This document shows, in pieces, positions 1-50,673 of a stretch of 50,673 bases of DNA. How positions within the stretch are numbered: the stretch's first letter is position 1; every line of letters starts with the position of its first letter. This DNA is from Flavobacteriales bacterium. Its GTDB lineage: Bacteria > Bacteroidota > Bacteroidia > Flavobacteriales_D > Sanyastnellaceae. A model generated the notes under the pieces. It had not been told where the DNA came from and searched no databases. It worked only from the letters and a program-made list of their open reading frames with translations. The position numbers and the translations under genes were made by a program. The stretch lies in assembly GCA_020437755.1 (NCBI GenBank), contig JAGQVX010000007.1:1-50673 (forward strand), read 5' to 3'.

Positions 1-1
1 G

Positions 2-3000
2 AACAACAGCACCTGGGCACCGGATGCAAACAACCGCGTATGGATCTGGCTGGTTGCTGATAATGGCGATCTCAGCATTGCCAATGGCTATGCACTTACG
101 TTCGACAATAACATCACCACCAACGGTGAATTGGCACTGGTACGCATGGACAATGGTAGTGCGGGAGCTGTACTCAACAGTACGAATTACACCTGGACTG
201 CAGGCAGCACAGTCGGCTTTGAGGTGATTCACACTGAAACCAATACCTGGTACATCAAGGTCGATAACGACGGTGGTTTCGATATGCTTCTCACGTTGAG
301 TGGCTGCCCCACCGACAATACCTACAGCACCGGAACGCATATGGGTATCTATTTCGAATACGACGCCACGGCGTGCGACGATTTACAGTTTGACGATTTC
401 ACCATGACCCAATGCGGAACACCGGCCAGCTACTACAGCGTGGATAGCGGAGTGGCAAGCGGAGCTGTTTGGAATACGGATCCATCAGCGGGTATCGGAA
501 ATGGCTATGAGGTTATCTTTAATCCTTATAAAGAAGCTTTCATTACCAATAGCCAAACCGTGACGCTCGACACCGATGTGTCCATGATGAATCTGCAAAT
601 TGGTCACGGAACCTATGGTGAAGGAACATTGAATGTATCGGCTTCCGAAGCTATCATGCTTACCGGTAACTGGACCAACAACGCCAACTTCAGCGCTGCA
701 ACCGGCTCAGTTATCTTCAAAGGTACTGCTGCCACCCAATCTCTTGGGGGTACCGCAGCAAGCGATTTTTATAATGTTGAGGTCAACAAAGAAGCTGGAT
801 CTGTGGTTCAGGCCAATACCGTTACCATCCATGGCGCATTGTACCCTGAATTGGGAACATACGACATCAACTCGCAACCGTTCACGCTCCTTTCAGACGC
901 CAACGGAACCGGGGCAATCGCAGAAATAAAAACAGGCGCCGACGTTACCGGAGGCACTATTACTCTTCAGCGCTATATCGCGCCAGGCTCACAGCAAACT
1001 TGGATGAACCTGGGTAACGGATTGATGAATACCACCATCTCCGATTGGGACAACGAAATCACGACCACAGGATTTACTGGTGCGGACTATGAATACGCTG
1101 ATTATCCGTTTATCAACGTCTACCACTATGATGAGTCAGCTTCGGGTGATCTTGACCAGGGTTTTACCGCTCCGGTGAACACTGCTGAAGCTCTCGACCA
1201 TCAATTCGGATACCTGGTTTATCTGGAAACGGCTGCTCAGAATATCGATGCAACAGGTGATTTCCAAAAAGGAGATGTCACCCTCAACCTCAACTTCACT
1301 TCCAACAACGGGCTCACCGATGATGGTTGGAACCTTGTTTCCAATGTGTATCCAAGTGCCATTAGCTGGACCGATGTGTACAACGCCTCGTCGGGAATAG
1401 GTTCTACCTACTACGTGCATGACGGTGACGGATTTAACGGAACACGAAACTACATCTTCTATGATGCAGTTTCAGGGACAGGTACTGCTTCTGAGGTCAT
1501 TGCCTCCGGACAATCATTCTGGGTGAAAGTTGATGGCGCAGGTGGTACATTGAACTTCAACGAGGCTTCAAAAACACAGGCAGCTTCGTTGTTTGAACGA
1601 CAATTGCTCGAATTGCCGGTTCTGGGAATGAAGGTGACAAGTGCTTCTTCAAGCGACTACTGCTACATTGTGTTGGACGAAAATATGAGTCACACCTTCG
1701 ATAGCAATCGTGATGCACTTCATCTCGGAGGAAATTCAATGAACCAATCAGTAGGACTTTCAACTCAAAGTGCAGATGAAATGTTCCTCAGTGTTAACAA
1801 CATCCCCGGATTCGAAGAGGTCACAACCATTCCGGTTCAGTTTAAGTCGCCTGTAGCGCAAAACATGACCTTTGAAATCACCGATTGGGACGAAATTCCA
1901 GAGGGCGTTTGTCTGGTAATCGAAGACCTCACCAATGGCCAAATGACGGTTCTCGATCAGGACACCAATTTTGAGTTTGCTGCCGAAGCTGAAGACGGAA
2001 TTCGTTTCTTGATTCACGTGTCGGGACCAGCCCAAATGGATGTTTCACCACTCGCCTGCTATGGCGACGATAACGCCTCAATCACAGCCAATGCGTCGGG
2101 AGAGGGAGTATTCACCTACACCTGGATCGACGAGCTGGACAACGTGGTTGCTATCCATGAAGACGTGGAAAGCAGTACAATCGAAAACCTCGCATTTGGA
2201 AACTATACCGTTGTGATTACCGGTGAGAACACCCTTTGTCCGGCAACGAGCCAAAGTGTGTATATCGATCAACCCACTCAGGAAACAGCTCAGGCCAGCG
2301 GTTTGACTGCATGGTGCAATGAAGAAGGATCGGGAATCATCACTATCGCTACCAATGCTGATGTTTACAATTACAGCATACTGGATGCCAACAACACGCT
2401 CATCCTCAGCGAGACTTTGGTTTCTGGAGAGAGCATGGTTGCCGGTTTGGACGGACAAGTTTATTCTGTGGAATTGAATTCGGTCTGTTCGGCGTTCACA
2501 TACACTATTGATTTGGCGGATGCCAATGCTATTAATGCAGCTATCGAACCCAACGTAGCAACAGGGGTGTTGATCAACGGACAAGCAACAGTTGAATTCG
2601 ATGCGAATGCTTCAAACGCCGACAACTTCGCATGGACCGTCAATGGTACCGCAGTTTCGGGAACGGATATCATGCAGTACACCTTCGAATCGGCGGGAGT
2701 CTATACCGTAGCCGTTATTGCCGAAAACGCCGCATGCTCGGCTCAGCACAGTATAGAATTCACCGTTGAGGAGTTCAACGCTGTGGAAGAAAACGAAGAG
2801 CAAATCACCGTTATCCAAATGACTGATTACCTCCAATTGCAAGGAGGAGCGGCTATGCGCGGTGCTATGGTTTACGTGTACGGCACCGCCGGACAACTCG
2901 TGAAGCAGGAACGTATTTCCGATGAAAATGCTACGATCTATACCGCAGATTTGGCAGCAGGAAGTTATCGCATGGTGGTTCGCAATGGCCAGTCTGAGTT

Positions 3001-3031
3001 GCTCAACCACGCGTTTGTTCAAGGAAAATAG
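2..3031 (+). CDS. T9SS-sorted secreted protein, 5' end missing
   Basis: The reading frame is open from base 2, so the true start lies outside the window; about 1009 residues are visible. The first part reads as a lectin/LamG-like beta domain, followed by a section with the motif FYNVEVNKE that recurs in many Bacteroidota surface proteins. The middle is beta-rich, and a PKD/SprB-like segment follows (CYGDDNASITANASGEG, then a second Ig-like unit near residue 860). The last 80 residues end in GAMVYVYGTAGQLVKQ...LAAGSYRMVV, a type A T9SS sorting domain, which directs export across the outer membrane and surface attachment or release. The exact substrate or partner cannot be read from the sequence. 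A copy of the dispersed 15-bp repeat begins on the last base of the stop codon, and an intrinsic terminator follows. Confidence 0.85.
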   Translation, partial: NNSTWAPDANNRVWIWLVADNGDLSIANGYALTFDNNITTNGELALVRMDNGSAGAVLNSTNYTWTAGSTVGFEVIHTETNTWYIKVDNDGGFDMLLTLSGCPTDNTYSTGTHMGIYFEYDATACDDLQFDDFTMTQCGTPASYYSVDSGVASGAVWNTDPSAGIGNGYEVIFNPYKEAFITNSQTVTLDTDVSMMNLQIGHGTYGEGTLNVSASEAIMLTGNWTNNANFSAATGSVIFKGTAATQSLGGTAASDFYNVEVNKEAGSVVQANTVTIHGALYPELGTYDINSQPFTLLSDANGTGAIAEIKTGADVTGGTITLQRYIAPGSQQTWMNLGNGLMNTTISDWDNEITTTGFTGADYEYADYPFINVYHYDESASGDLDQGFTAPVNTAEALDHQFGYLVYLETAAQNIDATGDFQKGDVTLNLNFTSNNGLTDDGWNLVSNVYPSAISWTDVYNASSGIGSTYYVHDGDGFNGTRNYIFYDAVSGTGTASEVIASGQSFWVKVDGAGGTLNFNEASKTQAASLFERQLLELPVLGMKVTSASSSDYCYIVLDENMSHTFDSNRDALHLGGNSMNQSVGLSTQSADEMFLSVNNIPGFEEVTTIPVQFKSPVAQNMTFEITDWDEIPEGVCLVIEDLTNGQMTVLDQDTNFEFAAEAEDGIRFLIHVSGPAQMDVSPLACYGDDNASITANASGEGVFTYTWIDELDNVVAIHEDVESSTIENLAFGNYTVVITGENTLCPATSQSVYIDQPTQETAQASGLTAWCNEEGSGIITIATNADVYNYSILDANNTLILSETLVSGESMVAGLDGQVYSVELNSVCSAFTYTIDLADANAINAAIEPNVATGVLINGQATVEFDANASNADNFAWTVNGTAVSGTDIMQYTFESAGVYTVAVIAENAACSAQHSIEFTVEEFNAVEENEEQITVIQMTDYLQLQGGAAMRGAMVYVYGTAGQLVKQERISDENATIYTADLAAGSYRMVVRNGQSELLNHAFVQGK

Positions 3032-3045
3032 GCATTCGCCAAATG
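3031..3045 (+). repeat. 15-bp repeat, class A, exact
   Basis: GGCATTCGCCAAATG. It begins on the last base of the first gene's stop codon. Confidence 0.95.
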
Positions 3046-3055
3046 ATATAGCAAG

Positions 3056-3083
3056 AAAGGCCACCATAACCGGTGGCCTTTTT
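3056..3083 (+). terminator. Intrinsic terminator after the first gene
   Basis: A perfect 10-bp stem (AAAGGCCACC at 3056-3065 with GGTGGCCTTT at 3072-3081), a 6-nt loop and a T-run ending at 3083. It lies 25 bases after the stop codon at 3029-3031. Confidence 0.9.
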
Positions 3084-3141
3084 AATGTAACAGCCTATCC
3101 ATGTTGGAGTTACAATACTTTAATAATACCCGGGGGCTTGT

Positions 3142-4551
3142 CTAATTGTTGATTTCCTCATCAAGCTTTGAAAGGGCATTTTTGCTTACCACGTATGCAT
3201 AGATACTGTTTGGGACTATCAACAAATCCTCATGGTCTTCAAACCGGGTTTTGGTCGTTATAACACCCTTGGCCAGCTTGTTGCGCGACATGAATTGTTT
3301 CAATTTACCCGCTTTGGGATTATCCGACCACTTGACTTCAACTGCCCATTGAACTTCCTGAAAATTCTTGCTGATCTGAATAAGATCGACTTCTCCCTCG
3401 TCTTTTCCTTTTTTCCAATTGGCATACCTCAAATACTCATGTTCCCTATGCAGGAATTGGGCGAAAACAGCCGTTTCCACGAGGTGAGGAAATCGCTCGT
3501 CTTCCGATTCAACTCTGCCAAACAGTCCGGTGTACAAACTGGGGTTCGTCAGGTGAATCTTAAATTGTGTAATATTCTTAAATCGTTTTGCCGTAATATC
3601 CACGCGATGCAAGACTTTTATTAAAAATGCAGCTTCCAGGTACTTGATGTACTTTTTAATGGTCTTGTTGTCCGTCTTGGTTTCCTGGGACACCTTTTGA
3701 TAATCAAGAACCTCTCCTGTTCGGTAGGAAAGCACGTTGAAGAACTGCTGCAATTCGAGGGTATTCTCGATTCCAAACAGCCCCGGTAAGTCTTTCATAA
3801 TCACCTTATCCGTAATATCCTTTTGAATAATCCTTTCGGGATTCCTAACCTTGTCAGCGCTTAGCGCGATTTCAGGAAATCCTCCAAAATTGATGTAGTC
3901 AACGAAGTGACTGTTAAAGGAGTCAATATCATCGCACTTGTAAAATAGCCGTGGACCGTTAAAATCGACCTCGGTCTCGGATAGCAGGTCATTGAACCCG
4001 TTCAAATCGATATACTCAGCGAAAGTCAGCGGGGGAAGAAAGTAATCGGTAAACCTCCCGGCTCCACTTTCTATACTCTTCATCCTGAGCGCCGCAGCAG
4101 CACTTCCGCTGGCAACAAATTTGGAATTTCGGTTTTTATCGACAAGTGATTTAAGATGAATTTCCCAATCCTTGAGGTATTGAATCTCGTCGAAAAAAAA
4201 GTAGCAATCCTCCATGCTCATGCTATGCACCTCCAATCCATCGTAGATCAATTCTTCAAGGGGGATGTTCGTGTAGATGGGTGTATCCAGACTGAAATAA
4301 AAGATGCGTTTTGGATCAATTCCCTTGTCAATAAGGTCCTGTATAGCCTGATACATAATCACCGTCTTCCCAATTCGACGAGGCCCCATCAATACCACTG
4401 CCCGGTGAGGAAAATCCTGTAGCACCAGATCAAAAAACCCATTGTAGTACCTCCTCTTACTGTACTCCTGATAAAAAGGGATTCTATTCTCACTCCACCA
4501 GGTGTTATCATCTTGAATTCTCCTGCTTAAAACACTCTTGTCAAAACCCAT
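3142..4551 (-). CDS. AAA-type ATPase with C-terminal DUF4143 domain
   Basis: 469 residues. The N-terminal AAA_14 ATPase domain has a Walker A motif MGPRRIGKTVI near residue 55 and a Walker B motif CYFFFDEIQ near residue 115. The C-terminal half matches the DUF4143 pattern, including a winged-helix-like part (DYQKVSQETKTDNKTIKKYI) and a nuclease-fold-like end (EGEVDLIQ, WAVEVKWSD). The length is normal for this family of stand-alone ATPases, which are common, patchily distributed and of unknown role. The E-V-D and E-V-K residues resemble a PD-(D/E)XK core, so a nuclease activity is possible but unproven. It is transcribed alone, away from the enoyl-CoA hydratase gene, and is visibly more AT-rich than its neighbours, which fits gain by transfer (inference). 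Confidence 0.85.
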   Translation of the reverse strand: MGFDKSVLSRRIQDDNTWWSENRIPFYQEYSKRRYYNGFFDLVLQDFPHRAVVLMGPRRIGKTVIMYQAIQDLIDKGIDPKRIFYFSLDTPIYTNIPLEELIYDGLEVHSMSMEDCYFFFDEIQYLKDWEIHLKSLVDKNRNSKFVASGSAAAALRMKSIESGAGRFTDYFLPPLTFAEYIDLNGFNDLLSETEVDFNGPRLFYKCDDIDSFNSHFVDYINFGGFPEIALSADKVRNPERIIQKDITDKVIMKDLPGLFGIENTLELQQFFNVLSYRTGEVLDYQKVSQETKTDNKTIKKYIKYLEAAFLIKVLHRVDITAKRFKNITQFKIHLTNPSLYTGLFGRVESEDERFPHLVETAVFAQFLHREHEYLRYANWKKGKDEGEVDLIQISKNFQEVQWAVEVKWSDNPKAGKLKQFMSRNKLAKGVITTKTRFEDHEDLLIVPNSIYAYVVSKNALSKLDEEINN

Positions 4552-4867
4552 TTGTCAAATTTTGGTATCGCTATCCCAAAATTAAACAAAATAAATTTAA
4601 GGATGGTCATCCCATAATTTGAAATATTCTCACAAATCCTGATTTCTAGGGTGTTTCCGCCCTTTCCTTGATTAAAAAACAGCTAAAACAAATTACAAAC
4701 GTTTACATGCGCTGCACTGCTCTCCACATGATAACCACAGTTTTTGAACTTCATTCCTGCATCGCTTCGCATTATCTACATATCATCTGGCCGGAAAATC
4801 GCAAGTTCATTGAACGCCCCCTCTCAGCCACCAAAATCCCTAACTTTGGCCGAAGATTTTAGAGACT
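4552..4867. other. Divergent intergenic region with inverted repeat and promoter box
   Basis: 316 bases between two divergent genes. A perfect 8-bp inverted repeat, AATTTTGG (4558-4565) and CCAAAATT (4576-4583), sits 7-32 bases before the ATPase start and could be an operator. TAACTTTG at 4841-4848 is a Bacteroidota -7 box 19 bases before the enoyl-CoA hydratase ATG, although no TTG lies at the usual distance. A 64-codon open frame at 4668-4862 has no recognisable protein character and is not called. Confidence 0.5.
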
Positions 4868-5650
4868 ATGGATTATCAAAACCTCCTCATTGAGGACCGT
4901 GAAAATGTGCGGATTATTACCATCAACCGTCCGCAGCAATTGAATGCATTGAATCGCGATACGATTGATGAACTGGGCAGGGAACTCGATGCTGTCGACA
5001 GCAATGCCCCCATTCGCGCAATCATCATTACCGGAAGCGGCGAAAAAGCCTTTGTGGCAGGCGCCGACATCAAAGAATTTGCCCACTTCTCTGTTGCAGA
5101 AGGCAAGGCACTTAGTGCCGACGGCCATGACAAACTCTTCAACAAAGTGGAAAACCTATCCAAACCGGCCATCGCGGCCGTGAACGGATTTGCCCTGGGT
5201 GGCGGACTGGAATTGGCAATGTCATGCCATGTGCGCATCGCCTCAAGCAATGCCCGACTCGGATTGCCGGAGGTATCGCTTGGTGTAATCCCCGGTTATG
5301 GGGGTACTCAACGCCTTGCACATTTGGTGGGAAAAGGTAAAGCGATGGAAATGATCACCACAGCCGGGATGATCAAGGCAGAAGAAGCCCTTCAGTGGGG
5401 ATTGGTCAACCATGTGGTTGCTCCCGAAGACCTTTTGGCGAATGCCTTAAACATGGCCCAATCCATGTGTAAAAACTCACCCGTAGCCGTCGCTGCCGCT
5501 ATGCGAAGTATCCTCGCCGGATATCAAGACGGGGTAAATGGATATGACACCGAAATTGCTGAATTCGGAAAATGCTTCGGAACCGAAGACTTCAAAGAAG
5601 GGACAACAGCCTTCCTCGAAAAAAGAAAAGCTGAATTCACAGGGAAATAA
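4868..5650 (+). CDS. Enoyl-CoA hydratase/isomerase (crotonase family)
   Basis: 260 residues, the standard length for a single-domain crotonase. It hydrates trans-2-enoyl-CoA to 3-hydroxyacyl-CoA in fatty-acid beta-oxidation or butanoate metabolism, in the cytoplasm. The acyl-CoA and oxyanion-hole motif GADIKEF lies near residue 65 and AVNGFALGGGLELAMSC near 104-120. The two catalytic glutamates are present as Glu115 (GGGLE) and Glu135 (LPEV), with the same 20-residue spacing as Glu144/Glu164 of rat mitochondrial hydratase, so hydratase is more likely than simple isomerase. Chain-length specificity cannot be read. It stands alone ahead of the dUTPase cluster, which has its own promoter. Confidence 0.93.
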   Translation: MDYQNLLIEDRENVRIITINRPQQLNALNRDTIDELGRELDAVDSNAPIRAIIITGSGEKAFVAGADIKEFAHFSVAEGKALSADGHDKLFNKVENLSKPAIAAVNGFALGGGLELAMSCHVRIASSNARLGLPEVSLGVIPGYGGTQRLAHLVGKGKAMEMITTAGMIKAEEALQWGLVNHVVAPEDLLANALNMAQSMCKNSPVAVAAAMRSILAGYQDGVNGYDTEIAEFGKCFGTEDFKEGTTAFLEKRKAEFTGK

Positions 5651-5689
5651 AGTTAACAGGACAGGGTTAGTAGTGCTTGCAATTCACCG

Positions 5690-5719
5690 TTTGCAGCCGT
5701 GAATTAACTCGTTATTTTG
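5690..5719 (+). promoter_or_regulatory. Promoter of dUTPase gene
   Basis: TTTG (5690-5693), 19 bases, then TATTTTG (5713-5719), close to the Bacteroidota -33/-7 consensus. The predicted transcription start near 5724 lies downstream of the longer possible start at 5677 and 10 bases before the ATG at 5734, which decides the start codon. Confidence 0.6.
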
Positions 5720-5733
5720 TGGGGCAAATAGAT

Positions 5734-6168
5734 ATGAAAATTCAAGTAGTCAATACCTCTCACCACCCGCTTCCGGCCTATGAAACCACGCTGTCGGCCG
5801 GCATGGACCTGAGAGCCAATCTTTCAGAAAGCATCACCCTCGGGCCGTTGGAGCGAACCTTGGTTCCTACCGGTTTGTTCATGGCGCTCGAACCCGGATC
5901 AGAAGCACAAATTCGCCCGCGCAGTGGCCTGGCCTACAAGCACGGAGTAACTGTACTCAACAGTCCGGGAACAATTGATGCCGACTACCGCGGTGAATTG
6001 AAAATCCTGCTTGTCAACCTTTCGAACACTCCCTTTGAAATTAAAGACGGAGAACGCATTGCCCAAATGGTTATTGCGAAACACGAACAACCCGCTTGGG
6101 TTGAGGTTGAAGAACTGGAAGATACCGTGCGAGGTGCCGGAGGATTTGGAAGCACCGGTGTAGGTTAA
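5734..6168 (+). CDS. dut: dUTP diphosphatase
   Basis: 144 residues, the usual size of a trimeric dUTPase. It hydrolyses dUTP to dUMP and pyrophosphate, keeping uracil out of DNA and feeding dTMP synthesis. The conserved motifs are present in order: AGMDLRA (motif 1), RPRSGLA (motif 2), [14 protein letters not shown] (motif 3, with the catalytic Asp), ERIAQMV (motif 4) and [10 protein letters not shown] (motif 5, the flexible P-loop-like tail). The start at 5734 is chosen over 5677 because the predicted promoter lies between them and because the extra 19 residues do not resemble a dUTPase N-terminus. It heads the envelope gene cluster, with the next gene 22 bases on. Confidence 0.95.
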
Positions 6169-6190
6169 GACTACAAACAACGAACACAAT

Positions 6191-7195
6191 ATGCGAATTA
6201 TCGTCCCCATGGCGGGTATGGGCAAGCGTATGCGCCCTCACACGTTGACTACCCCGAAACCACTACTCCCCATAGCGGGAAAACCCATTGTTCAACGCCT
6301 TGTAGAAGATATTTCGAATATCTGCACCGACCCGGTTGAGGAAATTGCCTTCATTATTGGTGATTTCGGACACGATATTGAGCAGGACCTGGTTGATATT
6401 GCGCAAAGTTTGGGCGCCAAAGGAACCATTTACCACCAGGCACAGGCACTAGGTACGGCACATGCCATCCTCTGCGCAGCCGACTCTCTGGAAGGTCCGG
6501 TGATTGTGGCCTTCGCCGACACATTGTTCAAAGCCGATTTCAAACTCGATGAGTCCAAAGACGGTATTTTATGGGTTCAGAAAATCCAGAATCCTGAACA
6601 GTTCGGTGTCGTCGTGGTTGACCAAAACTTTGTCATTACCGATTTCGTCGAAAAGCCCACAGAGTTCATTTCCGATCTCGCCATGATTGGAATCTACTAC
6701 TTCAAAGACGGCAACAACCTTAAAAATGAGTTGCAGTACCTCATCGACAATGATGTGATCAAAGGCGGAGAGTATCAATTGCCCGATGCCCTGCGCAATA
6801 TGACCAACAAAGGGTTAAAGTTCTCACCCGGAGCCGTTCTTGATTGGCTGGATTGTGGAAATAAAGATGCCACGGTGCATACCAATAAGCGTATACTGGA
6901 ATACAACAAGGATAAAGACTGGGTGTCAAAAACTGTTAATCTGGAGAATACAGTCATCATTCCGCCATGCTATATTGGGAAAAATGTCGTTTTAAAGAAC
7001 TCTGTAATCGGTCCGCATGTTTCTGTTGGAAACGGATCGGTTATTGAAAGCAGTGTAATTTCCAATTCAATCATTCAGCAAAACGCCCTGGTGAAAAACG
7101 CAAACTTTACCAATTCCATGGTGGGAAATTTCGTTCACTACTCGGCCAAAGCCATGGACGTGAGCCTGGGTGACTACTCATCACATGTCGGATAA
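6191..7195 (+). CDS. Sugar-phosphate nucleotidyltransferase with left-handed beta-helix tail
   Basis: 334 residues. The N-terminal Rossmann-like NTP_transferase domain has the signature GMGKRMRPHTLTTPKPLLP at residues 9-27, a variant of GxGTRxRP...PKP, and the metal-binding Asp in FADTLF near residue 109. From about residue 255 it reads as hexapeptide repeats (CYIGKNVVLKNSVIGPHVSVG), a left-handed beta-helix that can bind an acyl or acetyl donor or drive oligomer formation. Such proteins form NDP-sugars (dTDP-glucose, UDP-glucose or GDP-mannose type) for polysaccharide or lipopolysaccharide; the sugar cannot be decided here. It lies between dut and the TPR lipoprotein, whose start overlaps its end. 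Confidence 0.88.
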   Translation: MRIIVPMAGMGKRMRPHTLTTPKPLLPIAGKPIVQRLVEDISNICTDPVEEIAFIIGDFGHDIEQDLVDIAQSLGAKGTIYHQAQALGTAHAILCAADSLEGPVIVAFADTLFKADFKLDESKDGILWVQKIQNPEQFGVVVVDQNFVITDFVEKPTEFISDLAMIGIYYFKDGNNLKNELQYLIDNDVIKGGEYQLPDALRNMTNKGLKFSPGAVLDWLDCGNKDATVHTNKRILEYNKDKDWVSKTVNLENTVIIPPCYIGKNVVLKNSVIGPHVSVGNGSVIESSVISNSIIQQNALVKNANFTNSMVGNFVHYSAKAMDVSLGDYSSHVG

Positions 7196-8900
7196 AATCA
7201 TCATCATAGCATTTGCAGCATTGCTGGCTTCCTGTTCGGGATCCAAAGAGCTGTCTTCCAATTCCAAAGGTGGCCACGTGGAGAGCGAGGCCTTTCAACG
7301 TGCTTTTTTTGAGGCACAAGGCCAAAAGGCCATCGGAAACGCTGAAAAATCCTACGCCCTCTTTCAGGAAGCCCAGCAAATCAGTCCGGAAAACGACGCC
7401 GTGTACTACGAACTGGCTCTATATGAGTTCCAGAACAAAAATGCGCCTCTCGCTCAAACACACATTGACAAGGCTTTGGAGCTTGACGGGAGCAATTATT
7501 GGTATCATTTGTTGCGGGCCAACGTTGAGTTGGAATTGGGCAATCTCAATGCTGCTGAAAAGGCATTCGCCAAATGCAGTGAGCTGAACCCCGATGATGT
7601 ACAAACGTACTTTGAATTAGCCAGTGTCCTTCTTTACCAGGAAAAATACGACGAGGCGATTAAAGTATATGACCGACTGGAAAAACGCATCGGAATTTCC
7701 GAAGAGCTCAGTTTCCAAAAACAGCAATTGTACCTTCAGCAAGGCAAGACCGATGCGGCCATGGCCGAAATGGAGCGATTGATTGCCGAGTACCCTCAGG
7801 AAATCCGCTACCTGGCTATGCTGGCCCAATTCTATATGGAAAGCGGTAACACGGATGCGGCCCTGCAAACCTTCGACCGGATGCGCGCCATTGATCCCGA
7901 CAGTGGTATTTTACACCTGCAATTGTCGGAATACTACGCGGCAAAAGGTGAAGACGACAAGTCTTACGAAGCGATGAAGAAAGCCTTCGAATCGCCCGAA
8001 GTTATGATCGACCAGAAGATCAATGTGCTCCTGAAGTTCTACAGCATCTCCGAATTCAATCCGCTCATGCTCACCCGTGCCTACGAATTGCTGGAAATCA
8101 CTGAAAAGGTGCATCCCGATGAGGCAAAGTCCTATGCCATGTACGGTGATTTTTTACTCGCCGAAGGCAAGTTTGTAGAAGCGCGCGACAAATACCGTGA
8201 ATCCGTAAAACACGACCAGTCGCGAAATATGATTTGGTCGCAGTTGCTGGCACTGGAAGCCCAACTGCGCGATTGGGATGCCCTGGAAACTGAGGCCGCA
8301 GAGGCTATCACACTGTTTCCGGTACAGCCCGACTTATACCTGTACCTGGGTATGGCGCAGGGAGAAAATGACAAGTTTGACGATGCGATTGAAACCCTGG
8401 TATCGGGCAGAAATCTGGTCATTGAAAACCCATCGCTCACTTCCCAATTCTATTCTTTGGAAGGGGATGTTTACCACCGCGCAGGAGAGCATCAACTGTC
8501 TGATCAGAGCTATGATGAATCTTTGGCTCTCGAGCCCAACAATGTATTTGTTCTGAACAATTACGCCTACTATTTGTCCATACGAAAGGATAACCTTCCA
8601 AAAGCTGCGGAAATGGCGAAAAAAGCCAACGAACTACAACCCGGACAACCCTCTTTTCAAGATACGTATGGATGGGTGCTGTTTCAACAGGGCAAATACG
8701 AAGAAGCACTGGGTTGGATTAAACGAGCCGTTGATACCACACCCAATACCAGCGGTGAGGTTTTGGAGCATTATGGAGATGTATTATTCAAACTCAACCG
8801 CATTGAAGAGGCAGTGTATTTCTGGCAACGTGCATCCGATACCGGTCAGGGATCAGAAATGCTCATGAAAAAACTGGAGGATCAGCAGTTTTATGAATAG
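7185..8900 (+). CDS. TPR-repeat outer-membrane lipoprotein
   Basis: 571 residues from the ATG at 7185; 7170 is also possible in frame. A lipoprotein signal ends in the lipobox LLASC near residue 17, so the protein is exported and lipid-anchored. The rest is built of tetratricopeptide repeats, for example ALYEFQNKNAPLAQTHIDKA, ANVELELGNLNAAEKAFAKC, YGWVLFQQGKYEEALGWIKRA and YGDVLFKLNRIEEAVYFWQRA, so it is a scaffold for protein contacts. The start overlaps the previous gene by 11 bases and the end overlaps the next by 8, so translation is probably coupled. A copy of the 15-bp repeat at 7562-7576 encodes AFAK within one TPR. This gene order (dut, nucleotidyltransferase, TPR, DUF4292, EnvC-like) recurs in Bacteroidota (from memory). 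Confidence 0.9.
   Translation: MSDKIIIIAFAALLASCSGSKELSSNSKGGHVESEAFQRAFFEAQGQKAIGNAEKSYALFQEAQQISPENDAVYYELALYEFQNKNAPLAQTHIDKALELDGSNYWYHLLRANVELELGNLNAAEKAFAKCSELNPDDVQTYFELASVLLYQEKYDEAIKVYDRLEKRIGISEELSFQKQQLYLQQGKTDAAMAEMERLIAEYPQEIRYLAMLAQFYMESGNTDAALQTFDRMRAIDPDSGILHLQLSEYYAAKGEDDKSYEAMKKAFESPEVMIDQKINVLLKFYSISEFNPLMLTRAYELLEITEKVHPDEAKSYAMYGDFLLAEGKFVEARDKYRESVKHDQSRNMIWSQLLALEAQLRDWDALETEAAEAITLFPVQPDLYLYLGMAQGENDKFDDAIETLVSGRNLVIENPSLTSQFYSLEGDVYHRAGEHQLSDQSYDESLALEPNNVFVLNNYAYYLSIRKDNLPKAAEMAKKANELQPGQPSFQDTYGWVLFQQGKYEEALGWIKRAVDTTPNTSGEVLEHYGDVLFKLNRIEEAVYFWQRASDTGQGSEMLMKKLEDQQFYE
7562..7576 (+). repeat. 15-bp repeat, class A, exact
   Basis: Inside the TPR lipoprotein gene; read as AFAK plus a Cys codon. 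Confidence 0.95.
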
Positions 8901-9807
8901 AACCGCTCATACAGCAATGCGATTTACCTTGGTGTTGATCGTCCTTACTCTGGCCTCCTGCACCAACGTGAAGAGGACAGCCAAGGGAAAACCGCTGCGC
9001 AACTATTCTCCCGGGTCCATTATCAAGAAGAGCATTAAAGAGGAATTCACCTTCGACTGGCTGGGAATGAAGATGAACGTAGACTTTGAGTCCAATGAGG
9101 AAAAGCAGGATTTCAAGGCAACAGTTCGCATTCGCAAAGACAGCATTATTTGGCTTTCCCTGGCTCCCGCAGCCAATATAGAAATGGTGCGCATGATCAT
9201 TACTCCCGACAGCATCAAGTATATCAGCAAAATTCCGGGAAATAAACACTACTACCTGGGCACCTTTGACAAAGCCGGTGATATTGCCCAAATGGACCTT
9301 ACTTTTCAGGCTATTCAGGATATCCTGGTAGGAAATGCCATCCTGCTCGATAAGCAGCAAGAGAATCATGTGAGTGTGATTGATAAGGAAGAGTACTTCA
9401 TTCTCACTAAATTCTCCCGAAAGCTTAAAAAAGCAATCGGTCTGGATGAAAAAGACGTCTTACCCAACACCGTATTTGAAATCAGCGTCCCCGATAAAAA
9501 GTACGAGAAGCTCAAGAAACGCTCCGAATCCGATGAGCTAACGGTAAAACGGCATTGGTTCGATGGTCTCACTTTCAAGCACACCCGTGCAAAGTTTGAT
9601 GACTTTTACAACCACCGGTCGGTGGAGATCAATTATGAAGATTTCAAAGAAACCGACGGACAGATATACCCTTCCCGCGGACGGCTTATGGTAAAGACGC
9701 AAGAAACCTGGCAGGAAATCCGTTTTAAAATTTCACGCATCAGCGTGGGGAAACCCTATGACTTTGAATTCACTATACCTGAAGACTATGAGCGCCGCTG
9801 GGATTAA
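8893..9807 (+). CDS. DUF4292 lipoprotein
   Basis: 304 residues. The lipobox LTLASC is at about residues 18-23, so it is a membrane-anchored periplasmic lipoprotein; an internal ATG at 8917 also gives a complete signal peptide. The body (FDWLGMKMNVDFE, DSIIWLSLAPAANIEMVRM, DSIKYISKIPGNKHYYLG) matches the DUF4292 pattern, a beta-rich fold in the LolA/LppX-like group that may carry lipids (family-level inference). It overlaps the preceding TPR gene by 8 bases and the following murein gene by 20, so the three are one operon. Its role in envelope building is inferred from those neighbours. Confidence 0.87.
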   Translation: MNRTAHTAMRFTLVLIVLTLASCTNVKRTAKGKPLRNYSPGSIIKKSIKEEFTFDWLGMKMNVDFESNEEKQDFKATVRIRKDSIIWLSLAPAANIEMVRMIITPDSIKYISKIPGNKHYYLGTFDKAGDIAQMDLTFQAIQDILVGNAILLDKQQENHVSVIDKEEYFILTKFSRKLKKAIGLDEKDVLPNTVFEISVPDKKYEKLKKRSESDELTVKRHWFDGLTFKHTRAKFDDFYNHRSVEINYEDFKETDGQIYPSRGRLMVKTQETWQEIRFKISRISVGKPYDFEFTIPEDYERRWD

Positions 9808-10999
9808 ATATGCAATTGCCTTGCTCGCTTCTCTCCTATTAGCTCTAACGGTGGTGGGACAGTCGAAAGATGATTTACAAAAGCAACGCGACGAACTGAA
9901 TAAGCAAATCAGCTACACCAAGAAGCTCATTGCGGAATCGGAAAAAACCCAGCAGTCTACCAATCAGCAATTGCTTGTGCTGAACAAGCAAATCAACCTT
10001 CGGCAACGACTCATACGCAACATGTCGAGTGAAATCGACGAAATCGAAAAGGACATTACCCACAAGCAGGAAGAGATTGTTCAATTGGAAGAACAAATCA
10101 CCGACCTCAAGGAAGAATACGCCCACATGCTTCGCGTGAACTACGAAAACCGCAGGGCACAGGACAAAGTCATGTACATCTTTGCGTCCGATAGCTTTTA
10201 TCAGGCATACAAGCGCATGAAAATGATGACGTACTATACCGAAATCAGACAGCGACAGGTAGAAACTATTAAGAGCACGCAGGATGAATTGAACGGCGCA
10301 ATTGCTCAACTCGAAGGAACACGACAGGAAAAACAATCGCTCGTAAGTGCTCAGGAAGAAGAGAGTTCCAAGCTGGAAAGCGACAAGAAAACCCGGCAAA
10401 AAACACTCAGTAGTCTGAAAGAACGAGAATCGGAATTGCGCAAGCAGCAACAGCAACAGGAGGAAGAGCGTCAGAAACTCAACAAAGCAATTCAGCGCAT
10501 TATCGAAGAAGAACTGCGTGCCGAAAAGAACAAAAACAACGGTGTGTATTCACTCACTCCGGAAGGTAAAATCATTTCGGCCAACTTTGAAAAAAACAAA
10601 GGTTCCCTTCCCTGGCCGGTACTTCGAGGAGTGGTTACCATGAAATTTGGAGAGCAGCCACACCCTTCCATTCCGGGAATCGTCATTACGAATAACGGTG
10701 TAGACATAACCACCGATAAAGACGCGTCGGTCCTTGCCGTTTTCGAGGGAGAGGTTACCCAATTGTTTAGTCTGCCCGGTGCAGGATACAACGTGATCAT
10801 TAGTCATGGGGCCTATCGTACCGTATATACCAATCTGAAAGCTGTGAAGGTAAAGAAAGGCGACACTGTAAGTGCTTCCGAACCCATCGGCACCGTAATA
10901 TCAGAAGGAGGCAAATCAATAGCCCATATTGAAGTTTGGAAAGTAACGTCTACCGGTGGTACTCCACAAAACCCTGAATACTGGCTGAGCAAGAAGTAA
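9788..10999 (+). CDS. EnvC-like murein hydrolase activator (coiled coil plus degenerate LytM)
   Basis: 403 residues from the ATG at 9788; an in-frame ATG at 9758 adds ten residues before the signal peptide. The signal peptide (AIALLASLLLALTVVGQ) is followed by about 220 residues of coiled coil rich in Q, E and K, then a peptidase M23/LytM fold. The zinc-binding pattern is broken: the usual HxGxD start reads NNGVD, the YxHL motif reads YTNL, and HLHFE reads AHIEV. As in E. coli EnvC, this predicts no hydrolase activity and a role in recruiting and activating cell-wall amidases at the division septum. It is the last gene of the cluster, ending 4 bases from a convergent gene. Confidence 0.88.
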   Translation: MSAAGIKYAIALLASLLLALTVVGQSKDDLQKQRDELNKQISYTKKLIAESEKTQQSTNQQLLVLNKQINLRQRLIRNMSSEIDEIEKDITHKQEEIVQLEEQITDLKEEYAHMLRVNYENRRAQDKVMYIFASDSFYQAYKRMKMMTYYTEIRQRQVETIKSTQDELNGAIAQLEGTRQEKQSLVSAQEEESSKLESDKKTRQKTLSSLKERESELRKQQQQQEEERQKLNKAIQRIIEEELRAEKNKNNGVYSLTPEGKIISANFEKNKGSLPWPVLRGVVTMKFGEQPHPSIPGIVITNNGVDITTDKDASVLAVFEGEVTQLFSLPGAGYNVIISHGAYRTVYTNLKAVKVKKGDTVSASEPIGTVISEGGKSIAHIEVWKVTSTGGTPQNPEYWLSKK

Positions 11000-11003
11000 C
11001 AGG

Positions 11004-11729
11004 CTATGAGCCGATCATTGCGTCATCAGTAGCTTTCTTTTTCTTCTTCTTTTTGAAGATATCCCCTTTAAAATCACGCTTGAATCCCAATGCTCCTACC
11101 CACTCATTGGTGGGAACTATCGCGTCAAACGAACGGTTCCAAATAGCGCTTAGCGATACATAATTCCGCTTACCAACACGGCGCTCAAGTCCGGTGGAAA
11201 TGCGGAAATCAGTTGGTTGTCCGTAGTGTCCTGTACTCATTGACCACCACACCTCACCGCTCACTTCGAGAAACGTACGTTTGAAGACTTTGTGGGAAGC
11301 CGACAGCTTGGTTCTCAATTGCTGACTCCAGGGATGGTAAAGATCATTCACTTGTATGTCTGATTGAGCCCATTGATAACGCAGTCGAGCCTTGATGTCA
11401 AATTTGGCCAGTTCTGTTTTGATTCCGGCATCCACACTCCAGCGGTGACGTAGACTATACATGCTACGCGACTCATAAGAATTCCCAAATCGATAGTTCA
11501 CCGCCCACTCAAAGATCTTGGTGGGACTGTTTTCAACGGTAAGGTCCACAAAAGCTGTTTCGAGATTCCCGAATTGGTGATCCATGCGTAAATCACCTTC
11601 CGCCGAAAGTTTCCAATGCTTCACAATATCCTTGGAACCCTTGATGAAATACCATCCGCCGATATCGGTGTACTGCGCAGAAAATGCCAGTGGCAGACAT
11701 ATGAGAATCAGCAGACTAAGACTCCTCAT
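11004..11729 (-). CDS. DUF2490 family outer-membrane-type protein
   Basis: 241 residues. A signal peptide ends LAFSA/QYTD. The mature protein alternates charged and aromatic residues as short beta strands (WAVNYRFGNS, IKARLRYQWAQS, VSGEVWWSM, VSLSAIWNRSF), typical of DUF2490, a small outer-membrane barrel of unknown role. The tail holds seven consecutive lysines. Its start overlaps the end of the small lipoprotein gene by 14 bases, so the two form an operon. It converges on the EnvC-like gene with only 4 bases between the stop codons and no room for a terminator. Confidence 0.8.
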   Translation of the reverse strand: MRSLSLLILICLPLAFSAQYTDIGGWYFIKGSKDIVKHWKLSAEGDLRMDHQFGNLETAFVDLTVENSPTKIFEWAVNYRFGNSYESRSMYSLRHRWSVDAGIKTELAKFDIKARLRYQWAQSDIQVNDLYHPWSQQLRTKLSASHKVFKRTFLEVSGEVWWSMSTGHYGQPTDFRISTGLERRVGKRNYVSLSAIWNRSFDAIVPTNEWVGALGFKRDFKGDIFKKKKKKKATDDAMIGS

Positions 11730-12126
11730 AAATCACAATATCATCGATGGTCACTTCCTGCTTGCGATCGGTTATTTCTACCTCCCGTACGATCGGCATC
11801 CTGTTCGGATTTACCGTCGCAGATCCGGTGGTGTCTTTGCTATACACATACAGCGTGTAATTTCCCGGACGCAGATCCCTGTATTGAAATTCACCGTCAT
11901 AGTTGGTGTGAATCCGATCATCGGGAGATGTGTGCTCACCATAGATGATAAAAACCTCTACATCGGCTGCTACAGTGGTGTATTGCGTTGTAGCCGGATT
12001 GCTGAGCACCAAACGGTATTCCTCCCATACTTTCCCCGAAATTGATGCGTTTCCGCCATCTCCGGCTACTTTCGAGCAACCTGAAACCACCAGTGCCAGT
12101 GCTGCAACCAATATTATACTTCTCAT
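11716..12126 (-). CDS. Small lipoprotein with carboxypeptidase-regulatory-like fold
   Basis: 136 residues from the ATG at 12126. A lipobox LVVSGC lies at about residues 12-17. The mature part reads as one beta-sandwich of the carboxypeptidase-regulatory/prealbumin type (ASISGKVWEE, then DGEFQYRDLRPGNYTLYVYSKDT). The start at 12126 is preferred to 12165 because a -7 box, TATATTTG on the minus strand at 12142-12149, lies between them and would not allow the longer form. It leads a two-gene operon with the DUF2490 gene; a joint envelope role is plausible but unproven. Confidence 0.8.
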   Translation of the reverse strand: MRSIILVAALALVVSGCSKVAGDGGNASISGKVWEEYRLVLSNPATTQYTTVAADVEVFIIYGEHTSPDDRIHTNYDGEFQYRDLRPGNYTLYVYSKDTTGSATVNPNRMPIVREVEITDRKQEVTIDDIVIYEES

Positions 12127-12141
12127 TCTTGCAAGTTTGTC

Positions 12142-12149
12142 CAAATATA
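12142..12149 (-). promoter_or_regulatory. -7 promoter box of the lipoprotein/DUF2490 operon
   Basis: TATATTTG on the minus strand fits TAnnTTTG. The predicted transcription start is about 11 bases before the ATG at 12126. No clear -33 TTG is seen. Confidence 0.5.
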
Positions 12150-12297
12150 GTGAAGTCGCCATCATGTTAAGCCGAGGTTAAGTTTTACCTCAATAGGGAT
12201 TTGCAATGTCGATAGTGAATACAATTCCCTCAAAACCATACAATGTGAGGGAAAACATCCCGAAATTTGTATTGGGAATATCTACGAAAAACCACGC

Positions 12298-14949
12298 ATG
12301 AAGAAAGGACTCATTTTCACCCTGTTGCTGGCGGTTGTCCATTTGGCGAATGCCCAGGAAGCTGCATTCCTGCCCGGACAAATCCTAATCCAGACCGAAA
12401 AAGGAGCCAATCTGGACACTCAACTTGCCCAATGGAAGCAGGAGGATATGGGATTGGAATCGGTGGAAATCATGCGCTGCGTGAACCGGCCTATGGGAAT
12501 ATGGCAGCTCTCCTTCGATCCGGATCAGGTGCATTCATATGATTTGAAGCGGTTTCTTGCCGCTCAACCACGTATTTTCAATGTGCAATTCAATCACCTG
12601 GTGCAAGAACGTAGCACCGACCCCGACGATCCATATTATGCCAGTCAATGGCACCACAAACAGGCAAACGATAAGGACATTGACTCCGATTTAGCATGGG
12701 ATATTACCACGGGCGGCATGACCGCATTTGGCGATGAAATAGTTGTGTGTGTCATCGAAGGGAGCGGTTCAGATTGGGAACATGAAGACCTTATTGACAA
12801 TCACTGGGTAAACGTGCATGAAATTCCCGGTGACGGTATTGACAATGACTACAATGGTTTCACTGACGATTACAACGGATGGAATCCCGATAACTCAACT
12901 GATGATGTGGGCGCTGGCAACCATGGAACCCGTGTATCATCGATGATCGGATCTACTGGAAACAATGACTTGGGGGTGACCGGAGTGAACTGGGACGTGA
13001 AAATTATGCAGTGTGGGATAGGATCTCTGAATGAAGCCAATGTATTGGCAGCTTATGAATATCCGTTGGTCATGCGACAAATGTATAATGCTTCAGCCGG
13101 AGAAGAAGGAGCCTTTGTGGTGGCCACAAACGCCAGTTGGGGAATTGACTACGGTGATCCTGCCGATGCACCCTTGTGGTGCGCCGTGTATGATACGTTG
13201 GGCGTTCACGGAGTTCTCAACTGTGGAGCTACGTCCAACAATAATGTGAATGTGGATGAGGTGGGCGACTTGCCCACAGCGTGTGGAAGTGACTACATGA
13301 TTTCGGTTACAGCCACCAATGATCAGGATGTACGGACGTTCTCGGGGTATGGACAAACCACCATCGACCTGGCAGCGCCCGGTGCATCGGTGTATATGGC
13401 TCAGAACACGGATGCCTACGGTTCTTCATCGGGAACTTCGTTTGCCTCGCCTTGTGTGGCGGGGGTCATTGCACTGCTGTATTCTGCTCCCTGTGCATCA
13501 CTCGCAGCTATAGCGCATGCCGATCCACAAACCGCAGCCAATATGGTGCGTGAGGCCGTTCTTGATGGGGTTGACCCCGTGGACAACCTCACAACAGAAT
13601 GTGTCACAGGGGGTCGCGTGAATGCGAATAACAGTCTCATGATCATTATGGACAATTGTTCCAACAATGAGTGCTTTACGCCATTCTCCGTAGATGTCGA
13701 CATGGTTGGACCCGATGATTATTCGGTATCCTGGGGTGCTACCGATGCCATGATTGCGTTCGATCTTCGTTATCGTCCGGTAGGGTCAGCCAATTGGACA
13801 CTTATTCAGGGTGTGGAAAGCACTTCATACCTGATTCTGAACATGGACTGGTGCGTTGAATTTGAAGTTCAGGTCATGGCGCATTGCGATGATGGAGGTT
13901 CCAGCGACTGGTCGGCGTCGGTGTATTGGTTGAGCAATGGATGCTGCACGGCGCCTCACCCTATGTCATTTCTTGTAGAAGATATTGACGCCAATTCCGC
14001 TACCATTTCCTGGGAAGATATTTTGGCAGCCCAATACTATAACCTGGAATTGAGTCCGCTGGGTGAAGGCACCTGGGAAAGTTATACGTATTACGATGCC
14101 CTGGCATTGCTCGAATCACTGGATTCTTGTTCCAACTATGAGATACAGGTGCAAAGCGTATGCGATGGGGGAACCAGCAACTTCTCGGATCCTTTCGTGT
14201 TCAATACTCCCGGTTGTGGCAACTGCTCAACGATGGAATACTGCGTGGTGACCGGTGATGGCTCGCAGGAGTGGATTCAGCGTGTAGCCATTGAGGATAT
14301 TGATAACACCACTACCACCGATTACGGATATGGCGACTACACCGATATTTCTACGGAGTTGCAGCCCGGTGGAAGCTATGCCATTACCCTAGAGCCCGGA
14401 TACTCTGGTACACAATGGACAGAATATTTCAGGGTTTGGATTGACTACAATGTAAACGGCGAATTTGAAGACGACGAATTGGCCTACGATCCCGGTGATC
14501 TTACAACTACTCCTCTATACGGCATGATTCAAGTTCCCGTTTGGGCCTATCCCGGTTCCATGCGCATGCGAGTGAGCATGGATTATATGGGCAATTTATC
14601 CGGAGGGAGTCCCCCTGAGCCTTGTGAGAATGCGGACTATGGTGAGGTGGAAGACTATTGTATCAATATGAGTTCAGTGGTGCACGTGGATGAACATTTG
14701 GCGCATGCCGTATCGTTGTTTCCCAATCCGGCACGAGACGTTGTGACCCTGCGCTGGGCTGCAGCCAAAAAGGTAGTTCGTATGGAAGTCTTTGATTTTA
14801 CGGGGCAGCTTGTGTTGGATGAGCAGGGGCCATTCGGCCAAATGGAGCATCAACTCAACACCACTTCATTGACATCCGGTAGTTACACCATTCGTATTAC
14901 GGATACCGATGGCGGGAGGGTAATGGAACGCCTTGTAGTGACCAAATAA
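12298..14949 (+). CDS. T9SS-secreted subtilisin-like (S8) protease with Fn3 and GEVED domains
   Basis: 883 residues. The signal peptide ends HLANA/Q, and a prodomain follows up to about residue 105. The S8 domain (about 120-460) has His209 in GNHGTRV and Ser381 in SGTSFASP, with a probable oxyanion Asn near 314. The position of the catalytic Asp holds Glu154 (VIEGSGS where VIDTG is normal), so activity may be changed or lost. Two Fn3-like units follow (about 465-650), then a GEVED domain containing YGEVEDY, which is common in Bacteroidota secreted proteins. The last 80 residues are a type A T9SS sorting tail (LFPNPARD...GSYTIRITD). Likely a surface or extracellular protease or adhesin; the substrate is unknown. 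Repeat copies lie in the signal peptide, in the tail and behind the gene. Confidence 0.9.
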   Translation: MKKGLIFTLLLAVVHLANAQEAAFLPGQILIQTEKGANLDTQLAQWKQEDMGLESVEIMRCVNRPMGIWQLSFDPDQVHSYDLKRFLAAQPRIFNVQFNHLVQERSTDPDDPYYASQWHHKQANDKDIDSDLAWDITTGGMTAFGDEIVVCVIEGSGSDWEHEDLIDNHWVNVHEIPGDGIDNDYNGFTDDYNGWNPDNSTDDVGAGNHGTRVSSMIGSTGNNDLGVTGVNWDVKIMQCGIGSLNEANVLAAYEYPLVMRQMYNASAGEEGAFVVATNASWGIDYGDPADAPLWCAVYDTLGVHGVLNCGATSNNNVNVDEVGDLPTACGSDYMISVTATNDQDVRTFSGYGQTTIDLAAPGASVYMAQNTDAYGSSSGTSFASPCVAGVIALLYSAPCASLAAIAHADPQTAANMVREAVLDGVDPVDNLTTECVTGGRVNANNSLMIIMDNCSNNECFTPFSVDVDMVGPDDYSVSWGATDAMIAFDLRYRPVGSANWTLIQGVESTSYLILNMDWCVEFEVQVMAHCDDGGSSDWSASVYWLSNGCCTAPHPMSFLVEDIDANSATISWEDILAAQYYNLELSPLGEGTWESYTYYDALALLESLDSCSNYEIQVQSVCDGGTSNFSDPFVFNTPGCGNCSTMEYCVVTGDGSQEWIQRVAIEDIDNTTTTDYGYGDYTDISTELQPGGSYAITLEPGYSGTQWTEYFRVWIDYNVNGEFEDDELAYDPGDLTTTPLYGMIQVPVWAYPGSMRMRVSMDYMGNLSGGSPPEPCENADYGEVEDYCINMSSVVHVDEHLAHAVSLFPNPARDVVTLRWAAAKKVVRMEVFDFTGQLVLDEQGPFGQMEHQLNTTSLTSGSYTIRITDTDGGRVMERLVVTK
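12340..12354 (-). repeat. 15-bp repeat, class A, exact
   Basis: CATTTGGCGAATGCC on plus. Encodes HLANA at the end of the subtilase signal peptide. Confidence 0.95.
14828..14844 (+). repeat. 15-bp repeat variant with one inserted base
   Basis: GGCCATTCGGCCAAATG. Class B with one extra C; the stem becomes GGCC/GGCC. In the subtilase sorting tail. Confidence 0.6.
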
Positions 14950-14973
14950 GACCATTTACAAGACTCTATACCC

Positions 14974-14988
14974 CATTTGGCGCATGCC
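14974..14988 (-). repeat. 15-bp repeat, class A, one mismatch
   Basis: CATTTGGCGCATGCC on plus. The mismatch falls in the predicted loop. It lies 24 bases behind the subtilase stop codon. Confidence 0.8.
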
Positions 14989-15058
14989 TTAAACCTTTTC
15001 TTCTCCTTACTGAACGTTTTCCAAAACAGCGTGTACTGGGAATTGAAATTTCACTGTT

Positions 15059-15871
15059 ATGCGCATACTTTCACTTCTAATCTTCCTGATTTTGCCGGGA
15101 TTTGCCCGTGCTTCGGTGCCTTTGGAAACGGCCATGAAGCAAGCGGCTCATGATCTTACCCTCAAAATTCAATTTCAGGGATATAAGAAAATCGCAGTTG
15201 TCAATTTTACCTCCCACAGCGGCGAAGCCAACGAACTGGGAAGCATTGTAGCTGAGGAATTCGCATTTGCCCTGCTCGACGAGGCCTTTGGATTTGAAAT
15301 CATGGATCGAAATCACCTGGAGGCCATTTTCGAGGAATACCGATTGGCCATGGGCGGACTTGTGGACGAGGGAACCCTGATTGAAATCGGTAAGTTGCAG
15401 TCGGTTGAAGCGCTTGTGATAGGCACGCTCACACGATTGGAAAACAGCTACAAAGCCACGTTTAAGGTGCTGAGCACGGAATCGGGAAGTATTGTGGCAG
15501 CCGCCAAATGCGATTTTTCAGCAACTCCCATACTGGATTCCTATTTCGGCTATGCAGGCCCGCCCACTTCAGGAATTGACCCACCGCCAACACTCCACCC
15601 CTTGTCGTGCGGAGAAGCACACTCCTGTATCGTGACCATTGAGAATCATCGCCCGCTGCCTATTTCCGTGCGGCTCGAGAGCGAAGCCGGTGTGGCTTGT
15701 GAAGGATTAAAACAGGTGGAGGTCCCGGCGGGTATGCGTGTGCAAATCAATAATTTGTGCTCGGGAATCATCTACTACCGCATTCTCAATTCAAACGACA
15801 ATCGAATGCTCGAACAGGGCAGTATTTACATCAATGACTGCGGCGGAAAAATCATTTCAGTAGCCCCTTAA
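15059..15871 (+). CDS. CsgG/FlgO-like exported protein
   Basis: 270 residues with a signal peptide (LLIFLILPGFARAS). Residues 40-160 follow the pattern of CsgG/FlgO-type periplasmic domains: KIAVVNFTSHSGEANELG, then FEIMDRNHLEAIFEEYRLAMGGLVDEGT, then VEALVIGTLTRLE. These domains occur in curli secretion pores and flagellar outer-membrane proteins, but full CsgG membrane segments are not seen. The C-terminal 90 residues carry four cysteines in a beta-rich, Ig-like region. A role in outer-membrane assembly is an inference from the fold only. It converges on the next gene with 10 bases between them. Confidence 0.72.
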   Translation: MRILSLLIFLILPGFARASVPLETAMKQAAHDLTLKIQFQGYKKIAVVNFTSHSGEANELGSIVAEEFAFALLDEAFGFEIMDRNHLEAIFEEYRLAMGGLVDEGTLIEIGKLQSVEALVIGTLTRLENSYKATFKVLSTESGSIVAAAKCDFSATPILDSYFGYAGPPTSGIDPPPTLHPLSCGEAHSCIVTIENHRPLPISVRLESEAGVACEGLKQVEVPAGMRVQINNLCSGIIYYRILNSNDNRMLEQGSIYINDCGGKIISVAP

Positions 15872-15881
15872 TCAAACGGAG

Positions 15882-16514
15882 TCAGAAGGCAAATCCACCA
15901 AAAACACGGTAACGGTTGTACGCCAGGTCCTTTGCAATAAAGCGGGCATAAACCGGGTTGCCGTATTCATCGAATTCCTGAACAAAGTAATCCTCTACTC
16001 GCACCGTACCGAAGGTAGTATCGACACCAAAAAACAAGCGCTTCCACTTCACAAACGCTCCTGAAACAATAGGAACTCCATGATTGTGGTAATAGTAAGG
16101 TGTGTCGTTGAGGGGGATGCCCAGACAAATAATCATGGGATCAACCCCAGCGTGGACAGCTACCGACATGCCATCGTTGATTCGGAAGTTGAGAGCCAGT
16201 TCCGTCTTGAGGAAGTGCCATTCCCAAAAGAGATGTGATTCGTTAAAGTCATCCCGGTCGCCCCTTCCGTAGGCGTTCACCTGGACCCAATTCATAAAGA
16301 AACCGGGACGCACGCGCCCACCCCACTCCGGACCGATATAAAACCGGTTGCCCACTTCAAACCCAATTCCGAATCCGGTGCGTTTGTTGTCGAAAGCCAC
16401 ACCATTGAGCGGAATACCCAAGTCAACATGCAATCCGCTTTTCATGGACAAATCCTGAGCAAAAGTCGAGTATGAAAAGCAGCCAAGGAATGGCAGTAAA
16501 ATGAGCCAACGCAT
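15882..16514 (-). CDS. Probable small outer-membrane beta-barrel protein
   Basis: 210 residues. A signal peptide ends YSTFA/QD. The rest alternates in short amphipathic strands (GFGIGFEVGNRFYIG, RVRPGFFMNWVQVNAYG, GMSVAVHAGVD) and ends RYRVFGGFAF, with a C-terminal Phe as in many barrel proteins that BamA inserts. No family is recognised. It diverges from the next gene, also a small barrel, and the two may be related in function, although they share little sequence by eye. Confidence 0.65.
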   Translation of the reverse strand: MRWLILLPFLGCFSYSTFAQDLSMKSGLHVDLGIPLNGVAFDNKRTGFGIGFEVGNRFYIGPEWGGRVRPGFFMNWVQVNAYGRGDRDDFNESHLFWEWHFLKTELALNFRINDGMSVAVHAGVDPMIICLGIPLNDTPYYYHNHGVPIVSGAFVKWKRLFFGVDTTFGTVRVEDYFVQEFDEYGNPVYARFIAKDLAYNRYRVFGGFAF

Positions 16515-16628
16515 ACAGCAAGATACTTCAAAGTACTTATGACTGTGCGTTAGCTAACCTGTTTATATTACACAATAAACTGTTGACACTTATCTCCCTC
16601 AATTAGGGTATTACAACAAGGATCGGCA

Positions 16629-16636
16629 TATTTTTG
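16629..16636 (+). promoter_or_regulatory. -7 promoter box
   Basis: TATTTTTG fits TAnnTTTG. The predicted start of transcription near 16641 rules out the upstream TTG start at 16634 and gives a leader of about 47 bases before the ATG at 16688. Confidence 0.45.
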
Positions 16637-16687
16637 GAGGTTGGAAATGAACTTGAATACCAAAAACATTTACTAAATACTAAAGAG

Positions 16688-17206
16688 ATGAAATTGAAAT
16701 CAGTAGTTCTCGCAATGGCGTTGGTGATTGCCGGATTGTGCGGCAATGCTCAGGAAAAATACAACAACGTACACATTGGTTTAGAAGCAACACCAAGTCC
16801 GGGTGTGATGGCATCTGCCAACTTCAACATTGCGCGCAATATGGCATTGGGTCCAATTGTACGAGCGAATTTTTCAAACTATGGATTCCTCGGTTATTCA
16901 TACTTTGAATCACGCGTGGGCGTGGGTGTTAAGTTCGATTACTACTTCGATGAATTGATGAATTCATTCATGAACTGGCCTTCTTCAGTTGATTTGTATG
17001 CCGGTGGTAATGCCGGTCCGTTTTTCCGATTCCGCAATTACTCCAACTACATAGGTGATCCCCTTTATACACGCGTGGGCATTTTTGCAAATGCGGTTGT
17101 TGGTGGTCGCTACCACTTCAGCGATTCCATGTCGGTATTCGCCGAGGTCATTGGTGGAGCAGGATATGCTTCAGGTATCCGCGGCGGATTGGCGTTCTCG
17201 CTGTAA
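16688..17206 (+). CDS. Small outer-membrane beta-barrel protein
   Basis: 172 residues from the ATG at 16688. A signal peptide ends GLCGNA/QE. The mature protein is a run of glycine- and aromatic-rich strands (VGVGVKFDYYFDE, DLYAGGNAGPFFRF, GIFANAVVGGRYHF) with the ending RGGLAFSL, as in OmpW/OmpA-barrel-like proteins. It probably sits in the outer membrane; its ligand or role is unknown. A polypeptide from the upstream TTG at 16634 would overlap the promoter box and is rejected. Confidence 0.7.
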   Translation: MKLKSVVLAMALVIAGLCGNAQEKYNNVHIGLEATPSPGVMASANFNIARNMALGPIVRANFSNYGFLGYSYFESRVGVGVKFDYYFDELMNSFMNWPSSVDLYAGGNAGPFFRFRNYSNYIGDPLYTRVGIFANAVVGGRYHFSDSMSVFAEVIGGAGYASGIRGGLAFSL

Positions 17207-17261
17207 GCTCAGCGCTGCAAGAATTGCAACTCCTTTCGCTCCAATAATCGCCATTGTGGGT

Positions 17262-17269
17262 TAACTTTG
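17262..17269 (+). promoter_or_regulatory. -7 promoter box exactly 4 bases before an ATG
   Basis: TAACTTTG, then 4 bases, then the ATG at 17274. If the box spans -12 to -5, transcription starts on the A of the ATG, so the mRNA would be leaderless. No good -33 TTG is visible. Confidence 0.5.
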
Positions 17270-17273
17270 AACC

Positions 17274-19133
17274 ATGATGCGATGTATTGCCCTATGCTTA
17301 TTGTCGGTTCTGACCTTGTCGGTCACTGCTCAGGTGTACGATGAAGTAAGCACCACTAATGGATTGAGTTTCTCAGTGAGTGCCTCCAGCTATATGGGGG
17401 GCGGCACGGCCATTTTCGACTTCAACAATGATGGTCTGGAAGACATCTACATGACGGGATGTTTGGGATTGGACGCGCTTTTCAAGAACATGGGAAACGG
17501 TCAGTTCTCCAATGTTACGGCTACGGCAGGTTTGCTTGAAACCACCAATCGCAACACCACGGGAGTGGTTACCGGAGATATTGACAATGATGGAGACCGG
17601 GATATCTTTGTTACCACCTGGCGCAATGTCAACGCTCCGGGATTTGCACAAAATTTCCTCTTCCGCAATAACGGCGACGAGACTTTCACCGACATTACCA
17701 CCGAAGCCGGCCTCACTGAAGCCGTGTTCAGTCTGTCGGCCACATTTGTAGACCTCAACCTCGACGGTTTCCTGGATCTCTACGTAGGGAACTATGTAGA
17801 AGAAACCGGATTCATTACGGTTGACGGCGTGATAATGGGCTTTGATCATACCTGTTTTGACGACCTGTTCTACCTCAACAATGGCGATGGCACCTTCACC
17901 TCCTTGGCCGAATCTGCCGGTATCAATAACGATGGCTGCGCACTGGCCATGGCAGCCACCGATTACGACCGTGATGGCGATCCGGATATCATGGTAGCCA
18001 ACGATTTTGGGGAATTCATTCACCCCAATAAGCTGTATTCCAACAATTTCCCTCAACTGTCATGCACTGATGTTGCCCCTTCTACAGGTGCAGATATCGG
18101 AATGTACGCCATGGGGGTCGCCACCGGCGATTATGATGAAGATTTGGATTTGGACTACTACCTCACCAATTTGGGCGCCAATGCATTCCTGCACAATGAT
18201 GGCGGTACGTTCACCAACATAGCAGCGTCTATGGGCATGGATAATGAATCGGCCGATGGCTTGCTGTTCACGAGTTGGGGCACCTTTTTTCAGGACCTCG
18301 ACAACGATACCTACCTCGATTTATTCGTTGCCAACGGACATATTCCCACTGTAGAATTCATCGATAATCATACCGATGACCCCAACCTCTACTACCACAA
18401 CAATGGCGACGGAACGTTTACGGAAACAGGCGAGGACGCCGGACTTGCCAGCATCCAAATGGGCCGTGGCTGCGCTTATGGCGATTGGAACAACGACGGA
18501 CAACTCGATATCGTGGTCATGAACCTCAACAATGGTGTCATCACGGAAACGGCGGCCGTAAAGGTGTTTCAGAATCAGGGAAATAACAACCATTGGATTG
18601 GCTTTACGCTGGAAGGAGTCACTTCCAATCGCGATGCATTTGGTGCGCAGGTTGAACTGCACGCCGGAGGTCGGATTTTTCTGCGTGAATTGCAGGGTGG
18701 TGGTGGCTGCCACGCTTCCCAAAGTTCCAACCGCATCTACTTTGGTCTCGGTGATTTGGACACAGCCGATTCACTCGTGGTATATTGGCCGGGCGGAGAT
18801 CCGGAAGTGTTCCATGACCTGCAAGTGGATGAAAAACAACATTTTATTCAGGGAATGGCCAACCATATTTCTGAGATAAGCAGGGGCAATGAAATTGTGG
18901 TTTTCCCCCAACCTGCACGTGAGATTCTCAATGTTCGCCTGGAAGGTAGCTTTCATCCGGAGCGCTGGGTCATCCGCGACATGACCGGTAGGGAAGTGCT
19001 TCAGGGAATGTGGCCACAGGGGCAAATGAACTGCTCCATCCATTTGGCGAATGCCTTACCCAATGGCGCCTACGTACTGGAACTTTCAGGTGCGGGAACT
19101 TCCCGTTTCGAGCCATGGCTGTTATCGCGGTGA
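17274..19133 (+). CDS. T9SS-sorted FG-GAP/VCBS and ASPIC/UnbV protein (CRTAC1-like)
   Basis: 619 residues. After the signal peptide (LSVTA/QVY) comes a beta-propeller of FG-GAP/VCBS units, each with a calcium-binding loop: DFNNDGLED, DIDNDGDRD, DLNLDGFLD, DYDRDGDPD, DLDNDTYLD, DWNNDGQLD. The UnbV/ASPIC domain follows at about residues 440-525 (NNHWIGFTLEG...VVYWPGG). The end is a T9SS sorting tail (EIVVFPQPAREILNV...LPNGAYVLELSG). The protein should be exported and calcium-stabilised, and may bind surface glycans or proteins (family-level inference). An exact copy of the 15-bp repeat at 19041-19055 encodes HLANA in the tail. Two adjacent ATGs are present; the promoter suggests translation from the first. 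Confidence 0.9.
   Translation: MMRCIALCLLSVLTLSVTAQVYDEVSTTNGLSFSVSASSYMGGGTAIFDFNNDGLEDIYMTGCLGLDALFKNMGNGQFSNVTATAGLLETTNRNTTGVVTGDIDNDGDRDIFVTTWRNVNAPGFAQNFLFRNNGDETFTDITTEAGLTEAVFSLSATFVDLNLDGFLDLYVGNYVEETGFITVDGVIMGFDHTCFDDLFYLNNGDGTFTSLAESAGINNDGCALAMAATDYDRDGDPDIMVANDFGEFIHPNKLYSNNFPQLSCTDVAPSTGADIGMYAMGVATGDYDEDLDLDYYLTNLGANAFLHNDGGTFTNIAASMGMDNESADGLLFTSWGTFFQDLDNDTYLDLFVANGHIPTVEFIDNHTDDPNLYYHNNGDGTFTETGEDAGLASIQMGRGCAYGDWNNDGQLDIVVMNLNNGVITETAAVKVFQNQGNNNHWIGFTLEGVTSNRDAFGAQVELHAGGRIFLRELQGGGGCHASQSSNRIYFGLGDLDTADSLVVYWPGGDPEVFHDLQVDEKQHFIQGMANHISEISRGNEIVVFPQPAREILNVRLEGSFHPERWVIRDMTGREVLQGMWPQGQMNCSIHLANALPNGAYVLELSGAGTSRFEPWLLSR
19041..19055 (-). repeat. 15-bp repeat, class A, exact
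   Basis: In the sorting tail of the FG-GAP protein, read as HLANA. Confidence 0.95.
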
Positions 19134-19211
19134 TGGCATGTAAATTGTGGCTTCAGGCCGCGTAAACATTTGGCCTTGTGCCTTACTTTTATGCTCAATC
19201 AGCACACATTC

Positions 19212-20774
19212 ATGAATTTCCTGAACCCGTCTTTTCTCTTTTTCATTTTTGTTTTACTCTCATGGGGCCATTCGGCAAATGCCCAGCAGGAGGTTAAAAC
19301 GATATGGGGAGAGGAGATCAAGCTGGGTAAGAAAGAACGTTACCTCGACGTTGTGGGAGCCGACCGGGAAGCCTTTTATACTACGAAAGACCTGTACGGT
19401 ACAAGCGATGTGTTTCTACTTGAAAAATACAGACTGGACAGTATGTCGCAGGTGTTCTCGCGCGAAATAAGTCTGCCGGAAATCGACGGAGAAGTGATGT
19501 CATTTGAGAAGCTGAGCTTTGTAAACGACCAGTTTTATCTATTCACTTCGGTATACAACAAGGTATCCCAAACAATTGGCGCGTACTGCATTCCCATGAA
19601 TAAGGAAGGGGATTGGCTGGATATACCGCGGGAATTGGATCGTTTTGAATCGCGCCGATGGAACTCGGGAGAATTCGAAATCCAATGGTCCAACGATAGC
19701 AGTCTGTTTATGGTGTACCGCAAGCTGCCCTACCAAAAGAAAAACAACGAAGAGTTCAATTTTAGAGTCTACACTCGTGATTTTATTCCGGTGTGGGACA
19801 AGCAACTCGAACTGCCTTATGGTGCAGGCACTTTTGAAATAACGCAATACTTGCTGGATCACCGGGGAAACGTATTCCTGCTTTCGGGAAGTGATCCCGA
19901 AAAATCAACCAGCGATTCGAACTGGAAGAAGGCCCGTAAAAAGGAGTACGTAGTGTTCAGCTATCACTGGCAAGAAAAGAAATTACGTCAATTTGATGTG
20001 AACCTGCGGGAGAGTTGGGTGATGTCGGTAGCCTGTCATCTAACGCCGAAAGGAGATTTGTGCATTGGCGGATTTTACTCCAAAGACCAGTATTTCACGA
20101 TTGCCGGCAGCTTCTTTATTACCATGAATGGCGAAACGCGCGAGGTACTTTCCAGCGGATTGAAAGCCTTTGACAAAGACCTGCTTCAACAATTCATGAG
20201 TGATCGTAAAGCCGAGCAAGGCAACGAACTGCCCGATTTTTATTTCGACCATTTGTTGCTCCGAGAAGACGGAAGTGCCCTCATGGTAGCGGAACAATAC
20301 TACATATCTGAGCGGGTAACCAGTGATCCAACCACGGGCCGACAAGTAGTGTCCTATTATTACAATTATCTCGACATCCTGGTGCTTAAGGTGCAGAGCG
20401 ACGGCCAAATCGACTGGGCAGCGCGCATTCCCAAGGATCAGTCTACCACGGGTGACAAGGGGGCGTATTCCTCTTATGCCTTATTTGACACCCACGACAA
20501 GGTGTATTTCCTGTTCAACGATCATCCCGACAATCTGGAAATATGGAAGAACAATCCGGGAGATGACTATAAATCGTTCACTAACAACAAGCGAAGCGTG
20601 GCCACACTGGTGACGCTCGACGGTAACGGGGCACAGATTCGAGAGGCTTTATTTAGCCAAAAAGATGCGGAAACAGTATTGCGACCGGGGTTGTACTATC
20701 AAACAGCCTCAGGAGAATGTGTCATTTACGGACAGGATCGAAAGAGCTATCGTTTTGGTCGCTTGGAATTTTAG
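19212..20774 (+). CDS. Exported protein of unknown function
   Basis: 520 residues from the ATG at 19212, which is followed at once by a strong signal peptide ending GHSANA/QQ; upstream starts would bury it. The mature protein reads as repeated beta strands with sentence-like blades (FYLFTSVYNKVSQTIG, NVFLLSGSDPEK, DLCIGGFYSKDQYF, KVYFLFNDHPDN), so a beta-propeller is plausible. No catalytic motif or sorting tail is visible, so it may stay in the periplasm. I do not recognise the family. A class B copy of the 15-bp repeat (19267-19281) encodes the end of the signal peptide. It converges on the radical SAM gene with 17 bases between. Confidence 0.7.
   Translation: MNFLNPSFLFFIFVLLSWGHSANAQQEVKTIWGEEIKLGKKERYLDVVGADREAFYTTKDLYGTSDVFLLEKYRLDSMSQVFSREISLPEIDGEVMSFEKLSFVNDQFYLFTSVYNKVSQTIGAYCIPMNKEGDWLDIPRELDRFESRRWNSGEFEIQWSNDSSLFMVYRKLPYQKKNNEEFNFRVYTRDFIPVWDKQLELPYGAGTFEITQYLLDHRGNVFLLSGSDPEKSTSDSNWKKARKKEYVVFSYHWQEKKLRQFDVNLRESWVMSVACHLTPKGDLCIGGFYSKDQYFTIAGSFFITMNGETREVLSSGLKAFDKDLLQQFMSDRKAEQGNELPDFYFDHLLLREDGSALMVAEQYYISERVTSDPTTGRQVVSYYYNYLDILVLKVQSDGQIDWAARIPKDQSTTGDKGAYSSYALFDTHDKVYFLFNDHPDNLEIWKNNPGDDYKSFTNNKRSVATLVTLDGNGAQIREALFSQKDAETVLRPGLYYQTASGECVIYGQDRKSYRFGRLEF
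19267..19281 (+). repeat. 15-bp repeat, class B, exact
   Basis: GCCATTCGGCAAATG. Encodes the end of the signal peptide of the unknown exported protein (HSANA). Confidence 0.85.
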
Positions 20775-20791
20775 GGGGCCGTCAACTGCCT

Positions 20792-22963
20792 TTAGCCATC
20801 TTTTAATAGCCAAATTACTCCATCGGCGCGCATCGAGTTCCACCATTCACTGTTGAGCACTGTTTGAGAATCAGTTCCCAATGAATCGGCAAGTTGTTGG
20901 ATTGCTTGACCGGCATTGACCGGTGATTGAGCCGTTATTTCCAGGTTTTGTTCCGAAAAAAACGTCCCGACTGAAGTCGGGACTGCATACTCAAATCTTC
21001 CCTTCCGCGTGTGCATCTGCAAGATCCCCGGTTCACCATGCACGGCCCTCACCTGGTGCCAACACAAGCGAGTATCGGACTTGAACGGCCAGTCGGATGG
21101 TTCGTTTTGGAGGCATCTCCTAATGAATTTGGAGGGCACCGTTTTGCCAGGAATTTCAAAGTCGAAAAAGTCTTGCAGGGGAAAGTCAATCCCGTTATCG
21201 TGCATGTAGTTGTAAAGGGCAGCGCGCAGACCTTCGCCATACTGATCGTGGTCACCACCCGTAGGATCGTCGTGATACAAATCGTTTTGTGCAAATCCTT
21301 TGAATTCCGGACCGGTGCGGATCACCCCATATTTATCCGGGTTCAGCCCTACCGGACTATGTGCCGTCATGGCAAATCGATGCCAGTAGGCAGAGTGAAT
21401 CAATCGGTGTTTAAACAGTTGCCGTACAACCTCCAGGGAGTCTATGGTTTCCTGGTTGGTTTGCGTGGGGAACCCGTACATGAGATAGGCGTGTACCAGA
21501 ATGCCCGCATCACGAAATCCCTTGCACACACGGGATACCTGCTCCAGGGTAATCCCTTTTTCCATCAATTCAAGCAACCGCGGACTGGCCACTTCAAGAC
21601 CGCCCGTAACGGCAATACAGCCCGATGCGGCAAGCAGCTGACATAGGTCGGGACTAAAGGTCTTCTCAAACCGGATATTGGTCCACCAGGTTACTTGAAG
21701 GTTTCTTCTGAGGATTTCTATGGCCAGGTCGCGCATGGCGAGGGGAGGTGCAGCTTCATCCACGAAGTGAAACCCACGCTCACCGGTTTCCGCAATGAGC
21801 TGTTCCATTTTATCCACCAGATTTCGAGCCGGAGCCGGACTGTACCGTGCGATATAGTCTAGCGAGATGTCACAAAAACTGCACTTCTTCCAATAGCAGC
21901 CATGTGCAATCGTGAGTTTATTCCACCGTCCATCATTCCACAATCGATGCATGGGGTTGGGCACGTCGAAGGTGGACAAGTACTGATCCATTAGCAGTCC
22001 GTCGTAGGTTGGTGCCGGAAGATCGCCATGCTTAAACTCACTCACTTTGGAGGCATTCTCAAAAACGACTCTCCCCTCCTTTCGGACGAACGTGCGTTTG
22101 AGTGGGTTGGAAGGATCAACGATATGGTCGAGCAGTGCCATGAACGGACCTTCGCCATCATCGAGCGTGATGAAATCGACGTAGTCAAAAACCGTTGGAT
22201 CCGTGAGGTCACGAAGTTCCGTGTTGACGTAGCCCCCACCCAATACAATTCGACATTGGGGATAATGCTGTTTTATCCACTGGGCGGACTTCAGAGCTCC
22301 GTACAAGTTGCCCGAGAATGGAACGGAAAAGCCCACAATTTGCGGAATCGCATTGGTGAAATAGGTGGACAGTTGTTCCAGAAGGAACTCATCGAGCAAA
22401 TAGGTTGACCCGGTCAATTCTCGATGAATAGGCGCGAAATCGGTGGCCGTACGGGCAATGCGCTCTGCATATCGTGAAAAGCCGAATTGAGGGCCCACAG
22501 TGGCCTGTATCAGGTCGCCCAGGTCTTCCAGGTAGAGGCTGCAGAGGTAACGCGCCCGGTCTTGAACGCTAATGCTTCCAAAAAATAGCTCCTGACCCTC
22601 CAACTGAAAAAAACGAGGTCCCTCGGGCAAATAACCTCCTGCGCTTATTCGGTATGCCAGCGTGTATGAACGATGCTGAAGAAACTGAATCACATCATCG
22701 ACGGTGCTTTCATAGATGAGTCGGTTGGACAATACGTTTGTCAGCTCATTGTCGAGTTGAAATTGGCCCGCTTCAATAGCATTGAAAACACGCTGAAGTC
22801 CTTTTTTGGAAAACAGGTCCAATATAAAATCCAGACCCAAATCTCCCTGCCTTACCTCCACTCCCTGCGCACGAAGAAAGCCAGTGAGGTAGGCCGTAGA
22901 TGGGTACGGCGTATTCAGTTGGGTTAGCGGGGGGATGAGCAGTAAAACCGACGGCTTTGGCAT
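20792..22963 (-). CDS. B12-binding-domain radical SAM protein, CX4CX2C cluster motif
   Basis: 723 residues. The N-terminal half holds a cobalamin-binding-like Rossmann region (about 205-280: IVGFSVPFSGN, RIVLGGGYVNTE, ITLDDGEGP), although the DxHxxG motif that grips B12 is not evident. The radical SAM barrel begins at HGCYWKKCSFCDIS, where Cys356, Cys361 and Cys364 are spaced CX4CX2C, not the standard CX3CX2C. Typical barrel motifs follow (GFHFVDEA, WWTNIRFEK, VTGGLEVAS, AYLMYGFPTQT). The product is unknown; methyl transfer, ring opening or peptide modification are all possible. The end of the gene contains a terminator-like palindrome (20956-20983), about 165 bases before the stop codon. Confidence 0.85.
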   Translation of the reverse strand: MPKPSVLLLIPPLTQLNTPYPSTAYLTGFLRAQGVEVRQGDLGLDFILDLFSKKGLQRVFNAIEAGQFQLDNELTNVLSNRLIYESTVDDVIQFLQHRSYTLAYRISAGGYLPEGPRFFQLEGQELFFGSISVQDRARYLCSLYLEDLGDLIQATVGPQFGFSRYAERIARTATDFAPIHRELTGSTYLLDEFLLEQLSTYFTNAIPQIVGFSVPFSGNLYGALKSAQWIKQHYPQCRIVLGGGYVNTELRDLTDPTVFDYVDFITLDDGEGPFMALLDHIVDPSNPLKRTFVRKEGRVVFENASKVSEFKHGDLPAPTYDGLLMDQYLSTFDVPNPMHRLWNDGRWNKLTIAHGCYWKKCSFCDISLDYIARYSPAPARNLVDKMEQLIAETGERGFHFVDEAAPPLAMRDLAIEILRRNLQVTWWTNIRFEKTFSPDLCQLLAASGCIAVTGGLEVASPRLLELMEKGITLEQVSRVCKGFRDAGILVHAYLMYGFPTQTNQETIDSLEVVRQLFKHRLIHSAYWHRFAMTAHSPVGLNPDKYGVIRTGPEFKGFAQNDLYHDDPTGGDHDQYGEGLRAALYNYMHDNGIDFPLQDFFDFEIPGKTVPSKFIRRCLQNEPSDWPFKSDTRLCWHQVRAVHGEPGILQMHTRKGRFEYAVPTSVGTFFSEQNLEITAQSPVNAGQAIQQLADSLGTDSQTVLNSEWWNSMRADGVIWLLKDG
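20956..20983 (-). repeat. Terminator-like palindrome inside the radical SAM gene
   Basis: GTCCCGACT (20964-20972), 2 bases, AGTCGGGAC (20975-20983): a perfect 9-bp palindrome. In the direction of the gene it is followed by one base and then seven T (20956-20962), the form of an intrinsic terminator. It is in frame and encodes VPTSVGTFF. Confidence 0.8.
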
Positions 22964-23081
22964 GGGGTAAAGATAGGCGACTTTGGGATTACAACAGGGT
23001 CAAAAAAATGGATGGTACCGAATTTCGATACCATCCAAAATGAGTGTTTCCGCGCATAAAAACGAAATATGCCTTTGCGAT

Positions 23082-23549
23082 TTACACCAGTATGTGTTCC
23101 ATTGCAGTACGAAGCATTGCTTCTCCCTCAGGTTGCGGAATTTCAGGCTGAGGCCAGCTGTAGAGGATTCCTCCCATAAGACAAAAAGCTGCGACCCAAT
23201 AACCGACATTGATGAGGATTCCCGTCCACGACCGCTGCTCATACAGCGAGTTGGTGATCAATACAGGTATTGCCGACATCACACAGGTTAATAACGCATG
23301 GAATGCCCCATGCATAAAGTTTTGATCCTCGGCCGGATGATAGGCTGCCCACTGATTGAGGTTATAAGAAATCACCACAGCCATGAGAAAAGCCACGCCA
23401 AAAATCATGGCCATATTACCTTTGGGCGGTTCATCGGGATTGAGTCCCATAGATTTCATCCACGCTGTTCCAAACAACTTGGGATGGTACCAAACAAAGC
23501 CCAGGACAAAAGACGCCAGGGCAGCTACAATAATTGCTATCCAATTCAT
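23082..23549 (-). CDS. DUF1761 family membrane protein
   Basis: 155 residues with four hydrophobic segments (about 3-22, 46-64, 82-98 and 110-130), so an inner-membrane protein. The opening AIIVAALASFVLGFVWYHPKLFG and the MKSMGLN region are typical of DUF1761, whose role is unknown. The cytoplasmic or periplasmic tail is Pro/Glu-rich. It is transcribed alone, with 118 bases to the radical SAM gene downstream and a divergent gene upstream. Confidence 0.82.
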   Translation of the reverse strand: MNWIAIIVAALASFVLGFVWYHPKLFGTAWMKSMGLNPDEPPKGNMAMIFGVAFLMAVVISYNLNQWAAYHPAEDQNFMHGAFHALLTCVMSAIPVLITNSLYEQRSWTGILINVGYWVAAFCLMGGILYSWPQPEIPQPEGEAMLRTAMEHILV

Positions 23550-23695
23550 AATGTTGTGAGTTAATAAGTTGCGAGAAGTTAGGGTGAGAAGCGCTCCACT
23601 CGATTGACCACATGGGGTAGTTATTCACACTTGGTACTGTAAATCAATAGTTTATTGATGCCAGGCTTTGAGGACCACAGCTCTTTTTGTACCGT

Positions 23696-23726
23696 TTTGG
23701 AGTTGGCCGCGATGTGGTTATACTTG
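23696..23726 (+). promoter_or_regulatory. Promoter of the PLP-enzyme gene
   Basis: TTTG (23696-23699), 19 bases, TATACTTG (23719-23726), one base off TAnnTTTG. The predicted start of transcription near 23731 lies 3 bases before the ATG at 23734. A 7-bp inverted repeat (ATCAATA/TATTGAT, 23643-23659) lies upstream and could be an operator. Confidence 0.55.
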
Positions 23727-23733
23727 CAGCACC

Positions 23734-24615
23734 ATGTTGCCTGAAACAACAGAAATATCACCAAAGCTCCATCTGCGAAGAGAAGATTTGTCACACCCCT
23801 TTTATGGAGGGAACAAATTGAGGAAGTTGAAGTACAATTTGCTCAAAGCGCGTGCTGAGGGTTATGACACCATTCTCACGTTTGGGGGTGCGTGGAGTAA
23901 TCATATCTATGCTACAGCAGCTGCATGCAAGGAGCACAACTTCAAGAGTATCGGGGTTATTCGGGGGGAAGAACCCCAACAGTATTCCACTACCCTTCAA
24001 TTTGCCCGGGATCAGGGCATGAAGCTGCATTTTGTTTCACGTTCTGAATACCGCGAAAAGCATGAAGATTTTTTCAAAGCCTGGCTACGCGATGTGCACG
24101 GCAGGTTTTATCTGGTTCCTGAGGGAGGATCGAATTTCCTGGGTGTACAGGGATGTATGGAGATACTTAGCTTGGCTGATAAACAGAATTACACCCACAT
24201 TGCTGTCTCTGCAGGTACCGGAGCAACGGCAGCAGGTTTGTTGCTTTCGTCGGCACCCACACAACACATTCTGGTTTTCCCGGCATTGAAGGATCCCGAC
24301 TATATCCGGGATCAAATCAGCAAGCATGTGTACAGCGTGCTCATGGATCCGGAAAGTACCGAAGAGCTTATGACCCGACTTCAGGTAATTTCCGGCTACG
24401 AAGAAGGTGGCTATGCACGAGTATCCGATCGTCTGTTGGAGTTTATGCGCCAATTCCGGAACGATCATCACATTGAACTTGACGCGGTGTACACCGGTAA
24501 AATGATGATGGGACTGACGAACGAATTGAGGGGCACAACATTTGGCGAATGCCCTAAAATTCTTGCCATACATACCGGAGGTCTCCAGGGAAACGCCGGA
24601 CTCATGAAGGGGTAA
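23734..24615 (+). CDS. PLP-dependent ACC deaminase / D-cysteine desulfhydrase-like enzyme
   Basis: 293 residues from the ATG at 23734; an upstream start at 23668 would lie before the promoter. The fold-type II PLP motif GGNKLRKLKYN near residue 26 carries the Schiff-base lysine. TFGGAWSNH near residue 52 is the substrate loop, and SAGTGATAAGLL near residue 168 is the phosphate-binding loop. Enzymes of this group either open 1-aminocyclopropane-1-carboxylate or release H2S from D-cysteine; the residues visible do not decide between them, and D-cysteine desulfhydrase is the more common activity outside plant-associated bacteria. An exact 15-bp repeat copy at 24539-24553 encodes FGECP near the C-terminus. 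It converges on the Cys-rich gene with 12 bases between. Confidence 0.85.
   Translation: MLPETTEISPKLHLRREDLSHPFYGGNKLRKLKYNLLKARAEGYDTILTFGGAWSNHIYATAAACKEHNFKSIGVIRGEEPQQYSTTLQFARDQGMKLHFVSRSEYREKHEDFFKAWLRDVHGRFYLVPEGGSNFLGVQGCMEILSLADKQNYTHIAVSAGTGATAAGLLLSSAPTQHILVFPALKDPDYIRDQISKHVYSVLMDPESTEELMTRLQVISGYEEGGYARVSDRLLEFMRQFRNDHHIELDAVYTGKMMMGLTNELRGTTFGECPKILAIHTGGLQGNAGLMKG
24539..24553 (-). repeat. 15-bp repeat, class A, exact
   Basis: Inside the PLP-enzyme gene, read as FGEC. Confidence 0.95.
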
Positions 24616-24627
24616 AATTGTGAGCTT

Positions 24628-26844
24628 TTACGGACAAGCTGTTCCAAATCCAATAAGGAAAATCAAGAGGTCGAGGGTATCGATAACGTCGTCGTTGTTG
24701 AGATCGGAAGGGCACTGATCGAAGCCAATGCAGGACTGCGTGGCCGGATCCCAAACCGTTCCTACACCACAGAACTGAGCGCCGTTTTGACCTTCATTTT
24801 GATCGCAGATTCCGTCGCCGTCGCTGTCTTGCTGACAATTTCCAAAGCAGTCATAAACCGCCGTCGCGAAGAAGCAGGTATTATCGTCATCGGTAGCCGC
24901 CGAGTTGAAATTACACGCCCAGGGAACGGTACAGCCGTACACTGTCTGCCCATCACAAATTCCATCGTTATTGCTGTCGCTCAAACAATTACCATCACAA
25001 TCGAGGTAGGTCTCTTCGGGATAAGAACAGGAGTCATCCGAGCACCCCGCAAGCGGATCATAGTTGCATGCCGCAGGATCAAGGCAACCGGGGAAGGTGC
25101 ACAGGTCATTATCTACGCAGGCCGTGCCAGGGACATAGTTGCAGGCATTGTCGATATCACATGAAGGATACTCACACAATGAATCATCGCCACAAGCCGC
25201 GGCAGGTACATAGTTGCAGGCAGCAGGATCATTACAATCCGGGTACACGCACAAGCCGTTGTCGGTGCACCCCGCATTGGGATTGTAATTGCAGGCCAGT
25301 TCGTCGGTACAATCCGGAAATCCGCCGCCACCGCATACTCCGCAGCCATCCAGGAACAGACAAGAATCATCGCTGATGGTTGCGGCAGAATCATAGTTAC
25401 AGGCCTCGTAATCGGTACAGCCGGCGCATGAGGTGTATTCGCAGGAACCATCGTCGGCATTGGCGTTGGGATCATAGTTGCAGGCGCCTTCAATGGTGCA
25501 GCCTACTACTATGGGAGTCCCCTCGCAATTGCATGCAGCAGTCCACATATCCTGCATGGTATCCGGATTTCCATCGTCGCATGGATCTCCCGGATAAATA
25601 CATTGCAGAACGTCAAAAATAGTTGCTTCCGGATCGTAGGAACAGGCATTGGCATCGGTGCAGCCGGCGCAAGAAGTGTACTCGCATGAACCGTCATCGC
25701 AATTGGCCAATGAATCGTAGTTGCAGGCCTGTCCGTCCGTACATCCGGCCATGGTACCCGATCCACCACAGATATTGCAGGCATCGGGGTATTCGCACGA
25801 GCCATCGTTGGTGGTAGCATAGAGGTCGAAATTGCAAGCTGTGGGATCCGTACATCCCGGGCCAACTCCGGTGAAACTCAGTTGGAAATGCCCACATCCT
25901 GCTAAATTGGTTGTCCAAACGTTGAAATAGTAGTTGGTATTGGGGAGTAGTGTAAAATTGGAGCCGATATTTCCCTGACAGCCAAACGTGACCGGGCCAC
26001 AACAAACGATGTAGTTCAATTCTCCGCAACCGTTGCAGGCATCTTCATAGATGGTCATAGAGACATTGGTACCGTCGATGTTTTGAAGGAAGAAATACAA
26101 AAGCTCCAAATCTCCGGAATTCACAACATACCACAAGTCATAGTAGGGTGTTCCCGGGCTGACACAGTCAGTGCCATCCTCGCCCACTCCACAACATGTA
26201 TTTCCTACAACCGTTTCATTCTGTCCCACGACTTGAGCGTCAAACACCGTTTCATTCAAACCATATACGCATGAACCGTCGTCCAATGCCACTTCTGAAT
26301 TGAAATTACAAGCAGATGAATCTGTGCATCCATAACAATCATAAACGCACCCACTACCATTCACAGTAGCTGAGCTGTCGTAATTGCACGCAATTGGATC
26401 TGCACAACCCGGAATGCAATCCGCTTCACCCACGGTGAACGCCGCAAAGGAGTTGTTCTCCAGGACTATCGGACCTTCATTTGCCCCTAGTAATTCACAT
26501 TCAAGAATGGCATTGTAGAGCCCACCGGCAACGTAAAGCGCATAGCATCCGCTGGGTAAACAAATATTCAATGTGGTTGGACTTGCACCACTCGCGAGGG
26601 TTCCGGTAGACATTAAATCTCCGGTTTCCAGATCATTGATATAGTAATATGATCCGTTCCAACCACCGTTGAATACCTCCGTCATGACCATCGTTAGGCA
26701 ATTGTCGTAGCAACAATCCGCATTGTCAAAATCGGTAACGATGTAGTTGCATGCGAAAGGATCATTGCATCCGGCGTACGACGAGGTTGCAGCCAGTGCA
26801 ACGCATACGACAGCAAGAAAGGTTGATAGAAGTAAGGTCTTCAT
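24628..26844 (-). CDS. Secreted Cys-rich protein with 13 GCxDxxACNY repeats and a dockerin-like end
   Basis: 738 residues with a signal peptide (AATSSYA/GCND). About thirteen units of 20-40 residues follow the pattern GCxDxxACNYDxxAxxDDGSCxY, each with three or four cysteines, and are likely disulfide-linked and stable outside the cell. Between units 3 and 4 lies a beta domain of about 130 residues (YDLWYVVNSGDLELL...YYFNVWTT). Two units are followed by calcium-loop-like segments (DSNNDGICDG and DSDGDGICDQ). The end is a dockerin-like half repeat, DLNNDDVIDTLDLLIFLIGFG, in place of a T9SS tail. Such repeats are common in marine Bacteroidota; their function is unknown. Periodic DNA repeats mirror the protein units. 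Confidence 0.85.
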   Translation of the reverse strand: MKTLLLSTFLAVVCVALAATSSYAGCNDPFACNYIVTDFDNADCCYDNCLTMVMTEVFNGGWNGSYYYINDLETGDLMSTGTLASGASPTTLNICLPSGCYALYVAGGLYNAILECELLGANEGPIVLENNSFAAFTVGEADCIPGCADPIACNYDSSATVNGSGCVYDCYGCTDSSACNFNSEVALDDGSCVYGLNETVFDAQVVGQNETVVGNTCCGVGEDGTDCVSPGTPYYDLWYVVNSGDLELLYFFLQNIDGTNVSMTIYEDACNGCGELNYIVCCGPVTFGCQGNIGSNFTLLPNTNYYFNVWTTNLAGCGHFQLSFTGVGPGCTDPTACNFDLYATTNDGSCEYPDACNICGGSGTMAGCTDGQACNYDSLANCDDGSCEYTSCAGCTDANACSYDPEATIFDVLQCIYPGDPCDDGNPDTMQDMWTAACNCEGTPIVVGCTIEGACNYDPNANADDGSCEYTSCAGCTDYEACNYDSAATISDDSCLFLDGCGVCGGGGFPDCTDELACNYNPNAGCTDNGLCVYPDCNDPAACNYVPAAACGDDSLCEYPSCDIDNACNYVPGTACVDNDLCTFPGCLDPAACNYDPLAGCSDDSCSYPEETYLDCDGNCLSDSNNDGICDGQTVYGCTVPWACNFNSAATDDDNTCFFATAVYDCFGNCQQDSDGDGICDQNEGQNGAQFCGVGTVWDPATQSCIGFDQCPSDLNNDDVIDTLDLLIFLIGFGTACP

Positions 26845-26914
26845 GTTGTATCAGGTTTCCGCAAGCCTCAGAGCACAGGTCTACGGCAGAATAGTCAGTT
26901 GTTTTCGTTGAATT

Positions 26915-26922
26915 CAAAAATA
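26915..26922 (-). promoter_or_regulatory. -7 promoter box of the Cys-rich gene
   Basis: TATTTTTG on the minus strand fits TAnnTTTG. It gives a leader of about 65 bases before the start at 26844. No convincing -33 element is seen. Confidence 0.4.
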
Positions 26923-27007
26923 CGAAATATGAATAAACTGAAGAAGTCGACGAATGAATACATCTTCCAGGTATCGCGCCTGTCATGATCATGGGCGAAA
27001 AGCATAG

Positions 27008-27037
27008 TTGGCTTCCAAAGAAAAAGACTTACTTTTG
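27008..27037 (+). promoter_or_regulatory. Promoter of the PurF-type gene
   Basis: TTG (27008-27010), 19 bases, TACTTTTG (27030-27037): a full match to the Bacteroidota -33/-7 consensus. The predicted leader is about 25 bases. Confidence 0.7.
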
Positions 27038-27066
27038 TCGCTTCATTCAAGAGCCGTGAGGCAACT

Positions 27067-28965
27067 ATGAGCGACGCAATCAAGCATGAGTGCGGTATAG
27101 CACTTCTCAGGCTTAAAAAGCCACTTTCCTATTACCGTGATAAGTACGGAACATCCTTCTACGGTCTGAACAAAATGTATCTCCTCATGGAGAAACAGCA
27201 CAATCGCGGTCAGGATGGCGCGGGTTTGGCCAATATCAAACTCGACGTCCAGCCCGGGAAAAGATACATCAGCCGGGTACGTTCCAATCACAGCACTCCC
27301 ATTAAGGACATTTTCGCCCGTGTCATGGGAAGGTTTCAGGAGTTGGAAGACCAGCCCGAAAAACTGGCCGATGTTCAGTTTCTCAAAGAGAACTACGGCT
27401 TCACCGGAGAGGTGTTTTTAGGGCATTTGCGTTACGGCACTTTTGGTGGAAACAGCATTGAACAGTGTCATCCGTTCCTCCGTCAAAACAATTGGATGAC
27501 CCGAAATTTGGTCGTTGCCGGAAACTTCAACCTCACCAATGTGGATGAGTTGTTTTCGCTTTTGGTAAGCCTGGGGCAGCACCCCAAAGAGGTTGCCGAT
27601 ACCGTGACCGTACTGGAAAAAATTGGACACTTCCTCGATGAAGAGAATCAGCGACTGTTTGATATGTACAACTCGCAAGGGTATGGCAATCAGCAGATTT
27701 CTGAGAAAATTCAGCAAAATATTGACGTGCAACAAGTGCTTCAACACGCTGCACGCGATTGGGACGGGGGCTATGCTATGGCCGGTATGATCGGACATGG
27801 TGATTCATTTGTCCTCCGTGACCCCGCTGGAATCCGTCCGGCATACTGGTACGAAGACGATGAAATTGTAGTGGTTACCTCTGAACGCCCGGTGATTCAA
27901 ACGGCGTTCAATGTGCCCATCGAGGAAATCCACGAACTGGATCCCGGTCACGCCATCATCATCAAGAAAAACGCCTCGGTATCGATTAAACAGGTTCGTG
28001 CGCCACTGCCGCGTAAAGCGTGCAGCTTCGAGCGCATCTACTTTTCACGTGGCAATGACGCCGATATCTACCTGGAGCGTAAAAACCTGGGACGAAAAGT
28101 GGTTCCTCAAGTGTTGAAGGCGGTTGAATACGATTTGCGGAACACCGTTTTTTCGTACATCCCCAACACTGCTGAGACTTCATACTACGGCATGATCAAG
28201 GAGGTGGAAGACTACCTCAATGATGTGAAGGCGCGCAAAATCGCCAATTTGGGCGCGAACCCCGATCCGGAGAAAATCCGCGATATTCTGGACATCCGCA
28301 CACGTGTGCAAAAAGTGGCCATTAAAGACGCCAAGCTGCGCACCTTCATCACTCAGGATTCCGACCGTGATGACCTTGTGGCACACGTGTATGACATCAC
28401 TTACGGAAGTGTGGTGGCCGGAAAAGACAATCTGGTCATGATCGATGATTCCATCGTCCGGGGGACAACGCTGAAAAAGAGCATCATCCGCATACTCGAC
28501 CGATTGGGTCCTAAGCAAATTGTCATTGTTTCTTCCGCCCCTCAAATCCGCTACCCCGATTGCTACGGAATCGATATGGCGAAGTTGGGTGATTTCATTG
28601 CCTTTCAAGCCATGATTTCCCTGATCAAAGAGCGGAAAATGGACAGCCTCCTGGAGGTGACCTACAAGAAGTGCAAGGATCAGCAAAACATGCCCAAAGA
28701 GCAGGTTAGAAACTATGTGAAGGACCTGTATGAGCCTTTTACCGCCGATGAAATCTCAGCCCGTATTTCGGAATTGCTCACTCCCAAAGGAACTCAGGCG
28801 AAAGTGCAGATTATTTATCAATCCATTCAGGGACTGCACGATTCCTGCCCCGATCACCTTGGGGACTGGTATTTCACAGGCGACTATCCCACTCCCGGAG
28901 GGAATAAGGTGGTCAACAAGGCGTTTATCAATTACTACGAAGGAAACAACGAGCGCGCTTATTAA
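27067..28965 (+). CDS. Amidophosphoribosyltransferase-type class II glutamine amidotransferase, long form
   Basis: 632 residues, against about 500 for E. coli PurF. The Ntn-hydrolase glutaminase domain starts with the nucleophile Cys9 (HECGIALL), which needs a short propeptide cut. NRGQDGAG, GHLRYGTFGG and GNFNLTN follow as in PurF. The phosphoribosyltransferase domain has the PRPP motif VMIDDSIVRGTT near residue 460. PurF makes 5-phosphoribosylamine, the first step of purine synthesis. Bacteroidota often carry this long form beside a normal PurF, so it may be a paralogue with a changed role (family knowledge; the other copy is not in the window). It is transcribed alone, from its own promoter. 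Confidence 0.85.
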   Translation: MSDAIKHECGIALLRLKKPLSYYRDKYGTSFYGLNKMYLLMEKQHNRGQDGAGLANIKLDVQPGKRYISRVRSNHSTPIKDIFARVMGRFQELEDQPEKLADVQFLKENYGFTGEVFLGHLRYGTFGGNSIEQCHPFLRQNNWMTRNLVVAGNFNLTNVDELFSLLVSLGQHPKEVADTVTVLEKIGHFLDEENQRLFDMYNSQGYGNQQISEKIQQNIDVQQVLQHAARDWDGGYAMAGMIGHGDSFVLRDPAGIRPAYWYEDDEIVVVTSERPVIQTAFNVPIEEIHELDPGHAIIIKKNASVSIKQVRAPLPRKACSFERIYFSRGNDADIYLERKNLGRKVVPQVLKAVEYDLRNTVFSYIPNTAETSYYGMIKEVEDYLNDVKARKIANLGANPDPEKIRDILDIRTRVQKVAIKDAKLRTFITQDSDRDDLVAHVYDITYGSVVAGKDNLVMIDDSIVRGTTLKKSIIRILDRLGPKQIVIVSSAPQIRYPDCYGIDMAKLGDFIAFQAMISLIKERKMDSLLEVTYKKCKDQQNMPKEQVRNYVKDLYEPFTADEISARISELLTPKGTQAKVQIIYQSIQGLHDSCPDHLGDWYFTGDYPTPGGNKVVNKAFINYYEGNNERAY

Positions 28966-28973
28966 GCCATTCA

Positions 28974-28988
28974 GGCATTCGCCAAATG
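28974..28988 (+). repeat. 15-bp repeat, class A, exact
   Basis: 8 bases behind the stop codon of the PurF-type gene. With two more bases it is a 17-bp imperfect palindrome (to 28990). Confidence 0.95.
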
Positions 28989-29030
28989 CCGAACCTGTTT
29001 TGCCTTCCCGGATTTTAAAGCCGTAATCAT

Positions 29031-29056
29031 AAAAAAGGGCGCCCTTTTGGACGCCC
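29031..29056 (-). terminator. Terminator between convergent genes
   Basis: On the minus strand: GGGCGTCC, loop AAAA, GGGCGCCC, then six T. The stem is 8 bp with one G-T pair. It contains the 16-bp perfect palindrome AAAAGGGCGCCCTTTT (29033-29048) and probably also acts, more weakly, on the plus strand after the PurF-type gene. Confidence 0.85.
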
Positions 29057-29079
29057 TGATTAGCCTGCATAGTTTTGAA

Positions 29080-30774
29080 TTAGCGACGGACCGTAAACCG
29101 TTCCGATCTGCGATCGTTCGAAGATTGCACCACCATGGTGTACATGCCATCCGTAAGATTCAAGCCTTCCAGTTGTACCATCGATTCAATAATGGCCATT
29201 CGGGATACTATTTGTCCCAATGAGTTGTAAATCAACATTTCATAGTTGTCGGTAAGGTTCAGATCTGATAAATCAACCGTGAACTGACCATTGTTAGGAT
29301 TGGGGTAGATCGTGAAACCCGCAGCTTCCTGCAATTCTTCCACTCCCACAACCGCAGTTACATACACTGTAGTGGTGCAGGTACTGGTATTGCCTGCTTC
29401 GTCGTACAATTGAACCTGCACGTCATTGGCACCTGCATCCGTGTACCAAAGTTGTGAAGGACTAATGACGTACTCGGTTATGCCGCAATTATCTGAGCTA
29501 CTGTCATTCAGGTCATCAAAGTCGAGGAATACCGATTCACCCTCCGGAATTTCAATATCTACACTGAATATGCAGTCGGCCACAGGTGGGGTGACGTCGC
29601 CGTTGGTAAGGGTAACTTCTTGTGAGGTATAACTGCCACAGGCATCATAAACCTCGATGACATAGGTTCCAACACCCAAATTTGATACCGATGGACTCGA
29701 TATCGATGATCCCTGCCAGTAGAACGAGTAAGGACCAACACCATTATCCATAAACCATCCTACGTAGCCATCTGTGGCATCACCGCATGAGGGAAGATCA
29801 ATACCCAAATCAGCAACAGCTATGGCAGCGCTGCCCTGAACGTTGACTGAGATTTTGAACTCACCAAGATTTGAGTTGTACCCTTCCGCACGTATGCTAT
29901 AGGTTCCCGCACATAGCGTCGATGCGATCATGGATTGGTACGTACCTGCCGCATCGTCGTTTTCGGTGATCAATCCGCTGGGGCCAAACAACGACAAATA
30001 AGTGTCAAAATCAGTTTCCCCATGGATAGTGCTAATGGTTACAAGCGACGTTTGGTCAATGGTGAATTGATACCATACATCCGCCGAAGCTTGTCCGCCC
30101 GAATTGGTGTATTGCAATGGCGCGCCACTACCCACTGACACCGTATTGGTAGAATTGATGTCACTCTTGGTTGCTCCCGAAGCTATAGTTCCAAAGTTCA
30201 GCTTATCATTTTCCGCATCTCCATGCGTATATCTCCAGGTTTGTGCCCAAATCTGATCCCACTCCGACACTTGCTGAAAACACCATGGTGACCCATTGGC
30301 CGCCAACCAAGGATTCCAATGGCAAGGACGAAAATCGCTACTGGGATAAACCAATGGAATATATTGCTGATTATCGCGCAGGGTTGCCATTCCAACAAAG
30401 TAGTGGTCATCCCCGCTGGTATAAGAACACTCGTTGCTATTGTCCGATTCAAAGGCTTCAATCCAGATTCCGAACTCCGCATTAAAGGCATATCCTGTTC
30501 CGGCATACCATACCCATGAAGCAGCATCAGAATAACAATTAGGGCTACAATCCCATGTGGTGCACAGTTCACCAAACCAACCTCCAACCCACAAATCCGT
30601 TCGAATGGTTGGATCGGCTTGTCCGTCGAAATCTGAACCTCCACCGTAGTAGCTGTCATTGACCCGAAATTCGAAGTTCACCTGATTGTTGACGATATCC
30701 GTGATTTGGGCCAGAAGAGATCCTGAACCACACAGTGCAACGAAAAATACAGTAAGTGAGTAGAGAGTTTTCAT
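29080..30774 (-). CDS. T9SS-sorted secreted protein with PPC-like and SprB-like domains
   Basis: 564 residues with a signal peptide ending GSLLA/QIT. The first 190 residues are rich in Trp, Cys and Tyr and match nothing I recognise. A PPC-like (pre-peptidase C-terminal) beta domain follows at about 200-315 (ADVWYQFTIDQTSLVTIST, DFDTYLSLFGPSG, CAGTYSIRAEGY). Next comes a SprB-type repeat (LPSCGDATDGYVGWFMDNG) and a HYR-like unit (NCGITEYVISPSQ...DEAGNTSTC). The end is a type A T9SS tail (FTIYPNPNNGQFTVDL...LTDGMYTMVVQS). A cell-surface adhesion role is plausible but not shown. It has a good terminator behind it. Confidence 0.85.
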   Translation of the reverse strand: MKTLYSLTVFFVALCGSGSLLAQITDIVNNQVNFEFRVNDSYYGGGSDFDGQADPTIRTDLWVGGWFGELCTTWDCSPNCYSDAASWVWYAGTGYAFNAEFGIWIEAFESDNSNECSYTSGDDHYFVGMATLRDNQQYIPLVYPSSDFRPCHWNPWLAANGSPWCFQQVSEWDQIWAQTWRYTHGDAENDKLNFGTIASGATKSDINSTNTVSVGSGAPLQYTNSGGQASADVWYQFTIDQTSLVTISTIHGETDFDTYLSLFGPSGLITENDDAAGTYQSMIASTLCAGTYSIRAEGYNSNLGEFKISVNVQGSAAIAVADLGIDLPSCGDATDGYVGWFMDNGVGPYSFYWQGSSISSPSVSNLGVGTYVIEVYDACGSYTSQEVTLTNGDVTPPVADCIFSVDIEIPEGESVFLDFDDLNDSSSDNCGITEYVISPSQLWYTDAGANDVQVQLYDEAGNTSTCTTTVYVTAVVGVEELQEAAGFTIYPNPNNGQFTVDLSDLNLTDNYEMLIYNSLGQIVSRMAIIESMVQLEGLNLTDGMYTMVVQSSNDRRSERFTVRR

Positions 30775-30890
30775 AATTAATCGTTTTGAAAATTTGATAT
30801 CCCAAAATTCATGGGAATCAGGTCATTGGGCAATCGTCAGAAATAATGATCTTTGAGAACCTGTTTTTGGTTTGTTGAACCCTTTCTAGC

Positions 30891-33800
30891 ATGCACTCAA
30901 CCCATTTTTCATTGTTTCAGCAAGGAGTCTTTGGCCTGATTTTACTGGTGATTGCGCCAATTGGTGTCCTTGGTCAGGATTCACCCGATGCTGAAATCAA
31001 GGTGAAGCAGAGCAAGATTCGACTCATTGAAATCAATGAGGGCCTTTCTCAAGGAATGGTGAATGGAGTGGTCGAAGATCAGGACGGATTTCTGTGGATT
31101 TCAACCAAAGAGGGGTTGAACAAATATGATGGTCGACAGTTCAAAGCTTACCGCCATATTCCCGACGATGATCAGTCTATTTCAAACAATTTCGCCAATG
31201 GCCTGGTGGTGGATCACAAGAACCGCATTTGGGTGGGCACCCAAAACGCCGGGGTCAACCTTTACAATCCTACAACAGATAAATTCGTTCGTTTTCAAGC
31301 CGACACTAGCCAAACCAACACCATAACGAGCAACTTTGTCGGAGAATTCTACCTCGATCATCTGGGTAATTTGTTTGTTCAGACCTTAGATGAACACAAC
31401 TATTCAGTTTTTTTGTTGGCCGATCTCGAAGGAGACATTCCTGATTCCATTGAGATTCGTCCCATTCGCGCAGTTTATCCGGTATTCGCCGAAATGCATC
31501 GTGGCGGTGACGGCTCTCGCTTTCTGCAGTTTGACCGATTTGGTGGCATGTGGTATGCCAACATAGACACCCTATTCTATGCCGAACCCGGTCAAAACAC
31601 TAACCCTCATCGATTCGAGCTGATTCAGAACCCCGATCCTGATTTTTCCGACGAAGTTCAATTCCACATTAGTCCACACGGAGACCGTGTTTTTACAACC
31701 GACCAGCACCAAAGAATCTATGAATTTGACTACAACTCCAAGCAATTCAAATGTATTTTCACACTACCACCACAATACGACGTGTACAACGGGTTGTACC
31801 ATGACTCCCAAAACCGCCTGTGGGTGTGGGAAAGAGAGGGCACATTTCTTCGAATTGACCTCAACGACACCTCGCTAACAGAGTTGGAAGTCAACTGGAA
31901 TAAAATGCAATTGGACTCCCGGCGCATGCATACCGGAATTTTGGCAGAAGACCGTAATCATAACTTATGGTTGGGAACCGGTGGCAACGGGCTGCTAAAA
32001 ATTAGCGGCAAGGGAGAGCAATTCCTGCTGGAATGCGCTCCTGAGGACGGATTGATTGAAAGCACCTGGACCTATCGCGTAGAGAACGGTATGGGACGCG
32101 CCAGGCACAATAAACCCATGCTCTTGAAATACCGGCCCTTCCTCATAGCACATAAGAATTTCAATCCGCAAACGGGGATGGAAAGTATTAACGAAAAGGA
32201 CCAACTTACAGTGGACCTGGAAGGAACGTTGTGGAAATCCGTTACCCTTAATAATGTGGATACCCTGGCTATAATTCGATACAATCCGGATCTAACGCCC
32301 GAAATGGAAGTCGTCTTCAGAAATCGAACCTCCGAGTCAGAAGCATTGGGCAGCCCGTTGTTTCTTGATGCTGATCAGAATATATGGTTCGGTGAAAAAG
32401 CCAGAAACGGTAGAGTGCACTTGTACAAGTATGTGCACGACGAGAGGAAAGTACTCACGTATGAATTCCCCATAGACGGCAGCAAGTACCAATACCGTTT
32501 CATTTCCGATTGGTTGTTTGACGACTCCGGTGCCCTGTGGATGGCCACAATGGAAGGTGTGTGGAAATTTGAGGAAGACGGCCAGTCGTGGCTTCATATT
32601 GCAAATGACCCCGACAACCCACACAGTTTGTCCAACAATCAATGTCTGAGTATCTGTTTTGACCCCGCACAACCCGATACCTACCTATGGATAGGGACAG
32701 AAGGCGGAGGACTGAATCGCCTCAATTTGCATGATTTGTCGTGCGCACGCTATGACGTCTCCACCGGATTGCCCAACGATGTGGTGTATTCCATCCTTCC
32801 CGACAGTAGAAACAATCTATGGTTTGGCACCAACCAGGGCCTCTGTCAGTTTAACCCCACCGATAGATCTGTTGTTACCTATACCCGTGATGATGGGCTA
32901 CCCAGCAACGAATTCAATCGCTATGAATTCTCCCTGGGTGACGATAACCGTCTGATTTTCGGTGGAATGGGAGGCATCATAAGTTTCGATCCGGAAGACT
33001 TTTACTCGAGCGGTATTCCCAGTAAGACCGTGATCTCCGATATTCTCTTGTTCAATGAACCCCTTGATTTTCGGGACAAGCAGCGCTTGAACCGTCTGGA
33101 CATGGACCTGGATATGCCCATCGCTGAAAGCTCCGAACTCACATTTAATCATGATCATGACATGATCTCGATTCAGTTTGTTTGTCTGGATCTTACCAGT
33201 CCACTCGCCAATAAATACCGCTACCGCCTCAAGGGGTTGTCTGATCAATGGGTTGAAGCAGGAAACCGAAATGAAGCCACATTCACCGATTTAAGTCCGG
33301 GTAGCTACACCTTTGAAGTGCTCGGTGCGGGGAGTGACGGGGTTTGGAACGAAGAGCCAACAACGTTGATTTTGCATGTACGTGCTCCCTGGTGGGGGAC
33401 GTACTATGCTATTGCCCTATGGATTTTACTCGGAGTCGGATTGCTGTACATTATTTATCACTACCGGTTGCAAAACATGCTTCGGTATGAACGTATGCGA
33501 AATCGCATTGCGCAGGACCTTCATGATGATATTGGCTCTACGTTGAGCAGTATTTCGCTGTACAGTGGCGTACTCAATCAATGGTCGTCCGAAATTCCCG
33601 ACAAAGCCACTTCAATCGTACGCACCATTGGAACCAGTGCAGAGCACATGATGGAGAGTATGAACGATATTGTATGGAGTATCAAAACGGAAAATGAAAG
33701 CTTCACCGATCTGCTCAACCGACTGCGAAGCTATGCGGCCAACATATCTGATGCTTCCAATATGCGCGTCGTGTTCAACGTTTCTGATCATGTTTCCCAA

Positions 33801-34109
33801 GTTCAATTGCAGCCGGAACAACGTAAAAATATTTACCTCATTCTAAAGGAGTCGATCAACAATGCTGCAAAATACTCAGGCGGAAACAAGGTAGAAATTG
33901 ATATCTCTCTGAAAGGCAAAAAACTCATTGCCGAAGTCTACGATGACGGAGTGGGATTTGACGCGGAGAACCCTACGTTCCTTGAAAATACTCTTGGTGG
34001 AAACGGATTGAAAGGGATGCAACAACGTGCAAATGAAATTGGGGGAATGATCAATATTCGCAGTAAACCAGGCGAAGGAACCACCATTCGATTAGAGTGC
34101 AAATTATAG
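30891..34109 (+). CDS. Periplasmic-propeller histidine kinase (Reg_prop, Y_Y_Y, HisKA_3, HATPase)
   Basis: 1072 residues. The signal sequence is followed by a two-component-regulator propeller of about 700 residues whose blades carry motifs such as DQDGFLWISTKEGLNKYDG, DHKNRIWVGTQNAG and DSRNNLWFGTNQGL. A Y_Y_Y domain lies at about 750-830 (YRYRLKGLSDQW, GSYTFEVLGAG) and one transmembrane segment at about 834-856. The cytoplasmic part is HisKA_3 with the phospho-accepting His878 (QDLHDDIGSTLSS), then HATPase_c with N box KESINNAAKYSGG, G1 DDGVGFD and G2 GGNGLKGM. It senses an external signal, often an oligosaccharide in this class, and probably phosphorylates the convergently encoded regulator. 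There is no fused receiver domain, so it is not a hybrid kinase. Confidence 0.93.
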   Translation: MHSTHFSLFQQGVFGLILLVIAPIGVLGQDSPDAEIKVKQSKIRLIEINEGLSQGMVNGVVEDQDGFLWISTKEGLNKYDGRQFKAYRHIPDDDQSISNNFANGLVVDHKNRIWVGTQNAGVNLYNPTTDKFVRFQADTSQTNTITSNFVGEFYLDHLGNLFVQTLDEHNYSVFLLADLEGDIPDSIEIRPIRAVYPVFAEMHRGGDGSRFLQFDRFGGMWYANIDTLFYAEPGQNTNPHRFELIQNPDPDFSDEVQFHISPHGDRVFTTDQHQRIYEFDYNSKQFKCIFTLPPQYDVYNGLYHDSQNRLWVWEREGTFLRIDLNDTSLTELEVNWNKMQLDSRRMHTGILAEDRNHNLWLGTGGNGLLKISGKGEQFLLECAPEDGLIESTWTYRVENGMGRARHNKPMLLKYRPFLIAHKNFNPQTGMESINEKDQLTVDLEGTLWKSVTLNNVDTLAIIRYNPDLTPEMEVVFRNRTSESEALGSPLFLDADQNIWFGEKARNGRVHLYKYVHDERKVLTYEFPIDGSKYQYRFISDWLFDDSGALWMATMEGVWKFEEDGQSWLHIANDPDNPHSLSNNQCLSICFDPAQPDTYLWIGTEGGGLNRLNLHDLSCARYDVSTGLPNDVVYSILPDSRNNLWFGTNQGLCQFNPTDRSVVTYTRDDGLPSNEFNRYEFSLGDDNRLIFGGMGGIISFDPEDFYSSGIPSKTVISDILLFNEPLDFRDKQRLNRLDMDLDMPIAESSELTFNHDHDMISIQFVCLDLTSPLANKYRYRLKGLSDQWVEAGNRNEATFTDLSPGSYTFEVLGAGSDGVWNEEPTTLILHVRAPWWGTYYAIALWILLGVGLLYIIYHYRLQNMLRYERMRNRIAQDLHDDIGSTLSSISLYSGVLNQWSSEIPDKATSIVRTIGTSAEHMMESMNDIVWSIKTENESFTDLLNRLRSYAANISDASNMRVVFNVSDHVSQVQLQPEQRKNIYLILKESINNAAKYSGGNKVEIDISLKGKKLIAEVYDDGVGFDAENPTFLENTLGGNGLKGMQQRANEIGGMINIRSKPGEGTTIRLECKL

Positions 34110-34140
34110 TGTTGCCCCTTCAATGTTCTATGATTTGGTA

Positions 34141-34782
34141 CTAGACCAAATTCTCTTTTAGCGCCTTTGAAACTGCCCCGGCAACCGAATTCACCTGCAA
34201 CTTCGAATAGATATGACTCACGTGTGTATTCACCGTGGCATAGCTGATGAAACACTTGTCGGCTATCATCTTATAACTATATCCCTCGACTAATAACTTG
34301 AGGATTTCCTTTTCTCGTTTGGTCAGGTCGTTTTCCTCCGAAGGAGGGACAATGTTGGTCTTGCTGAATATCTTGAGTACACGACTGGCAATGGTGGGTG
34401 TCATGGGCGCGCCTCCATCCATCACTTCCATAATCCCATCAACCAATTGAACGGGAGAGGCCTGCTTCAAAATGTATCCATCGGCGCCTGCGCAAATGGC
34501 CGAGATAATCTTTCGCTCATCTTCAAAAACCGTTTGCATGATAATCTTAACCTCCGGATGTTGCGACTTGATATTCTTCACCGCCTCAATACCATCTACA
34601 TAAGGCATGTCAATATCCATCAGGATTACGTCGGGTTGCTTATCGGCAACCGTTTGGGCGGCGTTTCTGCCATCGCTGAAAACACCTACGCACTCTGTAC
34701 CGGGCATGCCATCGAGAAGCATGCGCAGAGCCTCCAGGCGCGAAGGGTTATCATCATATATACTGACCTTAATGCTTGACAT
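34141..34782 (-). CDS. NarL/LuxR-type response regulator
   Basis: 213 residues. The receiver domain has the acidic pair Asp10-Asp11, the phospho-acceptor Asp56 (ILMDIDMP), Thr in MQTVFE and Lys in GYILKQ. A GerE/LuxR helix-turn-helix covers about 150-208 (LTKREKEILKLLVEGYSYKMIADKC...VNTHVSHIYSKL). HisKA_3 kinases typically pair with this class, and the kinase gene ends 31 bases away in convergent orientation, so the two are a probable pair. Its -7 box lies 4 bases before the ATG, which predicts a leaderless mRNA. Confidence 0.93.
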   Translation of the reverse strand: MSSIKVSIYDDNPSRLEALRMLLDGMPGTECVGVFSDGRNAAQTVADKQPDVILMDIDMPYVDGIEAVKNIKSQHPEVKIIMQTVFEDERKIISAICAGADGYILKQASPVQLVDGIMEVMDGGAPMTPTIASRVLKIFSKTNIVPPSEENDLTKREKEILKLLVEGYSYKMIADKCFISYATVNTHVSHIYSKLQVNSVAGAVSKALKENLV

Positions 34783-34786
34783 GGAA

Positions 34787-34794
34787 CAAAGGTA
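34787..34794 (-). promoter_or_regulatory. -7 promoter box exactly 4 bases before the response-regulator ATG
   Basis: TACCTTTG on the minus strand, then 4 bases, then the ATG at 34782. Transcription is predicted to start on the A of the start codon. No clear -33 TTG is seen. Confidence 0.5.
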
Positions 34795-34987
34795 CTTCGT
34801 GTTTTCTTCTGAGGAATCATTGAATGTATTGATTTGAGACTGAATAATCGGGATTTGAAGAAAATTTCACTTCGTCGGGAAAATCTAGTCAGCTATTCGT
34901 CTTATTCTATACCAAAGTCTTCATCTCCCCGATTCGCGGGTTTCACGCATGCGCTCGCGGGGCATGGAGAACAAAATACTCCCAGCC

Positions 34988-37900
34988 ATGAACCGAATTA
35001 TTTTTGCACTCCTAACCACCCTTCTGATTTTCAGTATTGACTCCCTTGCAGTAGATAAATACTGGCGCCCCATCAATACCAATTTTAACAACGCCTTCAA
35101 CTGGGATCCCGTAGGAGTTCCCGGTCCGGGCGATAAGGTGATTCTCGATCACTGGGGTAACATGGATTGTATAGTACATACCACCGTCTCCGTTGGCGGC
35201 TGGCTACAGTACGATAATTATACCTCCATTGCGTCGATTCTTCCGGGACAGGTACTCACTGTGGGATCACAAGGGTTTTGGATGGATTCGGGTGGGTTTT
35301 ATGCCAATGAGCAGGACCTTTATATCAACGGATCGCTCAACGTACACGGTGGCGGCTTCCTGGCTTCTTCAGCCACTACACACGTTCAGGGAAATATTGA
35401 AATCAACCCCTGGCCCTTGGGTGGATGGTTTACGGATGCCGGTACGTTTTCACTCGATGGCTACAATTACACGTATCTCGAGAGCAATTTGTACCTCAAC
35501 AATGTGGTCATCAATAAACCTGGGGGCTATATAGTAGGCATTCCAGATGGACTCAACCTTACCGCAGTCAATAACTTCACGGTGTATGATGGTTCGGTCA
35601 ACGGACCCGGTGAATTGCGCATTTTTGGAGATGCCTATTTCGGACCGGGAACCGACAATGGATCGGCTCACTTGCGATTCCAAAGTTCTGCTACCAACCA
35701 CGTCACTATCGACAAGAACTCCTTTAATTGGGGAAATGTGATTGTGAACAAATCCAATCTACAGGACTCTGTAATTGTAACCTCAAGTCTGAACCCCTTC
35801 ACCCTCATGGCAACACCCGACAGCTTGCATATTGAGCATGGAAGATTCATCGTTGATCATCCCAACATTACCTTCAATCAGGCCATGACCAAAATAGACC
35901 CCACAGGATTGCTGGCAGCAACATCGGGAACTATGTATATCAACTATGACTGGTGGAACAATGGAGGAACCTTCAACCACAACTTTGGTACCTGCATATT
36001 TACCGCGTACTCTTACTCCACTATTAACGTAGATGGAACACAGGATTGGTGGAATTTGGGCATCAATAAGTTTAGCGGATACTCGGTAACCGTGGCCGAT
36101 GGTGATGAAATTCAGGTTCTGAATCAAATGGACTGTTACGATGGATTCCTGCACGGTGCCAACTCGTGGCTCTCCATTCAAAAAGACATGATCATGCATC
36201 CGGGTGCAGATGAAGGTAGCATCAGGGTGCGCTTTGTGGGCGGTGAAACGAATCGCTACATCCTCAATCAGGCAACGCACCTGTTCAACCACGTTGAAAT
36301 CAATAAAGACAGCCCCCTCGATACGGTCTTCTTTCAAACCGACAATACGCATCTGGCAACAGGCGATGGCGCTTCAGATCACGTGTATGTGAATACCGGA
36401 CACCTCGCATTTGGCGAATGCGGAACCCATATTGATTGGAATATAAAGCAGCTTGATGTCAACTCCGGTGGAACCTTGCTTGCCTGGCCCGGCGACACCT
36501 ACTTTTCCCATGATTTGTTGGTAAATGGGGGGACATTCCAGCACAACAATTCACGCTTTATATGCGACGCGTACAATTACGCCACATTCGATATTGATCA
36601 ATCCATTCATTTTTACAATCTGGTTATGCAAAAGCCCAGCGGCTACAGCGTGACCGTGGCCGACGGAGATACCTTGATTATCGACAACCGCTATCATTCG
36701 AACTATGGATACCTGAACGGCACCAACTCCCGATTGATGGCCCTGGACACTGCGTCCTTCGCCTCCACACACCAGCGGGGTAGCATCCACCTCGAGTTTG
36801 CCGGATCAGCAACCGGAAACTGCATTTACAACGGAAGTGATCAACTATTTGCCGACGTGCTTATCAATAAATCCAATCCGGGAGATCGGGTGTATTTCGA
36901 GACCGACAATAGTCAGCTGGTTATTGGTCATACCGGCATTGAAACATGCACAGTGCGACGGGGAACGGCCGCCTTTCAAAACCAGGGCAGTTATGTTGAC
37001 TGGAATTGGATAAATACCATTGTAGAACCGGAGGGAACCTTTGAAGCCTTTTCAGGGGACACGTATTGCCAGGGGAATTTTAACGAAACCGGTGGTGAAT
37101 TCCTCCACAACGGAGGTTCATGGATTTGGGACAATTACACCTATTCCGGTGTTAATGTAACTCATGAAATGGTGTACCACGACATGGAAATATTGAAACC
37201 TTCGGGCTATTCTTTGTCGGTAAGCACCGGAGATTCCTTGCACATACTTAACAAATTTACCAGCCATTATGGCTACCTGAATGGTGCTGATGCATTCCTC
37301 CTCGTAGAAGACACAGTGGTGTTGGGAGGATCGCATCAGCGAGGTTCTGCTCCCTTGGAAATAATGGGCGCCGGAACCACTCATTTCATTCACTCCAACA
37401 CCTCGCCCACGTTCTATTCTATCATCATCAACAAAGCCAATGCAAGCGATGAAGTACTCATAGAAACCACCTCAGGAAATCTGAATTTTGGTCAGAATGA
37501 CGAACTGCTCAGCATTGTATCAGGATTACTGGGGTACCAGAACTATGGTGACCAGGTCAATATGGGTACGGGAACCATACGCGTAGACGGAGGGACCTGG
37601 CGAGGACCTTATGCCCTGATGACGCTGAATCACAATGTGCAATTCCTCAGCGGTAATTACGAACACAACAACGGCAGAGTGCAGTTCATCAATTACAGCT
37701 ACGGCACCATGCAGGCCGACTTCACCCCGGTATTCTATCAGTTTCAAGTCGCCAAACCGGCAGGATACACCCTCACCATTACCAATCCGGGAGAAATTTC
37801 TGTTGAAGATACTACCTTCTTCACGCTAGGCTACTGCCATGAAGGGTCCATTAACGCTCTGGGCGATGTTGTGGTATCACCATCGTGGAACGGCGGGTCG

Positions 37901-38776
37901 AGCAAACTGGCGTTCATGGGAATGACCGACCAATCCTTTGACCTCACCGGCGCAGCCGATCGCTATGAAGGTATCGTAGAGATCAACAAACCCATGGGAA
38001 ATGTGGTATTGCAGAGCGACTTTGCCATCGAAGACAATTTTGAGCAGTTGCATCTTGTCAATGGCTTGCTCACATCAGCCGATCCCTCGCAGTTTCAGGT
38101 CATGTTCAAGGTATTCGACGGCTGGTCGGGTGGTAATGAGAACAGTTACATTCAGGGTAGTGCCTATATCGAGGGGTACAGCGGTGGAACAGTTCCCATT
38201 GGTTTAAACGGCAAGTTTGCTCCGGCAGGAATATCCAATGTCTCCACTTACCTGCCTTTCCTGGTTACCTACTATGATGAGGATCCGGTGGGAGCGTATG
38301 GTGATACCCCGGGAACGGGAATTGATCATATATCGTCGTGCGAGTACTGGACCATTGATGCCCCCGCAGGTGGAGTCTCGGCCAGGGTCTTACTCTCCTA
38401 TGACACCGACCGGTGCGGACCTGTTGACAATGCTGCATCGCTAGTGGTTGCCAATTTTCATTCGGGTACGAGCACATGGGACACCATGGGCCAGTCGGCC
38501 GACGATGGATTCTTTTTGACGTCCTCCTCTACTACCAACAACTGGCCGGCGTTCACGCTGGCTTCTACCAATGCCGATAATCCCATGGACGGCTCTACGG
38601 CTGTGGGATGTACCGGTGATTTCAATGGTGACAACGTAGTGGATACCTCCGATTTGCTGCAAATGCTGGGGGGATTTGGCTGCACGGGAAGCTGTCCTCA
38701 TGATCTCAACAACGATGGTGAGGTCAATACCGGCGATTTGTTGCTGTTCCTGGGAGTGTTTGGAACTACGTGTTAG
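34988..38776 (+). CDS. Giant secreted repeat protein with dockerin-like C-terminus
   Basis: 1262 residues from the ATG at 34988, which directly precedes a signal peptide (LLTTLLIFSIDSLA); upstream starts do not. About five units of 165-190 residues repeat, each opening with INKPxGYxVxVxDGD and containing YGYLNG, GSxxLxFxG, FxxVxINKSNPxDxVxFxTDN and GGTFxHNN. This suggests a long beta-helix or beta-solenoid, as in autotransported adhesins. The last 60 residues hold two dockerin-like calcium repeats (DFNGDNVVDTSDLLQMLGGFG and DLNNDGEVNTGDLLLFLGVFG) in place of a T9SS tail. One repeat-family copy lies inside (36408-36420), and an inverted pair follows the stop codon. Confidence 0.82.
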   Translation: MNRIIFALLTTLLIFSIDSLAVDKYWRPINTNFNNAFNWDPVGVPGPGDKVILDHWGNMDCIVHTTVSVGGWLQYDNYTSIASILPGQVLTVGSQGFWMDSGGFYANEQDLYINGSLNVHGGGFLASSATTHVQGNIEINPWPLGGWFTDAGTFSLDGYNYTYLESNLYLNNVVINKPGGYIVGIPDGLNLTAVNNFTVYDGSVNGPGELRIFGDAYFGPGTDNGSAHLRFQSSATNHVTIDKNSFNWGNVIVNKSNLQDSVIVTSSLNPFTLMATPDSLHIEHGRFIVDHPNITFNQAMTKIDPTGLLAATSGTMYINYDWWNNGGTFNHNFGTCIFTAYSYSTINVDGTQDWWNLGINKFSGYSVTVADGDEIQVLNQMDCYDGFLHGANSWLSIQKDMIMHPGADEGSIRVRFVGGETNRYILNQATHLFNHVEINKDSPLDTVFFQTDNTHLATGDGASDHVYVNTGHLAFGECGTHIDWNIKQLDVNSGGTLLAWPGDTYFSHDLLVNGGTFQHNNSRFICDAYNYATFDIDQSIHFYNLVMQKPSGYSVTVADGDTLIIDNRYHSNYGYLNGTNSRLMALDTASFASTHQRGSIHLEFAGSATGNCIYNGSDQLFADVLINKSNPGDRVYFETDNSQLVIGHTGIETCTVRRGTAAFQNQGSYVDWNWINTIVEPEGTFEAFSGDTYCQGNFNETGGEFLHNGGSWIWDNYTYSGVNVTHEMVYHDMEILKPSGYSLSVSTGDSLHILNKFTSHYGYLNGADAFLLVEDTVVLGGSHQRGSAPLEIMGAGTTHFIHSNTSPTFYSIIINKANASDEVLIETTSGNLNFGQNDELLSIVSGLLGYQNYGDQVNMGTGTIRVDGGTWRGPYALMTLNHNVQFLSGNYEHNNGRVQFINYSYGTMQADFTPVFYQFQVAKPAGYTLTITNPGEISVEDTTFFTLGYCHEGSINALGDVVVSPSWNGGSSKLAFMGMTDQSFDLTGAADRYEGIVEINKPMGNVVLQSDFAIEDNFEQLHLVNGLLTSADPSQFQVMFKVFDGWSGGNENSYIQGSAYIEGYSGGTVPIGLNGKFAPAGISNVSTYLPFLVTYYDEDPVGAYGDTPGTGIDHISSCEYWTIDAPAGGVSARVLLSYDTDRCGPVDNAASLVVANFHSGTSTWDTMGQSADDGFFLTSSSTTNNWPAFTLASTNADNPMDGSTAVGCTGDFNGDNVVDTSDLLQMLGGFGCTGSCPHDLNNDGEVNTGDLLLFLGVFGTTC
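36408..36422 (-). repeat. 15-bp repeat, class A, one mismatch
   Basis: The 13-base core CATTTGGCGAATG (36408-36420) is exact; the outermost stem base differs. Inside the giant repeat protein, read as AFGEC. Confidence 0.8.
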
Positions 38777-38784
38777 CATGTGGT

Positions 38785-38799
38785 GGCATTCGCCAAATG
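38785..38799 (+). repeat. 15-bp repeat, class A, exact (left arm of pair)
   Basis: Left arm of the perfect inverted pair behind the giant repeat protein. Confidence 0.95.
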
Positions 38800-38810
38800 A
38801 GGAATCAACC

Positions 38811-38825
38811 CATTTGGCGAATGCC
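38811..38825 (-). repeat. 15-bp repeat, class A, exact (right arm of pair)
   Basis: Right arm of the perfect inverted pair. Confidence 0.95.
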
Positions 38826-38872
38826 TTATTGACGACCAAATTCTTACATTCGTAACATCAATACATACCCCG

Positions 38873-39289
38873 ATGAAAGAAAATTGGTTTGCCATACTCA
38901 TGTTCAGCGTCATTTTTGGCGTTTTGGGCTTTATTCTAGGACGCATTACCTGCACAGATTGCTGCGCGCCCGACCACGGACATCATAACCCTCATGCGGA
39001 ATGCTGTGCCCCCGGAAGTCCGGAAGCCGCAGAGTGCCACAAGGAAATCCGCATTCACCAAATGCATGGAGAAGGCGGTGACCTCGATGTTCAAAGCATT
39101 ATTGAAACACTTGAAGTTGCCGATTTCGAAGGTGATACTACCGTTATTGCCGGCGACGCGGTGATTCACATGACCAAAAGCGGCGATGGAAAAGTGGAAG
39201 TCAACGTTGAGGTGACCACCGACGGAGAAGGATCAGAAGAGGTAATTGTGAAGACCATTGAGATCGTAGAAGAAGAAGCAAGCCACTAA
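38873..39289 (+). CDS. Small membrane-anchored Cys/His-rich protein
   Basis: 138 residues. One N-terminal transmembrane helix (AILMFSVIFGVLGFILG) is followed by a Cys/His-rich stretch (CTDCCAPDHGHHNPHAECC, plus a later Cys-His) that could bind a metal. The last 70 residues are acidic, with alternating beta strands (VNVEVTTDGEGSEEVIVKTIEIV). No family is recognised; metal handling is a guess from composition only. It lies alone between the inverted repeat pair and the tRNA gene. Confidence 0.65.
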   Translation: MKENWFAILMFSVIFGVLGFILGRITCTDCCAPDHGHHNPHAECCAPGSPEAAECHKEIRIHQMHGEGGDLDVQSIIETLEVADFEGDTTVIAGDAVIHMTKSGDGKVEVNVEVTTDGEGSEEVIVKTIEIVEEEASH

Positions 39290-39302
39290 ATAGCCCTTGC
39301 TC

Positions 39303-39333
39303 TTTGCGGATTCAGAACTTATGATTATTTTCG
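39303..39333 (+). promoter_or_regulatory. Promoter of tRNA-Leu
   Basis: TTTG (39303-39306), 19 bases, TATTTTCG (39326-39333). It matches TTTG-N19-TAnnTTyG and implies a 5' leader of about 60 bases that must be removed by RNase P. Confidence 0.55.
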
Positions 39334-39399
39334 CGCCCCCGTCTGCCCCAATTGCGCGGCAGACTCCTGGTCTACGTGGACAATAGTCCACACCACTAT

Positions 39400-39480
39400 G
39401 CCCGAGTGGCGGAATTGGTAGACGCGCACGACTCAAACTCGTGTTCCAATGGAGTGCCGGTTCGACTCCGGCCTCGGGTA
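39400..39480 (+). tRNA. tRNA-Leu, anticodon CAA
   Basis: The acceptor strands GCCCGAG (39400-39406) and CTCGGGT (39473-39479) pair with a G1-U72 wobble. The D arm GGCGGAATTGGTAGACGC is typical of Leu. The anticodon stem CACGA/TCGTG closes the loop CTCAAAC, giving anticodon CAA (reads UUG). A short type II variable arm and the T arm GCCGG-TTCGACT-CCGGC complete the cloverleaf. The CCA end is not encoded. Confidence 0.95.
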
Positions 39481-39715
39481 CGAAGCAGAATGAGAGACAA
39501 AGCGAAAGCGATGTATTTCATTCTGTTTTTTTTGTGGAAATTTTTCGGGGTTCGTGATTCAAGACTACAAATTCGCCGCTCTGCGATCACCGATATTTAA
39601 TGAACGGTACAAGCAGAAATTTATATTGCCATAGGTTCTGAGAATTCCAATTGCACTGCCGGATAAAGCCAATTTTAAAACGCCAACTGCGCTCCGCTTC
39701 TCGCACTAATTTCCA
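39481..39715. other. Region between tRNA-Leu and the MNT gene
   Basis: 235 bases. Apart from the tRNA terminator I see no gene, no repeat of the tRNA 3' end (so no attachment-site pair) and no insertion sequence. Confidence 0.5.
39486..39533 (+). terminator. Intrinsic terminator of tRNA-Leu
   Basis: CAGAATGA (39486-39493) pairs with TCATTCTG (39518-39525), followed by eight T (39526-39533). It starts 5 bases after the tRNA. Confidence 0.85.
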
Positions 39716-40132
39716 TTAGTCCTCTGAATCACTTTGTCTGTTTTCACCTTTATTAGAATACCCATTCTCCGGCTCTTCGGCAATAGACGATAGACTGCTG
39801 AAAAGTACCTCATGCTGTGCTTCAATATTGCGATGAAAACTCTGCGGCAATTGCGCCCAATCAAAAAGCTGGACCAAAATTGGAATATTGCTTTCCCTAA
39901 TTTTATATCTCAACTCTTGAAGGATACCGGGAGGCAAACTGTCTTGGTTCTTGTTAAATACTACCAAATCCAAGTCGCTACCACTGTGAGCAGTTCCACT
40001 TACCCGGCTTCCATAGGCCCAAACTTCCAGGGGCAAACCAACCGATTTAAATATGGCTACCAATCGTTCCTTGTCTTTATCCCTAAGTATCAAGATTCTC
40101 TTTTTTAATATACACCACGAGTTGTGAGGCAT
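39716..40132 (-). CDS. MNT-type nucleotidyltransferase-domain protein (HI0073-like)
   Basis: 138 residues from the ATG at 40132. TTG starts at 40138 or 40093 are also possible, and the latter gives a more typical N-terminus (LRDKDKERL). The Pol-beta-type motif GSRVSGTAHSGSDLDLVV carries the GS and the catalytic D-x-D. The second half (IPILVQLFDWAQLPQSFHRNI) matches HI0073-like proteins. These normally pair with a HEPN partner in MntA-HepT toxin-antitoxin modules, where MntA AMPylates the toxin. No full HEPN gene is adjacent; a 25-codon frame just upstream might be the end of one. The last 22 residues are a hydrophilic extension. Confidence 0.82.
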   Translation of the reverse strand: MPHNSWCILKKRILILRDKDKERLVAIFKSVGLPLEVWAYGSRVSGTAHSGSDLDLVVFNKNQDSLPPGILQELRYKIRESNIPILVQLFDWAQLPQSFHRNIEAQHEVLFSSLSSIAEEPENGYSNKGENRQSDSED

Positions 40133-40160
40133 CTGCAATAAACTGGAAGAGCATCCCCAT
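40083..40160 (-). pseudogene. Possible C-terminal remnant of a HEPN partner
   Basis: A 25-codon frame whose ATG (40160) overlaps the stop codon of the AlkD-like gene and whose TAG overlaps the 5' part of the MNT gene. Its sequence, FQFIADASQLVVYIKKENL, looks like the last helix of an HI0074-type HEPN protein, and the overlap with the MNT start is as in HEPN-MNT operons. It is too short to be sure. Confidence 0.25.
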
Positions 40161-40867
40161 CAACACCGCGCCGTCTTCCGCTTCTTGCCTATGGATCCAC
40201 GCGCGGATACTTTTTCAATGTACTCGCTGGCGAGTGGGGTTTTGCAGGCAGTGTCGCCCATGAAAACCTCTACGGGTCCAATCTGGTTGGCTGTGCGTTT
40301 GGCGTATGCCGTCAATTCCGAAACATACGACGCAACGGAAATAACAAAACCGTTCATGGTGTATTTCACGCGATTGGGGGCCTGGTGAATTTCCTTCTCC
40401 ACACGATCCAGCAAGGCGCGATAGCCTTCAATATCTAAGGTCTCATCGGCATGGACGCCCGCAAAACTGGCCAACGTGGCCCAACCGGCAGCAGCAATAA
40501 GGGGCTTATCAGATTCGATCCACTCCAATCCCAGCGCATACCCATGCGCACTGTCGGCCGCTATCCAGGGAACCGTAAATTCACTGAGATAATACCAATA
40601 GGCTCCCTCCACCCATGCCTGCAACTGTTCCCGGGTCACCTGCTTTTCGTCGGCCATGAGTCCGGCGAGATACATAGCGTCGGAGTTGCCGGTTTTATAA
40701 AGTTCCAGGGCAAGTGCATGATTCTTTTTGGTCTTTTTCAAGACTTTCTTCAAATCGGCCACCTTGACACCGTACAAAGGTTCTTGCGCGCCGTGGCGCA
40801 TAAGGGTCTTTTTGGTCTGAGCATCCCCCAAAGATTGGAGCTCAGCCATTGTTTCTTCAACAGTCAT
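40160..40867 (-). CDS. AlkD-like DNA alkylation repair protein
   Basis: 235 residues. All-alpha HEAT-like repeats of the DNA_alkylation family, opening MAELQSLGDAQTKKTLMRHGA and with the conserved FGV/YGV-type segment PLYGVKVADLKKVLKK. Later helices carry WIAADSAHGYALGLEWIESD and AGWATLASFAG. AlkD glycosylases remove bulky or positively charged alkyl bases without base flipping. This member ends with a basic tail (GKKRKTARC) that may bind DNA. It follows the T9SS gene on the same strand after 20 bases, which is probably chance rather than function. Confidence 0.88.
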   Translation of the reverse strand: MTVEETMAELQSLGDAQTKKTLMRHGAQEPLYGVKVADLKKVLKKTKKNHALALELYKTGNSDAMYLAGLMADEKQVTREQLQAWVEGAYWYYLSEFTVPWIAADSAHGYALGLEWIESDKPLIAAAGWATLASFAGVHADETLDIEGYRALLDRVEKEIHQAPNRVKYTMNGFVISVASYVSELTAYAKRTANQIGPVEVFMGDTACKTPLASEYIEKVSARGSIGKKRKTARC

Positions 40868-40887
40868 AAAAAAGCGTGTTTCGAGGT

Positions 40888-41955
40888 CTATTCCACCACA
40901 ATTCCGTGATCGGAAAGCACCTGGTCATTGTTCAGGAACAAGAGGGTATATCTTCCTGATGAAAGTTCGGACACATCAAATCCTCGATTCAATGCCGAAG
41001 CCGTGAATGCCTTGACCTCACGACCTTGATTGTCGATGATACGCACATCCGTAACCTGCTCTTTCATGTGTGCGGGCATATCCACCCACATGGTCTCCCG
41101 TGCCGGATTGGGATAAATCACGAGGTCATTGGCATACCAACTAGCCACATCCGTAGGCTTGGTGTCGTCCACGTACTGAAAGGTTATGCTCGATGTGAAA
41201 CCGAGGTTTTCATTGACTTGCAACAGTGGAATTCCACCATCTACCCCATACCAGTGGTACTCCGTCCATGAACGTGGAGTCTCAAAATCGAGCCCCAGTA
41301 AGTCAATAGCTATAGAATCCAACGCTTCCAGATCCATACGAATGCGCAGGGCCTCAAACGTCCCTTGGGGCGTGATGAGGGTTCCCCATCCATCGGCAGT
41401 GGCAGTGCGCCATTGCTTCAGTTTGTACGTAGCTGTGTTGGGGACAGAAATCATCCACTCCGAGTATGAGCTGTCTACGTTGTTGTAGTTCATGGGCAAA
41501 TTGAAGATCACATCCACCGGCTCATTCACCGCAGGCAGCGGAATGCCGTTGACGGTGGTTCCGGTTCCTACCTGACTGTAGGCCGTTGAGGTTTTCTTGA
41601 AAAAGACAAACATATCTTCCAGCGTCAGCATTCCTCCCAAATCGACATCATCGGCAGTTGAACCAAAATCAGCCTGATGATCGGGGTCAAATGGACTGTT
41701 GAACAAGAACTGATACATGAATGGGGCATTGCTCACGCTCACCATATTAGTAGTATCGGTACTCTGGATTTCCAACTCGCTGTAATCCCACGTGTATCCT
41801 GCTCCGGTGAGGGAGAAGTCAAAATCGTTAATCAAATTGCCCTGCGCAACAGGATAAGACGTACCGGCGCTGGGTAAGTCGTTTTCGGTGATGGTAATCT
41901 GAGCGGATGCACCCCAGGTAAGGCAAAGAGCTATAGCGGTAAAGATTCGGTTCAT
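40888..41955 (-). CDS. T9SS-sorted secreted protein
   Basis: 355 residues with a signal peptide ending WGASA/QIT. The body has no family I recognise; it reads as a beta-sandwich typical of hypothetical Bacteroidota exoproteins (YTWDYSELEIQSTDT, PVDVIFNLPMNYNNVDSSYSE, GTFEALRIRMDLEALDS). The end is a clear type A T9SS tail (DLVIYPNPARETMWVDM...LSSGRYTLLFLN), so it crosses the outer membrane. It stands upstream of the AlkD-like gene by 20 bases and diverges from the protease gene at 42184. Confidence 0.8.
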   Translation of the reverse strand: MNRIFTAIALCLTWGASAQITITENDLPSAGTSYPVAQGNLINDFDFSLTGAGYTWDYSELEIQSTDTTNMVSVSNAPFMYQFLFNSPFDPDHQADFGSTADDVDLGGMLTLEDMFVFFKKTSTAYSQVGTGTTVNGIPLPAVNEPVDVIFNLPMNYNNVDSSYSEWMISVPNTATYKLKQWRTATADGWGTLITPQGTFEALRIRMDLEALDSIAIDLLGLDFETPRSWTEYHWYGVDGGIPLLQVNENLGFTSSITFQYVDDTKPTDVASWYANDLVIYPNPARETMWVDMPAHMKEQVTDVRIIDNQGREVKAFTASALNRGFDVSELSSGRYTLLFLNNDQVLSDHGIVVE

Positions 41956-42183
41956 GGTTGAAAAAATTTAGGTAAATCTAAGAAAGCAAGTCTGTATTCC
42001 CTTGATCGCCACATGACTTTCCGCGCAATGGAGTGTGGAAAACAGGTTGGGAGTGGCAGAAGAGCTCGCCTAGACTAACAACAATCATTTAAAATGTACT
42101 TCGTACCCATTGCTACCACGGGGTAATTTCCGTTAAATTCGGCATTCCATCTATTCATGAAGATGGAAGAAACCTGTATAACC

Positions 42184-44508
42184 ATGAAAAAGATCTTTAC
42201 ACTTTTCCTGGCCCTTTGTGGGGTAGGAACATTGGTGGCTCAAATTGGCCACGGCGGACAACCGCACAATTGGAATGTTTCCGAATCGTTTGATGTCTCA
42301 ACGATGGTGAAAATGCCTCATCTCGATATGGAGGAAATCCAGGCTGAAGATGCTGAGCGCGACCAATACAAAGAATTTGCATACCGCTTTGGGGTTGAGT
42401 ACGACGTTAACCTCACCACCGAAAACAGTGGTACCTGGGAAACCCTGGAAGATGGTTCACGCTTGTGGCGTGTGGCTATTTCTGCTCCCGATGCCGTAGC
42501 CATTAACCTGCGATTCGGTCAGTTTCGCATGCCGGAAGGTGCCAGCGTATTTGTGTACGACACGGATAAAACGCACTTCCTCGGATCGTTCACCCGTGAG
42601 AATAACAAGAAATGGGGGAGCCTGGCCATCGGAAACTGTTATGCCGATGAAATCGTCGTGGAACTCCATTTGCCGAATGGCGCACCTGCCAACTGGTCAC
42701 TACAAATAGATCAAATTGTGCACTGCTACCGCGGTATGAAGTCCAATTTTGAACTGTCCAACACCGAGTCCAACCGCGGACCATTCGGAAACAGCGGCGC
42801 TTGCAATATTGGCATCAACTGTCCGGAAGGGGTCGATTGGCAAGTAGAAAAGAAAGGCGTAGCCCTCATAGCATCCGGCGGATTTGCCATTTGCTCGGGC
42901 TCTTTAGTCAACAATACTGCCATGGACGGTACGCCCTACTTCCTCACCGCCAACCACTGTCTGGGAGGAGAAACCAACTGGGTATTCTACTTCCACCACG
43001 AAGCCGAAACCTGCTCGGGAAATACCGGACCAACCGACATGAGCATCTCGGGATCAACCCTAAAAGCAAGCAACGGAGGCAGTGACTTTGGTCTGCTCGA
43101 ATTGAGTTCAACACCACCGGCCGACTGGAACGTACAGTATTGCGGATGGGACAATTCAGACGCGGAAACAGTGACAGCGGCAACCGGAATTCACCACCCA
43201 TCGGGAGATTTGAAAAAGATTTGCCATGAGAACGATTCCCCATACCATACGTCTCAATTTGGAGCACAGGTATGGTTTATCGATGAATGGGAAGAAGGGG
43301 TTACCGAAGGAGGATCATCGGGCTCACCTCTCTTTGACCAAAACCATCGCATTATTGGTCAGCTTTACGGTGGATATGCCGCTTGTTCAGGATCTCAAAA
43401 CAATGGAGAAGCCGACTGGTATGGTCGCTTTGGGGTGTCGTGGGATGGTGCCAGCGCATCTACCCGTCTGCGCGATTGGCTGGATCCGGGCAATACCGGA
43501 GTGACTACACTTGACGGCTGGCCCGAAGGTGCTGTGCTGTACAGCTATGATGCGGCAGCACAAAACGTGAGCAACCTTCCTGAATCGCTTTGTTCTTCAG
43601 AAAGTGTAACACCCGAATTTACCTTGAAGAACAACGGTACAGAGGCACTTACCTCGTGTTCTATTTCGTACAGCTACAATGGCAACAGTCCGGCAAACAT
43701 GGATTGGACAGGAAACCTCGCTTCGGGCTTAACCGAAGTGGTGACGTTGCCTTCTTTTACGCCGCAAACCGGCAACAATACCGTTGAAATCGAGGTGTCC
43801 AACCCCAATGGACAGTCGGATGAAAACAACTTCAACAACAGCAGCAGCGGGAACTTCATGTTCTCATTGGGCGAAACGGTTATCAACCTGGAGCTGATCA
43901 CCGACGATTACGGTTATGAAACTTACTGGGAAATTCGCGAACCCAATGGTACTGTCCTGGCTTCAGGTGGAAACACGGCGGTTGGCCCCAATGGTGGTGG
44001 CTTACAAGCTGCTGCCGATACCGATCCGGGGGCATATGCCAACAATACCACCATCAATGAAACCATCGATTTCTACTCGCAGGGATGCTACGAGTTTTTC
44101 ATTGTCGACGATTGGGGTGATGGAATTTGCTGCGATTACGGCACCGGAAGCTATGTCATCACCGATGGCAATGGCGTAACAATGGCCAGCGGTGGTGCGT
44201 TTGGTGGTGAGGAAGAGAAGATTTTTGGCATGCAAAACGGCCAGTCTGTGAACGAGCACGACGTCCTTTCATTCAACTTATTCCCCAACCCAAGTTCGGG
44301 TACTGTTACGTTGCAATTCACTGAAATTCCCGGCAGCAAAGCGCAGCTGCGCGTGGTAGATCTCACCGGTCGCGTAGTGTATACTTCACGTGTTCAGCCG
44401 CAGCCGCAAGCCGTACTCGAGTTGAGTCATCTGGCAGCCGGAACGTATCATGTGGTGATCACCGACAACAACCATCAGATCTCACGTGTATTGAATTTGA
44501 AGTACTAA
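42184..44508 (+). CDS. T9SS-secreted trypsin-like (lysyl-endopeptidase-type S1) protease
   Basis: 774 residues from the ATG at 42184, which begins a signal peptide ending TLVA/QIG; the in-frame ATG at 42157 adds nine residues. A propeptide of about 180 residues precedes the S1 domain. The triad is His258 (TANHC), Asp301 (SDFGLLEL) and Ser379 (GGSSGSP), as in Achromobacter/Lysobacter Lys-C-type enzymes. Cysteine-rich flanks (NSGACNIGINCPEGVDW) also fit. A CARDB-like unit lies at about 460-560, and a further beta domain contains CYEFFIVDDWGDGICCDYG. A T9SS tail follows (LFPNPSSGTVTLQF...LAAGTYHVVI). A secreted protease for nutrient gain is the likely role. Confidence 0.92.
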   Translation: MKKIFTLFLALCGVGTLVAQIGHGGQPHNWNVSESFDVSTMVKMPHLDMEEIQAEDAERDQYKEFAYRFGVEYDVNLTTENSGTWETLEDGSRLWRVAISAPDAVAINLRFGQFRMPEGASVFVYDTDKTHFLGSFTRENNKKWGSLAIGNCYADEIVVELHLPNGAPANWSLQIDQIVHCYRGMKSNFELSNTESNRGPFGNSGACNIGINCPEGVDWQVEKKGVALIASGGFAICSGSLVNNTAMDGTPYFLTANHCLGGETNWVFYFHHEAETCSGNTGPTDMSISGSTLKASNGGSDFGLLELSSTPPADWNVQYCGWDNSDAETVTAATGIHHPSGDLKKICHENDSPYHTSQFGAQVWFIDEWEEGVTEGGSSGSPLFDQNHRIIGQLYGGYAACSGSQNNGEADWYGRFGVSWDGASASTRLRDWLDPGNTGVTTLDGWPEGAVLYSYDAAAQNVSNLPESLCSSESVTPEFTLKNNGTEALTSCSISYSYNGNSPANMDWTGNLASGLTEVVTLPSFTPQTGNNTVEIEVSNPNGQSDENNFNNSSSGNFMFSLGETVINLELITDDYGYETYWEIREPNGTVLASGGNTAVGPNGGGLQAAADTDPGAYANNTTINETIDFYSQGCYEFFIVDDWGDGICCDYGTGSYVITDGNGVTMASGGAFGGEEEKIFGMQNGQSVNEHDVLSFNLFPNPSSGTVTLQFTEIPGSKAQLRVVDLTGRVVYTSRVQPQPQAVLELSHLAAGTYHVVITDNNHQISRVLNLKY
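42667..42681 (-). repeat. 15-bp repeat, class B, exact
   Basis: CATTTGCCGAATGGC on plus. In the protease propeptide, read as HLPNG. Confidence 0.85.
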
Positions 44509-44540
44509 GTTCACAAGATAAACTCTTGTACTTTTCATGG

Positions 44541-44570
44541 AAATCCCGTCTCTGGCGGGATTTTTCTTTT
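44541..44570 (+). terminator. Intrinsic terminator of the protease gene
   Basis: AAATCCCG (44541-44548), 7-base loop, CGGGATTT (44556-44563) and a T-rich tail to 44570. It is followed at 44574 by a copy of the 15-bp repeat. Confidence 0.85.
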
Positions 44571-44573
44571 TCA

Positions 44574-44588
44574 GGCATTCGCCAAATG
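44574..44588 (+). repeat. 15-bp repeat, class A, exact
   Basis: Between convergent genes, directly behind the protease terminator. Confidence 0.95.
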
Positions 44589-44601
44589 TTGTTCAATCAC
44601 C

Positions 44602-46989
44602 CTACTCGCACACCGCACCAATCAGACCCAGGAACAAAAGCAGGTCAGTGGTGGTAACATCACCTGTGGCATCCATATCAGCGATACAAGCCGATTGGCA
44701 ATTGAAGTCGCCCAGGAAGAGCAGAAGATCCGACACGTTTACGAAGCCATCTCCGTTGAAATCGCCCGGACAACAATTGTTTCCTACCACCCACGACACC
44801 CAGGCTCCAAAAGAGGAGCAGTTGTCGTCAATGGTTGGAAAGGGAACAAATACACTCAACCGCACAATGAATTGTCCGCCAATACCCGCAGTAGCGTCCT
44901 GCACTGTAAAATCGTAGGTCGTATTGGGATTGTGGATCCACGAGCAACTGTAGGTCACTTCACCCGGTGGCAATGTAGGTACGTTGAACTCCGATTGAGT
45001 TATTCCAATTCCGGGGTCAGCCACAAAATTGGACGTTCCGCCGTTCTGGTCGAAATACGGACTCAGGTTCACCACCTCCAGCTCGATCAGGTTACCATAC
45101 GCCACATCGTAGGGAATACCGGCATTGGTTAGGTCGAGAGAAATGGTCATGGAGGAAGCCCAGTAAAACTGCAAGGTGTCCTCAAATACAAAGTTGTACG
45201 TATGATCGTTGACTGCCAGATAAGGCGTGGCGAAATACGTACCCTGATTGTCGCAACTTGTGCTCAACTCCACCACGACGCCCGATTGCGGTAGTATGGT
45301 TCCCGCCACAAGTTCACTTTCCTGCGTAACAGGCATCCCCGAAACCACCCACGCAATGGTGTGCTCTCCAAAGTATGAGGTGTTTTGGGCCTGAAGTACA
45401 ACTGGATCTCCACAACACGGATTACTGTCCGATACTTCCGCCGTTCCTGCATTGCAGCCAAATGCAATAACATCCGGATCAACAGGAGCTGCACACAGAT
45501 CGGAAGTGACGCTTACGCTGTGCATCAGACTATTGAACCCGGTTTCGGCGTCCCACACCCCGTCGTTCGCCAATCGAATGCTGTATTCCGGACGACCGTA
45601 CAGCAAAGGTTCGGGATCGGGAAGGTGGAGGAACAGGTCGTAATCGGCAACCTCAAAATCGGCTGGTATACCTACCGAAAATGGGATGGTAATCAGCCCC
45701 ACCTCACTTTCGGGAAACCAAAAACGGGGGTCGACATCCAACGGCGCCATGAAGGTAGCTCCGGTCGTCGCGTTCACCAGTAAGAGCTCCAATCCACGCG
45801 GATTGAATGGTGCAGCGTATCCCACATTGCGCAGTACAAGCTCCCCCTCGAGGGCACACCCCGCAGCAACAGACTGATCGTAGGTACCTTCCAACAGTTC
45901 GATGCGGTATCCCAATTTTTGAGCAATTTCATCCATGCACCCATCGGTTTCCCACGACGACAACACGTCGGGGTGGTAGCCGCTGTTGAGGTACGACCAG
46001 TGATAGGCCATCAACTCGGTATCGGCCGCACCACCTTCCGAAGCACAGTCGGAACGGGGGGAATTGGGAAAGCATGTTTCGCCTCCCATGGGCATATAAC
46101 GCGTTTCATTCACAAGCCATGCACCCTCGGCGATGGTGCTATCGCAGTAGGTACCGAAATCGGTAGAACTGGCCAGGAAGCAATCGTTGTGCTGCCCTAC
46201 GCGGTACATATCTGTCCCCGAATAGGCGCCTGTTTCATTCAGGGGAGACGGTTCGGTGAGGGGACAAATCTGCCAGGGATCGGCAATAATTTCCTGTTGG
46301 TCATCCCACTGATCCCAGTAGTAGAAGGCGTATTTATAATACGGCGTGCGCACCTGGACAATACGGCGCTCCGGCAGGGCTGCCAGCAATGCATCGAGAA
46401 CACGTTTTCGGTTGGTGAGGTTGCGAATACCGTTGGCATCCATAAAGTCGGGCACCACATTGTTGATGGTCGCCCATTCGCCATAGGCACCGATGAATCC
46501 GGCTTGCAGCGCGGCAATCACGTCGGTGTTTTGCTGGAGGACAGGAGCTAACTGATCAATATGCTGCAACACCACGTCAACCGGAGCATCCACGGTATCG
46601 ACATTGTTCACATCAAACGACTCAACAGAATACGCAAACCGCACAATGCCCTTGAAGCCATTGGTTCGCAGAATGTCCATGTCCTCCTGCACCAAATCGA
46701 GGAATTGCTGACTCAGCGGACCGTCCACAAATTCGGGCATGTAGTACAGGCGCAGCGCCAGGGTTTGGTTTTCCGCTGCAAGCACCGCCAGGTAATTCGG
46801 ATCAATGGGTTGATAAGCCGCCCATCCCTGCGTATTTTGGGTGTAGCCCGTGATCTGCGTATAAAACCCCCGCTCAGGATTTGGGAAGTCTTCACCCGTC
46901 GGACTGTAACTCACCGTTGTTTGCGCATGCAAACTCATACCCCATACCAGCGCAATACCGGCGATCCATAGCGTTTTAAGTGTGCTCAT
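44602..46989 (-). CDS. DUF4832/DUF4874 secreted protein with dockerin-like C-terminus
   Basis: 795 residues from the ATG at 46989. A signal peptide ends GMSLHA/QTT; the longer open frame to 47184 would lie upstream of the promoter. The N-terminal half matches DUF4874 (NPERGFYTQITGY, LALRLYYMPEF, TNGFKGIVRFAYS, AALQAGFIGAYGEW) and then DUF4832 (TELMAYHWSYLNSGYH...LGYRIEL). This pair resembles a TIM-barrel glycoside-hydrolase-like fold (family-level inference). Two Ig-like regions follow. The end holds two dockerin-like repeats (DFNGDGFVNVSDLLLFLGDF and DMDATGDVTTTDLLLFLGLIG) instead of a T9SS tail. Confidence 0.85.
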   Translation of the reverse strand: MSTLKTLWIAGIALVWGMSLHAQTTVSYSPTGEDFPNPERGFYTQITGYTQNTQGWAAYQPIDPNYLAVLAAENQTLALRLYYMPEFVDGPLSQQFLDLVQEDMDILRTNGFKGIVRFAYSVESFDVNNVDTVDAPVDVVLQHIDQLAPVLQQNTDVIAALQAGFIGAYGEWATINNVVPDFMDANGIRNLTNRKRVLDALLAALPERRIVQVRTPYYKYAFYYWDQWDDQQEIIADPWQICPLTEPSPLNETGAYSGTDMYRVGQHNDCFLASSTDFGTYCDSTIAEGAWLVNETRYMPMGGETCFPNSPRSDCASEGGAADTELMAYHWSYLNSGYHPDVLSSWETDGCMDEIAQKLGYRIELLEGTYDQSVAAGCALEGELVLRNVGYAAPFNPRGLELLLVNATTGATFMAPLDVDPRFWFPESEVGLITIPFSVGIPADFEVADYDLFLHLPDPEPLLYGRPEYSIRLANDGVWDAETGFNSLMHSVSVTSDLCAAPVDPDVIAFGCNAGTAEVSDSNPCCGDPVVLQAQNTSYFGEHTIAWVVSGMPVTQESELVAGTILPQSGVVVELSTSCDNQGTYFATPYLAVNDHTYNFVFEDTLQFYWASSMTISLDLTNAGIPYDVAYGNLIELEVVNLSPYFDQNGGTSNFVADPGIGITQSEFNVPTLPPGEVTYSCSWIHNPNTTYDFTVQDATAGIGGQFIVRLSVFVPFPTIDDNCSSFGAWVSWVVGNNCCPGDFNGDGFVNVSDLLLFLGDFNCQSACIADMDATGDVTTTDLLLFLGLIGAVCE

Positions 46990-46993
46990 TGTG

Positions 46994-47022
46994 CAAAGAT
47001 AGGGGGATGGGGGTATAATCAA
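46994..47022 (-). promoter_or_regulatory. Promoter 4 bases before the DUF4832 gene ATG
   Basis: On the minus strand: TTG (47022-47020), 18 bases, TATCTTTG (47001-46994), then 4 bases and the ATG at 46989. The best leaderless-transcript candidate in the window because both promoter elements are present. Confidence 0.65.
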
Positions 47023-47199
47023 GTGGATGCCGACCACTTGCCCCCCACTTGTACCTCCAAGAATGTTAAGATGTTCAACCGCACCATTCCCATTCCACGT
47101 TCGAATCGTATAAATTCGCCTTGAACCGTGGTTTTCGGTAAAAAGTCCGGTGATTTGCTCACTAAATGAGCAATGCCAACTCAAATGGAAACTTCAAAC

Positions 47200-48327
47200 A
47201 TGAGAATACTACTTGTCCTCCTGGGGATTTTGTCGGTGGCGGCCGCCAAGGCTCAACTCGATAGTATTTGGGTTGTTGACCGCTACCGGTACTATCATGT
47301 GTATCTGCCCTCGCAATACGATGGTGAGACGGCACTGCCCATGGTTATTGGGCTCCACGGCGGATTTGGGAGCGCCCTGCAATTCCCTGATCAATCGCTC
47401 ATGAGCGAATCTGCCGAAGAGAACGGCTTTATTGCGCTGTATCCCGATGGACTGGGGTACCTCCTTGCTCCTACATTGCACTATTGGAATGCAGGAACAT
47501 GCTGTGCCTACCCCTTTCAGCAAGGCATTGATGATGTGGGATTTATTGACGTGCTCATCGATAGTGTTGCAGCCCTCTATGCGGTTGATCTGAACCGGGT
47601 ATATGCCACGGGGATCAGCAACGGCGCTATGATGAGTTACCGACTGGCCTGTGAGCTGAGCCATCGCATTGCGGCCATTGCTCCTGTTGAGGGATCGCTT
47701 ATGGTGCATCCGTGCAATCCCGATAATCCCGTGCCTGTGGTGCATTTTCATTCCTACCTCGATTCCAATATTCCCTACCAGGGCGGTGTGGGCGATGGGG
47801 CCTCCGATCATTACAATCCGCCCATGGACTCGGTGATGAACGTGTTTAGCGAAATTGCTCATTGCGAGCACATCGCGGATACCATTTACGACGGATTCGA
47901 TTATACGCACGTCATTTGGGATTCCTGTGATTGCGGCTATCGGATGGACTACTATATCTGCACCGACGGTGGGCATTCGTGGCCCGGAGGTGAAGGTACC
48001 ATTATTGGCGACGACCCTTCCGAACTCATGGATGCTAACGCGCTCATGTGGGCCTTTTTTCAGGAATTTAGTCTGGATTGTACCCCCACCGGCACACCCG
48101 GGATTCAAGAGGTCGATCAGTCTATTTTTCCCAATCCATCAAGCGGTGAACTCACGCTATCGGGGATTGGAACTCCCGGTGAAATCAGGATCTTTAGCGC
48201 TTCCGGTAGTGAAGTGTTCAGGCATTCGCCAAATGGAGAACCTGTTCACCTGGACCTATCCCATTTGCCGAATGGCTTATACTTCATACACTACGGCACG
48301 GGAGGGAAACGATGGATAAAAATGTAA
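47200..48327 (+). CDS. T9SS-secreted PHB-depolymerase/feruloyl-esterase-like hydrolase
   Basis: 375 residues from the ATG at 47200; an upstream ATG at 47173 lies in the same frame. A signal peptide ends AAAKA/QLD. The alpha/beta hydrolase of the esterase-depolymerase (LpqC/Fae) type has the oxyanion loop GLHGGFGS, the nucleophile Ser140 in GISNGA, Asp188 (YLDSNIPY) and His259 (DGGHSWPGG). It probably cleaves an ester in a polymer, such as polyhydroxybutyrate or plant-wall feruloyl esters; which one cannot be read. The T9SS tail (FPNPSSGELTLSG...LPNGLYFIHYG) contains one class A and one class B copy of the repeat, 26 bases apart and inverted. Confidence 0.88.
   Translation: MRILLVLLGILSVAAAKAQLDSIWVVDRYRYYHVYLPSQYDGETALPMVIGLHGGFGSALQFPDQSLMSESAEENGFIALYPDGLGYLLAPTLHYWNAGTCCAYPFQQGIDDVGFIDVLIDSVAALYAVDLNRVYATGISNGAMMSYRLACELSHRIAAIAPVEGSLMVHPCNPDNPVPVVHFHSYLDSNIPYQGGVGDGASDHYNPPMDSVMNVFSEIAHCEHIADTIYDGFDYTHVIWDSCDCGYRMDYYICTDGGHSWPGGEGTIIGDDPSELMDANALMWAFFQEFSLDCTPTGTPGIQEVDQSIFPNPSSGELTLSGIGTPGEIRIFSASGSEVFRHSPNGEPVHLDLSHLPNGLYFIHYGTGGKRWIKM
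48221..48235 (+). repeat. 15-bp repeat, class A, exact
   Basis: In the sorting tail of the esterase, read as HSPNG. Confidence 0.95.
48262..48276 (-). repeat. 15-bp repeat, class B, exact
   Basis: CATTTGCCGAATGGC on plus. In the same sorting tail, inverted relative to the copy at 48221, read as HLPNG. Confidence 0.85.
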
Positions 48328-48375
48328 GCTAAACAACCCGACCGAACCAAAACGGACGGATACAAACCTCACTTT

Positions 48376-49182
48376 ATGCAATGGACCCGATGGATACGAT
48401 GGAGCCTTCCGGCTGTGATAATACCTGCTTTAATGGCACACCACAATGGCGTGGCAGAAGAGCAAGACCGCGACCGCACAGGAGCTCCCGGAAGTGATGC
48501 CCCCTGCAGCAATACGTTGTGCCACGACGATGGTGAATTCGACCCTGTATTTACCATTGAGGTCATCGATATGAATACCGATCTCGCCATTGCCGACTAT
48601 ATTCCGGGCACTACCTATCAATTGAAGTTTACCGTTTCGGCACCGGGTGCTCTGGGATATGGATTTCAGGCCACGGCCCTGATCGATTCCGATGACAGCA
48701 ATGCCGGCCAGTTTCAAAATCCGGGAAGTAAAACCCAACTGGAGAATGTGGATGGGAGGCATATTGTGGAACACAGTAACACCAGTTTCACCGGTGTTTT
48801 TCTGGCAGAATGGGTAGCTCCCGAAACCGGCAGCGGACCGGTAACCTTCTATGGTTCTTCGCTGGCTGCCAACGCCAATCAGGAATCGAGTGGAGATGGA
48901 TACTCAGGATCCACCCTGACCCTGGGAGAAGACATTGGCGATGCCGTGCTCAACGCCCGGGCGAACGCTACACGGTTGTATTTTGAAGGGACCCAGGCAT
49001 GGGTATATCTGTCAGAACCCGGAGAAATTTGGCTGTACAACATCCACGGACAATTATTGCAACGCGCATCCTACGCCTCAGGCAAGCACGCTATAGATCT
49101 TCCGGGCAACACCCTGGTGATGGTGCACGTGGAGACGGCCTCTACTTCACAACAGATTTGGAAGGGAATTGCGCTACAGTAA
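48376..49182 (+). CDS. Choice-of-anchor V / Reeler-like secreted protein
   Basis: 268 residues. A signal-like hydrophobic stretch (WSLPAVIIPALMAHH) leads to GAPGSDAPCSNTLCHDD, the Cys-rich opening of choice-of-anchor V proteins, with a C-x4-C-H arrangement. A Reeler-like beta domain follows (PGTTYQLKFTVSAPGALGYGF, GVFLAEWVAPETGSGPVTFYG). The last 70 residues (GEIWLYNIHGQLLQRASY...NTLVMVHVET) look like a short T9SS sorting tail. It is probably surface-attached; its role is unknown. Several in-frame ATGs lie near the start, so the exact start is uncertain. Confidence 0.75.
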   Translation: MQWTRWIRWSLPAVIIPALMAHHNGVAEEQDRDRTGAPGSDAPCSNTLCHDDGEFDPVFTIEVIDMNTDLAIADYIPGTTYQLKFTVSAPGALGYGFQATALIDSDDSNAGQFQNPGSKTQLENVDGRHIVEHSNTSFTGVFLAEWVAPETGSGPVTFYGSSLAANANQESSGDGYSGSTLTLGEDIGDAVLNARANATRLYFEGTQAWVYLSEPGEIWLYNIHGQLLQRASYASGKHAIDLPGNTLVMVHVETASTSQQIWKGIALQ

Positions 49183-49271
49183 AAGAGCTGCTGCCCGCAG
49201 TTCATTGGATCGTTTCCTTGTTCAAAGCCGAAAGGAGGAAATTCAGGGTTCATTTTGACCAAATTATCCAG

Positions 49272-49279
49272 TAATTTCG
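49272..49279 (+). promoter_or_regulatory. -7-like promoter box of DUF5522-urocanase unit
   Basis: TAATTTCG fits TAnnTTyG, 7 bases before the ATG at 49287. The nearest TTTG is only 14 bases upstream, so the -33 element is doubtful. Confidence 0.35.
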
Positions 49280-49286
49280 CAGCCTG

Positions 49287-49463
49287 ATGCCCTTGTTCAA
49301 CGAAAAACCCAAGCTCGAATCCGGAGACTTTTACTATTCCGACGAAGGATTCATGGTGTTTACCGAACAGTATCACCTCAAGCGAGGTTATTGTTGCCAA
49401 AGCGGATGCAAGCACTGTCCGTACGGTTTCGATAAGAAAACAGGTACCTTTAAGCAGAAGTAA
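49287..49463 (+). CDS. DUF5522 mini-protein
   Basis: 58 residues. The sequence GFMVFTEQYHLKRGYCCQSG followed by CKHCPYGFD is the conserved DUF5522 core, with four cysteines (CC, then C-x2-C) that could bind a metal or an Fe-S cluster. The protein is cytoplasmic, with no signal peptide. Its TAA is followed by one base and the urocanase ATG, so the two are translated from one message. A -7-like box, TAATTTCG at 49272-49279, lies 7 bases before the ATG. Confidence 0.88.
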   Translation: MPLFNEKPKLESGDFYYSDEGFMVFTEQYHLKRGYCCQSGCKHCPYGFDKKTGTFKQK

Positions 49464-49464
49464 C

Positions 49465-50673
49465 ATGAATTCAGTCGTTTCTGACCAACTCGAAATATCC
49501 AAAGAAGAGTTCCAACAAACCGCATGTACAGGCATTCCGGAAGCACTTCCGGAGGCTCGCCCCTATGATACATCGGTAAGTCACGCGCCCAAACGCAAGG
49601 ACATCCTCTCCAAAGCAGAAAAGCAGTTGGCATTGCGCAACGCATTGCGGTATTTTCCAAAACACCTGCATGCCGCACTGGCACCTGAATTTGCACAAGA
49701 ACTGAAAGAGTACGGTCGCATTTATATGTACCGTTTTCGTCCAACCTACCGCATGTACGCCCGCCCCATTGATTGGTATCCGGCGAAGTGTCAGCAAGCT
49801 GCTGCCATAATGGTGATGATTCAGAACAACCTGGACTACGCCGTAGCACAGCATCCGCATGAACTGATTACCTACGGCGGAAATGGGGCCGTTTTTCAAA
49901 ACTGGGCACAGTATCTCCTGGTTATGAAGTACCTCAGTGAAATGACCGAAGAACAAACCCTGGTCATGTACAGCGGACATCCGCTGGGATTGTTTCCTTC
50001 GCACAAAGACGCTCCACGCGTGGTTGTGACCAACGGTATGATGATCCCCAACTATTCCAAGCAGGATGACTGGGAGAAATTCAATGCTTTGGGAGTCACT
50101 CAGTACGGACAGATGACCGCCGGTTCGTACATGTATATCGGTCCGCAAGGTATTGTTCATGGCACAACCATTACCGTACTTAATGCCTGTCGCATTATCG
50201 ATCCCAATGGATCGTCGGAAGGGAAGCTGTTTGTTACGGCAGGCCTCGGAGGCATGAGTGGTGCACAACCCAAGGCCGGAAATATCGCCGGAGTGGTGAG
50301 TATTACGGCTGAGGTGAATCCGGCGGCGGCATACAAACGTCACGAACAGGGTTGGGTAGATGAAGTAATAGAAGACCTCGATGCATGTATTGACCGCGCT
50401 GTGGAAATGCAGGCCGCGAAAAAGGCGCATTCCATTGCCTACCTGGGTAACATTGTAGATTTATGGGAACGCCTGGCAGAGCGACAGATCAAGGTGGAGT
50501 TGGGTTCGGATCAAACCTCATTGCACAATCCGTGGGCGGGGGGTTACTATCCTGCCGGACTGAGCTATGAAGAATCAAACGAACTCATGGCCTCGAATCC
50601 GGAGAAGTTCAAGGAACACGTGCAGGATTCTCTGCGCCGACAGGCGGCGGCCATCAACAAGCTCACTGCCTTG
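49465..50673 (+). CDS. hutU: Urocanate hydratase, 3' end missing
   Basis: 403 codons are visible and the frame is open at the window edge; Bacteroidota urocanases run to about 660-670 residues. It converts urocanate to imidazolone propionate in histidine breakdown, using tightly bound NAD+ as electrophile. The opening PYDTSVSHAPKRKDILSKAE and LRNALRYFPKHLH is typical of the long form. ELITYGGNGAVFQNWAQYLL and YSGHPLGLFPS are urocanase motifs, and GSYMYIGPQGIVHGT and GGMSGAQPKAG bind NAD+. The start at 49465 follows the DUF5522 stop by one base. The other hut genes are not in the window. Confidence 0.95.
   Translation, partial: MNSVVSDQLEISKEEFQQTACTGIPEALPEARPYDTSVSHAPKRKDILSKAEKQLALRNALRYFPKHLHAALAPEFAQELKEYGRIYMYRFRPTYRMYARPIDWYPAKCQQAAAIMVMIQNNLDYAVAQHPHELITYGGNGAVFQNWAQYLLVMKYLSEMTEEQTLVMYSGHPLGLFPSHKDAPRVVVTNGMMIPNYSKQDDWEKFNALGVTQYGQMTAGSYMYIGPQGIVHGTTITVLNACRIIDPNGSSEGKLFVTAGLGGMSGAQPKAGNIAGVVSITAEVNPAAAYKRHEQGWVDEVIEDLDACIDRAVEMQAAKKAHSIAYLGNIVDLWERLAERQIKVELGSDQTSLHNPWAGGYYPAGLSYEESNELMASNPEKFKEHVQDSLRRQAAAINKLTAL

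Follow-up and report, generated by a model that had tools for sequence, protein, structure and literature searches.

A genome-wide hairpin-forming DNA repeat in Flavobacteriales that co-occurs with a pilus-like operon and probably serves as a self-DNA uptake signal

RESULTS

A dispersed DNA word in two paired forms

The window, by which we mean the whole stretch of 50,673 nucleotides analyzed here, is contig 281 of the genome of a Flavobacteriales bacterium (G000; 3.78 Mb in 303 contigs). Exact copies of a 15-nucleotide word are found in it in two forms, class A (GGC..GCC, n = 10) and class B (GCC..GGC, n = 3), the latter at 19267, 42667, and 48262, just as an earlier sequence-only reading of this DNA had counted them. 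When up to 3 mismatches are allowed, 25 and 26 matches are found in the window, compared with 2.3 to 2.4 expected from shuffled sequences. The copies lie within genes, at their ends, and between them:

3031-3045, + strand: class A copy GGCATTCGCCAAATG, which begins where the + strand ORF 131-3031 stops
7210-7224, - strand: further paired stem, GCA-ATGC-TGC-AAATG
7562-7576, + strand: class A copy, sense, within the TPR-protein ORF 7170-8900
12340-12354, - strand: class A copy, antisense, within the protease ORF 12298-14949
13069-13083, + strand: further paired stem, GTC-ATGC-GAC-AAATG, in which pair 2-9 is T-A
14695-14709, - strand: class A stem with loop ATGC, antisense in ORF 12298-14949
14828-14844, + strand: 4-bp-stem variant, GGCC-ATTC-GGCC-AAATG
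14974-14988, - strand: class A stem with loop ATGC, intergenic
19041-19055, - strand: class A copy, antisense in ORF 17274-19133
19267-19281, + strand: class B copy GCCATTCGGCAAATG
22337-22351, - strand: further paired stem, GCG-ATTC-CGC-AAATT
24539-24553, - strand: class A copy, antisense in ORF 23668-24615
28974-28988, + strand: class A copy, intergenic, 8 bp past ORF 27067-28965
38785-38825: inverted class A pair (38785-38799 on the + strand, 38811-38825 on the - strand), directly after ORF 34949-38776
42667-42681, - strand: class B copy in ORF 42157-44508
44574-44588, + strand: class A copy in the intergenic stretch 44508-44602
48221-48276: inverted pair of a class A copy (48221-48235, + strand) and a class B copy (48262-48276, - strand) within ORF 47173-48327

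The inverted pair at 38785-38825 is arranged like paired uptake sequences at gene ends. The sequence-only reading had placed the change at 14974 in the loop and had recognized a 4-bp GGCC stem at 14828, and both descriptions are accurate. A minor class with loop AGNC and an AAATG tail also exceeds background (17 copies in the 1.46-Mb sample described below, for example at 15496-15510 in the window). Several ORFs of the window (12298-14949, 29080-30774, 40888-41955, 42157-44508, and 47173-48327) encode proteins with T9SS type A sorting domains, which are usual in Bacteroidota.

The pattern GSCATTCGSCAAATG, which allows either base at both of the places that distinguish the classes, has 440 matches in the host genome, 215 and 225 on the two strands, and every place among the matches listed is class A or class B; the reversed control pattern has 0 matches in the same genome. 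Stem statistics were taken from 1.46 Mb of this genome in 81 stretches, the window included, and this sample contains 98 class A and 68 class B copies and none of either single-change form. The claim that the two positions change together, which had been drawn from the window, thus holds across the sample with 166 paired and 0 single-change forms; intermediates are depleted and nowhere near as frequent as the paired forms. The only other genome in the genus (G001) has 70 copies, which among the matches listed are paired and mostly class B, with no single-change form. Outside the carrier genomes single-change forms occur as chance words (G016, G033, G132, and G481), and a word search across the class yielded only chance matches beyond the genus. 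On contig 63 of G001, 4 class B copies lie within 280 bp (760-1039), 3 of them co-oriented and ~60 bp apart.

Base pairing defines the word

Classes A and B belong to a larger set of copies that can be written 5'-G N N (ATNC) N' N' C AAATG-3', with a 3-bp Watson-Crick stem in every enriched form. The base of the stem is G-C, any base can stand third in the ATNC loop, and beyond AAA the tail is less strictly kept. At least 14 stems occur in the sample, led by GGC (325) and GCC (115) and followed by GCT (22), GAC (20), GCA (12), GGT (11), GTC (9), GCG (7), GAT (7), and others. The linked change between the two classes, which had been taken as a sign that structure is under selection, is therefore one case of a general pairing rule. 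The proposal that A and B are two dialects of one recognition word survives in altered form, as they are merely the commonest of these stems and not discrete, while true dialects do exist, differ in loop and tail, and are found in another genus (see below). A two-part protein contact on plain duplex, which had been offered as an alternative, would not by itself link both sides of more than 10 stems.

The rule was quantified on anchors in which loop and tail are fixed, the stem letters are free, and pairing is not demanded. Both inner pairs are Watson-Crick in 538 of 629 anchors, and these 538 copies in 1.46 Mb amount to ~1,400 per genome, a density of ~1 per 2.7 kb with a mean spacing within stretches of 2.2 kb. 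Pair 2-9 is G-C in 275 cases, C-G in 147, A-T in 23, and T-A in 11, against ~19 for all mismatch types together, and pair 3-8 is C-G in 394, T-A in 34, G-C in 13, and A-T in 13. Mutual information, which the sequence-only reading had proposed to calculate genome-wide for positions 2 and 9, is 0.91 bit for these positions (largest of 200 shuffles, 0.032) and 0.55 bit for positions 3 and 8 (shuffles up to 0.030), while every other column pair has at most 0.12. When classes A and B are taken out, 59 of the 160 remaining anchors pair, whereas shuffles average 5 and never exceed 14. Moreover, 12 of 126 anchors with the same loop and tail form 4-bp stems (~0.5 expected), and since a 4-bp stem moves one arm by a base, a rigid duplex word can hardly explain these copies. 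Base 0 does not pair with A11, so the 3-bp stem is not extended in this direction.

On neither strand are G-T pairs commoner than other mismatches. A hairpin in RNA or in one DNA strand should tolerate G-T, and the missing excess suggests that pairing is demanded on both strands, as it would be in a cruciform. The bottom strand reads CATTT followed by a hairpin with the loop G-N-A-T and a closing pair that is mostly C-G. This c-GNAT-g loop fits d(cGNABg), which, along with d(cGNNAg), is among the stable DNA tetraloop families attributed to Nakano 2002 in PMC8373063. Folded as free DNA, the 3-bp hairpin has a predicted energy between about -2.3 and -2.5 kcal/mol, whichever strand is taken. A lone 3-bp stem is weak at ~-2.5 kcal/mol for a free single strand, and a protein would therefore need to capture or induce the hairpin.

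Copies act as DNA and arose by substitution

The 538 copies comprise 208 in sense and 219 in antisense orientation within ORFs, 102 that are intergenic, and 9 that are partial. Intergenic DNA is enriched, with 19% of the copies in 8% of the sequence. The equal numbers in sense and antisense, together with the lack of a wobble excess, indicate that the unit is DNA and not RNA. When copies are assigned to replication strands by local GC skew, the split is 200 to 244; within the limits that the draft contigs set on this test, a strong strand bias of the Chi type is absent. Close inverted pairs, such as the one at 38785/38811, occur occasionally. The flanks show weak preferences (T/A-rich upstream to about -14, G at 15-16, and A/T at 19-20) that are common to sense, antisense, and intergenic copies.

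Orthologous DNA of G001, which is 66 to 74% identical, aligns gap-free across the motif and 12-bp flanks for 12 of 19 aligned copies, and opposite these gap-free copies G001 mostly has non-motif sequence. Two copies are kept in place, including the class B copy at 42667 of the window, which has its counterpart at the orthologous site in G001; the majority of copies are not common to both genomes. Gap-free alignment to orthologs that lack the motif shows that copies arose by substitution and not by insertion.

The sole Y1 (RAYT-like) transposase gene of the host genome lies on contig 280 and is flanked (1100-1400) by the palindromic family GCCCTGAAGGGGC / GCCCCTTCAGGGC, which is likely the gene's own REP set.

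A second dialect in another genus of the family

When 200 kb of a genome from another genus of the same family (G012) was scanned blindly for any loop-plus-tail class with a surplus of paired stems, one clear class emerged, with loop TANC and tail GAA (61 paired versus ~3 expected). Pooled sequence from 80 marker-gene loci proved unusable as the background for such scans because the loci are homologous. This second dialect, CGC(TANC)GCG-GAA, has the same anatomy as the first. Its stems are CGC (51), GGC (6), and CTC, ACC, CGT, and CAC (one each), and without CGC 10 of 141 anchors pair, for which shuffles give a mean of 2.9 and a maximum of 8. Its bottom-strand loop, c-GNTA-g, falls in the d(cGNNAg) family. 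The main form, CGCTANCGCGGAA, occurs 770 times in G012 and 667 times in G031, once in G065, and 0 to 3 times in all other relatives. G065 is a congener of G012, is 99% complete in two contigs, and has neither PilB nor the secretin described below; its single copy is at chance level.

Both dialects co-occur with a pilus-like operon

A PilB/GspE-type ATPase is present in G000 and G001 and absent from the 11 other relatives first tested. In G000 it is encoded in an operon on contig 271 with a secretin, PilN-like, PilO-like, and PilP/GspC-like proteins, pilin-like proteins that include minor pilins, and PilC/GspF, the PilO-like assignment being made by position and size. The copy of the operon in G001 (contig 77) has one more pilin and a prepilin peptidase. 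In both genomes the operon contains a single assembly-type ATPase, and a second full-length ATPase of the PilB family (PilT-like, for retraction) was not found in either. ComEC is present in all relatives tested.

Through the order, PilB was found in 48 of 399 genomes, including G012 and G031. A search of 114 family genomes for the operon secretin found it in four, namely, G000, G001, G012, and G031, and a hairpin dialect was detected in precisely these four. The search for dialect 1 covered nearly the whole family and that for dialect 2 ~70 of its genomes, and operon-free genomes were searched for these two dialects only. Secretin identity is 52 to 72% over the full length among these genomes and 42 to 49% over the best part for machines of other families. 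Apart from a divergent system in G603, the family genomes that have PilB and secretin are thus the very ones that bear the motif, and the contrast between G012 and G065 shows motif and operon differing together within one genus. As only two genera are positive, this co-occurrence represents few independent events. The divergent system lies on contig 59 of G603, a third genus of the family, and consists of a PilB with 42% and a secretin with 24% identity. A pilus-bearing genome of another family (G573) gave no clear hairpin motif in a de novo scan of 200 kb; the machine class alone, therefore, does not imply a tag.

DISCUSSION

Our results lead us to propose, with a probability of roughly 0.7, that the repeats are a genome-wide signal of the DNA uptake type, which would mark self-DNA in natural transformation, and that its core is recognized as a DNA hairpin of 3 bp, probably a tiny cruciform extruded from duplex, rather than as a duplex word of fixed sequence. 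As in uptake signals, the word is strongly over-represented throughout the genome, lies in coding and noncoding DNA in both orientations, originated by substitution, and co-occurs with a pilus machine. We further consider it somewhat likely that the word represents a class of self-DNA tag new for Bacteroidota, in which shape carries the code. The machine would pick DNA from which a 3-bp hairpin or cruciform can be extruded, with a stable loop of the c-GNAT-g or c-GNTA-g type and a flanking A-rich arm, and the stem letters would be free provided that both strands pair. Dialects would swap loop and tail while the fold is kept.

On the top strand, the tag consists of G-N-N, the loop A-T-N-C, N'-N'-C, and AAATG(G) within weakly AT-rich flanks. 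In the proposed mechanism, the type IV pilus-like envelope machine, made of a single PilB-type ATPase, secretin, PilN- and PilO-like parts, minor pilins, PilC, and prepilin peptidase, would bind extracellular DNA at this tag, possibly with a minor pilin as the receptor that captures the extruded hairpin or cruciform. The bound DNA would then be pulled in, and ComEC would pass one of its strands into the cell. If uptake and recombination favor tagged fragments, tagged alleles would multiply, and tags could build up by point mutation even within genes. In Riemerella, another competence model among the Flavobacteriales, ComEC, DprA, ComF, RecA, and four unknown genes are essential (PMC8459023).

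The main reason for caution is that the closest described machine has been assigned to secretion. The so-called T2SS of Cytophaga, a T4aP-like system, likewise has PilB/GspE, secretin, PilC/GspF, and pilins; this Bacteroidetes "T2SS" groups with T4aP in published trees, its reported role is protein secretion, and no link to a genome-wide DNA motif is described there (PMC6668835).

Other explanations have to be weighed against the distribution and the structure of the copies. A signal for chromosome maintenance or recombination (Chi-like, HIP1-like, or for segregation or methylation), with the hairpin as an incidental feature, would fit copies that are spread genome-wide in and between genes and are genus-specific, but we consider it unlikely, as there is hardly any replication-strand bias and sister species differ all-or-none along with the pilus operon, which housekeeping signals would have no reason to do. 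Inverted repeats are also the natural targets of symmetric homodimers, and several paralogous receptors reading the duplex, each with its own inverted repeat and without a hairpin, might explain why the abundance of classes A and B differs between G000 and G001. Such receptors are nevertheless improbable in light of at least 14 stems with a single loop and tail in common, 4-bp stems that shift one arm by a base yet still pair, a loop that fits stable DNA tetraloop families, and a tail that makes the site asymmetric.

REP/RAYT elements and the ends of IS200/IS605 have a short 5' head followed by a DNA hairpin that is read as a structure. The motif recalls REP in this respect, and G000 does have one Y1 transposase gene, but we regard a REP-type element, or a target of a hairpin-reading (HUH/Y1, RAYT) transposase, as very improbable. 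These elements spread by insertion and have longer stems, whereas copies within genes can be aligned without gaps to orthologs that lack the motif; the G000 Y1 gene sits amid other palindromes of the GCCCTGAAGGGGC type with the nearest motif ~0.8 kb off, and Y1 genes occur in many motif-less relatives, while G012, dense in its dialect, has only a marginal Y1 match. Inserted motif copies flanking the Y1 gene were not found at its locus on contig 280. Some copies come after stop codons, at times as inverted pairs, which might point to a terminator or an mRNA hairpin; an element of this kind is hardly credible, given a stem of just 3 bp, a location mostly within coding sequence, equal numbers in sense and antisense, and the lack of G-U tolerance on either strand.

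A self-DNA uptake tag finds its closest counterparts, in terms of how it would work, in the DUS and USS of two proteobacterial families, stated to be the only families in which sequence-specific DNA uptake is known (PMC12616744). Like the DUS of Neisseriaceae (PMC3630211), the hairpin motif is a short word that recurs hundreds to thousands of times, inside genes as well as between them and in either orientation, with inverted pairs at some gene ends, genus-level dialects, and a link to type IV pili. The minor pilin ComP, however, recognizes DUS as a fixed word, whereas the word described here has a variable but always paired stem and belongs to a different phylum; a term search of the DUS dialect paper found no mention of a hairpin or of covariation, inverted DUS pairs aside. 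The density of the motif and its dispersed copies within coding sequence resemble those of the Pasteurellaceae USS. Its enrichment in intergenic DNA also recalls USS and DUS. USS flanks are likewise AT-rich. Unlike the hairpin word, USS is non-palindromic (PMC12616744), and both DUS and USS are fixed words (PMC3630211, PMC12616744). No uptake sequences of Bacteroidota were found in a literature search, most subscription papers being outside its coverage.

If our reading is true, these repeats would be a third, unrelated case of sequence-specific uptake, located in Bacteroidota and again tied to a pilus, which would mean that such tags evolve repeatedly. A tag coded in structure would also bear on how duplex DNA kinks or opens to pass the outer-membrane secretin, since a site that must form a hairpin would be a natural place to bend or melt the DNA.
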